From positions 74,256 to 138,255 of the forward strand of contig BDDD01001480.1 in the NCBI GenBank assembly GCA_001972305.1: DNA of 64,000 bases, read 5' to 3'. A model generated the notes under the pieces. It was not told where the DNA came from, did no database searches, and worked only from the letters and a program-made list of their open reading frames with translations. Source of the stretch: Cephalotus follicularis (lineage: Eukaryota > Streptophyta > Magnoliopsida > Oxalidales > Cephalotaceae). The position numbers and the translations under genes are program-made. Below are positions 1 through 64,000 of this stretch, piece by piece (positions within the stretch are counted from its first letter, which is position 1; each line of letters opens with the position of its first letter).

Positions 1-960
1 GCAACAATCAATCACAATCAATACAATAACATCCACGTTACTAGCACGACGGCTAAGTAACAACAATCAATCAATCAGTCACGATAACGATACTAGCACA
101 GCGGCTAGGTACCAACACTGAACACAGTCACAATAACAGTGCAACACAGCACCCACAATACCACCCAAGTAGTTTATAAAACAAATACTTGATTAAAACA
201 TCTCGTTCGAAACATTTGCAATCCGTTTCCAAAACGTTAAAGTATAAATACTTCCGACATACATATATTTGTCAAAACATATATATATAACACTTCATTT
301 CCCAAGTAAGTTATGATTCATAAAATACTTGCAACAATACATTTTTCCTTAAACATTTCAAGTAATTTATAGATATAAATACTTGCAACATATATATTTG
401 TCAAAATATATATAACGATCATTTTCCCAAAACTCATGTATCAAAATACTTGTAACAATGCACTTTAGTAAAACCCGGTCATTTGAACTACATTCAAATA
501 CCACAAAATACATATTTGTATAACAGTTTCGCAAACCCTCGAAAGCCATTTTCACAATCCCTTTGGAAACCATTTTCCAAACAGCTAATGATTTTAATAA
601 ACCATTAATCAAACACATTTTCACAATCCTTTTGGAAACCATTTTCCAAACAACTAATGATTTTAATAAACCATTAATCAAACACATTTTCACAATCCTT
701 TTGGAAACCATTTTCCAAACAACAAATGATTTTAATAAAGCATTCACATTTCACAATATTTTGGAAGCCATTTTCTTAATCTTTTCGAGAATATGTATAT
801 ATCTCAAAACGTACATTTCACATAAAATAATGATTTATGTAAATTACATTAACACTTCCAAAAGGGGTAAAACGTTTCACAATCCTCAATCACCAACTCG
901 AAATACAATTTAACACAGTACAATATACACACAAATGCTCACAATTCAAAACGGTTCCAA

Positions 961-1445
961 CAGTCGGTCGTTTCTCACTGACAGTCGGCTGTTCTCCTTC
1001 AACAGTCGGCTGTCCCATACTTGGCAGTCAGCTGCCTTCAACCACCAGTCGGCTGCCTTCCTTGGCAGTCGGCTGTCCCATGCCAACAGTCGGCTGCCCT
1101 CCTTGGCAGTCGGCTGTCACCCACTTAGCAGTGGGCTGCCCTCTTCAGGCAGTCGGCTGAACCAACACAATACACATTTTTTGCGGCCACCTATCCCAGC
1201 ATACCCGGGAGAGTGACACGTGGACAGTCGGCTGTTACCCAAAACAGTCGGCTGGACCACCACACAGTCGGCTGCCTTCCTTGGCAGTCGGCTACCACAA
1301 ACAACAGGAAGAACCTGCAATTCCATGCACAACAGTCGACTGGCTCCAGTGCCCAGTCGGCTGTTCTCACTGGACAGTCGGCTGTTTTCCAAAACAGTCG
1401 ACTGCTAGCCTTGGACAGTCGGCTGTTTTCCTCAACAGTCGACTG
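961..1445 (-). repeat. 21-bp-stepped decamer arrays in the A' LTR (inner arrays)
   Basis: CAGTCGGCTG-type decamers start at 961, 982, 1003, 1025, 1046, 1066, 1087, 1107, 1129 and 1150, a mean step of 21.0 bp. They resume at 1225, 1245, 1265 and 1285, then at 1333, 1354, 1375, 1395, 1416 and 1436. Spacer sequence varies while spacing stays at 20-22 bp. In LTR sense the motif reads CAGCCGACTG or the palindrome CAGTCGACTG. Confidence 0.9.
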
Positions 1446-1971
1446 CCCACACGGGCAGTGCCCAAAAACAGCAGTAAAACACACACTTCAATCCACATTT
1501 AAACCATTTCCAACCACAATCACTATCACCACAACACATATTCATGCCTCTATCACAATATCACATATGCATTTCACTCATAACATCATTATAATTGACT
1601 TGAATCACAAATAAAGCTTTCCCCTACCTTAGAACTCCAAGTTAGGAGTTGCAATCCACCTCTTTAAGTCCTAGATCCGAGGTCCTTGCACCTCCAAACG
1701 GGTCCAGCAGCCTCCACTGGTCCGATTCCTCCGCTGGTCCGGCCTCCAAGCCCACGGTTCAACACAACTCCTTATGTCCACAACACAAACACACACACTT
1801 TCACTCTCAAACTCACCTTCAAACACACTTGAATCACAAAGGAGATGGAGATTTGAGAAGAGAAATTTGTGTTTTTATGGAGGAAACCCGGCCCCCTCTC
1901 CTGCCTTATCCCACAAATGCCAAAAACTCCCACTTTTTCTCTTTTAACAGCACATGGCTGTCTGGCGCATG

Positions 1972-2105
1972 GCAGTCGGCTGCCATGCCTTGGCAGTCGA
2001 CTATTTCTGCCGACACTCAAAACAGTCGATTGTTTCCTCACAACAGTCGGCTCCTGCCTTCACCAGGGTAGTCCAGTCGGCTGCCAACCTGTGGCAGTCG
2101 GCTGC
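1972..2105 (-). repeat. Outer decamer array near the A' LTR start
   Basis: About six CAGTCGGCTG, CAGTCGACTA and CAGTCGATTG-type decamers lie close to the LTR start. The position matches the outer arrays of element A (8483-8614) and J (42487-42615). Confidence 0.8.
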
Positions 2106-2248
2106 CCCCTGCACCAAAAACACACTAACACACTTTTTCTTGCAACTTTAACCACACCAAAGGGGAAAACACAATTCTCATTAATTCCACGTATAAAATT
2201 ACATTAAAAATGCAATATTACACCTTAACGAAAATCCCGGGCGTTACT

Positions 2249-2266
2249 TCCACCCCTCCTTCAAGG
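2249..2266 (-). other. Polypurine tract of A'
   Basis: On the minus strand this is a purine run (CCTTGAAGGAGGGGTGGA) immediately 5' of the 3' LTR. It is the expected plus-strand DNA primer site of an LTR retrotransposon. Element A has the equivalent run at 12835-12848. Confidence 0.75.
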
Positions 2267-2540
2267 AATTTGATCCTCGAAATTAAAACAACACCAAGGC
2301 AAAAGAGAACAACGCTCTCGCATTTTCTCTTTCGCTATCCCTCATCTGTCCACGGCCATGGCCGCATGTGGCTCACTTTCACTTATATACCCTTACAAGG
2401 AGTTGGTCCTCCCAAACAGTTTACCTACAACACAGGTGGTCCGTAAACCCAGAACAACTCTTATTGGTAACAACAAGTCACTTACAAAAGCAAAAGGAAA
2501 CAAACTCATGCTTAAAACAAAAGTAAGGACTGTTACCTCA

Positions 2541-2805
2541 CATGATGCCCTTGCCGGTGTCCCTTCGCTGCGAAGGCCCAGCTGCAGCGCCACTACCGCC
2601 AGCGGGTCCTGCGGTTACTACCATAGAAATCTCTGGACAATCCCTCACCAAGTGACCAGATGCTCCACACTTCATGCACAATCCTTTCTTTACCCGACAA
2701 TCCTTCACTTGATGACCGGTTCGACCACAGTGGAAACAAACTCCAGGCCTTACGTTACTCCCCTGACTAGGAGTTCCAACGGGATTGTGAGTACTTTTCC
2801 CTTAT
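2541..2805 (-). pseudogene. gag: Gag C-terminal fragment with two zinc knuckles (A' family)
   Basis: The minus-strand translation gives two CCHC knuckles (CX2CX4HX4C), followed by the tail motif RRDTGKGIM and a stop. It closely matches the gag C-terminus of element A at 12340-12558. Gag binds and packages element RNA into virus-like particles. The N-terminal part is missing: homology stops near 2805, where sequence of LTR C begins, so the joint is a truncation or recombination breakpoint. No protease or polymerase follows, as in element A. Confidence 0.8.
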
Positions 2806-3596
2806 AAACAGAAGCTGCCTGAGTGTTTTGAGAGTTAGAAAACACTGAGGATTGAGGGAGGCTTGCTGGAGGATTGTAGGAGTTGCATTGGAGGATTTGG
2901 TTGTTCAAAGAGACTTGGAAGCTCTGGATTTTCCTGGTAAGTTCCAAATCCGAGCTCACCACTGATGTAGTGATTTGTTAATAATGTAACTAGGAGTATG
3001 TTAGAATGCCTTCTGTTAACATGATCAAGGTTAGCAATTTCTGGAATTGAAATGGAATTGGTAAATGGTTCAAGAAGAGTTGAGATTGTAAGCTCTAATT
3101 TGAATTATAGTTGTTGTTAGTTGTCCAGGTATATGTATAATGATCCCTTATGTATATATATACATCTTCTGTCAACACGTTAAGATCAAAGAATCTGGAA
3201 TTGAAATATATTTGGCAAAGAGTTCAAAGAGAAATTGTAAAAGGGTAATTTTGAAGCTTAATGAGTTGTTGATGAGCTACTGTTGGAGTAGTAATTGTAA
3301 TCAGATAATTACTTAACTTACTGATTAAGTGACTGAACCTTCAAGCATGCATGATATAGATTAAATTATGCTGAGATTGGAAGATTGATTTGGTGAAGAG
3401 CTTTGGACATTAAAGAGAGAGATCAATCCAAATTGATCTCGGGATAGCGTTTAAGGTAGGGGTAATGACATATTTTGGAAGATATATTATGCATATCATG
3501 TATGGTTAATTTTCTGGTTGATTTCATGTGTTATTGGGTTAGTATTTGGACATTGAAATGCATAACCTGCTACTGCCTGCCATTTTCTGGGCAAAG

Positions 3597-3708
3597 CAGT
3601 CGACTGTTCTTCATGACAGTCGACTACTCAAACAAACCAGTCGACTGTTAAGAACAAACAATCGACTACTCAACCAAACAGCCGACTGTTCTTGGAAACA
3701 GCCGACTG
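3597..3708 (+). repeat. Decamer array in LTR C
   Basis: CAGTCGACTG or CAGCCGACTG-type decamers start at 3597, 3617, 3638, 3659, 3679 and 3699, giving steps of 20 or 21 bp. The array occupies the same place in the LTR as the GTCGACGCTT array in LTR G (62819-62956). Confidence 0.9.
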
Positions 3709-6325
3709 GCCTGGGTTAAAATTCTAATACAGGCTCTGATTAGGCCTTCAATTGAATGTAATTTGACCTGGCCTCCATATTGGTTGACTGCAATAGTCAA
3801 TCCTGGCCTTATACAACTACATTTCAGAATTTAAACAATGTGTATACTCCTTGTGAGAGTTTACAAGAGTAACTAGAGTATACAATGACTTGATTGAACC
3901 TTGGATTATTGCTGTGCTTACTGCTTTGCTGCATATGCTACTATTATAATTAGTGTATACTGTTTAGGGTGTTCATTAACACTACTGTCCCTTATTTTCA
4001 AATGATTGAACCAACTAGTGCTTTAAGCACAAATATGAATTCCTTACGGTTTTCAAAATGGATATGTATATTGTCAAATGATTACTGATTTTCCCTCCTA
4101 TGAGAGGCACTATTATTGTACTGAATATCGTTTTCCTCCTACGAGATTACTGAATTATTAAATGTTTCTAAAGAAAACAACTTTTATATTGCATACTATT
4201 GATATATGTAATATTTCTACTGAATTGATTGAATTGATTGTCTATGCTTAATGCCGTTAGTCGAGTGATGGCATAGGTCACTGACTACGGAGGTGATCCT
4301 ATGTGCCAGGAGTTGGCTAGAGTATCCACCAAACTTATCTGCCTTGCAGATCTTATTTGTTAAACTGCCTGCTAACGCCGGCAGTAAATGTTACCTTATC
4401 TATCATCTTCGGAGTGTAGGGTGATAGATAGGTGGTGCACAATTTGTGCTAGGAGGTAGCGACATGTGACACCCAAACCACAGTATGAATTGATTGTACC
4501 ATTGTGCGGTATTCGTGCATTGTATTGTCTATGGCCACTTGGCATGGTTGCTTATATATTGGAATACTTAATTATGTTATTTTCAATATAAAATGTCATA
4601 CATGTTGCATTTATATATTCCTTAACATGCACTATCTTCCTACTTAGCCAAGTGAGGACAACGGCTAACCCCTAAAATTTCAGATTAAGTGAAGGCATTC
4701 GGGAAGGCGCGCTGTAACACCCCGTGCTATATTTGGAGTATAATCATATTAGTATGCAATTTTTTTTTTTTTTGCAAGCTATGCATAATAATTTATGAAC
4801 ATTTGGTGATTTATTTGGGCATGCACTAATTTATTTTGGAACTAAGTTATTAAATTTTTATAATGGAGTAAGTGATTGGGTTTAATTTTGGGCTAAAGTT
4901 ATATTATTGTTAAGTGTTAATTCTATGATTAAATAGAGTAAGTATTAAGGTCCAAATAAGGCTTAAATTGTGTAAAAAAATTCGGCCCAAATCAATTGAA
5001 GCCTTCCTCTTTTCTAGCCTAGCCGAATTAACATCTCCTTTTGGCCCAAGCTTTCTCTCTTCTATTGCAGCCGAGATTAGCATGAAAAAGGGCCCAAAGC
5101 CACTCTCTTTTCTTCATGTAGCACCGGCCAAGCTCCAACTCTCCAATATTCTAGACTATTCTCCAATTGGGCATGTTATTAAGCTTACAAAGGAAGACTC
5201 AAGGGATGGCATCTCTCATTTCTCCCATGGTCGAAGCTTGCTCCCTCTTTTGAGCTGTCATTCTCTTTTCAATTTTTCTCCAAGAAATCAAGCAAGTAAT
5301 AAAGTCATCTTCCATTCCTCTAATGCCTTAAGGTAAACTTTGCTTATTTCTTGCTAAGATTAGTTAATATGATCACACTCTCATCATGAATTTTGGGTTT
5401 TATATTGGTGAAGTAGAATAGATATTTTACTATAGTTTTAAAGATGAAATTTGCATGAATGGCTTACTACCTTAACCTCAAAAAAAAAAAAATTGGGTTT
5501 ATGAGTGGTTAGTAAGAGGTGATTTTCTTCTAAGATTTTAAGTTGTTTTCATTGAATTAAGCTTGTAATATGGAAATTAGTAGGTTGATAATCATATTAT
5601 AGTGATGGGATTAGAAATGAAGTAATTCAACCCTTCTTTGTATATAAATTCTGGTTTGTAATTTTTATCAGATTTCCAGCAACTTTTTGATATTTTGTTT
5701 TGATCATATCTTGTGTTTTAATCATAGTTTTGAACTGAAATTTTTATATGTTAGTCCTCCATGAGTCTAGTTACTGTCCTTAAAATTTCAATTCGATTGG
5801 ATGAGCAGATCTCTATAAAATAATTTATTTTTGTGGCTGGGTCAAGCATAAAATTTCTGTTACGGCATAATTGTACCGTCTTGTTTCCTTTGCTCTATCG
5901 TATAATCTAACCGTTAGATCAACTTCATTTTGAGACATAATGTTTTTCTACATGTCTAGTTTATGTGTGCCAAAAATCACTTCACTAGAATGGTTGAATT
6001 GAGTTATTGGTTGATATCGGCAATTTTAGCCGCCATATCGCCGAAATTGCATTCTTATCACTTTTCAGACCTAGAGTGGTCCGATTGACTTAAAATTTTA
6101 ATGATAGACCTTAGAATATGTTTAAATATTACCTGTAAAGTTTCGTGCCAAACGGACTTTCTTTAAACCGAAAAGTGCGAAGTTACGCTAAAATCGTTTT
6201 GAATCGATGTTTTTACAAAGGAGCATATATCTCTGCTTATCCGTTTGAATTGATTTTTGAGAGGTAGGCTCTTAGAGATGTTTAAAGACATTCCTGAAAG
6301 TTTGGTGTCAAACGTATATACTTTT

Positions 6326-6780
6326 TGTAATACCCCGTTCGTTCACGTGCATAATTTCGGACTTTTATTTGATTTAGTTTTGTTCTATTATGTTGGCATA
6401 ATGTGATTTTTGGGCTATATGATTTTAACTTAGGACTTCTCGTAATTATTGGAATATGAGTGTTGGAAAATCAAAATTTATTTTCTGATAGGACTAGTTT
6501 ATGGATAATAAGTACCTTTCGGTTTATGGTTTAGTATTTGATTTATGGATTATGTTTAAGATTTCAGATTATGTTTAGATTATGTTTTCAGTTTATGAAT
6601 AAAGTTTAAGACTATGTTTTAGATTTTAAAATGTTATGTTTAGACCATCACGCATATTGAATAAAAGATAAGATAATATTTTGATAAAAAGCAATAAAAT
6701 CGAGATATGTAATATGATATGTTATGTTTAGCTTTCGGACTACGAACCGTTAAGGACTCCCGCCGTTCGGGGGTGTTACA
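6326..6780 (+). mobile_element. 455-bp mini-LTR nested in F
   Basis: The element starts TGTAATACCCCG and ends GGGGGTGTTACA, with the perfect target duplication CTTTT (6321-6325 and 6781-6785). Its two ends match, in reverse orientation, the two ends of the 2.9-kb solo LTR E (45311-48245). It is therefore an internally deleted LTR of the E family that was inserted, or later shrank, as a compact unit. It has no coding sequence. Confidence 0.8.
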
Positions 6781-7867
6781 CTTTTGGCCAAAAAGTATCG
6801 TTTTTGCAGTTTTTATGGAAAAATCGTTTTTAAACCTCAGTTTTACAAAGTAGCTCAAAGCTCCGGTCATCAGTTTGAGCTTATTTTTCATTGGTAGACT
6901 CTTGGTTAGGAATAAACATCTTTCCCAAAGTTTCAAATCCATTGGATCTTTAAAAATGGTAAAACGGTGTTAACTTTTGCTTTTGCAGAAAACTCATTTA
7001 GTAATGACTTTACAAAGGAAACTAAAGCTCAACTTGTTGGTTTCGCTCGATTTTTCAATGACAAACTACTGGGATCTTTTAATTATATTATGGGAAGTTT
7101 CACTTCGATGCGACTTGTTTTGGTAATGTTTTACTATTTTAGCGGATTTTGCGGAAAAAAATATGGATTTGAAGCCAATATTCCATAACCGTGACTTTAA
7201 TTCAGTAGATTGTAGTTTTATTAGAATACTTTTAGAGTATATAGAAGAATAAGTTGGTTTCTAACATAAATATACGGATTCTATTCAATATTTGTCGAAT
7301 CGACAAGTTTATGGTAAGACATTTCATTGCATTTCATGTTATAATCATTGAACATGAGTTCTAAATCTATTATGTAATGATTTTGTAGACGCGGATCCTG
7401 TTTCTGATCCGGAGCATCGCGGGGTTAGTCAGCGTTAGCCGAGTTCAGTAAATCAGTGAGTGGGACATTCCTTTCCTCTTATCTTGAGTCTTTTATTGAT
7501 ATGTGGTAAGCCCGATAAAATAGAACTAGAATGAACTGCTGATTCCTCCTTAGGGAGTGTGGATATTATAAACTGTGATTTCTGACAGGTGAAAAAATTT
7601 GGAAAATGTCCAATTTTATGGGGAACTCTTGCAGTTTTTCTGCAGAAATTTCACCCTATTAAAATGGACAATTATCTAGATATATCATCATGATGATGAG
7701 TATAAAAAGGAATATTGTATTGAAATGATGTTAATAGGATTAAGGAGGCCGGAAATGAAGTTAAATAATGAATCTTGAGGTAATATGTTATAGGAACAAA
7801 GGTTGAATATAATGTTAAATATGATTGGAGTAGACTAATGGTTAGGTTTTAAAAAAAAAATATATAC

Positions 7868-7936
7868 TTAAGCGTGCTCAGACCAGAGAAATTTTAAGAT
7901 GGGTGACCTCCTGGGAACATAGGTTGTGTCATGCAT
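7868..7936 (+). ncRNA. 5S rRNA-derived segment inside LTR F
   Basis: The segment aligns without gaps to the 3' half of plant 5S rRNA as I know it. TTAAGCGTGCT (box A region) is followed 19 bases later by GATGGGTGACCTCCTGGGAA (intermediate element and box C), the same spacing as in 5S. The 5' half and the proper 3' end are missing, so it is not a functional 5S gene. Plant Cassandra elements are known to carry 5S promoters in their LTRs; this host LTR is far longer than Cassandra. Confidence 0.75.
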
Positions 7937-8298
7937 AGTTAGTGTTTTATAAGGCACGGCTCGTCGGATAGGAGTAAGGTTATAGGGACTGGTTGTGGCA
8001 CGCACTGCTGAAGCTTGGAGAGCTTCTATCCTGTTTAAGGTTGTTATTTATATTGTATTGAATTTGTAATGAACGGTTCATACCCCGTATTGTTGTACTT
8101 TCCTTATGTATAAGGATATTGTTGGATTGTACTTGCACGTAGTATGGGCCGCGTGCCGATGACTTATGTTATAATCCAGATATGAATGCTTCCGCTTATA
8201 TTATTGAATTATTGAATGAGAATGCTGGATTATATTTATTTCTGATATCACCATATATGCTTGTCTATTATGGGATTGAAAGGAGGGGTGTGACAGCA

Positions 8299-8310
8299 TG
8301 GTATCAGAGC
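8299..8310 (+). other. Primer binding site of element C (tRNA-iMet)
   Basis: TGGTATCAGAGC is the standard plant primer site complementary to the 3' end of initiator tRNA-Met. It lies 3 bp after the LTR end at 8295. Element A inserted 28 bp downstream of it. Confidence 0.9.
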
Positions 8311-8482
8311 ATATTCCATATATGCTAGCTGGGATAAGTGTAACGTCCGGGGTTTTCGTTAAGGTGTAATGTTACATTTCTAATGTAATTTTACACGTTG
8401 AGCTAATGAGGATTGTGTTTTTCCCCTTTGGTGTGTTGGAAGTTGCAAGAGGAAGTGTGTTAGTGTGTTTTTGTACAGGGGG

Positions 8483-8614
8483 CAGCCGACTGCCACAGGG
8501 AGGCAGCCGACTGGACTCCCCTGGTGAAGGCAGCAGCCAGCTGCTGTGAGGAAGCAGCCGGCTGGTGTGGGTGTCGGCAAAAACAGTCGACTGCCAAGTC
8601 ATGACAGCCGACTG
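8483..8614 (+). repeat. Outer decamer array, LTR A
   Basis: CAGCCGACTG-type decamers start at 8483, 8504, 8534, 8555, 8584 and 8605. Steps are 21, 30, 21, 29 and 21 bp. A copy of the block is at 12990-13120 in the 3' LTR. Confidence 0.88.
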
Positions 8615-9148
8615 CCAGGCGCCAGACAGCCCACGTGCTGTCAGCCTTGGGATGATAAAAGTGGGAGTTTTGGCTTATTTGGGCAGATGGCAGAGAGAGG
8701 GGTCGGGTTCCACTCTTAAAAACACAAGTTTTCCTCTCCAAATCTCCATCTTTCTTAGTGGATTCAAGAGTGTTTAGGAGTACAGAAAATAGAGCGAAAG
8801 TGTGTATGTTGTGGATATAAGGAGTTTGTGTTGAAACCGGAACCTTGGAGGCTGGACCAGTGGAGGAACCGGACCAGTGGGGGCTGCTGGACGGGCTTAG
8901 GAGTGCAAGGACCTCAGATCCGGGACTCAAAGAGGTGGATTGCAACTCCTAACTTGGAGTTCTAAGGTAGGGGAAAGCTATAATTATGATTTAAAGTCAT
9001 TTATAATGATGTTCATGAGTGAAATACATATGTTATACTGTGATAAAGCATGAAGGTGTGTTGTGGTGATAGTGCTTTGTGGTTTGATTGGTTTAAAATG
9101 GATTGAGCATGTGTGATTTCTGTTGTTTTTGGGCACTGCCCATAGGGG

Positions 9149-9581
9149 CAGTCGACTGTCCAGGGAGGACAGCCGACTGTCCGAGGCCGGCAGTCGACTG
9201 TTCGTGAGGAACAGCCGACTACCCATGGAAAACAGCCGACTGTGCATTGGAGCAAGTCGACTGTTCGTGCCTGGTGTTGCAGGTTGCTTCCTGCTGTTTG
9301 AGTAGTCGACTGCCAGAGGAAGGCAGCTGACTGTGGGTGGTACAGCCGACTGTTTTGGGCAACAGCCGACTGTCCACGTGTCACTCTACCCGGGCTTGCT
9401 GAGGTGGCATGCTGGGACAAGTGGCAACAAGGAATGTGTATGGACCAGCCGACTGTTAAGAAGGGCAGCCGACTGCAAAGTGAGGGACAGCCGACTGCCA
9501 AGGAGGGCAGCCGACTGTTGGTTAAGGGCAGCCGACTGCCAAGTGGGAGACAGCCGACTGTCAGTGAGAGACAGCCGACTG
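9149..9581 (+). repeat. Inner decamer arrays, LTR A
   Basis: Six decamers start at 9149, 9170, 9191, 9212, 9233 and 9254, exactly 21 bp apart. A second run starts at 9303, 9324, 9343 and 9363. A third run starts at 9446, 9466, 9488, 9508, 9529, 9551 and 9572. The core is CAGTCGACTG (palindromic) or CAGCCGACTG. Spacers of about 11 bp are unrelated in sequence. Confidence 0.93.
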
Positions 9582-10256
9582 TTTGGGACTGTTTTGCATT
9601 GTGAGCATATGTGTGCATCTTGTGCCGTGATAAACTGTATTGTGATCTGGTTATTGATGATTTTGAAGCGTTTTACCCCCTTTTGGAAGTGCAAACATGA
9701 TTTATATAAATCATTACTTTATGCGAAATGTACGTTTTGAGAAATATATATATTCTCAAAAGATTGTGAAAATGGCTTCCAAAACCTTGTGAAAATGTGT
9801 TTGGTTAATCGAATGGTTTATTAAAATCATTTGTATGGAAAAGTATGTGTTTTCCAAAGGGATTATGAAAGTGGATTTGAAGGGATTGCGAAACTGTTAT
9901 ACGAAATACGTATTTTTGAGGTATTTGAATGTAGTTCAAATAACCGGGTTTTACGGAAAGTGTATGGTTCCAAGTACTTTGCTACTTGAGTTTTCGGGAA
10001 AATGATTGTTATATATATTTTGACAAATATATATGTTGCAAGTATTTTATGAAGCATAATTTACTTGGGAAATGGAGTGTTATATATATATTTTGACAAA
10101 TATATATATGTTGAAAGTATTTATACTTTTAAAAATTTTGGAAACGAACTGCAATGTTTTGAACGAGATGTTTTGATCAAGTATTTATTTTATAAATTAC
10201 TTGAGTGGTTTTGTGTGCGCTGTGATTGCACTGTTATCGTGATTGTGTTGAGTGTT

Positions 10257-10502
10257 GGTACTTAGCCGCCGTGCTAGTATCGTTTACCGTGTATTGATTC
10301 TTGTTACTTAGCCGTCGTGCTAGTAACGTGGATGTTATTGTATTGATTGTGATTGAGTGTTGCCGCTAGCGGGGTAATGTTGGTACTTAGCCGCCGTGCT
10401 AGTATCGTGAGTGTTGCCGTTAGCGGGGAAGTGTTGGTACTTGCCGCCGTGCTTGTATCGTAGTGTGTTATGAGCGTTGTTACTCGCCGTCGTTCCAGTA
10501 AC
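10257..10502 (+). repeat. Hairpin array in LTR A with compensatory stem changes
   Basis: Five units have 5-6-bp arms around a loop of about 13 bases containing GCCGCCGTGCT or GCCGTCGTGCT. Units at 10257-10281 and 10382-10406 pair GGTACT with AGTATC (one G-U pair). Units at 10303-10327 and 10479-10502 pair GTTACT with AGTAAC. The unit at 10436-10459 is a shorter variant. Between them are small palindromes CCGCTAGCGG and CCGTTAGCGG. The array recurs in the 3' LTR (about 23772-24017) and antisense in A' (about 30-120). Confidence 0.8.
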
Positions 10503-11233
10503 AGGAACAATTGTTTGCATTGAGTGTATTGATTGTCTGCTATGACATGCCTGATTGAGTATAGTGTTGTCTTTTGGGACGTGGCTGATCGTTATTGTGG
10601 AGTAATGGGTCCTTAGAGACCTGAGAAATAGTTGACTACTTGTGCTGTTGTGATATTGTGAACCGTGTAGTGTGTTGATGTGCTCTGGTGACATCGTGGC
10701 CTGTGACCTTGTGGTTGTGGCATATGTATATATATATATATATACGCATCGAGATATAGTATGTACTGCATCATTATGCATTCATGTCATGACATGTTTT
10801 ATCCTTGACCCTGGATCGCTTTTATGGCTTTGCCGAGTGAGGACAAAGGCTAACCCCCTACAACTTCAGTGTGTTTCAGGTTGAGGCAGCCGTTGATTAC
10901 AGTTGGGCTCCGAGGAGCAAGTGAAGTTTTATGTTGTTTACTTTGAGGAAATGTGAATGGATCATTGTAATAAATGAATGGTTGTAATAATGAATCGATG
11001 TATTGATGTATATTGTTCACGCTCCGTTTGTGGGAAGTTAACCTTGATGATGTTTATTGTTGTAGCATGTAGTATGGGATGCATGTTACGTTATATTTTG
11101 GCTTATATTATATGCTTCCGCGAGTTGTTAATGGATATGGAAAGTTTTAATTTTATTGTAAATTGCATAAGCCGGATTTATATGTTGATTGCCACCACTT
11201 TTATTGTTGTTATGGGAACGGGGTGTGACAAAG

Positions 11234-11245
11234 TGGTATCAGAGC
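11234..11245 (+). other. Primer binding site of element A (tRNA-iMet)
   Basis: TGGTATCAGAGC begins 4 bases after the 5' LTR end. It is the same initiator tRNA-Met primer site as in elements B and C. Confidence 0.92.
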
Positions 11246-11319
11246 ATATATCCATTTATATGCTTAGCTTTGATAAGTTCTTTGGCAATTAACGAGTTGT
11301 TTCCTTGAGATGATCACTA

Positions 11320-12558
11320 ATGACATCTTTTTCATATAGGAACAGAATGGACGGTCGGAGAAGACGCGGAAGGCGTGGGTTTGTTAACGAGAATGTTCCC
11401 GAGGGAATGAATGTTGGAGGAGACCCTATAGATGATGTTCCTCAAGGGGCTGCTAATGTGAATGAGCCAGGGGCAGCGCCCAGTGCGAGAGATCCATTGG
11501 ACCGCATCGCTGATTACTTTCAACAGCAGATGGCTGCCTATCAGCAACAGATGGCTGCTAATACAGCGAATATGGAGGAGATGCGGAGATTGTATGCCCA
11601 AGCTCAGCCTCAGTACATGGCTCCTGCTCATGGTGCATGTGATGACGGTAATCAGTTGGGGAGGGACCTTGAGAGGTTCATGAGACAGAATCCACCCAGT
11701 TTCAGAGGAGAGTTGGATGGTACCATTGCTGAAAGGTGGTTGCAGGATCTAGAAAAGATCTTTGATGTGATGAACTGTACAGATAACCAGAAATTAAAGT
11801 TTGCTGTGTACCGCCTATAGGGTGAGGCCATCCACTGGTGGGAGATGGTTAAGGCTAAGTGGGAGTCGACTGGACTCGATAGTACTTGGGAGGGGTTCCG
11901 GAAGGAGTTCCTCGATGCTTATGTGCCTCAACTTGAGCAAGAACGAAGGGAGACAGAGCTCCTGGAGATACGCCAAGGAGAAATGACTGTGGCGGAGTAT
12001 ACAGCAAGGTTTATGGAGCTAGCCAGACATTCCCCCTATCTGGTGGCTGATGATGAGAAAAAGATACAAAGGTTTTTGAAAGGTCTGCGATCGGATCTTC
12101 GGTCAAGGATCAGGGCTATGGAACTGGGGACCTTTGTGGAAGTCACTCAGAAGGCGAGGTTACTGGAGAGCATCACGAATGAAGACCGTGCTGAGAGGGT
12201 TCGCACACAGCGGAGCCAACAAGGCCCTACTCAGTTCAGGCCAGCGTCATCACAATGGCAAGGCAGTGATTCTCCGCCCAGATCATCTGAAAACCAACCT
12301 CAGCAGACTGCCACCCAAGGAACTCCTAGTCAGGGGAGTAATGTAAGGTCTGGGGTTTGTTTCCACTGTGGTCGTAGCGGTCATCGAGTGAAAGATTGTT
12401 GGGTAAAGAAAGGGTTGTGTTTGAAATGTGGAGCACCTGGTCATTTGGTGAGGGATTGTCCGGAGATTTCTATGGCAGTACCCACAAGATCTGCGGGCGA
12501 TAGTGGTGTTGTAGCTGGGCCTTCACAGCGAAGAGACACCGGCAAGGGCATCATGTGA
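11320..12558 (+). pseudogene. gag: gag of element A (one nonsense codon; no pol)
   Basis: This is one continuous frame of about 412 codons broken only by TAG at 11818-11820. The relatives read TGG there (YRLWGEA), so it is a single G-to-A change. An N-terminal basic stretch (MDGRRRRGRRG, Met at 11347) is followed by a coiled, Gln/Met-rich segment (YFQQQMAA). Then come the retrotransposon gag core (FMRQNPPSF...AERWLQDLEKIF...YRL) and two CCHC knuckles, CFHCGRSGHRVKDC and CLKCGAPGHLVRDC. The frame ends KGIM-stop exactly where B and C continue as KGRVYTLS into protease. It would form the particle and package RNA. An in-frame Met at 11320 is also conserved in B and C, so the start is uncertain by nine codons. 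Confidence 0.9.
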
Positions 12559-12834
12559 GGTAAAAGTCCTTACTTTTGTTTTAAGCATGAGTTTGATTTC
12601 TTTGCTTTTGTAAGTGACTTGTTGTTACCAATTAAAGTTGTTCTGGGTTTACGGACCGTCTGAGTTGTAAGTAAACTGTTTAGGAGGACCAACTCCTTGT
12701 AAGGGCTGTAAGCGAAAATGAACCATACACGGTTGTGGGCCGTGAACAGACGGGGGGAATCGTGAAGGAGAAAATGCGAGAGCGTTGTTCTCATTTGTCC
12801 TGGTGTTGTTTTAATTTCGAGGACAAAATTCCTT
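12559..12834 (+). other. Short non-coding tail between gag and 3' LTR of A
   Basis: These 276 bp take the place of the whole pol region and show no protease, reverse transcriptase or integrase motif. The same tail is present antisense in A' (about 2267-2540). The loss of pol therefore predates both copies and is a family trait. Confidence 0.75.
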
Positions 12835-12848
12835 GAAAAAGGGGTGGA
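12835..12848 (+). other. Polypurine tract of element A
   Basis: GAAAAAGGGGTGGA directly precedes the TG of the 3' LTR at 12849. It is the expected plus-strand primer. Confidence 0.88.
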
Positions 12849-13619
12849 TGTAACGCCCGGGGTTTTCGTTAAGGTGTAATGTTACATTTCTAATGTAATT
12901 TTACACGTTGAGATAATGAGGATTGTGTTTTTCTCCTTTGGTGTGTTGGAAGTTGAAAGAAAAAGTGTGTTAGTGTGTTTTTGTACAGGGGGCAGCCGAC
13001 TGCCACAGGGAGGCAGCCGACTGGACTCCCCTGGTGAAGGCAGCAGCCAGCTGCTGTGAGGAAGCAGACGGCTGGTGTGGGTGTCGGCAGAAAAAGTCGA
13101 CTGCCAAGTCATGGCAGCCGACTACCAGGCGCCAGACAGCCCACGTGCTATCAGCCTTGGGATGATAAAAGTGGGGGTTGTGGCTTATTTGGGTAGATGG
13201 CAGAGAGGGGGGCCGGGTTCCACTCTTAAAAACACAAGTTTTCCTCTCCAAATCTCCATCTTTCTCAGTGGATTCAAGAGTGTTTGGGAGTAGAGAAAAT
13301 AGAGTGAAAGTGTGTGTGTTGTGGATATAAGGAGTTTGTGTTGAAACCGGAAGCTTGGAGGCTGGACCAGTGGAGGAACCGGACCAGTGGGGGCTGCTTG
13401 ACGGGCTTAGGAGTGCAAGGACCTCGGATTCGGGACTCAAAGAGGTGGATTTTAACTCCTAACTTGGAGTTCTAAGGCAGGGGAAAGCTATAATTGTGAT
13501 TTAAAGTCATTTATAATGATGTGCATGAGTGAAATGCATATGTTATACTGTGATAAAGCATGAAGGTGTGTTGTGGTGATAGTGCTTTGTGGTTTGATTG
13601 GTTTAAAGTGGATTGAGCA
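12849..13619 (+). repeat. 3' LTR of element A, left part
   Basis: The segment starts TGTAACGCCCGGGG and follows the 5' LTR closely, including the outer decamer array (12990-13120). At 13619 element B interrupts it. The target GAGCA is at 13615-13619 and is repeated at 22579-22583. Confidence 0.92.
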
Positions 13620-16145
13620 TGTCACACCCCGTATTCCATTCACGTATAATGCACCAGCATATGTGGTGATATCAGAAATAAGCATAAATAATATTCCAGC
13701 ACAATTCATAAATAAATTTGCGGAAGCATTCGATAAGCCGGAATATAATACAAGTCACCCGCATGCATCCCATACTACGTACGGGCAATTCGATCGTTGC
13801 AATATAAGTGGTAGTGATGTTAAATAACATCAAACTGTGTGCACTATATGGTGGTAACATATACAATTCAGTAACGGTACCAAACAGTAGCAATTCGATC
13901 AATGTTATGCAATTCTACCCAGAACAGTCGGCTGCCCTCAAGATTAGCCGGCTGTTTAGGTTGTGTAGTCGACTGCTTTGCCTTGGCAGTCGACTGGATA
14001 GGTTGAGTAATTGACTGTAATTGTTGACAGTCGACTGCCTCTGCCCAGAAAATGCAGGCAGTGGTATGTCATGCAATGAAATTTCGATTTCCAATCAATT
14101 TCAATACATGTAGCATGTAGAAAATAGACATACACAATATGCATACTATATCTTCTATAACATATCATTACCCCTAACTCAAATTGTTTTCCCAAGATCA
14201 ATTGAGTTTGATCTTTCCCTTTGAGTTCCAAGTCACTTTCACCAACAATCTTTCAATCCAGCAAGTTCAATCTATGTATGCATGTTTTATGGACACATGC
14301 ATTAGTACCAGTAGGTTTCAGTAACACTAACAATAGCTTCAACACTAGTTCATTGAGTCTTAACATCACTCTTACCAATTTACCACTTTCTCTTTGAACT
14401 TTATGCCAAATCTCATTAAATTTCGGGTTCATGGATCTTACTTATTTTGACAGAAGTTGCATTTATATTTAGGATACCAGTAAGCATATTCATGACATTA
14501 ACAACAACTAAAATCCATTCTAAAGGTTATAGTCACCAATTCTACTTGATCCAATCACTACTTCCCATTTCAATTCAAAAGGTTGTTAATTCTAATCCAT
14601 TAACAGAAGATATTTAATCATTCTCCTAGTTGTATCATCATCATAACCACAGAGAATTCGGGTTGAGAACTTACCAAGAGTCCAAAGCTTCAAAATTCCT
14701 TCTTGGAGCTCTCTAATTCATCCAATGTAAACTCCAATGATCCCTCTCTTCACTTAGTGTTTCTAACACTCATTTCACCATTCAATCAGCTGATATAAGG
14801 TCAAAAGACTGTTAAATTCGTCAGATTCCTTCTATGTCACATGCACTCACATTTCACTCTTTCTTTTCCATCACATGCATCCCTCTCTTCACTTTTCTCT
14901 CATTGTTAATCAATTTGTAGGTTGTAGATCTGCAGAGAACATGCAAACATTCACTTTTGCATGTTCTGGAAGATGGTGAAACGCATGTGCCTCCTACCCA
15001 TCTGTCATTCTTGTCCCTGCACATGCCAGGAACCTGTCCTGGGCAATTCCAGTCGACTGGCTATAGTGGGCAGTCGACTGCCTTCCTCACGTGGCAAACA
15101 GTCGACTGTTGCCCTGTGATAGTCGGCTGTTTGGGCTGGTTTAGGGTTACCAGTAGGTTTCAGTAACACTAACAATAGCTTCAACACTAGTTCATTGAGT
15201 CTTAACATCACTCTTACCAATTTACCACTTTCTCTTTGAACTTTATGCCAAATCTCATTAAATTTCGGGTTCATGGATCTTACTTATTTTGACAGAAGTT
15301 GCATTTATATTTAGGATACCAGTAAGCATATTCATGACATTAACAACAACTAAAATCCATTCTAAAGGTTATAGTCACCAATTCTACTTGATCCAATCAC
15401 TACTTCCCATTTCAATTCAAAAGGTTGTTAATTCTAATCCATTAACAGAAGATATTTAATCATTCTCCTAGTTGTATCATCATCATAACCACAGAGAATT
15501 CGGGTTGAGAACTTACCAAGAGTCCAAAGCTTCAAAATTCCTTCTTGGAGCTCTCTAATTCATCCAATGTAAACTCCAATGATCCCTCTCTTCACTTAGT
15601 GTTTCTAACACTCATTTCACCATTCAATCAGCTGATATAAGGTCAAAAGACTGTTAAATTCGTCAGATTCCTTCTATGTCACATGCACTCACATTTCACT
15701 CTTTCTTTTCCATCACATGCATCCCTCTCTTCACTTTTCTCTCATTGTTAATCAATTTGTAGGTTGTAGATCTGCAGAGAACATGCAAACATTCACTTTT
15801 GCATGTTCTGGAAGATGGTGAAACGCATGTGCCTCCTACCCATCTGTCATTCTTGTCCCTGCACATGCCAGGAACCTGTCCTGGGCAATTCCAGTCGACT
15901 GGCTATAGTGGGCAGTCGACTGCCTTCCTCACGTGGCAAACAGTCGACTGTTGCCCTGTGATAGTCGGCTGTTTGGGCTGGTTTAGGGTTTCTTAATCTT
16001 TGATACTTCTCCAATTGCACATCCATTCATCCCAAGCATATACCAATCGTAAAAATCAATATAATTGGACAATTAACTCAATTAAAATGTATATTTTATT
16101 TCAAAATGGGATCAATATACATTAATTGAAGTTACAGTTATTACA
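13620..16145 (-). repeat. 3' LTR of B, with an 842-bp tandem duplication
   Basis: On the plus strand it starts TGTCACACCCCG and ends ATTACA. Units 14307-15148 and 15149-15990 look identical base for base where I compared them, including a variant (GATAGTCGG) not shared with the other LTR. Decamers start at 13925, 13945, 13966, 13987, 14008 and 14028, with more near 15050-15130 and 15893-15970. After about 13786 it diverges from the right LTR, so R/U5 sequence present at 20350-21260 is missing. Confidence 0.85.
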
Positions 16146-16160
16146 TTCCCCCCTCCTTAA
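16146..16160 (-). other. Polypurine tract of element B
   Basis: Minus-strand purine run TTAAGGAGGGGGGAA next to the 3' LTR. Confidence 0.85.
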
Positions 16161-16191
16161 AGAAAATTCGTCCTCGAATTTAGCCCTTACA

Positions 16192-19100
16192 TTACATTCC
16201 GAACAAGTGGGGAAATGTTTCCTTCATTTCATCCTCACGCTCCCACGTAGCTTCCTCAGCTCCGTGAAAACGCCACAGCACTTTGACCATAGGGATGGTC
16301 TTGTTTCTCAGAACCTTTTCCATTCGGTCAACAATCCTCGTCGGCCTTTCTTCATAAGTCAATCTAGGACTAACGAATCCAGGGTCGTAGCTCAAAATGT
16401 GAGATGGGTCGGGCACGTATTTCCGTAACATGGAAACATGAAATACGTTATGTACGTCCGACAAACTAGGCGGTAGTGCAATCTGGTATGCTACCTCCCC
16501 CACTCTTTCCAGTATCTCGTAAGGTCCAATATACCTTGGAGCTAACTTCCCTTTGAGGCCAAAACGGTGTATCCCCTTCGAAGGCGAAATCTTCAAGAAA
16601 ACATGATCTCCCTTCCCGAACTCTAGTTTCCTTCTCTTGCTATCGGCGTAACTCTTCTGCCGACTCTGCGCAGCTAGCAGTCTTTTCTTGATCATCTCTA
16701 CTTTAACAGTGGTTTCTTGTACCAAGTCCGGTCCAAGCACTTGTCTCTCACCTACTTCGTCCCAGCAAATAGGTGATCTGCATTTTCTCCCGTATAAAGC
16801 TTCATACGGAGCCATTCCAATGCTGGTGTGGAAACTGTTATTATAGGAGAACTCAATCAGTGCTAGATGATCCTCCCAACTCCCAGCAAAATCAATCATA
16901 CAAGCCCGTAACATACCCTCCAGAGTCTGGATAGTACGCTCGGACTGTCCGTCAGTCTGTGGATGAAATGCAGTGCTGAAATTTAAGGTTGTTCCCATAG
17001 CTACTTGGAACTTCTTCCAGAACCTTGAAGTAAATCTAGCATCACGGACACAAACAATACTGACCGGCACCCCATGCAATCTCACTATCTCCCGGATATA
17101 CAATCGAGCAAGCTTCTCGATAGAATATGTCATGTTTATCGGAAGAAAGTGTGCGAACTTAGTAAGTCTGTCCACAACAACCCACACTGCCTCATGTTGA
17201 TTACGTGACCGCGGTAATCCCGACACAAAGTCCATGGTCACATGCTCCCATTTCCATTCAACCACTGGTAGCGATTGTAGCAGTCCCGCATTTTTCTGAT
17301 GTTCAGCCTTCACTCTCTGACAGATCAAACATCTTGCTACATATTCAGCAATTTCTCTCTTCATACCATTCCACCAGTAATTCTTCTTCAGGTCGTGCCA
17401 CATCTTGGAACTTCCTGGGTGAACACTGTATCTCGATTTATGAGCTTGTTGTAATAACTCATTCTTGATACTCTCATCATCCGAAACACATATCCTCCCT
17501 CGGAACCTCAATATGCCATCGGTATGAATGGAGAACTCAGAATCAGTGTCTAGGTTCTCACGAATACTCCACAATTCAGCGTCACTGTACTGAGCAGTCA
17601 GANNNNNNNNNNNNNNNNNNNNNNNNNNNNNNNNNNNNNNNNNNNNNNNNNNNNNNNNNNNNNNNNNNNNNNNNNNNNNTGACCTAAGAAAGTCACATGA
17701 TCCAGCCAAAATTCGCACTTGCTGAATTTGGCGTACAACTGTTCCTTCCGTAGTGTCTGCAATACAATTCGCAAATGCTGCATGTGTTCCTCCATGTTCT
17801 TTGAGTAGATCAAGATGTCGTCCAGGAATATCACGACAAATTGGTCAAGATAAGGTTGGAACACTCTGTTCATCAGACACATAAAGGCTGCAGGAGCATT
17901 AGCCAAACCAAATGGCAGTATCAGAAATTCGTAATGCCCATATCTGGTTCAAAATGCGGTTTTCTCCACATCACCTTCTCTGATCCTCAACTGATGGTAA
18001 CCTGTTCTCAGGTCAAGTTTGGAGTATACACTTGAGCCTTGCACTTGGTCGAACAACTCCTCAATATGTGGCAGACGATATTTATTCTTTACCGTCACTT
18101 GGTACAGTAGCCTGCAATCAATGCATAGCCGTATCGATCCATCCTTCTTCTTCACAAACAAAACCGATGCGCCCCACGGTGATACACTCGGTCTGATAAA
18201 TCCTTTGTCAAGATAATCTTGCAGTTGAACTTTCAACTCCTTCAGTTCAGTAGGAGCCATTCGGTATGGTGATCTAGATATAGGAGCAGTTCCAGGTAAC
18301 AACTCAATGCTGAACTCGATATCTCTCTCCGGTGGCAACGAAGTGAGTTCATCTGGAAACACATCAGGAAAATCACATACAACAGGCACTTGTTCAATAC
18401 TGGGCGTACCTTTTGTATGATCAATCACATACGCCAAATAGCCTTCGCATCCTTGCTTGAGATATTTCTGTGCTCGTGTATATGAAATGATCGGAGCAGC
18501 AACATTCTTCTCTCTGATAAACTTGCACTCAGTCCCATCTTGCAGATAAAATGTCATCATCTTGTTGTAGCAATCAACACAAGCATGATGAGCATACAGT
18601 CAATCCATCCCCAAGATTACATCAAAATCTCGAATAGGTAACACTATCAAGTCAGCGAATAGTTCAATCCCAGCTATCACGATTTCACAGTCTTTCATAA
18701 CAGTATCAGATAAAAGACAAGTACCCGCAGGAGTACTCACTTCCAAAACATATGATAGCCTAGAAGTAATGCCATGCAAATTGCAAACAAATTCAGATGC
18801 AATGAATGAATGCGTTGCACCAGGGTCAATCAATACATGAGCTAGTATGTCAGATATGTAAATAGTACCTCCCACAACAGTAGTAGATTCTGGCATATCA
18901 TCTTTAGATAAGGTATAGACTCTACCTTTCATGATCCCCTTTTCGGTGTCTCTTCGCGGTTGAGCCGCCACAACACTACCACTAGCACCAGCATTCCCTT
19001 GTTGGCCGCGCACTTGTTCCCTAATCATTGGGCAATTCATCAGTATGTGATCTTGTAAGCCACACTTCAAGCACTTTCCCGTCTTCTTCCAACACTCAGA

Positions 19101-20111
19101 CTCATCATGATTTGGACGACCGCAAAAAGTACATCCTTTAGAGTTCTGTTGGCCACTTCGGTTAGGAGTTCTTGATCGAAAATTGTTGCGTCGAAAACCT
19201 CCTTGATTCTTATTTCCAGACTTTGCAGAACCAGCAGGTTTGTTGTTACCCTGTCTTTGTGACTGTGTTGGTCTCAATTGAGTACGAGACCGCTCTATCC
19301 TTCTGTCATTTGCATCGGACTCCAGAATCCTAGCTCCCTCAGCAATATCAACAAAAGATGTTAGCTGCAATAGTAATAACTTAGATCGGATATCCGGACG
19401 AAGGCCTTTCAGGAACCTTCGGATCTTTCTGGGTTCACCCTCTACAAGATAGGGCATGTGTCGAGCTAACTCCACAAAACGGGTCTGGTATTGAGCTACC
19501 GTCATATCACCTTGACGTAACTCCATCAATTCTGTCTCTCTCCTGTCTCGTTCCATCTGTGGAACATAAGCTGCAGAGAACTCTGATTGAAATCGGTCCC
19601 AAGTTCTGTCCAGATTTTGAGATTCCCACTTTGCTTCAACCATTTCCCACCAATGAGTAGCTTCACCCCATAGGCGGTACGCAGCAAAGGAAATCTTCTG
19701 TTCATCGGTACATCTCAGGGCGTCAAATATCCTCTCCATGTCTCTCATCCATCGCTCAGCTACATTGGCATCCAACTCTCCCAAGAATGTAGGAGGATTC
19801 TGCCTCATGAACCGTTCTAGATCTCTGCCAAAATCACCGACATGATTGACTTCTGGAACACACTGTTGGGCTTGAGTAGCCTCATACATCTTTCTCATCT
19901 GCTCCATGTGTGCAGCATTGGCTTGGATTTGTTGTTGGAAGAGATCAGCCATGCGTTCGAAGTTACTCCTCTCATCGTGGACTGGAGGGGCATTCACTTC
20001 AGGGGCATTCTCGTGAACAGGCGGGGCCTCGTTCCCCTCGTCAGCTCTATGCCTTCCACGTCCACCTCTCCTTCGATCCATTTTGTTTCCTAAATGGAAT
20101 GACAAAATCAT
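16192..20111 (-). pseudogene. gag-pol: gag-protease-RT-(gap)-integrase-chromodomain polyprotein of element B
   Basis: Gag starts at Met 20081 (MDRRRGGRGR) or the in-frame Met 20111. It has a core (FMRQNPPTF...YRLWGEATHWWE) and knuckles CTFCGRPNHDESEC and CLKCGLQDHILMNC. Protease has DPGATHSFIASEF. RT has [10 protein letters not shown] and FLDDILIYS. After the gap, integrase shows the H/H/C/C zinc finger (CLICQ) and TMDF and QTDGQSERT motifs. The tail VLWRFHGAEEATWERED...PHLF resembles the Tekay chromodomain. Two nonsense codons lie in an otherwise single frame: 18600-18602 (GMD-stop-LYAH, Trp expected) and 17949-17951 (TGA for CGA). The second integrase Asp is Val (SIVCVRDARF where SDRD is usual). 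Confidence 0.93.
17603..17679. other. Assembly gap (77 N) inside pol of B
   Basis: The gap falls between the end of the RT palm (HVTFLG) and the region before integrase (LTAQYSDAELW). In relatives about 240-260 residues (RT thumb and RNase H) lie there. The stated 77 bases are therefore far too few unless the element has a deletion. Frames on the two sides differ by the stated length. Confidence 0.9.
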
Positions 20112-20172
20112 TAGGAAACATTTTTTACTTAATTTCCGAGAAACTTATCCCAGCTTAGCATATATGGAATAT

Positions 20173-20184
20173 GCTCTGATACCA
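20173..20184 (-). other. Primer binding site of element B (tRNA-iMet)
   Basis: The minus strand reads TGGTATCAGAGC, 4 bases from the 5' LTR end at 20189. Confidence 0.92.
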
Positions 20185-20188
20185 TGCT

Positions 20189-22578
20189 TGTCACACCCCG
20201 TATTCCATTCACGTATAATGGACCAGCATATGTGGTGATATCAGAAATAAGCATAAATAATATTCCAGCACAATTCATAAATAAATTTGCGGAAGCATTC
20301 GATAAGCCGAAATATAATACAAGTTACCCGAACGCATCCCATACTACGTACGGGCATACAACAATTATCCTTACATAAAAGGAAGTACAACATAACGAGG
20401 TATGAACCGTTCAATTTCAATTACAGTACAACATCATAAATAACAACCTTAAAAATAACAAAAGAAGCTCTCCAAGCTTCAGCAGCAGTCTCCAAATATC
20501 CTTGCTTAATCTGAAATTGTAGGGGTTAGTCGTTGTCTTCACTTGGCTAAGTAGACAGATAATGTATGATAAGGAATATATGTATGCAATAGGTATGACA
20601 GTTTATATCAAAATAACATTTAAATGAGCCAATATACAAGCAATCATGCCGAGTGGCCATAAACAATCCATATGCAAGAATACCGCACAAGGGTACAATC
20701 AATTCATCCCTCACTTGGGAGTCACATGTCTCTAACTCCTAGCACCAACTGTGCACCACCTAATTATCACCCTACACTCCGAAGATGATAGATAAGGTAA
20801 CACTTACTACCGGTGTTGGCGGGTAGTTTAACAATCAATCTCTGTATTGTAGAACACTTGGGTGATACTCTGGCCAACTCCTGGCACCCAGAATCACATT
20901 CCGTAGTCAGCGACATCCTCCGTCACTCAACCACAGCAATCATAGACAATCAATACAAGCATTTCAATAATAATATTACATATATCAGCAATATGAAATA
21001 GAAAGTAATTTTCTTTAGAAAACAATGACAAGTCACTTATCGTACATCTCTTCGGAGGAAAACGATATCAATTCAATAATGGTTTCTAGTTTGGGAAACA
21101 AAACAGTAGGTACCTCTCATATAGGAGGAAAATCAGTAGTTCACTTAAAATGATAGTTGATATCATGGTTTTAAACACCATTTTAAATGGAAACTATTAT
21201 TTACAAGAGCTACTGATTGTGATATTGATACTAAATATGCTGCTGTCATATTAGTATAAACTGTTTTGGGTTCTTTGAAACTGGAGTCATTCCGGTTACT
21301 AAGTCCATTGCAAACTCTTTCTCTTAATCAAGTGGTATGCCCGACATATTTTCGGGAAACACCTCCATAAAATCCTTAACCATGTGAACATCTTCCATCT
21401 TCATCCTTTCTTCCTTAGTACTATATCTTCCATAACATATCATTACCCCTACCTCAAATTGCTTTCCCAAGATCAATTGAGTTTGATCTTTCCCTTTGAG
21501 TTCCAAGTCACTTTCACCAACAATCTTTCAATCCAGCAAGTTCAATCTATGTATGCATGTTTTATGGACACATGCATTAGTACCAGTAGGTTTCAGTAAC
21601 ACTAACAATAGCTTCAACACTAGTTCATTGAGTCTTAACATCACTCTTACCAATTTACCACTTTCTCTTTGAACTCTATGCCAAATCTCATTAAATTTCG
21701 GGTTCATGGATCTTACTTGTTTTGACAGAAGTTGCATTTATATTTAGGATACCAGTAAGCATATTCATGACATTAACAACAACTAAAATCCATTCTAGAG
21801 GTTATAGTCACCAATTCTACTTGATCCAATCACTACTTCCCATTTCAATTCAAAAGGTTATTAATTCTAATCCATTAACAGAAGATATTTAATCATTCTC
21901 CTAGTCGTATCATCATCATAACCATAGAGAATTCGGGTTGAGAACTTACCAAGATTCCAAAGCTTCAAAATTCCTTCTTGGAGCTCTCTAATTCATCCAA
22001 TGCAAGCTCCAATGATCCCTCTCTTCACTTAGTGTTTCTAACACTCATTTCACCATTCAATCAGCTGATATAAGGTCAAAAGTCTGTTAAATTCGTCAGA
22101 TTCCTTCTAAGTCACATGCACTCACATTTCACTCTTTCTTTTCCATCACATGCATCCCTCTCTTCACTTTTCTCTCATTGTTAATCAATTTGTAGGTTGT
22201 AGATTTGCAGAGAACATGCAAACATTCACTTTTGCATGTTCTGGCAGATGGTGAAACACATGTGCCTCCTACCCATCTGTCATTCTTGTCCCTGCACATG
22301 CCAGGAACCTGTCCTGGGCAATTCCAGTCGACTGGCTATAGTGGGAAGTCGACTGCCTTCCTCACGTGGCAAACAGTCGACTGTTGCCCTGTGACAGTCG
22401 GCTGTTTGGGCTGGTTTAGGGTTTCTTAATCTTTGATACTTCTCCAATTGCACATCCATTCATCCCAAGCATATACCAATCGTAGAAATCAATATAATTG
22501 GACAATTAACTCAATTAAAATGTATATTTTATTTCAAAATGGGATCAATATACATTAATTGAAGTTATGGTTATTACA
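20189..22578 (-). repeat. 5' LTR of B
   Basis: It runs from TGTCACACCCCG to GGTTATTACA on the plus strand, 2390 bp. It keeps the hairpins GAAGCT-CTCCA-AGCTTC (20465-20481) and GCCA-ACTCC-TGGC (20873-20885). The outer decamer array is at about 22325-22405. The inner decamer array seen in the left LTR is replaced by a pol-like fragment (21265-21425). Confidence 0.88.
21265..21425 (-). pseudogene. Foreign Gypsy pol fragment inside the 5' LTR of B
   Basis: The minus-strand translation reads MEDVHMVKDFMEVFPENM, SGIPLD, a stop, then EKEFAMDLVTGMTPVSK. This is the protease-RT linker region of Gypsy pol (compare [20 protein letters not shown] in B itself). It differs clearly from the pol of B, so it came from another element, by gene conversion or template switching. 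The left LTR has normal LTR sequence and a decamer array here. Confidence 0.75.
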
Positions 22579-22583
22579 GAGCA

Positions 22584-24739
22584 TGTGTGATTTCTGCTGT
22601 TTTTAGGCACTGCCCGTAGGGGCAGTCGACTGTCCAGGGAGGACAGCCGACTGTCCGAGGCCGGCAGTCGATTGTTCGTGAGGAACAGCCAACTACCCAT
22701 GGAAAACAGCCGACTGTGCATTGGAGCCAGTCGACTGTTCGTGCCTGGTGTTGCAGGTTGCTTCCTGCTGTTTGAGTAGTCGACTTCCGGAGGAAGGCAG
22801 TCGACTGTGGGTGGTACAACCGACTATTTTGGGCAACAGCCGACTGTCCATGTGTCACTCTACCCGGGCTCGCTGAGGTGGCATGCTGGGACAAGTGGCG
22901 ACAAGGAATGTGTATGGACCAGCCGACTGCCAAGGAGGAAAGCCGACTACTAAGTGAGGGACAGCCGACTGCCAAGGAGGGCAGCCGACTGTTGGTTAAG
23001 GATAGCCGACTACCAAGGAGGGCAGCCGACTGTTGGTTAAGGGCAGCCGACTGCCAAGTGGGAGACAGCCGACTGTTGAAGGAGAACAGCCGACTGTTTG
23101 GGACTGTTTTGCATTGTGAGCATATGTGTGCATATTGTGTCATGATAAACTGTATTGTGATCTGGTTATTGATGATTGTGAAGTGTTTTACCCCCTTTTG
23201 GAAGTGCAAACATGATTTATATAAATCATTACTTTATGCAAAATGTACGTTTTGAGAAATATATATATTCTCGAAAGATTGTGAAAATGGCTTCCAAAAC
23301 CTTGTGAAAATGTGTTTGGTTAATCGAATGGTTTATTAAAATCATTTGTATGGAAAAGTATGTTTTTTCCAAAGGGATTGCGAAAGTGGATTTCAAGGGA
23401 TTGCGAAACTATTATACGAAATACGTATTTTTGAGGTATTTGAATGTAGTTCAAATAATCGGGTTTTACGGAAAGTGTATGGTTCCAAATACTTTGATAC
23501 TCGAGTTTTCGGGAAAAGGATTGTTATATATATTTAGACAAATATATATGTTGCAAGTATTTTATGAAGCATAATTTACTTGGGAAATGGAGTGTTATAT
23601 ATATATTTTGACAAATATATATATGTTGAAAGTATTTATACTTTTAAAAATTTTGGAAACGAACTGCAATGTTTTGAACGAGATGTTTTGATCAAGTATT
23701 TATTTTATAAATTACTTGAGTGGTTTTGTGTGCGCTGTGATTGCACTGTTATCGTGATTGTGTTGAGTGTTGGTACTTAGCCGCCGTGCTAGTATCGTTT
23801 ACCGTGTATTGATTCTTGTTACTTAGCCGTCGTGCTAGTAACGTGGATGTTATTGTATTGATTGTGATTGAGTGTTGCCGCTAGCGGGGTAATGTTGGTA
23901 CTTAGCCGCCGTGCTAGTATCGTGAGTGTTGCCGTTAGCGGGGAAGTGTTGGTACTTGCCGCCGTGCTTGTATCGTAGTGTGTTATGAGCGTTGTTACTC
24001 GCCGTCGTTCCAGTAACAGGAACAATTGTTTGCATTGAGTGTATTGATTGTCTGCTATGACATGCCTGATTGAGTAACGTGTTGTCCTTTGGGACGTGGC
24101 TGATCGTTATTGTGGAGTGATGGGTCCTTAGAGACCTGAGAAATAGTTGACTACTTGTGCTGTTGTGATATTGTGAACCGTGTAGTGTGTTGATGTGCTC
24201 TGGTGACATCGTGGGCTGTGACCTTGTGGTTGTGGCATATGTATATATATATACGCATCAAGATATAGTATGTACTGCATCATTGTGCATTCATGTCATG
24301 ACATGTTTTATCCTTGACCCTGGATCGCTTTTATGGCTTTGCTGAGTGAGGACAAAGGCTAACCCCCTACAACTTCAGCGTGTTTCAGGTTGAGGCAGCC
24401 GTTGATTACAGTTGGGCTCCGAGGAGCAAGTGAAGTTTTATGTTGTTTACTTTGAGGAAATGTGAATGGATCATTGTAATAAATGAATGGTTGTAATAAT
24501 GAATCGATGTATTGATGTATATTGTTCACGCTCCGTTTGTGGGCAGTTAACCTTGATGATGTTTATTGTTGTAGCATGTAGTATGGGATGCATGTTACGT
24601 TATATTTTAGCTTATATTATATGCTTCCGCGAGTTGTTAATGGATATGGAAAGTTTTAATTTTATGGTAAATTGCATAAGCCGGATTTATATGTTGATTG
24701 CCACCACTTTTATTGTTGTTATGGGAACGGGGTGTGACA
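22584..24739 (+). repeat. 3' LTR of element A, right part
   Basis: It resumes exactly after the B target site and ends GGGGTGTGACA at 24739. It carries decamer arrays (about 22622-23095) and the hairpin array (about 23772-24017), nearly identical to the 5' LTR. A few decamers differ from the 5' copy, so the arrays change faster than the rest of the LTR. Confidence 0.92.
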
Positions 24740-24775
24740 ATAAGTTTCTCAGAAATTAAGTGAAATTGTTTCCTA

Positions 24776-26470
24776 ATGATTATGTCATTCCATATAGGAA
24801 ACCGAATGGACCTACGAAGGGGCAGAAGAAGAAGAAGGTGTAGAGCCGACGAAGGAGTCAATGCACCGCCAGTGCACGAACGTGATCCGCCAACGAATGA
24901 AGGAGTGAATGTTCCTCTAGCGTATGACGAGAGGAGTAACTTTGACCGCATGGCTAACCTCTTCCAACAGCAGATGCAAGCTAATGCGGCAAACATGGAA
25001 CAGATTCGGCAAATGTACGATGCTGACCGGGCCTATCATCAGGCTCCTGAAGCTTGTCATACCGGTGGATTTGGCCGAGATCTGGAGCGGTTCATGAGAC
25101 AGAATCCTTCGACATTCAACGGTGAACTGAATGCTACTGTGGCCGAGAAATGGATTAGAGATTTGGAGAAGATATTTGCTGCCCTGGAGTGTACTAATGA
25201 GCAAAAACTCAACTTTGTTGTATACCGCTTATGGGGCGAGGCTACTTATTGGTGGGAAAGGACTGAAGCAAAATGGGAATCTCATGGACTTGACAAGACT
25301 TGGGACAGATTTCAGTCTGAGTTCCTAGAAACTTACGTGCCACAGATAGAGCGTGACTGGAGGGAGACCGTACTGATGGAGTTACGTTAAGGAGACATGA
25401 CGGTAGCTCAGTACCAGACTAGATTTGTGGAGCTGGCAAGACACACACCTTATCTTGTGGAGGGTGAATCACGGATGATCCGAAGGTTTCTGAAAGGCCT
25501 TCGACCTGACATCAGATCTAAACTGTTGATGTTACAACTAACCTCTTTTGTAGATGTTGCTGAGAGGACGATGATTCTCGAGGCAGATGCGAATGAAAGG
25601 AGAGCGGAACGGTCTCGTACTAGTCAATCGAGGGCCGGATAGTCATAGGGGTAGGGGAGTAATAATCCTGCTAAGTCAACAAAGTCTGACAACAAAGGTC
25701 AAGGAGGTTCTCGACAATCAAGGACACCTAGCCGAAGCAGTCAACAAAATGCAGGTGGATGTACTTTTTGTGGTCGTCAGAACCATGATGAGACTGAATG
25801 CTGGAAGAAGATGGGAAAGTGCTTGAGATGTGGTTCACAGGAACATATGTTGAACAATTGCCCAATGATGAGGGATCACTCACGCGACCAACAGGGAAGT
25901 GCTGGTGCAAGTGATAGTGTTGCGGCTGCCCAACCGCGGAAGGATACCAGGAAAGGGATTGCGAAAGGTAGGGTCTACACCTTATCTAAAGATTATGTGC
26001 CAAAATCTACTACTGTTGTGGGAGGTACTATTTATATATCTGGCATACTAGCTCGTGTACTGATTGACCCTGGTGCAACACATTCATTCATTGCATCTGA
26101 ATTTGCTCACAATTTGCATGGTAATACTTCTAGATTATCTTATGTATTGGAGGTGAGTACTCCTACGGGTACTTGTCTTCTCTCTGACACTGTTATGAAA
26201 GATTGTGAAATCATGGTAGTTGGGATTCAGTTATCTGCTGACTCTATAGTGTTGCCTATCTGGGATTTCGATGTGATCTTGGGAATGGACTGGCTCTATG
26301 CTCATCATGCTTGTGTTGATTGCTATAACAAGATGATGGCCTTTTATCTTCAAGATGGGACTGAGTGTAAGTTTATCGGGGAGAAGAATGTTTCTGCTCC
26401 GATCATTTCCTATACTCGAGCACAGAAGTATCTCAAACAAGGATGTGAAGGCTATTTGGCGTATGTGATC
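24776..26470 (+). pseudogene. gag-pro: gag-protease of element C, truncated by satellite
   Basis: Gag starts at Met 24806 (MDLRRGRRRRR) or the in-frame Met 24776. It is colinear with B, with the core FMRQNPSTF and YRLWGEATYWWE. Knuckles are CTFCGRQNHDETEC (upstream of 25811) and CLRCGSQEHMLNNC. Protease motif DPGATHSFIASEF precedes [19 protein letters not shown]. All four nonsense codons are in one frame: TAA 25388, TAG 25640, TAG 25646 and TAG 25652. Each is one C-to-T change from CAA or CAG. No frameshift is needed. At 26470, within the residues GYLAYVI, the coding sequence stops and the 249-bp satellite begins, so RT and integrase are absent. Confidence 0.9.
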
Positions 26471-29400
26471 AAAATTTACAATTACACCCCTAAAATATAA
26501 ATATGATAAATTGACCAGATAAATGATCTCAGAACGCGAATTTGCCCCCGAAATCACGGCGTAGCAGCGAGTATGGATCAGCTACTCGTTTCCAATAAAC
26601 CGGCCAAGTTTCGTTTACTTCTGACACCGACGAAAAAACTGTCTCCAAATAAACTTACAATGATGTATTAATATTGTTTGCAAACAGAAAGTCGAAAACG
26701 ACTTGAAACCTACCTTTTAGAAATTTATAATTACACCCCTAAATATAAATAGGATAAATTGACCCAATAAACGATCTCGGAATACGAATTTGCCCCAGAA
26801 ATCATGGCGTAGCAGTGAGTATTGATCAGCGGCTCGTTTCCAATAAACCGGCCAAGTTTTTTTTCTATCTGACACCGACGAAAAAACTTTCTCCAAAGAA
26901 ACTTACAATGATGTAATTATATGGTCTGCAAAAAGAAAGCCGAAAACGACTTAAAACATAACTTTTAGAAATTTACAATTACACCCCAAAAATATAAATA
27001 GGATAAATTGACCCAATAAAAGATATCGGAACGCGAATTTGCCCCCAAAATCACGACGTAGCTTTGAGTATTGATCAGCAGCTCGTTTCCAATGACCCGA
27101 TCAAGTTTCGTTTCCTTCTGACACCGGCGAAAAAACTGTCTCCAAATACACTTACAATGATGTATTAATATTGTTTGCAAACAGAAAGCCGAAAACGACT
27201 TAAAACATACATTTTAGAAATTTATAATTACACCCCTAAAATATAAATAGGATAAATTGACCCAATAAACGATCTCGGAATGCGAATTTGCCGCCGAAAT
27301 CACGGCATAGCAGCGAGTATTGATCAGTGGCTCGTTTCCCATAAACCGACCAAGTTTTGTTTCCTTATGACACCAGCGAAAAAACTTTCTCCAAAGAAAC
27401 ATACAATGATGTAATTATATGGTCTGTAAAAAGAAAGCTGAAAACGACTTAAAACATAACTTTTAGAAATTTATAATTACACCCCAAAAATATAAATAGG
27501 ATAAATTGACCCAATAAACGATCTCGGGACGCGAATTTGTCCCCAAAATCACGGCGTAGGTTTGAGTATTGATCAGCGGCTCGTTTCCAATGACCCGGTC
27601 AAGTTTCGTATACTTCTGACATCGGCAAAAAAACTGTCTCCAAATAAAATTACAATGATGTATTAATATTGTCTGCAAACTGAATGCCGAAAACATCTTA
27701 AAACATACATTTTAGAAATTTACAATTACACCCCTAAAATATAAATAGGATAAATTGACCCAATAAACGATCTCGAAATGCGAATTTTCCCCCGAAATCA
27801 CGGCGTAGCTGTGAGTATTAATCAGCGGCTCGTTTCCAATAAACCAGCCAAGTTTCGTTTCCTTCTGACACCGGCGAAGAAAACTTTCTCCAAAGAAACT
27901 TACAATGATATAATTATATGGTCTGCAAAAATAAACCCGAAAACGACTTAAAACATAACTTTTAAAAATTTATAATTACACCCCTAAAATATAAATAGGA
28001 TAAATTGACCAAATAAATGATCTCAGAACGCGAATTTTCCCCCGAAATCACGGCATAGCAGCGAGTATGGATCAGCTGCTCGTTTCCAAGAAACCGGCCA
28101 AGTTTCGTTTACTTCTGACACCGGCGAAAAAACTGTCTCCAAATAAACATACAATGATGTATTAATATTGTTTGCAAACAGAAAGTCGAAAACGACTTAA
28201 AACCTACCTTTTAGAAATTTATAATTACACCCTTAAAATATAAATAGGATAAATTGACCCAATAAACGATCTCGGAATGTGAATTTGCCCCCGAAATCAT
28301 GGCGAAGCAGTGAGTATTGATCAGCGGCTCGTTTCCAATAAACCGGCCAACTTTTGTTTCCTTCTGACACCGGCGAAAAAACTTTCTCCAAAGAAACTTA
28401 CAATGATGTAATTATATGGTCTGCAAAAAAAAGCCGAAAACGACTTAAAACATAACTTTTAGAAATTTATAATTACACCCCAAAAATATAAATAGGATAA
28501 ATTAACCTAATAAACGATATGGGAACACGAATTTGCCCCCAAAATCATGGCGTCGCTTTGAGTATTGATCAGCAGCTCGTTTCCAATGACCCGACCAAGT
28601 TTCGTTTACTTCTGACACCGGCGAAAAAACTGTCTCCAAATAAAATTACAATGATGTATTAATATTGTCTGCAAACAGAAAGCCGAAAACGTCTTAAAAC
28701 ATACATTTTAGAAATTTACAATTACACCCCTAAATATAAATAGGATAAAATGACACAATAAACGATCTCGGAATGCGAATTTGCCCCCGAAATCACGGCG
28801 TAGCTGTGAGTATTGATCAGCGGCTCGTTTCCAATAAACCAGCCTAGTTTCGTTTCCTTCTGACACCGGCGAAAAAACTTTCTCCAAAGAAACTTACAAT
28901 GATATAATTATATGGTCTGCAAAAATAAACCCGACAAAGACTTAAAACATAACTTTTAAAAATTTACAATTACACCCCTAAAATATAAATAGGATAAATT
29001 GATCAAATAAACGATCTCGGAACGCGAATTTCCCCCGAAATCACGGCGTAGCAGCGAGTATGGATCAGTTACTCGTTTCCAATAAACCGGCCAAGTTTCG
29101 TTTACTTCTGACACCGGCGAAAAAACTGTCTCCAAATAAACTTACAATGATGTATTAATATTGTTTGAAAAAAGAAAGTCGAAAACGACTTAAAACCTAC
29201 CTTTTAGAAATTTATAATTACACCACTAAAATATAAATAGGATAAATTGACCCAATAAACGATCTCGGAATGCGAATTTGCCCCCGAAATCGTGGCGTAG
29301 CAGTGAGTATTGATCAGCGGCTCGTTTCCAATAAACCGGCCAAGTTTTGTTTCCTTCTGACACCGGCGAAAAAACTTTCTCCAAAGAAACTTACAATGAT

Positions 29401-30160
29401 GTGATTATATGCTCTGCAAAAAGAAAGCCGAAAACGACTTAAAACATAACTTTTAGAAATTTACAATTATACCCCAAAAATATAAATAGGATAAATTGAC
29501 CCAATAAACGATATCGGAAAGCAAATTTGCCCCCGAAATCACGGCGTAGCTTTGAGTATTGATCAGCAGCTCGTTTCCAATGACCCGGCCAAGTTTCGTT
29601 TACTTCTGACACCGGTAAAAAAACTGTCTCCAAATAAACTTACAATGATGTATTAATATTGTCTGCAAACAGAAAGCCGAAAACGACGTAAAACATAAAT
29701 TTTTGAAATTTACAATTACACCCCTAAAATATAAATAGCATAAATTGACCCAATAAACGATCTCGGAATGCGAATTTACCCCCGAAATCACGGCATAGCA
29801 GTGAGTATTGATCAGTGGCTCGTTTCCCATAAACCGGCCAAGTTTCGTTTCCTTCTGACACCGGCGAAAAAACTTTCTCAAAAGAAACTTACAATGATAT
29901 AATTATATGGTCTGCAAAAATAAACCCGAAAATGACTTAAAACATAACTTTTAAAAATTTACAATTACACCCCTAAAATATAAATAGGATAAATTGACCA
30001 AATAAACGATCTCGGAACGCGAATTTGCCCCCGAAATCACGGCGTAGCAGCGAGTATGGATCAGCTGCTCGTTTCAAATAAACCGGCCAAGTTTCGTTTA
30101 CTTCTGACACCGGCGAAAAAACTGTCTCCAAATAAACTTACAATGATGTATTAATATTGT
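26471..30160. repeat. 249-bp satellite, block 1, with higher-order units
   Basis: Tandem monomers are marked by ATTACACCCC at 26481, 26730, 26978, 27227, 27476, 27725, 27975, 28224, 28472, 28721, 28969, 29217, 29465, 29715 and 29964 (period 248-250). Variants alternate. One class has GTCTCCAAATAAA and TATTAATATTG, the other has TTTCTCCAAAGAAA and AATTATATGG. Within these, four types repeat roughly as X-Y-Z-W, about 1 kb. X monomers (GAGTATGGATCAG) begin near 26471, 27965, 28959 and 29954. No coding potential. Confidence 0.95.
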
Positions 30161-33100
30161 TGTCACACCCCGCCCCCATAACAACATATATGGTGGCGGG
30201 AATCAACATATAAATCCGGCTTATGCAATTTACCATAAATTTAAAACTTTCCATATGCCATAAACAACTTGCGGAAGCATTTAAATATAAGCCAAATCAA
30301 AACTTAACATGCATCCCATACTACATGCTACAACAAAAACATCATCAAAGTTAACTGCCCACAAACGGAGCGTGAACAATATTCATCAATACATTTATTA
30401 CAAAGATCCACAAACGTTTATCAAAAGTAGAAACAACCTAAACTCCACTTGCTCCACGGAACTCAACGGTAGCAATCTGCTGCATCAACCTGAAATCAAT
30501 CTAAAACTGTAGGGGGGTTAGCCTTTGTCCTCACTCGGCTAAGTTATATACATGATTTGGGGTCAACGATAAAGAATGCTATGTAATGAATGCAACATGA
30601 TGCAATACATACTATATCCTGATGCATATATATACATATATATATACCCAACCACGATGTCACAGTTCACGATGTCACAATAATCATGGTATCACAATGT
30701 CACAATTCACGGTCTCAAACAAGTCCAAAGGACTACACAATACTCGGTTCACGGTACACGGTGGGTACGAAGAGCGTCGCCAACGCCTGGCCCCGACGTC
30801 GTACATCCTGACATCGGCCCCGACTCCGGACGGCACGAAGCAGGTCACAATACAGTAAGTCACCCAGCCAACTCCTGGCCCCTGAGTCGACCAGACCACT
30901 AGTCATCGCTGGCATCTCCGCCACGCAACTAGTACGGCCACAATCACAATCACAATCAACAATCACAGTCAACTCAATCACAATCACAATCATCTCGATG
31001 CTCAAAACAGTTTTCCAAGTAAATTTATAAAACAAAGATACTTGAAAACAAACTCATTTTCACGATGTCACGGTTCTCGATTCACGATGTTACAAAACTC
31101 AGTTCACACTGTTTACAAAACTCAGTTCACGATGTTTGGAAGCCATTTTCACAGTCCTTCGAAAATATATATTTGCTTGAACATACATTTTCGTGTAAAA
31201 TAATGATTTATAATGATCATGAATGCACTTCCAAAAGAATGATACAACAGTTCACAATCAGTTATCACGATGCATAATCAGTTCACCACGGTTCACAATC
31301 AACAATACTCAGTCACAAATCACAGTTCATCACAGTACAAGATGCATACACATGCCCACAATGCAAGACAGACACAAACAAACGGTTGTCCCTCACTGAC
31401 AGTCGGTTGTTTTCCTTCAACAGTCGGCTGTCCTAAACTGGCAGTCGGCTGCCCACACTTGACAGTCGGCTGTTTATACCCAACAATCGGCCGCTGGCCT
31501 ACAGCAGTCGGCTACTCAAGCCTCTGCATGCATTTCTCAGTAACACACATGGAAAGTCGACTGGCTCCCAAGTACAGTCGGCTGGTACCATTGAGTAGTC
31601 GGCTGTTCATACCGAACAGTCGACTGGCGCACTCGAGCAGTCGGCGGTCCTCTTGGACAGTCGGCTGGAATCTGCAGACAGTGCAGAAAAACAACAGCGA
31701 AACAAAGCCACAACTCACAACGATCCATTCTAACACACAACGAATCATAGCGTCGACGTTTTCTCTAAGCGTCGACGTTTATCGCGAATCAGGACTCATT
31801 GTCCGTATAACAATCTATAGCGTCGATGCTTCTTTCCTAAACGTCGACGGTTAAGCGAACCAAAACATGGTTCCTTCAACACGTCTCAAAACCGATCGAG
31901 TTCAAGGCATACAACATATGCAATCCGATCTATAATCATCGTAAAACATGATATGCATAGCGAGTTAACTATTCATAGCAACCCTAACATAGTCACACAA
32001 TTGACAATTCACAATCCACAACCCACAATCATTCAAAGACACGATATGCACGCATTTCATCAAGGAACATTTATTATAATTGAACTCAAACCACATTTAT
32101 AACATCCCCTACCTGTTACAGCAGTAACAACCGTACGGTCGAGCTGCACGTTCAATTCCCGAACCTCTCCGATTAGCGGTGAACCGAAGCCGGTTCTTGT
32201 CGATTGATCCGTTCCTCAATGCCAAATCCAATGGCCACTCACACACTGCACATACAACACATTTCCGTTATGTTCGACTCACAAAACATTTCCGTTGCCG
32301 AAACGCCGGCCGGATTCCGACCGACACAACCAGGCGGCAAAACACCCATCAACGGGTTCCACATTGAACGGTCTACTCAAAACCGGTCAAGACTCGCCGG
32401 GAATCGGCGCCGAACGCCGCACCACGGCCGGCAGTGAGTCGTGACTCACTGAGTCAACTCGCCGGACCTCCACAGGTCTGATCACCACCAAAAACGCTAC
32501 ACATTCACCAGTCCTACACACTCATGCCCGTGACTCGCCAAGACTCGGCGCCAAAAGCGCGGTCCAAGGCGGCAGTGAGTCGACTCGGTGAGTCGACTCA
32601 GTCAAGCCATTCCGACCGATTCCGGCCAAATCACGCCTCACCGGTGGTGGAAATGGGTAGAGCGGACCTCCTACACCATAACCCACCCCACCCGCGATGC
32701 TAACGGTGCCGGGAAACGCTGGGAAAAGGCGCGAACAGTGGCGGCAAGGAGAAGAAAAAGAGAAGAAGGGGGAGGAGGTTACCGTCGGTTGGAGGCCCTG
32801 GGTTGACCGGCGTGCTCTCCCGGTCCGGTAGCAGCCTCTGGCGTCCTCTCTCGTTCTCTCTGCCGTTCTCTCTCCCAATCTCTCTCTCTCTCTCTCTCTG
32901 GTGCAGGCGCACAGAGCGCCTGCGTCTCTCTCTTGCACGGGCGCGTGATGCGCCCGTGTCCCTCTCCCCTCCTTTATTCATTTTTTTGCTTCCCCCTTAG
33001 TATTTTCTGGTAAAATACTAAGGTACGGGTCCCAATTTTTCCGTAAATCGCGACATAAATTTTCCAAACAACCACCAAAATAATCGCAATAATATTGCGA

Positions 33101-33274
33101 ACATTCGGGCTTTATTGTCGCGCGTTAAAAAATAGATTTTATTAGCCGTCTTAGCTAACACAATTACGACTTAAATGCGTAATGCCTTTTTATTACTCCG
33201 GGCTCTATCGATTTTATCACGACTATACACGCACCAATTTCAAAATAATTATTTATGAAATTCGGGGCGTTACA
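30161..33274 (-). repeat. 3' LTR of element H
   Basis: 3114 bp, related at its inner end to LTR A. It has GGAGT-type hairpins at 30779-30791 and 30867-30879 and a decamer array starting at 31400. GTCGACGTT motifs lie at 31750-31855, and TGAGTCGACTC motifs near 32440-32600. A CT-rich stretch lies near 32880. Three palindromes at 32903-32923, 32937-32957 and 32996-33022 are matched in LTR I. Confidence 0.85.
31400..31670 (-). repeat. Decamer array in LTR H, exact 21-bp steps
   Basis: CAGTCGGCTG-type decamers start at 31400, 31421, 31442, 31463, 31484 and 31505, five consecutive steps of exactly 21 bp. More copies follow between 31555 and 31670. Confidence 0.92.
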
Positions 33275-33291
33275 TCCTCCCCTCCTTACAG
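33275..33291 (-). other. Polypurine tract of element H
   Basis: The minus strand reads CTGTAAGGAGGGGAGGA next to the 3' LTR. Confidence 0.8.
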
Positions 33292-35039
33292 AAATCTCGT
33301 CCCGAGATTCCCTAGATTAAACATGTGAAGGTAGAATGCCTTCACTTCTTCCTCACCTTCAAAGTGGCTCTCCAAGCCCATGGTATTACCATCACACTTT
33401 CACCAATATCGAGCTTCAGATCTCGATACTCTTGCTAATCACCGGATGTACGGAGAACTGGAGCGATAGGCTTGTGACCACAGCTCATCCACATCAAACC
33501 ATTCATAATCATACGATCCATATCACTGGGTCTCCCAGAACCCAACATATCACATATTTTTATTCCGCAACTCCAAATAACTCCAATTAGCACTTTTTCA
33601 GTTAATCACTTTCAATCTCCCCACAGTAAGGATCCTACACTAGTATATCCAGCGCAGTTCTGCAACAGTCATACGTCAATCATACTCAAAAGTGCTATAA
33701 ACTAGAACTCTAAACAATCACATCCTGTCAGCGGAATAATCAGGTTAATACATTTCAACTCTTATAATCTCCCGAAAATCGGGCATGAAGTATTCGTTTA
33801 CAGGACTATGCCCCCTGTAAGGAAAACACAATTTATATGTCCACACTCCCGAAGGAGGAATCAGCAATTTACAAATGGGCTCAGCCCTCAACAAACCACA
33901 ATTCAGATCCGAATCATCATTATAATATCTCAAGTGATGGATCCATGAAAATCAAACTTTTAAGATTTCTCAAAATTTTGGCATGAAGTATTCGTTTATC
34001 GGACTCCATGCCACCTGATAAACCACAGTTTATATGTTTTGGGGTTTAACCCTCATATCTCATCACAATCTATATGCCGGGGGCTCTGCCCACACCAGAC
34101 TACATCTCAATTAAATCCAAATATATCGTTTGCATGCAAAGGACAATCCTTTCAATACCCTCTATGATGGGCTTGATCATATCCAATAACATCATACGCA
34201 TGCAACGGATAGTCATGTCAAAACCTCAAAAGACGAGTCTGATCATATCCAATAATATCATACATCGATCAAATGATGCACTGCCACATGCCGGCAGGTC
34301 CAATACATCAACACACATTTATTTTGCAGCACTGCCACAAGCCGGCAGGTCATATAATGTACAATAACAAGGCTCAAAATATTAGTTCCCTTACTTTATT
34401 CATATAACACAAGATAGGCTGGAGAAATGAAATTCTTACCATGCGCTTGTCTTGACTAATCACGGTAGCTGTCATATGAACCTGAACCTGACCCACTTCA
34501 TTTCAATGAAACGGTCAGCAGCCAAAGGCTGTGTACAATATACATATGCAATGAATGTATGCAGAGGTGTAGCAGATATATATATAATGTCAATCATGTG
34601 AGATGCGTACATAGCATAAGCAATGTGAACAATGTCATTTCACATCTATACAAGTCATAACACAATACGTCATCAGTAACTCTACCATATACCGTCATCC
34701 GGGGCCTTTCGTCCCGTATCAATCCATGATTGTGCTCTATCCATTATGTTTCACATCCGTTTACGGTCTATAGCCATTTACGGTCTATATCCATTCACAA
34801 TTCATATCCGTTTACGGCCCACAGCCGTTAACGGTCAATACCAATATACAATTCATGTCCATTACGGCCAACAGCCGTTCGCGGTCCATATCCGTTCACA
34901 CTTTACTAGGAATTTAGAGGCTAACAACATATGTAGTTATAATCTAACGGTCGACTAAATATATATATTGTCCCATACTAGTACATATAAGTAGTTGGCC
35001 GCCCTATCGGTTCATTAGCAATCTATTTCGAGCATTCAT
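33292..35039 (-). other. Internal non-coding region of H with LTR I-like segments
   Basis: 33292-33370 may hold a decayed C-terminal chromodomain end (FYLHMFNLG before a stop on the minus strand), which is weak. 33760-34100 contains two diverged copies of a segment with GGCATGAAGTATTCGTTTA and a CTCC-CGAA-GGAG hairpin. It matches the 3' part of LTR I (39230-39420) in the same relative orientation. 34745-34900 has short repeats around CCGTTTACGG. Nothing else is recognised. Confidence 0.6.
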
Positions 35040-35069
35040 CCAATGCCCATCCATTCGATAACAATCCAT

Positions 35070-35310
35070 TCGACCACTATCCAACCAATAACGACCCATT
35101 CGATCACTAACCGTTCAATAACAGTTCATTTGATCAATAAACCGCTCAACGATAATCCATACGATCACTAACCGCTCAAGAACGGTTCAAACGATCACTA
35201 TCCCTCCAACAACGATTCATACGATCGCTAACTGCTCAACAATGGTTCAAACGATCATCATCCGTTCAATAACGGTACATTCGATCACCAACCGTTCAAC
35301 AACGGTCCAT
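35070..35310. repeat. 30-bp minisatellite inside H
   Basis: GATCA or GATCG recurs at 35102, 35132, 35163, 35193, 35223, 35253 and 35283, a period of 30 bp. The best units contain the inverted repeat CCGTT-CAAT-AACGG. A second short tandem array with GGTCACTTAGCCATTACGG lies at about 35455-35540. Confidence 0.85.
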
Positions 35311-35779
35311 TCCGATACGATGCGATCGATAACGATACAATGCGATCCATGATGATACACTAGCCATTCGCAATGACCATTCATATTCTATTCCGATCAA
35401 CCACTATTCGATACGGAAACTTTTCTGACAACACTTATGCTTTTCGGCTCATCTGATCGACCATTTAGCCATTACGGCTTACTCGGTTGGTCACTTAGCC
35501 ATTACGGCTCATTTGGTCGGTCACTTAGCCGCTATACAGTCCATAGCCCTCACTGTCACTTCATTCGATATATCCCATAGGATTTCTGGAGGTCTGCCTT
35601 ATTGAGGTCAGCCTTTCAGGCAAGTCTAGACTGCTCAGCAGCCTTAGGCGCTATTTCGGAGGCTTAAACATTAGCCTGATCTCGATCGGAAATAAGATCC
35701 ATGTAAAACTGGGCGGTTTCACCAAAATAGGGCTATTGGCGTCAACACCATCCCTAAGGCGTCGATGTCAACACTCTAG

Positions 35780-35995
35780 GTATCTGCGTTCATATCAGGC
35801 TCTTCCAAAACGGTTTCCATCATGCCGCGCAACATGGTCTAGAACCATGTGCCTTGGCTATGCTTGTGCGTACAATCGACGCATATCCTCCATGTTTGCA
35901 GCATCCGCAGCCATCTGCTGCTGGAAGTAATCCACTATACGGCTCATAGGGTCCGTTCTGTCATTTACTTCCTCAGGAACACTTCCATTAGCGGC
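35780..35995 (-). pseudogene. gag: gag N-terminal remnant of element H
   Basis: The minus-strand translation reads MSRIVDYFQQQMAADAANM, then EDMRRLYAQA-stop. It matches gag of element A (IADYFQQQMAA...MEEMRRLYAQAQPQYM). The stop replaces Gln (CAG to TAG). The N-terminus is cut at about 35995, where the deleted 5' LTR remnant begins. Confidence 0.8.
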
Positions 35996-36009
35996 TCAAG
36001 GCCTTCCCA

Positions 36010-36377
36010 CCCATGCCCGTGACTCGCCAAGACTCGGCGCCAAAAGCGCGGTCCAAGGCGGCAGTGAGTCGACTCGCTGAGTCGACTCAGTCAAGCCATT
36101 CCGACCGATTCCGGCCAAATCACGCCTCACTGGTGGTGGAAATGGGTAAATCGCAACATAAATTTTCCAAACAACCACCAAAATAATTGCAATAATATTG
36201 CGAACATTTGGGCTTTATTGTCGCGCGTTAAAAAATAGATTTTATTAGCCGTCTTAGCTAACACAATTACGACTTAAATGCGTAATGCCATTTTATTACT
36301 CCGGGCTCTATCGATTTTATCACGACTGTACATGCACAAATTTCAAAATAATTATTTATGAAATTCGGGGCGTTACA
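36010..36377 (-). repeat. Truncated 5' LTR remnant of H
   Basis: 36010-36145 matches 32524-32660, and 36146-36377 matches about 33043-33274. Two parts of the LTR start are thus joined, with about 380 bp between them deleted and everything downstream missing. Confidence 0.85.
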
Positions 36378-36382
36378 ATTGT

Positions 36383-37815
36383 TTGCAAACAGAAAGTCAA
36401 AAACGACTTAAAACCTACCTTTTAGAAATTTATAATTACACCCCTAAAATATAAATAGGATAAATTGATCCAATAAACGATCTCAGAATGCGAATTTGCC
36501 CCCGAAATCATGGCGTAGAAGTGAGTATTGATCAGCGGCTCGTTTCCAATAAACCGGCCAAGTTTTGTTCCCTTATGACACCGGCAAAAAAACTTTCTCC
36601 AAAGAAACTTACAATGATGTAATTATATGGTCTGCAAAAAGAAAGCCGAAAATGACTTAAAACATAACTTTCAGAAATTTATAATTACACCCCAAAAATA
36701 TAAATAGGATAAATTGACCCAATAAACGATATCGGAACGCGAATTTGCCCCCAAAATCATGGCGTAGCTTTGAGTATTGATCAGTAGCTCGTTTCCAATG
36801 ACCCGACCAAGTTTCGTTTACTTCTGACACCGGCGAAAAAACTGTCTCCAAATAAACTTACAATGATGTATTAATATTATCTGGAAACAGAAAGCCGAAA
36901 ACGACTTAAAACATACATTTTAGAAATTTATAATTACACCCCTAAAATATAAATAGGATAAATTGACCCAATAAACGATTTTGGAATGCGAATTTGCCCC
37001 CGAAATCACGGCATAGCGGTGAATATTGATCAGTGGCTCGTTTCCCATAAACCGGACAAGTTTTGTTTCCTTATGATACCGGCGAAAAAACTTTTTCCAA
37101 AGAAACTTACAATGATGTAATTATATGGTCTGCAAAAAGAAAGCTGAAAACGACTTAAAACATAACTTTTAGAAATTTATAATTACACCCCAAAAATATA
37201 AATAGGATAAATTGACCCAATAAACGATCTCAGAACGCGAATTTGCCGCCAAAATCACGGCGTAGCTTTGAGTATTGATCAGCGGCTCGTTTCCAATGAC
37301 CCGGCCAAGTTTCGTTTACTTCTGACATCGGCGAAAAAACTGTCTCCAAATAAAATTACAATGATGTATTAATATTGGCTGCAAACAGAAAGCCGAAAAC
37401 GTCTTAAAACATAAATTTTAGAAATTTATAATTACACCCCTAAAATATAAATAGGATAAATTGACCCAATAAACGATCTCGGAATGCGAATTTGCCCCCG
37501 AAATCACGACGTAGCTGTGAGTATTGATCAGCGGCTCGTTTCCAATAAACCAGCCAAGTTTCGTTTCCTTGTGACACCGGCGAAAAAACTTTCTCTAAAG
37601 AAACTTACAATGATATAATTATATGGTCTGCAAAAATAAACCCGAAAACGACTTAAAACATAACTTTTAGAAATTTACAATTACACCCCTAAAATATAAA
37701 TAGGATAAATTGACCAAATAAACGATCTCAGAATGCGAATTTGCCCCCGAAATCACCGCGTAGCAGCGAGTATGGATCAGCTGCTCGTTTCCAATAAACC
37801 GACCAAGTTTCGTTT
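36383..37815. repeat. 249-bp satellite, block 2
   Basis: The array resumes directly after H within the same monomer (TATTAATATTG|TTTGCAAAC). It continues with the alternating variant pattern until solo LTR I. Confidence 0.95.
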
Positions 37816-39592
37816 TGTAAGGCCACAAATTTTATAAATAATTATTTTAATATTGGTACAGTGTATGACCGTATTGAGCCGATGGAGCCCGAATTAATAA
37901 AAAGGCATCGCGTATTGGAGCCGCATATCGTAAGGCCCGAAATGATTAATAAAGCCCATTTTTAATGCGCGACAATAAGTCCCTATGTTCGCATTATTAT
38001 TGCGATTATTTTGGTACCCGTTCGGATAATTAATATTGCCCTTTGCGGATTAAACGGGACCCAGGCCTTAGTATTTTGGCTGGTAAATACCAAGAAGGGA
38101 AGCAAAAGTTGAGGAAAGGACAAGAATAACACACGGGCGCATAAGGCGCCCGTGCAAGGAAAGGAGTAACCAGGCGTTAAAACGCCTGGTCTGTGAAATG
38201 AAGGGGGGAGAGAGAGAGACAGTGGGAGAGAAAGAAAGAGAGACCGGGAAAGAGAGCCAGGCGCCGGAGAAGACGACGCCGCCGGACCAGGAGCTCACCG
38301 GTCAGAGCCTCCACCCCCGACGGTATGCCTCCTTCCTTCTTCTCTTCTTTTTCTGCCGTTTTCTTCTCCCTGATGTCGCCCCTGCCGCGCGCTACCGTGC
38401 GTTTCTCGGCGCCGTTAGCGTCGCGGATGGCGTGGGATGTGGTGTAGGAGGCCGGCTACACCTATTTCAGTGACCGGTTTGGCGTCAATCGGCCGGAAAC
38501 GGCCGGATTTAAACTGACGGGTCGACTCAGCGAGTTGACCCGCTACCGCCTTGGACCGCGCTAATGCGCACCGAGTCTCGGCGAGTTAAGGGCTTAGATG
38601 TGTTTGTATGATGGCTGTGATGCATTTTATGGCGTTGGCCGGAGCTGAGGACGACCGGCGAGTCAACTCAGTGAGTTGAACTCACTGGTCGGCCGTGACT
38701 GGGCATCTCGACGACGATTCACGGCGAGTTACGGCCACCAATGGACTGGGTGAAGGATTTTAAAGTCGGTTAAGGCGATTTTGGGTGTTGACCGGAACTG
38801 TTGAAGTCCGGCGAGTTGACTCACTATCGGCCGTGACAGCGCGTTTCGCGACGAGTCACGGTGTGCCTCCGATGGTTTTGAACATATCGCCCAATGTAGA
38901 ACCTGGTTTTGGGTTTCACCGTTATGATCATATTATGGATTTACTTATATGAATTGTATTAAATGAGACAGGCTGAGATGGATGGATTCTCTGTGGCATA
39001 TTTTGGTTTGGCCTATCATATATGATCATACTTATGGTAAGGAATATGGGTTTGTTTACATGAGATGTAAAAATGGCCTTAAGTTGTAAATAAACCGTAC
39101 TGATATATATAGAGTGTTATGTATAAGAGACAGATCTAAAGAGGTATAAGTGATGTATTATTTCAGCTATCGACCTGCCGACATGTGGCAGTGCTTATGA
39201 TATGTGTTGATGTATTTAACAGGGACATGCCCATCTTTTGAGGCATTAGCATGATGTGATGATGAGTTATGTTGTGACAGCTTGAGGGCTGAGCCCCATA
39301 TGTATATAAACTGTTGATTCCTCCTTCGGGAGTGTGAAAATATATATAAACTGAGTTTTTCTTTACAGGGGGTTAAGTCCGATAAACGAATACATCATGC
39401 CCGATTTTCGGGAGATTTTAAGAGTTAGTTTTTATTTGAATTGGGTATTCCGCTGATGTTGTTTGATTGTTTAAAGGCTTTTATATACTTATAGCACTTG
39501 TTGGATATGGATATGATATGAAATGACTAAACGGATGAGGTATCTCACGTGTCGGATCGTGGGGGTTCGCCTTCGCGGTTCGGGGCGTGACA
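37816..39592 (+). mobile_element. Solo LTR I in the satellite
   Basis: 1777 bp from TGTAAGGCCAC to GGGGCGTGACA, with target duplication CGTTT (37811-37815 and 39593-39597). It is homologous to LTR H in its first part. It shares the palindrome series at 38067-38094, 38133-38153 and 38169-38190. It has GAGTCGACTC-like motifs near 38520-38670 and a CTCC-TTCG-GGAG hairpin at 39321-39332. No internal region and no coding sequence. Confidence 0.88.
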
Positions 39593-42007
39593 CGTTTACT
39601 TCTGACACCGGCGAAAAAACTGTCTCCAAATAAACTTACAATGATGTATTAATATTGTTTGCAAACAGAAAGCCGAAAACGACTTAAAACCTACCTTTTA
39701 GAAATTTATAATTACACCCCTAAAATATAAATAGGATAAATTGACCCAATAAACGATCTCAGAATGCGAATTTGCCCCCAAAATCATGGCGTAAACCCAA
39801 TAAACGATATCAGAATGCGAATTTGCCCTGAAATCAAGGCGTAGCAGTGAGTATTGATCAGCGACTCGTTTCCAATAAACCGGCCAAGTTTTGTTTCCTT
39901 TTGACATCGACAAAAATACTTTCTCCAAAAAAACTTACAATGATGTAATTATATGGTCTGCAAAAAGAAAGCCGAAAACGACTTAAAACATAATTTTTAG
40001 AAATTTACAATTACACCCCAAAAATATAAATAGGATAAATTGACCCAATAAACGACATCAGAACGCGAATTTACCCCCAAAATCACGGCGTAGCTTTGAG
40101 TATTGATCAGCAGCTCGTTTCCAATGACCCGGCCAAGTTTCGTTTACTTCTGACACCGGCGAAAAAACTGTCTCCAAATAAACTTACAATGATGTATTAA
40201 TATTGTCTGCAAATAGAAAGCCGAAAACGACTTAAAACATACATTTTAAAAATTTACAATTACACCCCTAAAATATAAATAGGATAAATTGACCCAATAA
40301 ATGATCTCGGTACGTGAATTTGCCCCCGAAATCACGGCGTAGTTTTGAGTATGGATCAACGGCTCGTTTCCAATGACCCGGCCAAGTTTCGTTTACTTCT
40401 GACACCGGCGAAAAAACTTTCTCAAAATAAACTTACAATGATGTATTGTCTGCAAAAAGAAAGCCGAAAACGACTTAATACATTACTTTTAGAAATTTAT
40501 AATTACACACCTAAAATATAAATAGGATAAATTGACCAAATAAACGATCTCGGAACACAAATTTTACTCCAAAATCACAGCGTAGCGGTGAGTATTGATC
40601 AGCAGCTCGTTTCCAATAAACCGGCCAAGTTTCGTTTCCTTCTGACACCAGCGAAAAAACTTTCTCCAAAGAAACTTACAATGATGTAATTATATGGTCT
40701 GCAAAAATAAACCCGAAAATGACTGAAAACATAACTTTTAGAAATTTATAATTACACCCCCAAAATATAAATAGGATAAATTGACCCAATAAACGATATC
40801 GGATTGCAAATTTGCCACCGAAATAACGGCGTAGCAGTGAGTATGGATCAGCGGCTCGTTTCCAATATGCCGGCCAAGTTTCGTTTCCTTCTTACACCGG
40901 TGAAAAAACTTTATCCGAAGAAATTTACAATGATGTAATTATATGGTCTGCAAAAATAAACCCGAAAACTACTGAAAACATAACTTTTAGAATTTTACAA
41001 TTACACCCCTAAAATATAAATAGGATAAATTGACCCAATAAAAGATATCGGAACGCGAATTTGCCCCCGAAATCACGGCGTAGCTTTGAGTATTGATCAG
41101 CGGCTCGTTTCCAATGACCCGGCCAAGTTTTTTTACTTCTGACACCGGCGAAAAAACTATCTCCAAATAAACTTACAATGATGTATTTATATGGTCAGCA
41201 AAAATAATCCCGGAAACTACTTAAAATATAACTTTTAGAAATTTACAATTACACCCCTAAAATATAAATATGATAAATCGACAAAATAAACGATCTCGGA
41301 ACGCGAATTTGCCCCCGAAATCACGACATAGCAGTGACAATAGATCAACGGCTCGTTTCCAATGACCTGGCCAAGTTTTGTTTCCCTCTGACACCGGCGA
41401 AAAAACTTTCTCCAAACAAACTTACAATGATGTAATTATATGATCTGCAAAAATAAATCCGAAAACGACTTAAAACATAACTTTTAGAAATTTACAATTA
41501 CACCCCTAAAATATAAATAGGATAAATTGACCTAATAAACGATCTCGGAAGACGAATTTGCCCCCGAAATCACGGCGTAGCAGCGAGTATGGATCAGCTG
41601 CTCGTTTCCAATAAACCGGCCAAGTTTCGTTTCCTTCTGACACCGGCGAAAAAACTGTCTCCAAATAAACTTACAATGATGTAATTATATTGTCTGTAAA
41701 AAGAAAGCCGAAAACAACGTAAAACATAAATTTTTGAAATTTACAGTTACACCCCTAAAATATAAATAGGATAAATTGACCCAATAAACGATCTCGGAAC
41801 GTAAATTTGCCTCCGAAATCACGGCGTAGCTTTGAGTATTGATCAGCGGCTCGTTTCCAATGACCCGGCCAAGTTTCGTTTACTTCTGACACCGACGAAA
41901 AAACTTTCTCCAAATAAACTTACAATGATGTTTTAATATTGTTTGCAAACAGAAAGCCGAAAACGACTTAAAACATACATTTTAGAATTTTATAATTACA
42001 CCCCTAA
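39593..42007. repeat. 249-bp satellite, block 3, with a disordered monomer
   Basis: The array continues from block 2. Around 39785-39835 a partial monomer is repeated out of register (two copies of the AATAAACGAT...AATTTGCCC stretch, about 55 bp apart). Monomers near 40440 and 41190 are shorter or mixed. Variant order is less regular than in block 1. It ends inside a monomer at about 42007. Confidence 0.92.
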
Positions 42008-42442
42008 TGAAATAAAACACTTTTGCAATATACAAGAGGGGGGTAAATTGAATATTGAAGGAAATATGCAAATTTAAAAACTTTAAATGTAAAGAGACAA
42101 GGAAAGAAAAACTTCTCCGAAATTTAGAGTGGTTCGGCTAACTCTTGCCTACGTCCACTTTTCCCAAGGGAGCTCCTTGAGTTTCCACTATCTCGATTTG
42201 ATTAAGGCAGCAAATCGTTTGTCACAAAGGCGTCGACGTGATTCATAAGGAAGTCGACGTCTTTCCTCCAAGACAGCGTCGTTTAGCCCTTATTAACATT
42301 CTTTTGACATTTAACACAACAACTCAACATGGAGATAGGAAAAACATCACCAAAATGGAAGAATCCATCCTTTATTAATTCCACAATTTAAAGGTACAAT
42401 TACATTGTGAAATTATAATACATGGAAATCTCGGGCGTTACA
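42008..42442 (-). mobile_element. Antisense LTR start fragment
   Basis: It ends TCGGGCGTTACA on the plus strand, which is the reverse complement of an A-like LTR start. GTCGACG motifs at about 42230-42290 sit where the outer arrays of other LTRs are. The segment from 42008 begins TGAAATAAAACAC. No target duplication joins 42003-42007 and 42443-42447, so this is a rearranged piece, not a clean insertion. Confidence 0.6.
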
Positions 42443-44609
42443 GAAAGTTACAAGAAAAGTGTGTTGGTGTGTTTTGAAGCAGGGGGCAGCCGACTGCCAC
42501 AGGGAGGCAGCCGACTGGGCTCCCCTGGTGAAGGAACCAGCCAGATGCTGTGGGGAACCAGCAGGCTGTGTGTGTGTCGGCAGAAATAGCCGACTGCCAA
42601 GTCGAGGCAGTCAACTGCCAGGCGCCAGACAGTACACGTGCTGTCAGGCTTGGTGTGACAAAAGTGGGTGTTGGCTTTATATGGGCAGAAGACAGGGAGA
42701 GGGGCCAGGTTTCTCCAAAACACAAGATTCTTCCTCCATCTTCATCCTTTTTCACAGAGAGTTCAAAGAGAGTATGAAAGAGTGAAGAAAAGGGATTAAA
42801 AGTGTGTGTGTGTTGTGGATCCAAGGAGCTTTGTGTTGAACCGTGGACTTGGAGGCTTGGACAATGGCAAGAACGGACCAGTGAGAGTTGTTGGACGAGT
42901 TGGGGAGTGTAAAAGCCTTGGTTTTGGACTTAAAGAGGTGGATTGCAACTCCTAACTTGGAGTTCTAAGGTAGGGGGAAAGTCATTTTTGTGATGTTAAG
43001 TTCGGTTTTAATGTTTTCCATGATATAAAATGCATTTATGTGTTGTGTATTGAGCCTGGAATGTGTTGTTACATAAATGTCATGTGTTGGGATGGGTTTG
43101 GTGTGTGTTGTGGCTTGTTTTGGCTGCTGTTTTCTGCGTTTTCTGTAGAGTCCAGCTGACTGCCCGTGTTGGGCAGCCGACTGCTTAATGGTTCCAGCCG
43201 ACTGTGCTTGAGGAGCCAGTCGACTGTCCTTGTGTGTCTCTGGGAAGTGCCTGCAGAGGTTGTGTAGTCGACTGTTGTAGGTCAGCAGCCGACTGTCCTG
43301 AGGGACAGCCGACTGTCAAGGGAGACAGCCGACTGATTAGTGTGGTCAGCCGACTGCTAGTGTTGGGCAGCCGACTGTTTGAAGGCTAGCAGCCGACTTC
43401 TAGTGAGGGACAGTCGACTGTTAGGGCCTGTTTTGCATTGTGAACATGTGTATGCATAGTGTATTGTGATGAGCTGCTTTGTAAAGCTTTATGAACTGTT
43501 TTGAGCATTGTGATTTCTGAGTTTGAACTGTTATATCACCTTTCTGGAAGTGCATTGTAGTTTAATGTAAATCATTACTTTATACGAAAATGTATGTTTT
43601 GAGAAAATATATATTTTCGAACCGTGAAAATGACTTCCAAAAATACCGTGAACCGAGTTTTGTGATATTGAGAACCAAGAACCGTGACATCGTGAAAATG
43701 AACTTGTTTTCAAGTATTTTGTTTTATAAATTACTTGGAAAACTGTTTTCAGCATCGAGATGACTGTGATTGTGATTGAGCTTGACTGTGATTTCTGATC
43801 GTGATTGTGATTGTGACCGTACTAGTTGTGTGGCGGAGATGCCAGCGATGACTAGTGGTCGGGTCGACTCAGGGGCCAGGAGTTGGCTGGGTGACTCACT
43901 GCATCGTGACCTACTTCATGCCGTCCGGAGTCGGGGCCGATGACGGGATGTATGACGTTGGGGCCAGGAGTTGGCGACGCTCTTCGTACCTATCGAGATT
44001 TGTGTAGTCCTTTTTGGGACGTGATTGTGAATCGTGAAATGTGATATCGTGTTATTGTGCATCGTGATACTGTGACATCGTGGTTTGGCATATGTATATG
44101 TATATTTATATATATGCATCGAGATATAGTATGTACTGCATCATGTTGCATTCATACCTTGGTTTTGTTGATCTTATGTCGCTTTTATGACTTTGGCCGA
44201 GTGTGGACAAAGGCTAACCCCCTACTGTTGCAGATTGATGCTGGGTTTTGGATATCGCCGGGCATGGCTGTATCAGACAGTGAAGTGATGGAGTTTTATG
44301 CTTTAAGTGTTTTGTAAAGCAGTGTGTAAACATGTTATACTTTGGTTCATGTGCTAATGTTTAACGAGGTTGTTGTATCAACTTTTGGATCACGCTCCGT
44401 TTGTGGGCTTTTTAAACAATGCTTTACTGTGGATGTTGTGGGGATCATGTGGTATGTGACGCATGGTTCCGTTTGCTTTCAGCTTATAGTTAAATGCTTC
44501 TGCAAGTTTGATGTTTAATCAAAAGTTTTAAGTTTTATCGTTCTCTGTATAAGCTGGATGTTTGTTAAATTGCCATGTTGTATGTTGTTAATGCAAGCGG
44601 GGTGTGACA
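42443..44609 (+). mobile_element. LTR J, A-like, lacking about the first 108 bp
   Basis: It matches LTR A from about 8447 onward and ends CGGGGTGTGACA at 44609. It has an outer array at 42487-42615 and inner arrays at 43150-43430. Two GCCA-GGAGT-TGGC hairpins lie at 43875-43887 and 43963-43975. It abuts Copia pol at 44610. The start is lost at the joint with the antisense fragment, so the target duplication cannot be seen. Confidence 0.8.
43154..43430 (+). repeat. Inner decamer arrays, LTR J
   Basis: About twelve CAGCCGACTG or CAGTCGACTG decamers with spacings near 20-22 bp and one longer break around 43230-43265. The break corresponds to the break in LTR A at 9264-9302. Confidence 0.85.
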
Positions 44610-45310
44610 GTTTGTGGGGTATCCCAAAGAAACGATGGGATATTATTTCTACCATCCCAGCGAACAAAAGGTCTTTGTTTCGCGTACTGCAGTTTTCCTG
44701 GAGAAGGAATACCTACTCGCAGGAAGCACTGAGAGCAAAGTGGAATTCGAGGAGTTTCCATTGGGAGAAATACCACATAACAGAAAGGAATTAGAGGCTA
44801 GTACCTCTAAGATACAGCTGGGATTAGATCCCAGGATGAGATTAGATCTCATACAGGCACTCCTCAAGTGAGGAGATCAGGCAGGGTTTCAACAGTGCCA
44901 GAGAGATATGGTTTTCTCATTGAAGGCACTGATGAACCCAACATCATCGAGGATGATGAGCTTGCCAGCTATCAGGAAGCAGTGCAAGGCACTGATTCTG
45001 CTGCATGGTTAGATGCCATGAAATCTGAGATGGATTCCATGTACGCCAACCGAGTTTGGAACTTGGTCGAAGTTCCCGAGGGCATAGTGCCTATTGGTTG
45101 CAAGTGGATCTTCAAGAAGAAGATTGGCGCAGATGGAAAGATTGAGACATACAAAGTACGATTGGTGGCGAAAGGGTATAGACAGCGACATGGGATCGAT
45201 TATACCGAAAATTTTTCACCAGTTACGATGCTCAAATCTATTCGGATTTCGCTTGCTATTGCCGCTCATTATGATTATGAAATATGGCAAATGGATGTCA
45301 AGACTGCGTT

Positions 45311-48245
45311 TGTAACACCCCCCGAATGGCGGGAGTCGTTACGGTTCCTAATCCGAGACTAAACATAACCTATCATGAAATATAACTCGATTTTATTCCT
45401 TTTTATCAGATTATTAACTCATCTTTTATTCGAATTGCGTGATGGTCTAAAACTTAATATTCAAAATCTAAAACATTGTCTAAGACTTTATTCATAATAT
45501 GAAAACTTAAACATGAACGAAAACTTAAATATAATCCAAAGTCATAAACTGAAAGACATAATATTGTTTAAATAGGGGGTCCTAACATGACCATAAAATA
45601 ACTAAGCATAAACGGTTCCATCTCCTAAGTGATCCTTTTCATAGGTGACATCTCGCTCATCACACATTGCCCGGATGCTGTCCCAGAATACCTGCCGCAT
45701 GAAAACAAAATGCGGCTGAGCAAACCTCAGTACGGATATAGAATCATAAAACATAAAACGATAATTTAAAAGATAGAAAATACCTCAATCTTTAAATAAC
45801 ATATACCTTATGCAAAAAAATAATTTAACATTATTTTCAAAAGGTAAGTAGTCATACAATCAATTTAAAACGAGTACCTAATTTTTAAAGCGTTATTCAA
45901 TTCCAAGACATAAACCAAATTCAAAATCACAACACATGTTCAAAACGAAAAACAAACAGAGACTTATCCGATTTCCAAAATCTCATCTCAGAGATCCAAA
46001 GCGCATACACATATGCGTAGTTGCAAGGGGTTTGCAAGGCCCACATGCCAAACGGAAAGACGTGTACGGCACTACACAATCAATCCCCAGAATCCATATC
46101 CTTAACATATCAGATACTAGAGTATACCCATACACCTCTATCACACATATCGGATCCATAAATCCACCTCATGGGATTTATTCAAAACATAGAGAGACGC
46201 CGAAGTCAAATCACACCGCTACGATAGTGTCATATCCCCGTGCCAGGCCCACGACATGCCTATGGTACCTCCATAGGTAGGAAATATCTCTGTGTATATC
46301 CTTATTTCAAAAACATTGTTTTATTTGTAAAAATGATTTAAAAACGTAAACACATTTTCTAAACATTTTCTGGTCATAGTAAAACCATTACATAGCATTA
46401 ACTCATTTATTTTCAACTATAAAGAGATGATTGTATTATATTTCTTAACATATCATAGCATAAGAATAAAGTCAAGAACATTAAATTCTCAAAATGTCAA
46501 CTGACTTTTATTTTCAAAATCGTATCGAATCATAAAACATAGCCAAGTTCATAAAAAGTAAAACGGGATAGTTCCAATAAAAATCAGATAGCCAAAGAGC
46601 AGAAAATCCGTACATTATTCATAAAGTAAAACTATCTTTTATTTACTATAGTAAAAACGATAGGAGGGTATCAAGGAACGAAACATCCGTACCTTAAGCG
46701 ATCACAACAAAGATAGACGAATTGATCAACAATTTTAAAAGTCCCTCGAAGCACAAAAATCTAAAAGATGCAATATCATTCATATAAGCATTCAAATATC
46801 ACTTCCAAACATCAAACAGTAATTTAACAGTGTTTAAAACAGACTACAAATCATTAGACGGACCAAGGGATTACAAAACTTGAAACCAGAACATTCACTG
46901 GACAGAACCAGCCGACTGTATCAAAATCCAGTCGACTACTCAAAGGGTGGCAGTCGACTGGATGGCATAGGCAGCCGACTACTCAAACTGGGTATGAATC
47001 CAGTCGACTGTTCAATGGGTGGCAGTCGACTGTGCAAGGCAAAACAGTCGACTGTTTCACAAGGCAGTCGACTGTTCTGGGAGACAGAACAGCAAAAACA
47101 TAGCAGTTTCAATTCCAATTTTCTGTTAAACTTCCAATATTACAACACTAGATGATCTTAAACACTTACATAGAATTTATGTGACTCTACAGTTGCATTT
47201 AAACACCCCGAATCAAGAAATCATGCATTGGTGATCACACTTTTTATAGAGACTTATGAAATTCTAACATCTAGTCCTATGATCCGATTCCATCCATGCA
47301 GTGTTACCAGGTTATTATACCAGATTAGACTGTTCATATTTGGTGTTCTAAGGCTGTCATCACAAAACACCAGGACACAAACCAATAGGATAACCATGTT
47401 CATATTTTATAAAGAGACAAATTTCAATTTCATGCATAGATGCTTATATGATCAATTTCCTGTCAATTACCATTGTTTGTTTATCAAAACCAGTACATAA
47501 CATCTACTTAATGCATGATGACAGATTCAGAAACCATGATAACACTTAGAGTTACGGAAAAAAAAACATACTAGCAACCAATCATGCAATAGACTTTGAT
47601 AACAAAACTAAATGCTAAACCATAACAGTGGGGGATAACAAACCTGATTCAATGAAGCAAAGAAGACAAAAACAACTTCTAATCATGCAGGTTCGGCTCT
47701 AGGAGAGAGATAAACAATGGAGGCACAACAATGAACATATAGCATACTTATACAATATGAGAAAGGCAATTTAGGTCATGGTAATGTAGAAAAGGAATCC
47801 AAATCTGACATGATGTGGAAAGAGGGCAGAAATTCGGGATTTGCTAGGGAGAAAGAGAAGGAAAGAATCGGTTTTGGGAGGGAAGAAGGAAGAAAACGTG
47901 TAGGAGAGGGAGAGAAATAGGAAACAAAATAAAATTTCCATAATACTCTTATTTTATTCCCAATTTAATTCACCCTTGCCATATTAATAATTTAAAAAAA
48001 ATTGATTTTAAAATACAAAACAATTAATTTTATTTTTCCCATAATCCTTATTCCATTAATTTATCAAAAGCCCAAAGATGGTATTATTTAGCCTAAGACA
48101 TAAAAGCCCCAAAAATTATAATATCATATAGCTCATAAATTAAAATTGACCAACCATATAATAAAATCAAAATTCCAAAATATGCACACCAACATAAAAT
48201 CAAATAAAAATCCGAAAATATGCACACGAAAATCGGGGTATTACA
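45311..48245 (-). mobile_element. Solo LTR E in Copia pol
   Basis: 2935 bp with perfect duplication GCGTT (45306-45310 and 48246-48250). Read on the minus strand it starts TGTAATACCCCG and ends GGGGGTGTTACA, like the 455-bp mini-LTR at 6326-6780. No internal coding region is visible, so it is a solo LTR. It carries a decamer array at 46909-47074. Confidence 0.82.
46909..47074. repeat. Decamer array in LTR E
   Basis: Decamers start at 46909, 46929, 46951, 46972, 47001, 47023, 47045 and 47065, with steps of 20-22 bp and one of 29. The non-palindromic copies read CAGCCGACTG on the plus strand, opposite to the LTR sense I infer for E. Confidence 0.88.
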
Positions 48246-49482
48246 GCGTTATTAAATGGATATCTTGAAGAGGACATTTATATGTTTTAACTCGAGGGGT
48301 TTACATCCACTGAATCTTCGTACATGGTGTGCAAGCTTCAAAGGTCAATTTATGGCCTAAAGCAAGCATCTAGGAGCTGGAACATACGTTTTGATGAGGA
48401 TATCAAGTCTTTTGGATTCATTAAAAATGTAGACGAGCCTTGTGTCTACAGAAAACAGGAAAACTGAGGAATCACTTTCTTGGTGCTATACGTGGATGAC
48501 ATTCTGATCATTGGGAATGATGTAGGGATGTTGCAATCCATGAAAATATGGCTAGCCAAGAACTTCTCCATGAAAGATTTGGGAGAAGCCTCCTACATAC
48601 TTGGTATAAAGATCTATAGAGATAGATCTAGTAGGTTGCTTGGGCTTTCCCAAAGCCAGTACATCAGTAAAGTGCTGAAATGATTTAGTATGGAGAATTC
48701 CAAACGGGGCTTATTGCCAATAGGCCATGGAATTCAACTTTCCAAGAAGATGTCCCCGCAGACATCTGAGGAAAGGACAGTCATGAGTCGGATGCCCTAT
48801 GCTTCAGCTCTGGGATCGATCATGTATGCCATGCTATGTACTAGGCATGATATCGCACATGCCTTGGGAATGGCAAGTTGATTTCATTCCAATCCCGGTT
48901 TGAAACACTGGGAAGTAGTCAAGGGGATCCTTAAGTACCTTAGAAGGACTCATGATGCCTTCTTGATCTACGGTGGAGATAGTGAGTTGAAATCGGAGGG
49001 ATACACTGACTCCAGGTTCAATAGTGATACGGATGATCACAAATCAGTGTTGGGATATGTCTATATCCTGAATGATGGTGCTGTGAGTTGGAGAAGCAAA
49101 AAATAGGAAACTATAGCAGACTCAACTACGGAAGCAGAGTATATAGCAGCCTCAGATGCTGCAAAGGAAGGTGTTTGGATGCGTAAGTTCATAGCTGAAC
49201 TTGGAGTGGTTCCAACCATTAGTCGTCCTGTAGTTCTCTACTGTGACAATAATGGGGCTGTTGCACAAGCCAAGAAGCCCAGGTCTCACCAACCGTCCAA
49301 GCATATCCTGTGGCGTTATCACTTGATCCGAGAGATCATTGACAAAGGATACATTGTATTAGAGAGGGTTGCCTCAGAGGCAAATTTAACAGAACCACTT
49401 AATAAAGCTCTTAGTAGTAATGTATTTGAGCGTCATCGGAGCAAGATGGGCTTGAACTATAAGGCTTCGTGGCTTAAGGGCC

Positions 49483-49493
49483 AAGTGGGAGAT
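49483..49493 (+). other. Polypurine tract of Copia element K
   Basis: AAGTGGGAGAT lies directly before the TGTTAGAG of the 3' LTR. Confidence 0.7.
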
Positions 49494-51450
49494 TGTTAGA
49501 GAGTGTGCGACCCATCAAGCCACTAGGTGGTTAGATGTACTTGTACTCTGCTCATATTATATACAATCTTGTTCTATTCATGTTACATTGTGCAAATTAT
49601 ATTTTATTATTGGCATAACTGTATATGTTTTATCACATAATTGAAGCATGACACTACTTACATATATGGTGCCCTGTCACATCAAAGGGTTATTTATCGA
49701 GCCAAGGGCTACGAGAGCGACTTCCTTATTCATTGTGACTAAACTGTTCCAAGTCATGGGTTCACTTATTTTGGGTATTAGTGAACCGAATAGACTTGCC
49801 GTATTGTGCTTGCTCTCGCGAATGGGATGGTGGAGTATCTCATTGCCACTTGGGTTGAACCCTAAAGCTAATGCGGGGTGCGTGCTGGGAACATGTACAC
49901 TGAACTTGACCCACCATGGGAATTCTATTTGGATGGTCACATATCCTGTGTCAGTAGAGTTTCCCATCTGAGACAGTAGTGTATAGACTCTACGAGTCTA
50001 GGAAGTTCTTGTTGGACTTGTCTGATCCTTAGACCTTAGCGGTTACTGTGCATTGCATAGAGATTGTATGACTTTGATTTCTGCCCTACCCAGTTCTCTC
50101 GCGAGACTGGCAAACAGGCAACTTTTGGGTCTTAAAGGATTTATGTGAATGTAAGTGAGTGCGCAACATGGGATCGTCACACCTGATGTGAGGGTGATTG
50201 GCTCTATAGTATCTGTGTTCATTGTGGACTTTGACATGCCTGGCCAGGTTATGGTGAGCTGGAACCTAGGGTTTCCGGAAAGGCTTGTCGATAGTCATGA
50301 TGGTAAAATACGGATTTATAGATACCGAAAAATCTAGGGTTGACAGGTATCCTTACCCTAGGCGGTGATTGGAGCCGAGGATGACGAGGGATTATAGTAC
50401 ATGGTAACTGTTGTCAGCATAAAGTATCGGAAACGGGCTTAGGAGTGGAAATTAATCAAGGGATTAATTTACACACCTAGAATATGATAGTCATAAGTTC
50501 AGGGTCTTAAAAGTAGTCAATGACTATTTATGGTAAGTTACTTAGGAGCAAGGCGTCTTAGTAACACACCATCATTACCGATTAATTCCAAACTTTCGGG
50601 TCCCGCCTCATGAGTATATGTATTAGATACATATATCATATTATTTTATAACATGTGATAGCACATGTTATATTTTGGTGTAATTATTAATATGTTACGT
50701 GACTAATTTAGTTGATATAACACATTAGTAAAATTATGGTATTAAGTAATAAATGATAATTGGATTATTATTTATCTCTCTCCTCATAGGCTGCTGCATG
50801 GAACATCAACGTGTTGGTTGTTAGACAATCAATATGGTAAGTAGAAGTCAAAGTAAATATAACACGTTAAAACATTTCTTCTCTTATCCATTCCATATGT
50901 CAAGGTAACAAAATGGAAAAAGGATTTGCATTCATGGGAATCAAATCCAGATAACTGATTTTCAGTTTTATGATGATCCTATAATTATGGATCAAACTCT
51001 GGAGATAAGAGAGAAAAGAAAGTTTGAATGTTAAAAGGGGTGTGTTGCTGGTTATTGAACCTTGACACTTTTTACAGAGAGTGAGAGTCTAGTTTGTGTT
51101 CTTAGAGAACAAAACACAGAGAAGAAAAGAAAATACCATCGCACCACTATTTGATTTCTATAAGTGGTGTACTGCTTTCATTGAGCATTACATTCCCTGT
51201 ATTAATCCTAGATTAGGATTAGTGTTATAGGAATTATTTTACATTGGTTTATCTACTGTTGTTCGTGCTTGAGTGAAAGCTTGAAGTCTCAGAACGGATA
51301 CTTGAAGGAAGGAGTTGGTTGCTTGGTATAAACTCTATCCTTCTATGTATGTTTATAATGTTTATCTGGATTGTTGATTAGCGATCCTAGGTTGTTTGTA
51401 TTCAGTTATGGTGTTAGATAATGGATGTTCTTTGTTTTGAGCCACTTTAA
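49494..51450 (+). mobile_element. 3' LTR of Copia element K (end approximate)
   Basis: It starts TGTTAGAGAG. 49670-50640 matches LTR L (60400-61410) and, antisense, LTR N (55330-56140), for example the stretch after CCCTGTCACAT. The last clear LTR-like base is uncertain. By 51490 the sequence is antisense pol of element M, so the end is placed near 51450. Confidence 0.6.
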
Positions 51451-51469
51451 TGAAAATTAAAGTTGAACA

Positions 51470-51839
51470 ATCCATAAAACTAATGCCTAAAATGACTATA
51501 AACTCAGTTTTATTCTTTCATGTACAAGAGATTCAAACAAGCCATCTAGAGACTCAAAGCATTCGCAACTACATTTGCCTTCCTAGATGATACTCAATCT
51601 CATAATTGTAGTCATTAAGTAGCTCAAACCATCTTCTTCTGTTCATGTTCAACTCTTTCTGTGAAAAGAGGTGCTTCAAGTTATTATGGTCTATGAAGAC
51701 TACAAACTTGGTGCCATAAAGATGGTGACATCATTTTTTAAGAGCAGAGATAATGGTCGTCAACTCACATTCATGCATCGGGTAGTTCTCTTCATGAGGT
51801 TTGATCTTTCTGGTCGCATAACCATTTACTTTCCCATAC
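51470..51839 (-). pseudogene. pol: RNase H part 2 of decayed Gypsy element M
   Basis: The minus-strand translation reads GKVNGYATRKIKPHEENYP, ELTTIISALKK, a stop, HHLYGTKFVVFIDHNNLKH, then FSQKELNMNRRRWFELLNDY. These are Gypsy RNase H motifs. It continues the frame broken at 56336-56341 (SCVLMQY) once element N is taken out. Several stops and small shifts are present. Confidence 0.82.
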
Positions 51840-54800
51840 TGTTTGAAAACCAAGTAGGGTTCCCGGTCGATTTGGCCCTAGGATGCTAGTGTGTATAACT
51901 TTAATTTTTCAAAAACACCAAGACTACAAGTCAAGGTTTACACCGACATCTTGGTACCAAAATAAATATGCCAAGGATCTCCGTTTAATATTCAATCGAA
52001 CCACTACAAATAGTCAAGCATACACAAAAAATAAATTGAATTCACTTCGGTAACCATAAATACAAAAAGATAGCAACCATACCAACGTTGGAGGCTCCAC
52101 CAATTTGTCTCTACAAGCTTGCAGCAGCAACTGTCTATCACCGGAGGTCCTGCCGAATTCCGGCCATATCGCCAGAGTTCTGACCACGATGCCATCGAAC
52201 TCCAAAAGCGCCGATCTACCCATTGCTGTCAAAGACTTGGCGGGAAGTGCCACGGAAAACACAAGCGCATCCGACAGAGACGGGAACTCGCTAGTTGGAC
52301 TCAGCAATTCTGTTCAACTCGCTAAGGACCGGCCACGCCATCACCAGTCACCAAAATTCCCGATCTACACGCTGGTGGCTAAGACTCGCTGTGACTCGCC
52401 AAAGAATGGCTGGTCACAGCCAACAGCGAGTCAAACTCAGTGAGTCGACTCACCCGCCTAAAGCAAGTCCGACAGCTTCACAAATGCGCCACAAAAACTC
52501 AGATCCATGCTTCTCCACCTGAGACTCGGCTCATCTCACCACTAAGTCACTTTACCGGAGTTCTGACAGGGACGCCATATCTCCGGTCTCGTCACTATAG
52601 GCCATCAAATCTTCCGATCTGCTCGATGCCGCCTAAGACCCGCCGTGACTCGGCTTGAAACGCCAGGTCACAGCCTCCAATGCGCCATATCGATTGAGTC
52701 GACTCAGTGTTCAAAATCCGGCCAAAAACACACGGAAATCTCCTAGACTATAATCAAAATACATACAGCCAAAGATTGGCTCCACCTATTGTGATCACCG
52801 ACGGTGGAAAGAGAAGCCGACAGCGGGTGATGGCAAAACCTCAAGTTTGCCGCCAGAGAGAAACAAAGGAGAAAGAGGGAGAGAGAGAGAAGGAGGCGTG
52901 TTGTGTATGAACACACACCTTTTTCCCAGCCGCCGGCTCCATGCGCCATCCTTCTCTGGCCGAGATGCGTGCCCAGCGTGCCAACACACGCTGTGCGTTC
53001 CCTCTCGCCATTTTTAGCGCACACCCAGTGCTTTTTGTGCAAAACGGTAATGTGTCGTATGCCAAAATATCCTTCTCCATGTTTTTTAATGTTTCTCTCT
53101 TTGTATTAAAGCATGCTAACCCACTATAGCTTCTATTTATATATCAATAAGACAATTTGGTGGAGAAAAACACAAACCACTAATGTCAAATGAATATATA
53201 CTAGTTAAAAACTAGATTTACAACCAAGCGAGCATGTGTGCAACATGCGTCACTTTTCCAATAATCAAGTGGGACCCGAAAGCCCGGTGGAATTCTGGTA
53301 CAATGATAAATTTCCCATAACATCCCAAAGTCCTGGTACGACTTTCCTACTAATAGTCCCGGTGTAATAACCGCAATTCAATTAATGTATATTGATCCAA
53401 TTTTGAAATAAAATATACATTTTAATTGAGTTATTTGTCCAATTATACTGATTTCTATGATTGGTAAATGTTTGGGGTGAATTGATATGCAATTGGTGAA
53501 GTATCAAAGACTAGGAAACCCTAATCTAGTCCAAACAGCCAACTGTCACAGGGTAACAGTCGACTGTTTGCCACGTGAAGAAGGCAGTCGACTGCCCACA
53601 AATTCCAGTCGACTGGTTTGCTCCAGGACAGATTCCTGGCATGTGCAGGGACATGAAGGACAGATGGGATAATGTCACTTGTGTCTCCTCATCTGCCAGA
53701 ACATGCAAAAGTGAATGTTTGCATGTTCTCTGCAGACCACCAACTACCAAATTGATTAATTAAGAGAGAAAGTGGAAGTGATGGAGGCATGTGGTGGAAA
53801 GAATGAAAGAAAAATGTGAGTGCATGTGAGTAGGTAACAAATCTGACGAATTCAGAGGTTCTTGAGAGTTATATCTGCTGATTGAATGGTGTTGGAGTGT
53901 TAGAAAACACAGGGAGAAGAGAGGAATTAGTGGAGCTTGCATTGGAGATGTTAGAAAGCTCAAAAAGGAGGACTTTGAGGCTCTAGACACTTGGTAAGTC
54001 CTTGATCCGAATTCTTTGTTATTTTGATGATTAAATGACTAGGAAAAATGTTGTATATCTTCTGTTAATGGATTGGAATAACAATCTTTGGAATTGAAAT
54101 GGAAAGTAATAATGAAATCAAGTGGAATTGGTGATATAGTCTCTAGAATAGATTTTAATTATTGATAGCATTATGATATATGCTTAATGGATTCTAAGCA
54201 TGAATATATATTCTGGAATGTGCTACTGTCACATTATTATAAACTGTTTTGGTGTCGTTTATCACCACCACCACTTGTATTTCAATGATTGAAACCAACT
54301 ATGGACTATGTATCCAATTATGAAATCAAACTATCATTTTCAAGTGAATGATTATTGCCAAATAAACTACTGATTTTTCCTCCTATATGAGAGGTACTTA
54401 CTGTTTTGTTTCCCAAATTGGAAACCACTATTTAAGTGATGTCGTTTTCCTCCAAAGAGAGGTACGATAAGTGAAGTGTTATAGTTTCTAAAGAAAACTA
54501 CTTTCTATTGCATATTGATAATATATGTAATATTATTCTTGAATTGATTGTATTGATTATGTATGAGTGCCGTGGTTGGTGACGGAGGTTGTCACTGACT
54601 ACGGGAATGTGATTCTGAGTGCCAGGAGTTGGCCAGAACATCACCTAAGTGTGTTTGCAAGTGTTAAACTACCCGCCAACACCGGTAGTAAGTGTTACCT
54701 AGTCTGTCATTCTCGGAGCGCAGGGTGATAGATAGGTGGTGCACAGTTAGTGCTAGGAGTTAGCGACTGTGACACCCAGTGAGTGTTGAATTGATTGTAC

Positions 54801-56335
54801 CCTTGTGCGGTATTCTTGCATATGGATTGTTTATGGCCACTCGGCATGATTGCTTATATATTGGCTCATTCAAATGTTATTTTGATATAAACTGTCATAC
54901 ATGTTGCATTCATATATTCCTTATCATACATTATCATTCTACTTAGCCAAGTGAGGACAACGGCTAACCCCTACAATTTCAGATTAAGCAAGGACAATTG
55001 GAGACTGCTGCTGAAGCTTGGAGAGCTTCTTATTGTTATTTAAGGTTGATTATTTATGATGTTGTACTGTAATTTTGAGATTGAACGGTTCATACCTCGT
55101 AGTGTTGTATTTTTTCCTTTTATATAAGGATAATTGTGGTTTTACCCGCACGTAGTATGGATGCGTGCGGACGGCTTTTTATATTCCGGCTTATCGAATG
55201 CTTCCGTAATTTAATTATGGTTATTAATTGAAATGCTGGAATATTATTTTATGCTTATTTATGATATCACCACATATGCTGGTCCATTGTACGTGAATGG
55301 AAATACGGGGTGTGACACCCGGTGTGATCTCCAATCACCCCCAGATCCATGGACCGAAGTTCCATGTCTATCATTTGTTTGTCGGTTCCCCAGTGCTTTA
55401 TCACTGTCATCAGTTTATGTGTCATGTGTCCCTCATCATACTCGACTCTGATCGCGGACTAGGGTTTGGATTAATGTCTCCCCAAGTAAAACAACGATAA
55501 CTATAATTCTATAAACGCACTAAGACAATCGGGAGACATCCCAGGAAACCTCTTGTTCCTAATCTCTCAAGTGCCCGGCTGGGACTTTAAGCCTTCAACG
55601 GTCACAGATGTTATAGAGCCTATAACTCTCAACACGGGTGTGATGATCCCATCTTGCGCACTCACCCATACATCTCGATGCAGCTCCCACAATGCCCAAA
55701 GACAACCCTTTTTCAGCACGTAGCTAGTACTGGGGAAGGCGAAAATCAAAGCCAATGGGTCACTACACGATGCATGCCAGCCGCTCAAGTGTAAGGACAC
55801 AACGTAGGTCACGTATGGCCTACTAGTCACCTCTGACTATACACTACCGAGACAATAGGAATCCTATTGACAAAGATGTTGACTATCCAAATAAGGTTTC
55901 TATGGTGGGTCGGTTCAGTGTCATGCCTCCAGCATGCACCCCGCATCAGGTTTAGGGTATAATTCATCCTCCTTTACCATTCGGAGCAAGCATAACACGG
56001 CAAGTATTTGCGGTTCATCAATTTCCCTAAGAAAGTGAACCTATGACTTGGAACTTTTTTTTCAGAAGGGAGTAAAGATCTCATTCTCATAACCTCTCAG
56101 GTATGAGATCCAACCCCTTGAACGACAGGGCGCTATATGTGTATTCAGTTAACATGGTGGTTAACTGATCCGTAGTGACGGTTTGGGATATTACATATAG
56201 TAAATGCCAATTGTTACTGAATATGCACAATAGAACAAGAATGAAACTAAGAATGTATGGATAAATAGTGTATCATATGTAAAATACATATGGATGCAGC
56301 AACCTCTTGGCTTGCAGGGACATCCCTATCTAACA
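51840..56335 (-). mobile_element. Copia LTR N in the pol of M, split by solo LTR D
   Basis: On the minus strand it starts TGTTAGATAGGG and ends GTTTTCAAACA. Flanks CATAC (51835-51839) and CATAT (56336-56340) differ by one base. Without D it is about 2.5 kb. 55323-56335 matches LTRs K and L. 52100-52900 has TGAGTCGACTC motifs (about 52440, 52698) like LTR H. A CT/GA-rich run lies at 52860-52900. No coding region is seen, so a solo LTR is likely. Confidence 0.72.
53363..55317 (+). mobile_element. Solo LTR D (Tekay, B/C family)
   Basis: 1955 bp from TGTAATAACCGC to ACGGGGTGTGACA, with perfect target duplication CCCGG (53358-53362 and 55318-55322). It has a short outer decamer array (about 53538-53615). 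Hairpins are GCCA-GGAGT-TGGC (54621-54633), GCTA-GGAGT-TAGC (54752-54764) and GAAGCT-TGGAG-AGCTTC (about 55013-55029). The inner decamer array seen in C is absent. Confidence 0.9.
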
Positions 56336-59185
56336 CATATTGCATAAGGACACAACTAAGTCCTTTCCCTAAAGCATTTGTATAAACCACAAAATCTTCA
56401 TTCTCTTCGGGTACAGCTAAGATAAGAGCAAAGATCAATCGTTCCTTTAGCTCCTATAAACTTGGTTCATAGCTAGCATCCCACACAAAATATGCTTGTT
56501 TCTGAGTAAGTCGAGTCAACGGTGTGGCAATCCCTGAAAAACCATCGATGAATCTGCGGTAATAACCAGCTAGTCCCAAGAAACTGATGACTTCAGAAAC
56601 ATTTGTTGGTTGTTTCCAATCTCTCACTACTTCAATATTTGCTGCGTCCACTGCCAATCCCCTGCTAGATATGATCTGCCCAAGAAAAGCAACTTCAGTA
56701 AGCCAAAACTCACACTTGTCGAACTTGGCATACAGACAACAACTCCTCAAAGTCTGCAGTATTGTATAAAGATGCTAGGCATGCTCCTATTAAGTCTTAG
56801 AATAGACCAAGATATCATCAATGAAAATCATTATGAATTAATCTAGACAAGGGTTGAACACTTTGTTCATCAAGTCCATGAAAGAGGCAGCTACATTAGT
56901 CATGTTGAAAGGCATAACTAGAAACTAATAATGGCCTATTAGGATCTGAAAGCAGTCTTCGCAATTTCACTTTGTCTGACTCTCAACTGATGGTAACCCA
57001 ATCTCAAATCAAGATTAGAGCTGGTCAAACAACTCATCGATGTGCAGCAAAAGGTATTTTTTCTTCACCGTAACCCTATTGAGCTCTCAGTTATCGATGC
57101 ATATCCACAGTGATCCATCCTTCTTTTTTACAACAAGAACCAGTGCTCCCTGAGGTGAAACACTGGGTATTATAAAGCCTTTGTCAAGATGGTTCTATAA
57201 CTGTACATTCAATTCTTACAATTCCGCTGGTGCCATCTGATATGGTGCCCTGGAAACTGGAGTAGTTCTCAACAACATGTCAATAAAAAAATTTGTCTCT
57301 CTATCGAGTGGCAATGATGTCAAGTCCTGAGGAAAAACATCTTCGAACTCACACACCACTAAAATATTTTCCAGTCTCGGTCGCCATCTATCAATATCAT
57401 TCACATATGCCAAATATCCATGGCATCCCTGTCTCAACAGTCTGTCTTCATGTAATGCTATAATCACTAGTGCAATCTATGGCTCAAAGGTTCCTACAAA
57501 TCGAAAAGGTAGCTGACCTAGTAAACAAAGGTCATAACCTTCTGATAACAATCAACATGAGCATAATGCATCGATAGCCAATCCATTACCATAATCACGT
57601 CCAAATATTTCATGGGAATAACAATAAGGTCTACTCATAAGAAGCGATCATTTATCTCTAATGAACAGTCTCTACACACTGTATTGATGGTCGCTGACTC
57701 GTTGAGAGGTGTACTGTCCTCTATCAGGTACGAAAAATACTCATAATTCAAACCCATGTTATACACAATATGAGATGCAATAAATGAATGGGATGAACCC
57801 GAATCTATAAAAACCTATGTTGAGAGGTGAAAATTTTGGAGAATACCTTCAATCACTGAGTTTGACCCAGCTGTAGTACTTGGATCCAGCAAATACTCTG
57901 GCCTGCATGGTCAGTGAAGTTCCTACAGCCTGCTTCCCTTTGGACTGAGAAGTCCCATGAGAAAAAGAAGGTGCACTATCATACTGTCCCTGAGAACTCC
58001 GCCTCTGAGGTGTCTAAGACTGTGATGTCTGAGCTTTTCCTCTAAGAAAATAACCTCGTGTGCAGTCTTTGGTAAGATTATCTTTACCACCGTAAGCCAA
58101 ACAATGACCCAAGTACCATCGGTAATTCTCTAAAGCATGATTGGTCTTTTAGTAATTTATGCAATGTGTAAGTGTGTACTAGTTATAGACATCAGAGGAT
58201 CTAGAAGGAGTACCCTGACTAGGCACTCTAGATCTGTTATTCCAATAGGAATTCCTCAATTGGCCTCTCCTCCTTGAGAATTGGAACTGATTCATACTAC
58301 TGGAAGGACTACCACCTTGAGAACCAGGAGAACCACCATTGTCAGTCTTCTATGACTTACCACTATCTCTACCACTACCGCCACCCTACCATGAAGTAGG
58401 TAAAGGTCTGGTGTTAGCTCTATTTCTCATCTGTCAGCTCTCCTATGCAAGACTCTCAAGTTGCCTAGCTCAAGTAGCAATCTCCGTGATGTATGTTAAA
58501 CCTAAATGAGTCAACTGCCTCCTCAAATCCATTCACAAACCGCGAACGAACTTCTTAGCTCGATATTCCTATCATTCAACTAAATATAGAGCAGAACGGG
58601 CTAGCTATTTGAATCTAGACTCATACTCAGCAACTGACATGCTCCCCTGAACCAGGTTAGCAAACTCAATCTCTCTTTTCTCTTTTTCATCCTGAGAAAA
58701 GTACTGAGCATTAAACTCTGTCTGGAAGGTAGTCCAAGAACGAGCCGTCCCATTCCTCGTCCACTCGACATTGACCATAGCCCATCAATGTTCAGCTTCG
58801 CCTTGCAGCATGTATACCGCCAATGCTAGCTTCTGGTCATCATCACAATCCATTTCTTGGAAGATATTTTCTAGCTGAAGAAGCCAAGACTCTACTATAG
58901 AAGGATTTTGAAGCCCTGGAAAGCTGGTAGTTGTAGCTTCAAGAACTTATTCAAGGAACTATCCCTCCGTGGTCTTCGTTATGTTCTAGCAGCTCTGCAT
59001 CCCATGAGGTTCCCCATTTGTGCCGTGGTAGCACACATCTGCCTCCATATCTCAAGATCAGCTCCAGGAGGTGGAGCATCAAGGTCATACTCAGGAAAGG
59101 CGTTCTCATGCACTGACTCATCATCGATAGCAGAAGCTGGAGCATTTCATTTAACTCCACGACCATGTCTTCTTCGTTTGTCCAT
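56336..59185 (-). pseudogene. gag-pol: Decayed gag-pro-pol of Gypsy element M
   Basis: Read on the minus strand, gag starts at 59185 (MDKRRRHGRGVK-stop). It continues with a core (LQNPSIVESWLLQLENIFQEM, AVYMLQGEAEH) and a knuckle remnant (YGGKDNLTKDC). A poorly preserved protease follows near 57480-57870. RT includes MAPAEL near 57216, [18 protein letters not shown] (near 56820) and [11 protein letters not shown]. After RT come [16 protein letters not shown] and the start of RNase H. Dozens of stops and shifts make it far older than A, B or C. Its gag is only distantly similar to theirs, so it belongs to another Gypsy family. Confidence 0.85.
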
Positions 59186-60217
59186 TTTTTGTTGAAAACA
59201 ATTAAGGGGTTAAGGCCATTTTAGATCATCGATGTTCATATTGTCCAACTTTGATTTTTACATCAAGGGCATCCATGCAAATGAACAACCTAGAATATCT
59301 ATGTCCATAAATGTCCTTAACATGTCTAGGATCTCTAATTGACTTTCCAATTAAACCATAACACAAAATGAAGCCACAATTCCCACAGGTCAAGCATGAA
59401 TATTTCGGATCCAACCAAAATAGAATCTAGGGTTTGCCTAGCAAACCCTAGAGATGCCATGGGAACCACCCTTAGGATTTCGGCCATAATTCCTCCAAGA
59501 AAAAATCACATACAAATATGGCTAGGGTTTCCACCATAAAACCCTAGCTTGGCCAAAACAAAGGAAGAAGAAAACAAGAAGGAGATGAAGATTCCATTAC
59601 CAAGAATGTTGGCTCCTTCCTTCAAGTAGCTCCCTCTACACTTTTAGGTTATTTCCTTGCACTCCAAGCTTCAATATAAGAGCTCCAAGGCCACGGGTTC
59701 AAGGTCTCCAAGAGGGCCAAAAGTTTCACTCAAACACTCAAAGACAAAATAGAACTAACATCACATACCATGCAAGGTCCTACAAGGATAATGTTGTTGT
59801 CCTTGGGACCTTTGTTGTATGGAGAGTTCTAAACCCTAATCTAATGGTCAAGACAAGTAAAGGTATACCACAATGAATGATATACTTCCACCTATAATGA
59901 CCAAAGGAGGGGTAGAGAGGAGAAGAGTGCCTTCTTTCTTATTTTGAAGCTCATAGATTCTCAACAATGGCTTCCAAGACAAAGAAGAAGAAAGGAAGAA
60001 GAAAGAGATGAGAGCTACGAGTCAAGGCCTCCAAAGATGAGAGAGTGGTCTAAGTTAGTAATGAGACTCTAAGTCTCACAATTAGTCTCTCAAAGGGCTG
60101 GCCACACAAAACAAAAGGACAAGGTTACCATACCTTTGATTTACACAAAGTAAGACACCACATGCCTTTAGCCATGCCTTCACATGGGCTTGAGTGTCCA
60201 ACACTCAAGCCTTTGAC
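59186..60217. other. About 1 kb without recognised features, upstream of M gag
   Basis: On the minus strand this should be the leader and LTR end of M. I find no tRNA-Met primer site near gag and no clear LTR terminus. It contains purine-rich AAGAAGAAGAAA runs near 59980-60010 and an inverted repeat near 59440 (CTAGGGTTTG/CAAACCCTAG). Nothing suggests a host gene. Confidence 0.5.
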
Positions 60218-61409
60218 TGTTAGGTTAAGGATGTCCATGTATGTCATGAAATGGCTCGTTTGTGTATATACACTCTTAATTAATACAATTCTAAATTCCT
60301 TTTATGTTGCATGTGCATATTTATATAATGGCAAGGATATGTGGCTCATCCCAACCAACCAAAAGAAACAGACTAATTATACGTAATTAACTGTATGCCA
60401 TAATAGCGTCCTGTCACATTCAAAGGGTTGGATCTCTTGCCGAGGGCTATGAGAATGAGATCCTTATTCCCTGTGACAAATGTTCCAAGTCATAGGTTCA
60501 CTTTCTTAAGGACCATTGATGAACCGTGAAGACTTGTCACGTTAAGCTTGCTCCAGGGTTAGCAGTGGAGGTTGGTTATCTCGTAGCCAATTGGGTTTAT
60601 CCCTAAAGCTAAATGTGAGGTGTATGCTAGAGAGCAGGACACTGAACAGACCCACCAATAGGAAACCTATTTGGATAGTCAATACTCAATGTCAATAGGA
60701 TTTCTATGGTCTCGGTAGTGTATAGTATACGGTGAATAGTAGGTCTATAGCATACGTTGTCTCCTTTGACCTGAGCGGCTAGCATGCATTATGTGGTAAC
60801 TACTTAACTTTGATTTACGTCTTTCCCAGCACTAGTCAGGTGCTGGCAAAAGGGTTATCTTTGGGTCTTGTGGGAGCTATATTGAGATGTATGGGCGAGT
60901 GCGTAATACGAGATCATCACACCCGGGCTGAGGGTGACCGGATCTATTTGTCTATGTACGTTGCTGACTTAAAAGTCCTGATCAGGCATAGGTGGACTGG
61001 GAACGAGAGGTTCCCATGGGAGGTCTCCGATAGTCACAATGCGATCATAGATTCATAGCTATCACAGCACTACTAGGGGTGACTTCATCCAAACCCCAGG
61101 CTATAATTGAAACCATGTATGACGAGGGAAACATGACACATATGCCGATGACTGGATAAAGCGAATGGTTATTCGGTCCATGATTGATAGATGTGGTAAT
61201 ACAAGGATTCGGGGGTGACTGGCGTTCACACCGGGGGTGCTCTGATAGTCGGTGTACTATTAGAGTGCTCGTACCAGATGACGGGGTGCACTGGGAATTT
61301 ATCATCATACCGGAGAACGACATGCTTTCGGGTCCTGCCTGACTTTGAACATGTTGATATGTGGCGGGTCACATCATTTAGTGAAAGGACAACATCAGGG
61401 AAGATGTTG
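60218..61409 (+). mobile_element. Copia LTR L (partial, interrupted by LTR G)
   Basis: It starts TGTTAGGTTAAGGATGTCC and matches LTRs K and N over most of its length (for example TCACATTCAAAGGGTTGGAT near 60414). At 61410 LTR G begins, and the rest of L is outside the window. No coding sequence. Confidence 0.75.
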
Positions 61410-64000
61410 TGTAATAACCGCAAATTCAATTCGTGTACATTGTAATATTAGTTAATAAAATGTGCACTCATTTGAATTTAATGTCCAGTTATAATAATTC
61501 TTATGATTGGTAAATGCTTGAAATAGAATTCTTAAAAGGAAAATTAAATAATTGATTTTTGGTGTTAAACCGCCGACGCTTAGAGTCACACCGTCGACGC
61601 TTTAAGACCTGGCATGTGTAAAACGCACCGTTGAAGACTAGGCTGGGCGCCAATCGTCGACTTTTAAACACTCCGTATTGGCACTTAAAGGCGTCTAAGC
61701 GCCGACGCCCACGAGGCAACCGGCGATGCTTTAGTCGTGCTCTGGCGCAGAATAGGTGTCAATTGAAAGGAAATGGCAGAGCTGGACTTGATGGGAACCA
61801 AGGCACGCGTCCTTAGACGTGTTGGCCATGCAAAGGGGACCTTGCCAGCTGTTGATGTGCCAGAATGAAACCTTTGCATGCCTCCCTTCAACCTGCACAA
61901 CCTGCAAAACTTAGAGAAAGAACAAAAGAGGGTGCATGCATGTGAGAGAGAGAGAGGAAGACATTGAAAGCTAAACCAACTGTGGAAATTAAAGGCACAA
62001 GTTTGAACACTTATATCAGCTGGTGTTGAGCTATTTGAGAGTTGAAAAAAAAACACTGAGAGAAGAGGAGAATTGCTGGGGAATTTCGAAGGCTTGCATG
62101 TTGATGGATTAGAGCTCAAAGAAGGGAATTGAAGCTTTGGAGTTCTTGGTAAGTCCTTAGTTCGAACTCACTGTTAAAATGATGATAATGTAACTAGGAG
62201 GAATATTGAATACCTTTTGTCAACATGATTAAGGTTAACAACTTTAGAATTGATTTAAAATGGTAAAGGAAAGAAGTAAGAAATGGATATGAAGCATAGG
62301 GAGTTTAGATAACTCTAATTTGGATTATTATTGTTGTTAGTTAGTTGTTATAACTACTAATTCCCCTAAGTATACACATACATCTTCTGTCAACATTAAG
62401 ATCAAAGAATCCGAAATTGGAAGGAATTTGACAAAGAGTTCAAAGGGAATGGGAAGAGTAATGTTTAAGACTCAATGAGCTAATGATTAGCCACTGTTGG
62501 AATTGTAGTTGTTATAAGTATTTACTGGAACCTTCTGATATTAATGCATGTCCTTAAACATGTAAATGTATAGACTGAATTTACTGGATTGAAAATTGTT
62601 GTGGAAAAGACTTTGGAAACACAAAGAGAAAGATAATTCCAATTGATCTTGGGATAGCGATTTAAGGTAGGGGAATTTGACATGTTTTTAAACATATAAC
62701 ATGCATAATATGTTATGATGGTTGATACTTGGTTGCATGTCAAATTGGATTGAGTTTAGATTGAATTTGTGCATCCCCTGTTTTGAACTGCTCCTGGAAT
62801 TCGTATGAAACCCAGAAGCGTCGACGCTTCCAGGGTAACTGTCGACGCTTTGATACGAAAATGGCATAGTAATGCTTAGAGTGTCGACGCTCAAACTGTG
62901 TAATATCGACGCCTAGTCATTAACCGTCGACGCTTATATAGTAACTGTCGACGCTTTGGACCAGTAGGTGTAGAAATTGTAAATTGATCAATTGAATTGT
63001 TTGTGGTTGCAAATATCCCTAATATGTTATATTGTAACCATTATTACTGTTATTGGGTAAAATTTCTACTGTAATGAATATATATTCAAGAATTTTACCA
63101 ATTTAATGCTTAAAGCATAAACAATGATTGTAAACGGTTTTCTAATAGAAAATCTTATTATCATACCAACTGTTATTTTCCTCCTAATAGAGGCACTGCT
63201 ACTGTTTTATTCTCCAATTGAGAACCCCTACTGTACTGATGTCGTTTTCCTCATATGAGATATACGATCACTGAAATGTTATATGTTTCTAAAGAAACAT
63301 CTTTTATATTACATACTATTGATATATGTAATATTACTACTGAACTGCTTGAATTGTTTGTCTATGCTTACTGCCGTAGTTAGTGATGGAGGATATCACT
63401 GACTACGGATGTGATTCTGGGTGCCAGGAGTTGGCCAGAGTATCACCCAAATTTATTTGCATTGCAGATCTTATTTGTTAAAACTACCTGCCAACGCCGG
63501 TAGTAAATGTTACCTGCCTGTCATCTTCGGAGCGAAGGTGATAGTCAGGTGGTGCACAGTTGGTGCTAGGAGTTAGCGACAGGTGACACCCAAACCACTG
63601 TATGAATTGATTGTACCCTTGTGCGGTATTCTTGCATATGGATTGTTTATGGCCACTTGGCATGATTGCGTATATATTGAAACATCTATATATATATATA
63701 TATATGCCATTTCATTATCTGTCATGCATATTTACATTTATAGTTTCTTCTACATGCTTTATCTACCTACTTAGCCAAGTGAGGACAACGGCTAACCCCC
63801 TACAATTTCAGATTGAGCGAAGACTTGGGGATTACTGCTGAAGCTTGGAGAGCTTCTTCTTTTGATTTAAGGTTGTTATTTTCCCGTATGATGTATTGTA
63901 TCGAACGGATCACACTCCGTGTACTGTTATATTTCCTTATGTAAGGATAATTTATTTGAATTGTTTCCGCACGTAGTATGGGATGCGTGCGGATGACTTA
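61410..64000 (+). mobile_element. Tekay LTR G, running off the right edge
   Basis: It starts TGTAATAACCGC like LTR D and follows LTR C through its length. Hairpins are GCCA-GGAGT-TGGC (63423-63435), GCTA-GGAGT-TAGC (63565-63577) and GAAGCT-TGGAG-AGCTTC (63840-63856). Where C and A carry CAGTCGACTG arrays, G carries GTCGACGCTT arrays (outer at about 61569-61740, inner at 62819-62956). TGTTG at 61405-61409 is the likely left target copy. Confidence 0.85.
62819..62956 (+). repeat. GTCGACGCTT array in LTR G with 21-bp steps
   Basis: TCGAC occurs at 62821, 62842, 62884, 62906, 62927 and 62948. Steps are 21, 42, 22, 21 and 21 bp, so one degenerate unit (near 62863) is skipped and the register is kept. 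The typical unit is GTCGACGCTT. Confidence 0.9.

Follow-up and report, generated by a model that had tools for sequence, protein, structure and literature searches.

Oriented decamer arrays with steps of about 21 bp in plant Ty3/gypsy LTRs are candidate cis-regulatory sites

A 64,000-nucleotide stretch of the Cephalotus follicularis genome (contig BDDD01001480.1, positions 74,256 to 138,255; hereafter the window) contains long terminal repeats (LTRs) in which a palindromic or near-palindromic decamer with a GTCGAC-like core recurs about every 21 bp. Are these arrays binding sites that selection has kept, or are they what is left of a short sequence that was duplicated in tandem?

Results

Number, spacing, and orientation of the decamers

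The decamers named in the preliminary description are real: we found 107 matches to CAGTCGACTG with at most one mismatch, compared with a mean of 1.0 and a maximum of 4 in 100 dinucleotide shuffles. Arrays with at least four sites numbered 16 and held 128 sites. Start-to-start distances of 19 to 22 bp accounted for 85 of the 112 neighboring steps, while random placement gave 14, with a maximum of 28. A distance of exactly 21 bp was seen in 55 steps, 20 bp in 19, 22 bp in 10, and 19 bp in one (mean 20.87 bp for these short steps in the 16 arrays), and the 27 longer steps were mostly 28 to 30, 39 to 42, 48 to 51, or 75 to 83 bp. The six starts at 9149, 9170, 9191, 9212, 9233, and 9254 were exactly 21 bp apart, as described. 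Exact 21-bp spacing had also been reported from 31400 to 31505; three of those steps are 21 bp, but the last is 42 bp and spans a degenerate copy near 31484. The mean of 21.0 bp given for LTR A′ was confirmed (982 to 1150, or 168 bp), but over eight steps rather than nine, and the single steps range from 20 to 22 bp. When the window was scanned for any recurring word, nine regions had a 6- or 7-mer present at least four times at 19 to 23 bp, and all the words listed (up to six per region) were of the (T/C)CGAC family. Tandem Repeats Finder listed a few other repeats of 20 to 23 bp, with two or three copies each.

The sites share one orientation, in agreement with the earlier claim: among 138 sites, the sense strand of the element carried CAGCCGACTG 61 times and CAGTCGGCTG not once, while only 32 sites were exact palindromes. 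Placement of all motifs on one helix face, by contrast, held within runs but not across the linkers of 28 to 30 and 48 to 49 bp; since these linkers are not whole numbers of 10.5-bp turns, strict helical phasing over whole arrays was ruled out. The pooled phase score was highest at 10.25 bp and again close to 21 bp, a descriptive peak scored on the observed sites alone. Extension of the dyad around the motif was at chance, as judged by complementarity between positions −k and +k (k = 1, p = 0.07; k = 2, p = 0.5). Antisense frames of about 160 to 220 amino acids cross several arrays, and a coding repeat of seven residues was rejected because the 20- and 22-bp steps shift the frame.

Elements that carry the arrays

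The LTRs that host the decamer arrays in the window belong to two divergent Ty3/gypsy families, L and S (Table 1). A primer site lies at 11234, just 3′ of LTR A, and ATAAG both precedes LTR A and follows LTR D. The frames of element E follow the Ty3/gypsy order (gag-PR, RT, INT), with a Ty3 capsid match and weak Chromo matches. The 22 sites of LTR A occupy LTR positions 145 to 1243 of 2892, and there are fewer sites per LTR in E.

Table 1. Coordinates of LTRs, the nested element, and decamer arrays in the window.
Feature	Position	Strand	Sites	Details
LTR A	8339..11230	+		family L; about 2.9 kb; ends TGTAACG...GTGTGACA
A array 1	8483..8614	+	5	steps 21, 51, 29, 21
A array 2	9149..9581	+	17	in putative leader intron
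LTR D, first part	12849..13619	+		partner of A, split by nested element E; 96% identity to A
LTR D, second part	22579..24739	+		95% identity to A; then ATAAG
D array 1	12993..13124	+	5	
D array 2	22623..23096	+	15	carries 41-bp two-unit block absent from A
A′ array 1	1973..2104	−	6	LTR of minus-strand family L element, about 1-2250
A′ array 2	982..1445	−	19	
G array 2	31400..31667	−	11	LTR end at 30161
H array 1	42487..42617	+	4	LTR end at 44609
H array 2	43153..43420	+	12	
Element E	13620..22578	−		family S; nested in LTR D; GAGCA flanks both sides
E 5′ LTR array 1	22325..22404	−	4	steps 21, 28, 21; CACGTG within 28-bp step
E 3′ LTR array 1, copy b	15892..15971	−	4	
E 3′ LTR array 1, copy a	15050..15129	−	4	product of 843-bp duplication
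E 3′ LTR array 2 (array C)	13925..14037	−	4	
B array 2	3597..3708	+	6	family S
Array I	46909..47074	+	8	not placed in an element
J array 1	53536..53615	+	4	family S
K array	62818..62957	+	6	at array 2 position; steps 21, 42, 22, 21, 21

Core, flanks, and neighboring boxes

All 17 arrays examined have RYCGAC on the element sense strand (129 matches), with 81 matches sense-only and 5 antisense-only; this match was sought post hoc, with the motif already known. RYCGAC is the CBFHV, or AP2/ERF, word in the available text of two papers (PMC4886440, PMC6804553), so that the arrays resemble CRT/DRE elements, from which they differ in that the sites stand in dense phased arrays. The window has 11 CACGTG copies, of which nine are no more than 40 bp from an array, in zones that make up 8.3% of the bases. 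Many CACGTG boxes are homologous copies.

In the K array, which lies in a related LTR, the RYCGAC core and the register are kept, while the flanks are now TCGACGC and little of the dyad is retained outside the core. Such an array could reflect a phased recognition code in which RYCGAC and the two-turn spacing are fixed and the flanks (mostly CAG/CTG, TCGACGC in K) switch in concert, as though the elements of each subfamily followed a binding factor of their own, of host or element origin, in order to remain active or evade silencing. We consider this idea improbable. K has six sites, in a single element.

Divergence of motifs and spacers

Between lineages, 35 of 443 motif columns differed, compared with 97 of 477 in spacers and 557 of 3497 in the rest. 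When the paired LTRs of a single insertion were compared, the order was reversed, with 15 of 270 in the motif and 83 of 3306 in the rest, and the interaction of lineage or insertion with motif or rest gave z = 4.75, for alignments that are partly motif-anchored and a neutral set of two insertions. The comparison of motif and spacer substitutions suggested in the preliminary description gave a deficit in motifs between lineages, but within insertions the two did not differ (15/270 and 16/302), part of the 16 spacer differences stemming from exchanged units. Motif and rest differed at p < 0.05 in six of eight lineage pairs and motif and spacer in four of eight; neither comparison reached p < 0.05 in the pairs A1-A′1 and H2-G2. 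Judged from these alignments, the motif is held between lineages while the spacers change, and the retention of the motif as the intervening DNA changes hints that a gene-switch protein docks at these sites. The contrast of within-insertion with between-lineage differences is a simple route to showing selection on the control DNA of transposons.

The spacers had been called unrelated in sequence, which proved incorrect, as their identity in seven arrays was 0.34 to 0.50, compared with 0.27 to 0.35 in shuffled spacers. The 41-bp two-unit block distinguishes A from D, the two LTRs of one insertion, and a two-unit periodicity was seen in A′ and D. To judge from these sequences, the arrays gain or lose whole units; with spacers that are partly homologous, the 21-bp register can therefore begin as a duplication register. 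Of the earlier view that spacing and motif were both selected and not a remnant of duplication, the constraint on the motif between lineages stands, while the remainder is unsupported as worded, given the homology among spacers. The case for constraint on the spacing is weaker than that for the motif, because indels of 1 bp are the most frequent size in other parts of the LTRs as well (22 of 27 in one A-A′ stretch, 9 of 18 in another).

Discussion

How far could duplication by itself explain the arrays? The whole-unit differences between A and D, the two-unit periodicity, and the spacer identity above that of shuffled spacers all fit a plain minisatellite, a functionless 21-bp unit that was spread by slippage and is now decaying. 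However, motif identity between units (0.84 to 0.94 in the same seven arrays) is well above that of the spacers, and is this high despite every motif cytosine lying in a CG or CHG context. At all six bacterial control loci, which match the same array pattern in genome contigs with two to seven units each, the spacers were nearly as alike as the motifs (0.64 to 0.93 compared with 0.85 to 1.00). The preservation of the motif between lineages but not within insertions, and of core and register in LTR K, also argues against a minisatellite, which we regard as improbable. A second alternative, considered for the long-LTR family L in particular, is that adjacent motifs pair in the transcript, chiefly the antisense one, and that the resulting stems of about 12 bp feed small-RNA pathways or serve as structure. 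The complementarity in question lies across the spacer, giving antisense hairpin potential, and not in a dyad around one motif: the outermost two bases on either side of a spacer were complementary in 18 of 55 non-redundant spacers from all arrays (9.0 expected from shuffles, p = 0.0008), and separately in A′ (8/17, p = 0.017), G (5/10, p = 0.011), and array 1 of family L (7/8, p = 0.019), but not significantly in A (6/14, p = 0.06) or H (3/10, p = 0.14). Family S together with array I showed no excess (2/18, against an expectation of 3.2). Under the most stringent redundancy filter, the count was 4 of 14 (p = 0.10). Antisense folds of array 2 compared with spacer-shuffled controls gave z = −7.0 for A and −6.7 for A′, but only −2.7 for H, −1.6 for G, −1.2 for E array 1, and −2.3 for A array 1, while sense folds gave −0.1 to −1.9 except in A′ (−3.7). 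With the C4 variant, the antisense strand can still form a G-U pair, and Sirevirus palindromes of maize are small-RNA mapping hotspots in the available text of PMC5311732; on the other hand, the commonest variant, CAGCCGACTG, gives a C-A mismatch in the sense strand, and little of the dyad outside the core is left in K. We consider a hairpin role unlikely, if somewhat less so than the minisatellite. For the 21-nt small-RNA register raised in the preliminary description, this antisense hairpin potential in the long-LTR family comes nearest to being evidence.

The arrays might also be targets not of an ordinary activator but of an anti-silencing factor comparable to VANC, which VANDAL elements encode. 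According to the available text of PMC5735166, VANC targets are likewise short, dense motifs of one orientation in non-coding DNA, with tandem growth and concerted change, as in K. VANDALs, however, are DNA transposons that encode their own binding protein, and a Pfam scan of eight reading frames here gave no VANC-like domain, although the missing gene says little since the elements are broken. This reading we find very improbable.

Motif constraint, shared orientation, and clustering at 20 to 22 bp are best read as a protein-binding array, as first proposed, while cooperative binding is something that we infer. On the sequence evidence, the decamers are probably cis-regulatory binding sites in plant Ty3/gypsy LTRs. 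A DNA-binding factor would read the RYCGAC core and its 3′ flank, the two-turn spacing could permit clustered or cooperative binding, and the arrays with nearby CACGTG boxes may act as promoter-side and leader-intron enhancers that aid transcription of the element. The best single guess for the factor, a tentative one, is a DREB/CBF-type member of the AP2/ERF proteins; binding by some sequence-specific factor seems likelier than that guess. The tomato Rider LTR, as given in the available text of PMC6762207, has DRE-like and ABRE-like words as well, and its predicted CBF site goes with no cold response, which counts against the CBF reading. Rider differs in that its drought and ABA response is experimental, and that text does not mention phased arrays like these.

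A pattern scan of viral contigs for relatives found eight loci with a single two-site match each, which we read as chance, and a protein scan of viral contigs with part of the E integrase gave no match. Among the matches listed in a literature search on two decamers, titles mostly concerned animals, microbes, or methods, with one plant paper (on a nectarine MYB gene). In one paper that was looked up, GTCGAC occurred in primers only.

If the decamers are regulatory sites, phased motif arrays occur in Ty3/gypsy elements too and are not a Sirevirus specialty, and they would offer a natural, many-copy test of how the strength of a control region depends on site spacing, orientation, and flanks, and of how elements maintain the function of a control region that is heavily methylatable. 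The closest known system is the palindromic repeated motifs in the LTRs of Sireviruses, which are Ty1/copia elements (Bousios et al. 2010, PMC2829016). In the available text of that paper, these motifs are also palindromic or nearly so, numerous, located in the first half of the LTR, and variable between elements; like them, the palindromic motif of LTR A is present at least eight times in the element, and its sites are grouped in the upper half of that LTR. Here, in contrast, the elements are Ty3/gypsy and not Ty1/copia Sireviruses, the arms are CAG-CTG and not CGG-CCG, and the arrays are asymmetric on the sense strand with steps of 20 to 22 bp. Sirevirus arrays border CpG islands, while four arrays here have no island (CpG observed/expected, 0.45 to 0.60). 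The Vitis version of the Sirevirus motif given there, CGGTCGACCG, is two transitions away from the motif found here.

Phased decamer arrays in the LTRs of two Ty3/gypsy families

The GTCGAC-like decamer that the preliminary description had reported in the LTRs was present: with at most one mismatch it matched the window 107 times, against a mean of 1.0 and a maximum of 4 in 100 shuffles. With two mismatches allowed there were 16 arrays, each with four sites or more and together comprising 128. Of the 112 steps between neighbouring starts in them, 85 measured 19-22 bp, among them 55 of exactly 21 bp; in 2000 trials that placed the sites at random within the array spans, such steps numbered 14.3 on average and never more than 28. 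The distance check proposed earlier bears out a clustering of steps around 21 bp, but the register is one of 20-22 bp and not always 21; of the two series described as exactly 21 bp apart, 9149-9254 is exact, and 31400-31505 contains one 42-bp step across a degenerate copy. A motif-blind scan of the window returned nine regions, and the words printed for them (at most six per region) all belonged to the decamer motif family. The phased motif array is real in both Ty3/gypsy families of the window.

The window consists of nested plant LTR elements. The frames of element E follow the Ty3/gypsy order (gag-protease, reverse transcriptase, integrase), with a Chromo match below the Pfam cut-off; its gag frame matched a protein of Cephalotus follicularis best (75%, with 47% of the query covered), and three of the seven matches were to proteins of this species, so the DNA probably comes from it or from a relative. 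Family L (A, D, A', G and H) has LTRs of about 2.9 kb that start TGTAACG, family S comprises B, E, J and K, and the Gag proteins of A and E are about 47% identical. The LTRs end in GTGTGACA, and A and E have the primer site TGGTATCAGAGC behind this end; we take the pattern to be typical of Tekay/Del chromoviruses.

Two arrays each were found in A, D, A', H and the 3' LTR of E, separated by about 0.5 kb in family L and about 1 kb in E; G and B carry array 2 only, and J and the E 5' LTR array 1 only. Array 2 of A lies between a donor-like TTCTAAG/GTAGGGG at 8967, common to A' and H (D has GC at the donor position), and an acceptor-like TTTTTCATATAG/G directly ahead of the gag ATG, which suggests a putative leader intron around this array. 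Acceptor-like sites also occur at the matching place in the gag at 24764 and in that of E. Of the 11 CACGTG words in the window, 9 lie no more than 40 bp from an array, in zones that cover 8.3% of the bases; the binomial p is too small here, as these nine include several homologous copies.

Coordinates of features in and around the arrays
Feature	Position	Strand	Remarks
Element E	13620-22578	minus	GAGCA on both sides
Array I	46909-47074		not placed in a family
Middle of E LTRs	13788-14143, 20357-21418		LTRs unlike; array 2 in 3' LTR, missing from 5' LTR
Perfect 843-bp tandem duplication	14306-15990		E 3' LTR; doubles array 1
Putative leader intron	8967-11339		2.4 kb; starts within LTR A, extends beyond primer site, stops shortly ahead of gag ATG
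54-bp tandem repeat with GCCGCCGTGCTAGTA words	10354-10466 (A), 23869-23981 (D)		farther down LTRs
249-bp satellite, block 1	26472-30157		14.8 copies; starts at end of a family S reverse-transcriptase frame
249-bp satellite, block 2	36384-37815		5.8 copies; all three blocks sit between and within LTR-element pieces
249-bp satellite, block 3	39795-42007		8.9 copies
GAGTCGACTC	32577, 32590, 36066, 36079, 52442, 52696		outside arrays

Constraint on the motif

We counted differing columns in the motif, the spacers and the rest of the LTR, both within insertions (A with its partner D for both arrays, and E5 with E3b, a copy of array 1 in the E 3' LTR) and between lineages (five comparisons: A-A' twice, H-G, E-J and B-C, C being array 2 of the E 3' LTR). 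Within insertions, 15/270 motif, 16/302 spacer and 83/3306 remaining columns differed; the motif showed more change than the rest of the LTR (p 0.01), which is expected where every cytosine stands in a CG or CHG context, and no more than the spacers, some of whose differences are exchanged units. Between lineages the pooled counts were 35/443, 97/477 and 557/3497, and the odds ratio of motif against rest shifted from insertions to lineages with z 4.75, where the neutral set is two insertions, the alignments are partly motif-anchored and sites are defined as near-motif in either partner. Among eight lineage pairs, p<0.05 was reached in six for motif against rest and in four for motif against spacer, and A1-A'1 and H2-G2 reached it for neither. 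The suggested comparison of motif with spacer came out as fewer differences in the motif between lineages and similar levels within insertions. These counts indicate that the motif is under constraint, as had been suggested. Selection on spacing, suggested alongside it, is less certain: steps remain 20-22 bp between lineages differing by 10-50% in their spacers, but 1 bp is also the most frequent indel length in other parts of the LTRs, and duplication alone gives equal steps.

Unit turnover, strand and core

The spacers had been described as unrelated in sequence, which did not hold. Seven arrays have four or more full units; their spacers averaged 0.34-0.50 identity, against 0.27-0.35 after letter shuffling (motif identity, 0.84-0.94), with little excess in array I (0.35 against 0.31). 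Arrays also differ by whole units: A and D form the LTR pair of a single insertion, with ATAAG at either end, but a 41-bp block of two units sets D apart from A. Since a similar block stands at that place in A', the difference may reflect a loss in A rather than a gain in D. A two-unit periodicity is seen in A' and D. Whole units evidently come and go. Six bacterial loci picked up by this pattern are simple repeats of 21-22 bp, with 2-7 units each and spacers almost as alike as the motifs.

On the sense strand the 138 sites include 61 CAGCCGACTG, 32 CAGTCGACTG and 0 CAGTCGGCTG, in agreement with the single orientation reported for non-palindromic copies; 61 against 0 implies that the palindrome can be given up on one side but not on the other. 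Sense-strand RYCGAC occurs in 17 of 17 arrays (3-18 per array, 129 in total); 81 words are sense-only, against 5 that are antisense-only. This word is listed as CBFHV and assigned to AP2/ERF proteins in PMC4886440 and PMC6804553. K, 72% like B over 2827-3520, has at the array 2 place six sites with another flank, TCGACGC, in steps of 21, 42, 22, 21 and 21; all six are [AG]TCGAC, and in this one case core and register have outlasted the flanks.

Hairpins and putative binding sites

Hairpins may matter in family L and deserve weight as a rival explanation. Complementarity of the outer two bases at the spacer ends exceeds chance across all arrays: 9.0 of the 55 non-redundant spacers were expected to have it and 18 do (p 0.0008). 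The excess is also seen in A' by itself (p 0.017), in G (0.011) and in array 1 of family L (0.019). A and H miss the 0.05 level (0.06 and 0.14), family S with array I shows no excess (2/18), and the strictest redundancy filter leaves 4/14 (p 0.10). Antisense folds of array 2 reach z of about -7 against spacer-shuffled controls in A and A' but only -2.7 in H and -1.6 in G, and sense folds stay close to these controls except in A' (-3.7). Against controls that put whole spacers in another order, the antisense folds still beat the mean (A, -223.0 against -211.4; A', -227.7 against -218.9), unlike the sense fold of A. K has little dyad outside the core, and hairpins do not account for what all arrays share.

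With a constrained motif, the arrays are best read as putative regulatory binding sites, in line with the protein-binding array first proposed; the identity of the binder is a guess. A literature search reaching few subscription papers found no report of Ty3/gypsy LTR arrays of this kind. Among known systems the arrays come closest to the repeated motif in the LTRs of Sireviruses, which PMC2829016 describes as palindromic, present in many copies in the upper LTR half, different between elements and Sirevirus-specific among the copia elements compared. Two transitions separate its Vitis version from CAGTCGACTG. The elements here differ in not being Sireviruses, in lacking CGG-CCG arms and CpG excess, and in having a register. 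VANC targets (PMC5735166) have orientation and tandem growth in common with the arrays. For Rider, PMC6762207 shows that working DRE- and ABRE-like words are possible in LTRs and that a predicted CBF site does not guarantee a cold response.

Another GTCGAC palindrome in the window, GAGTCGACTC, twice forms a 13-bp tandem pair.
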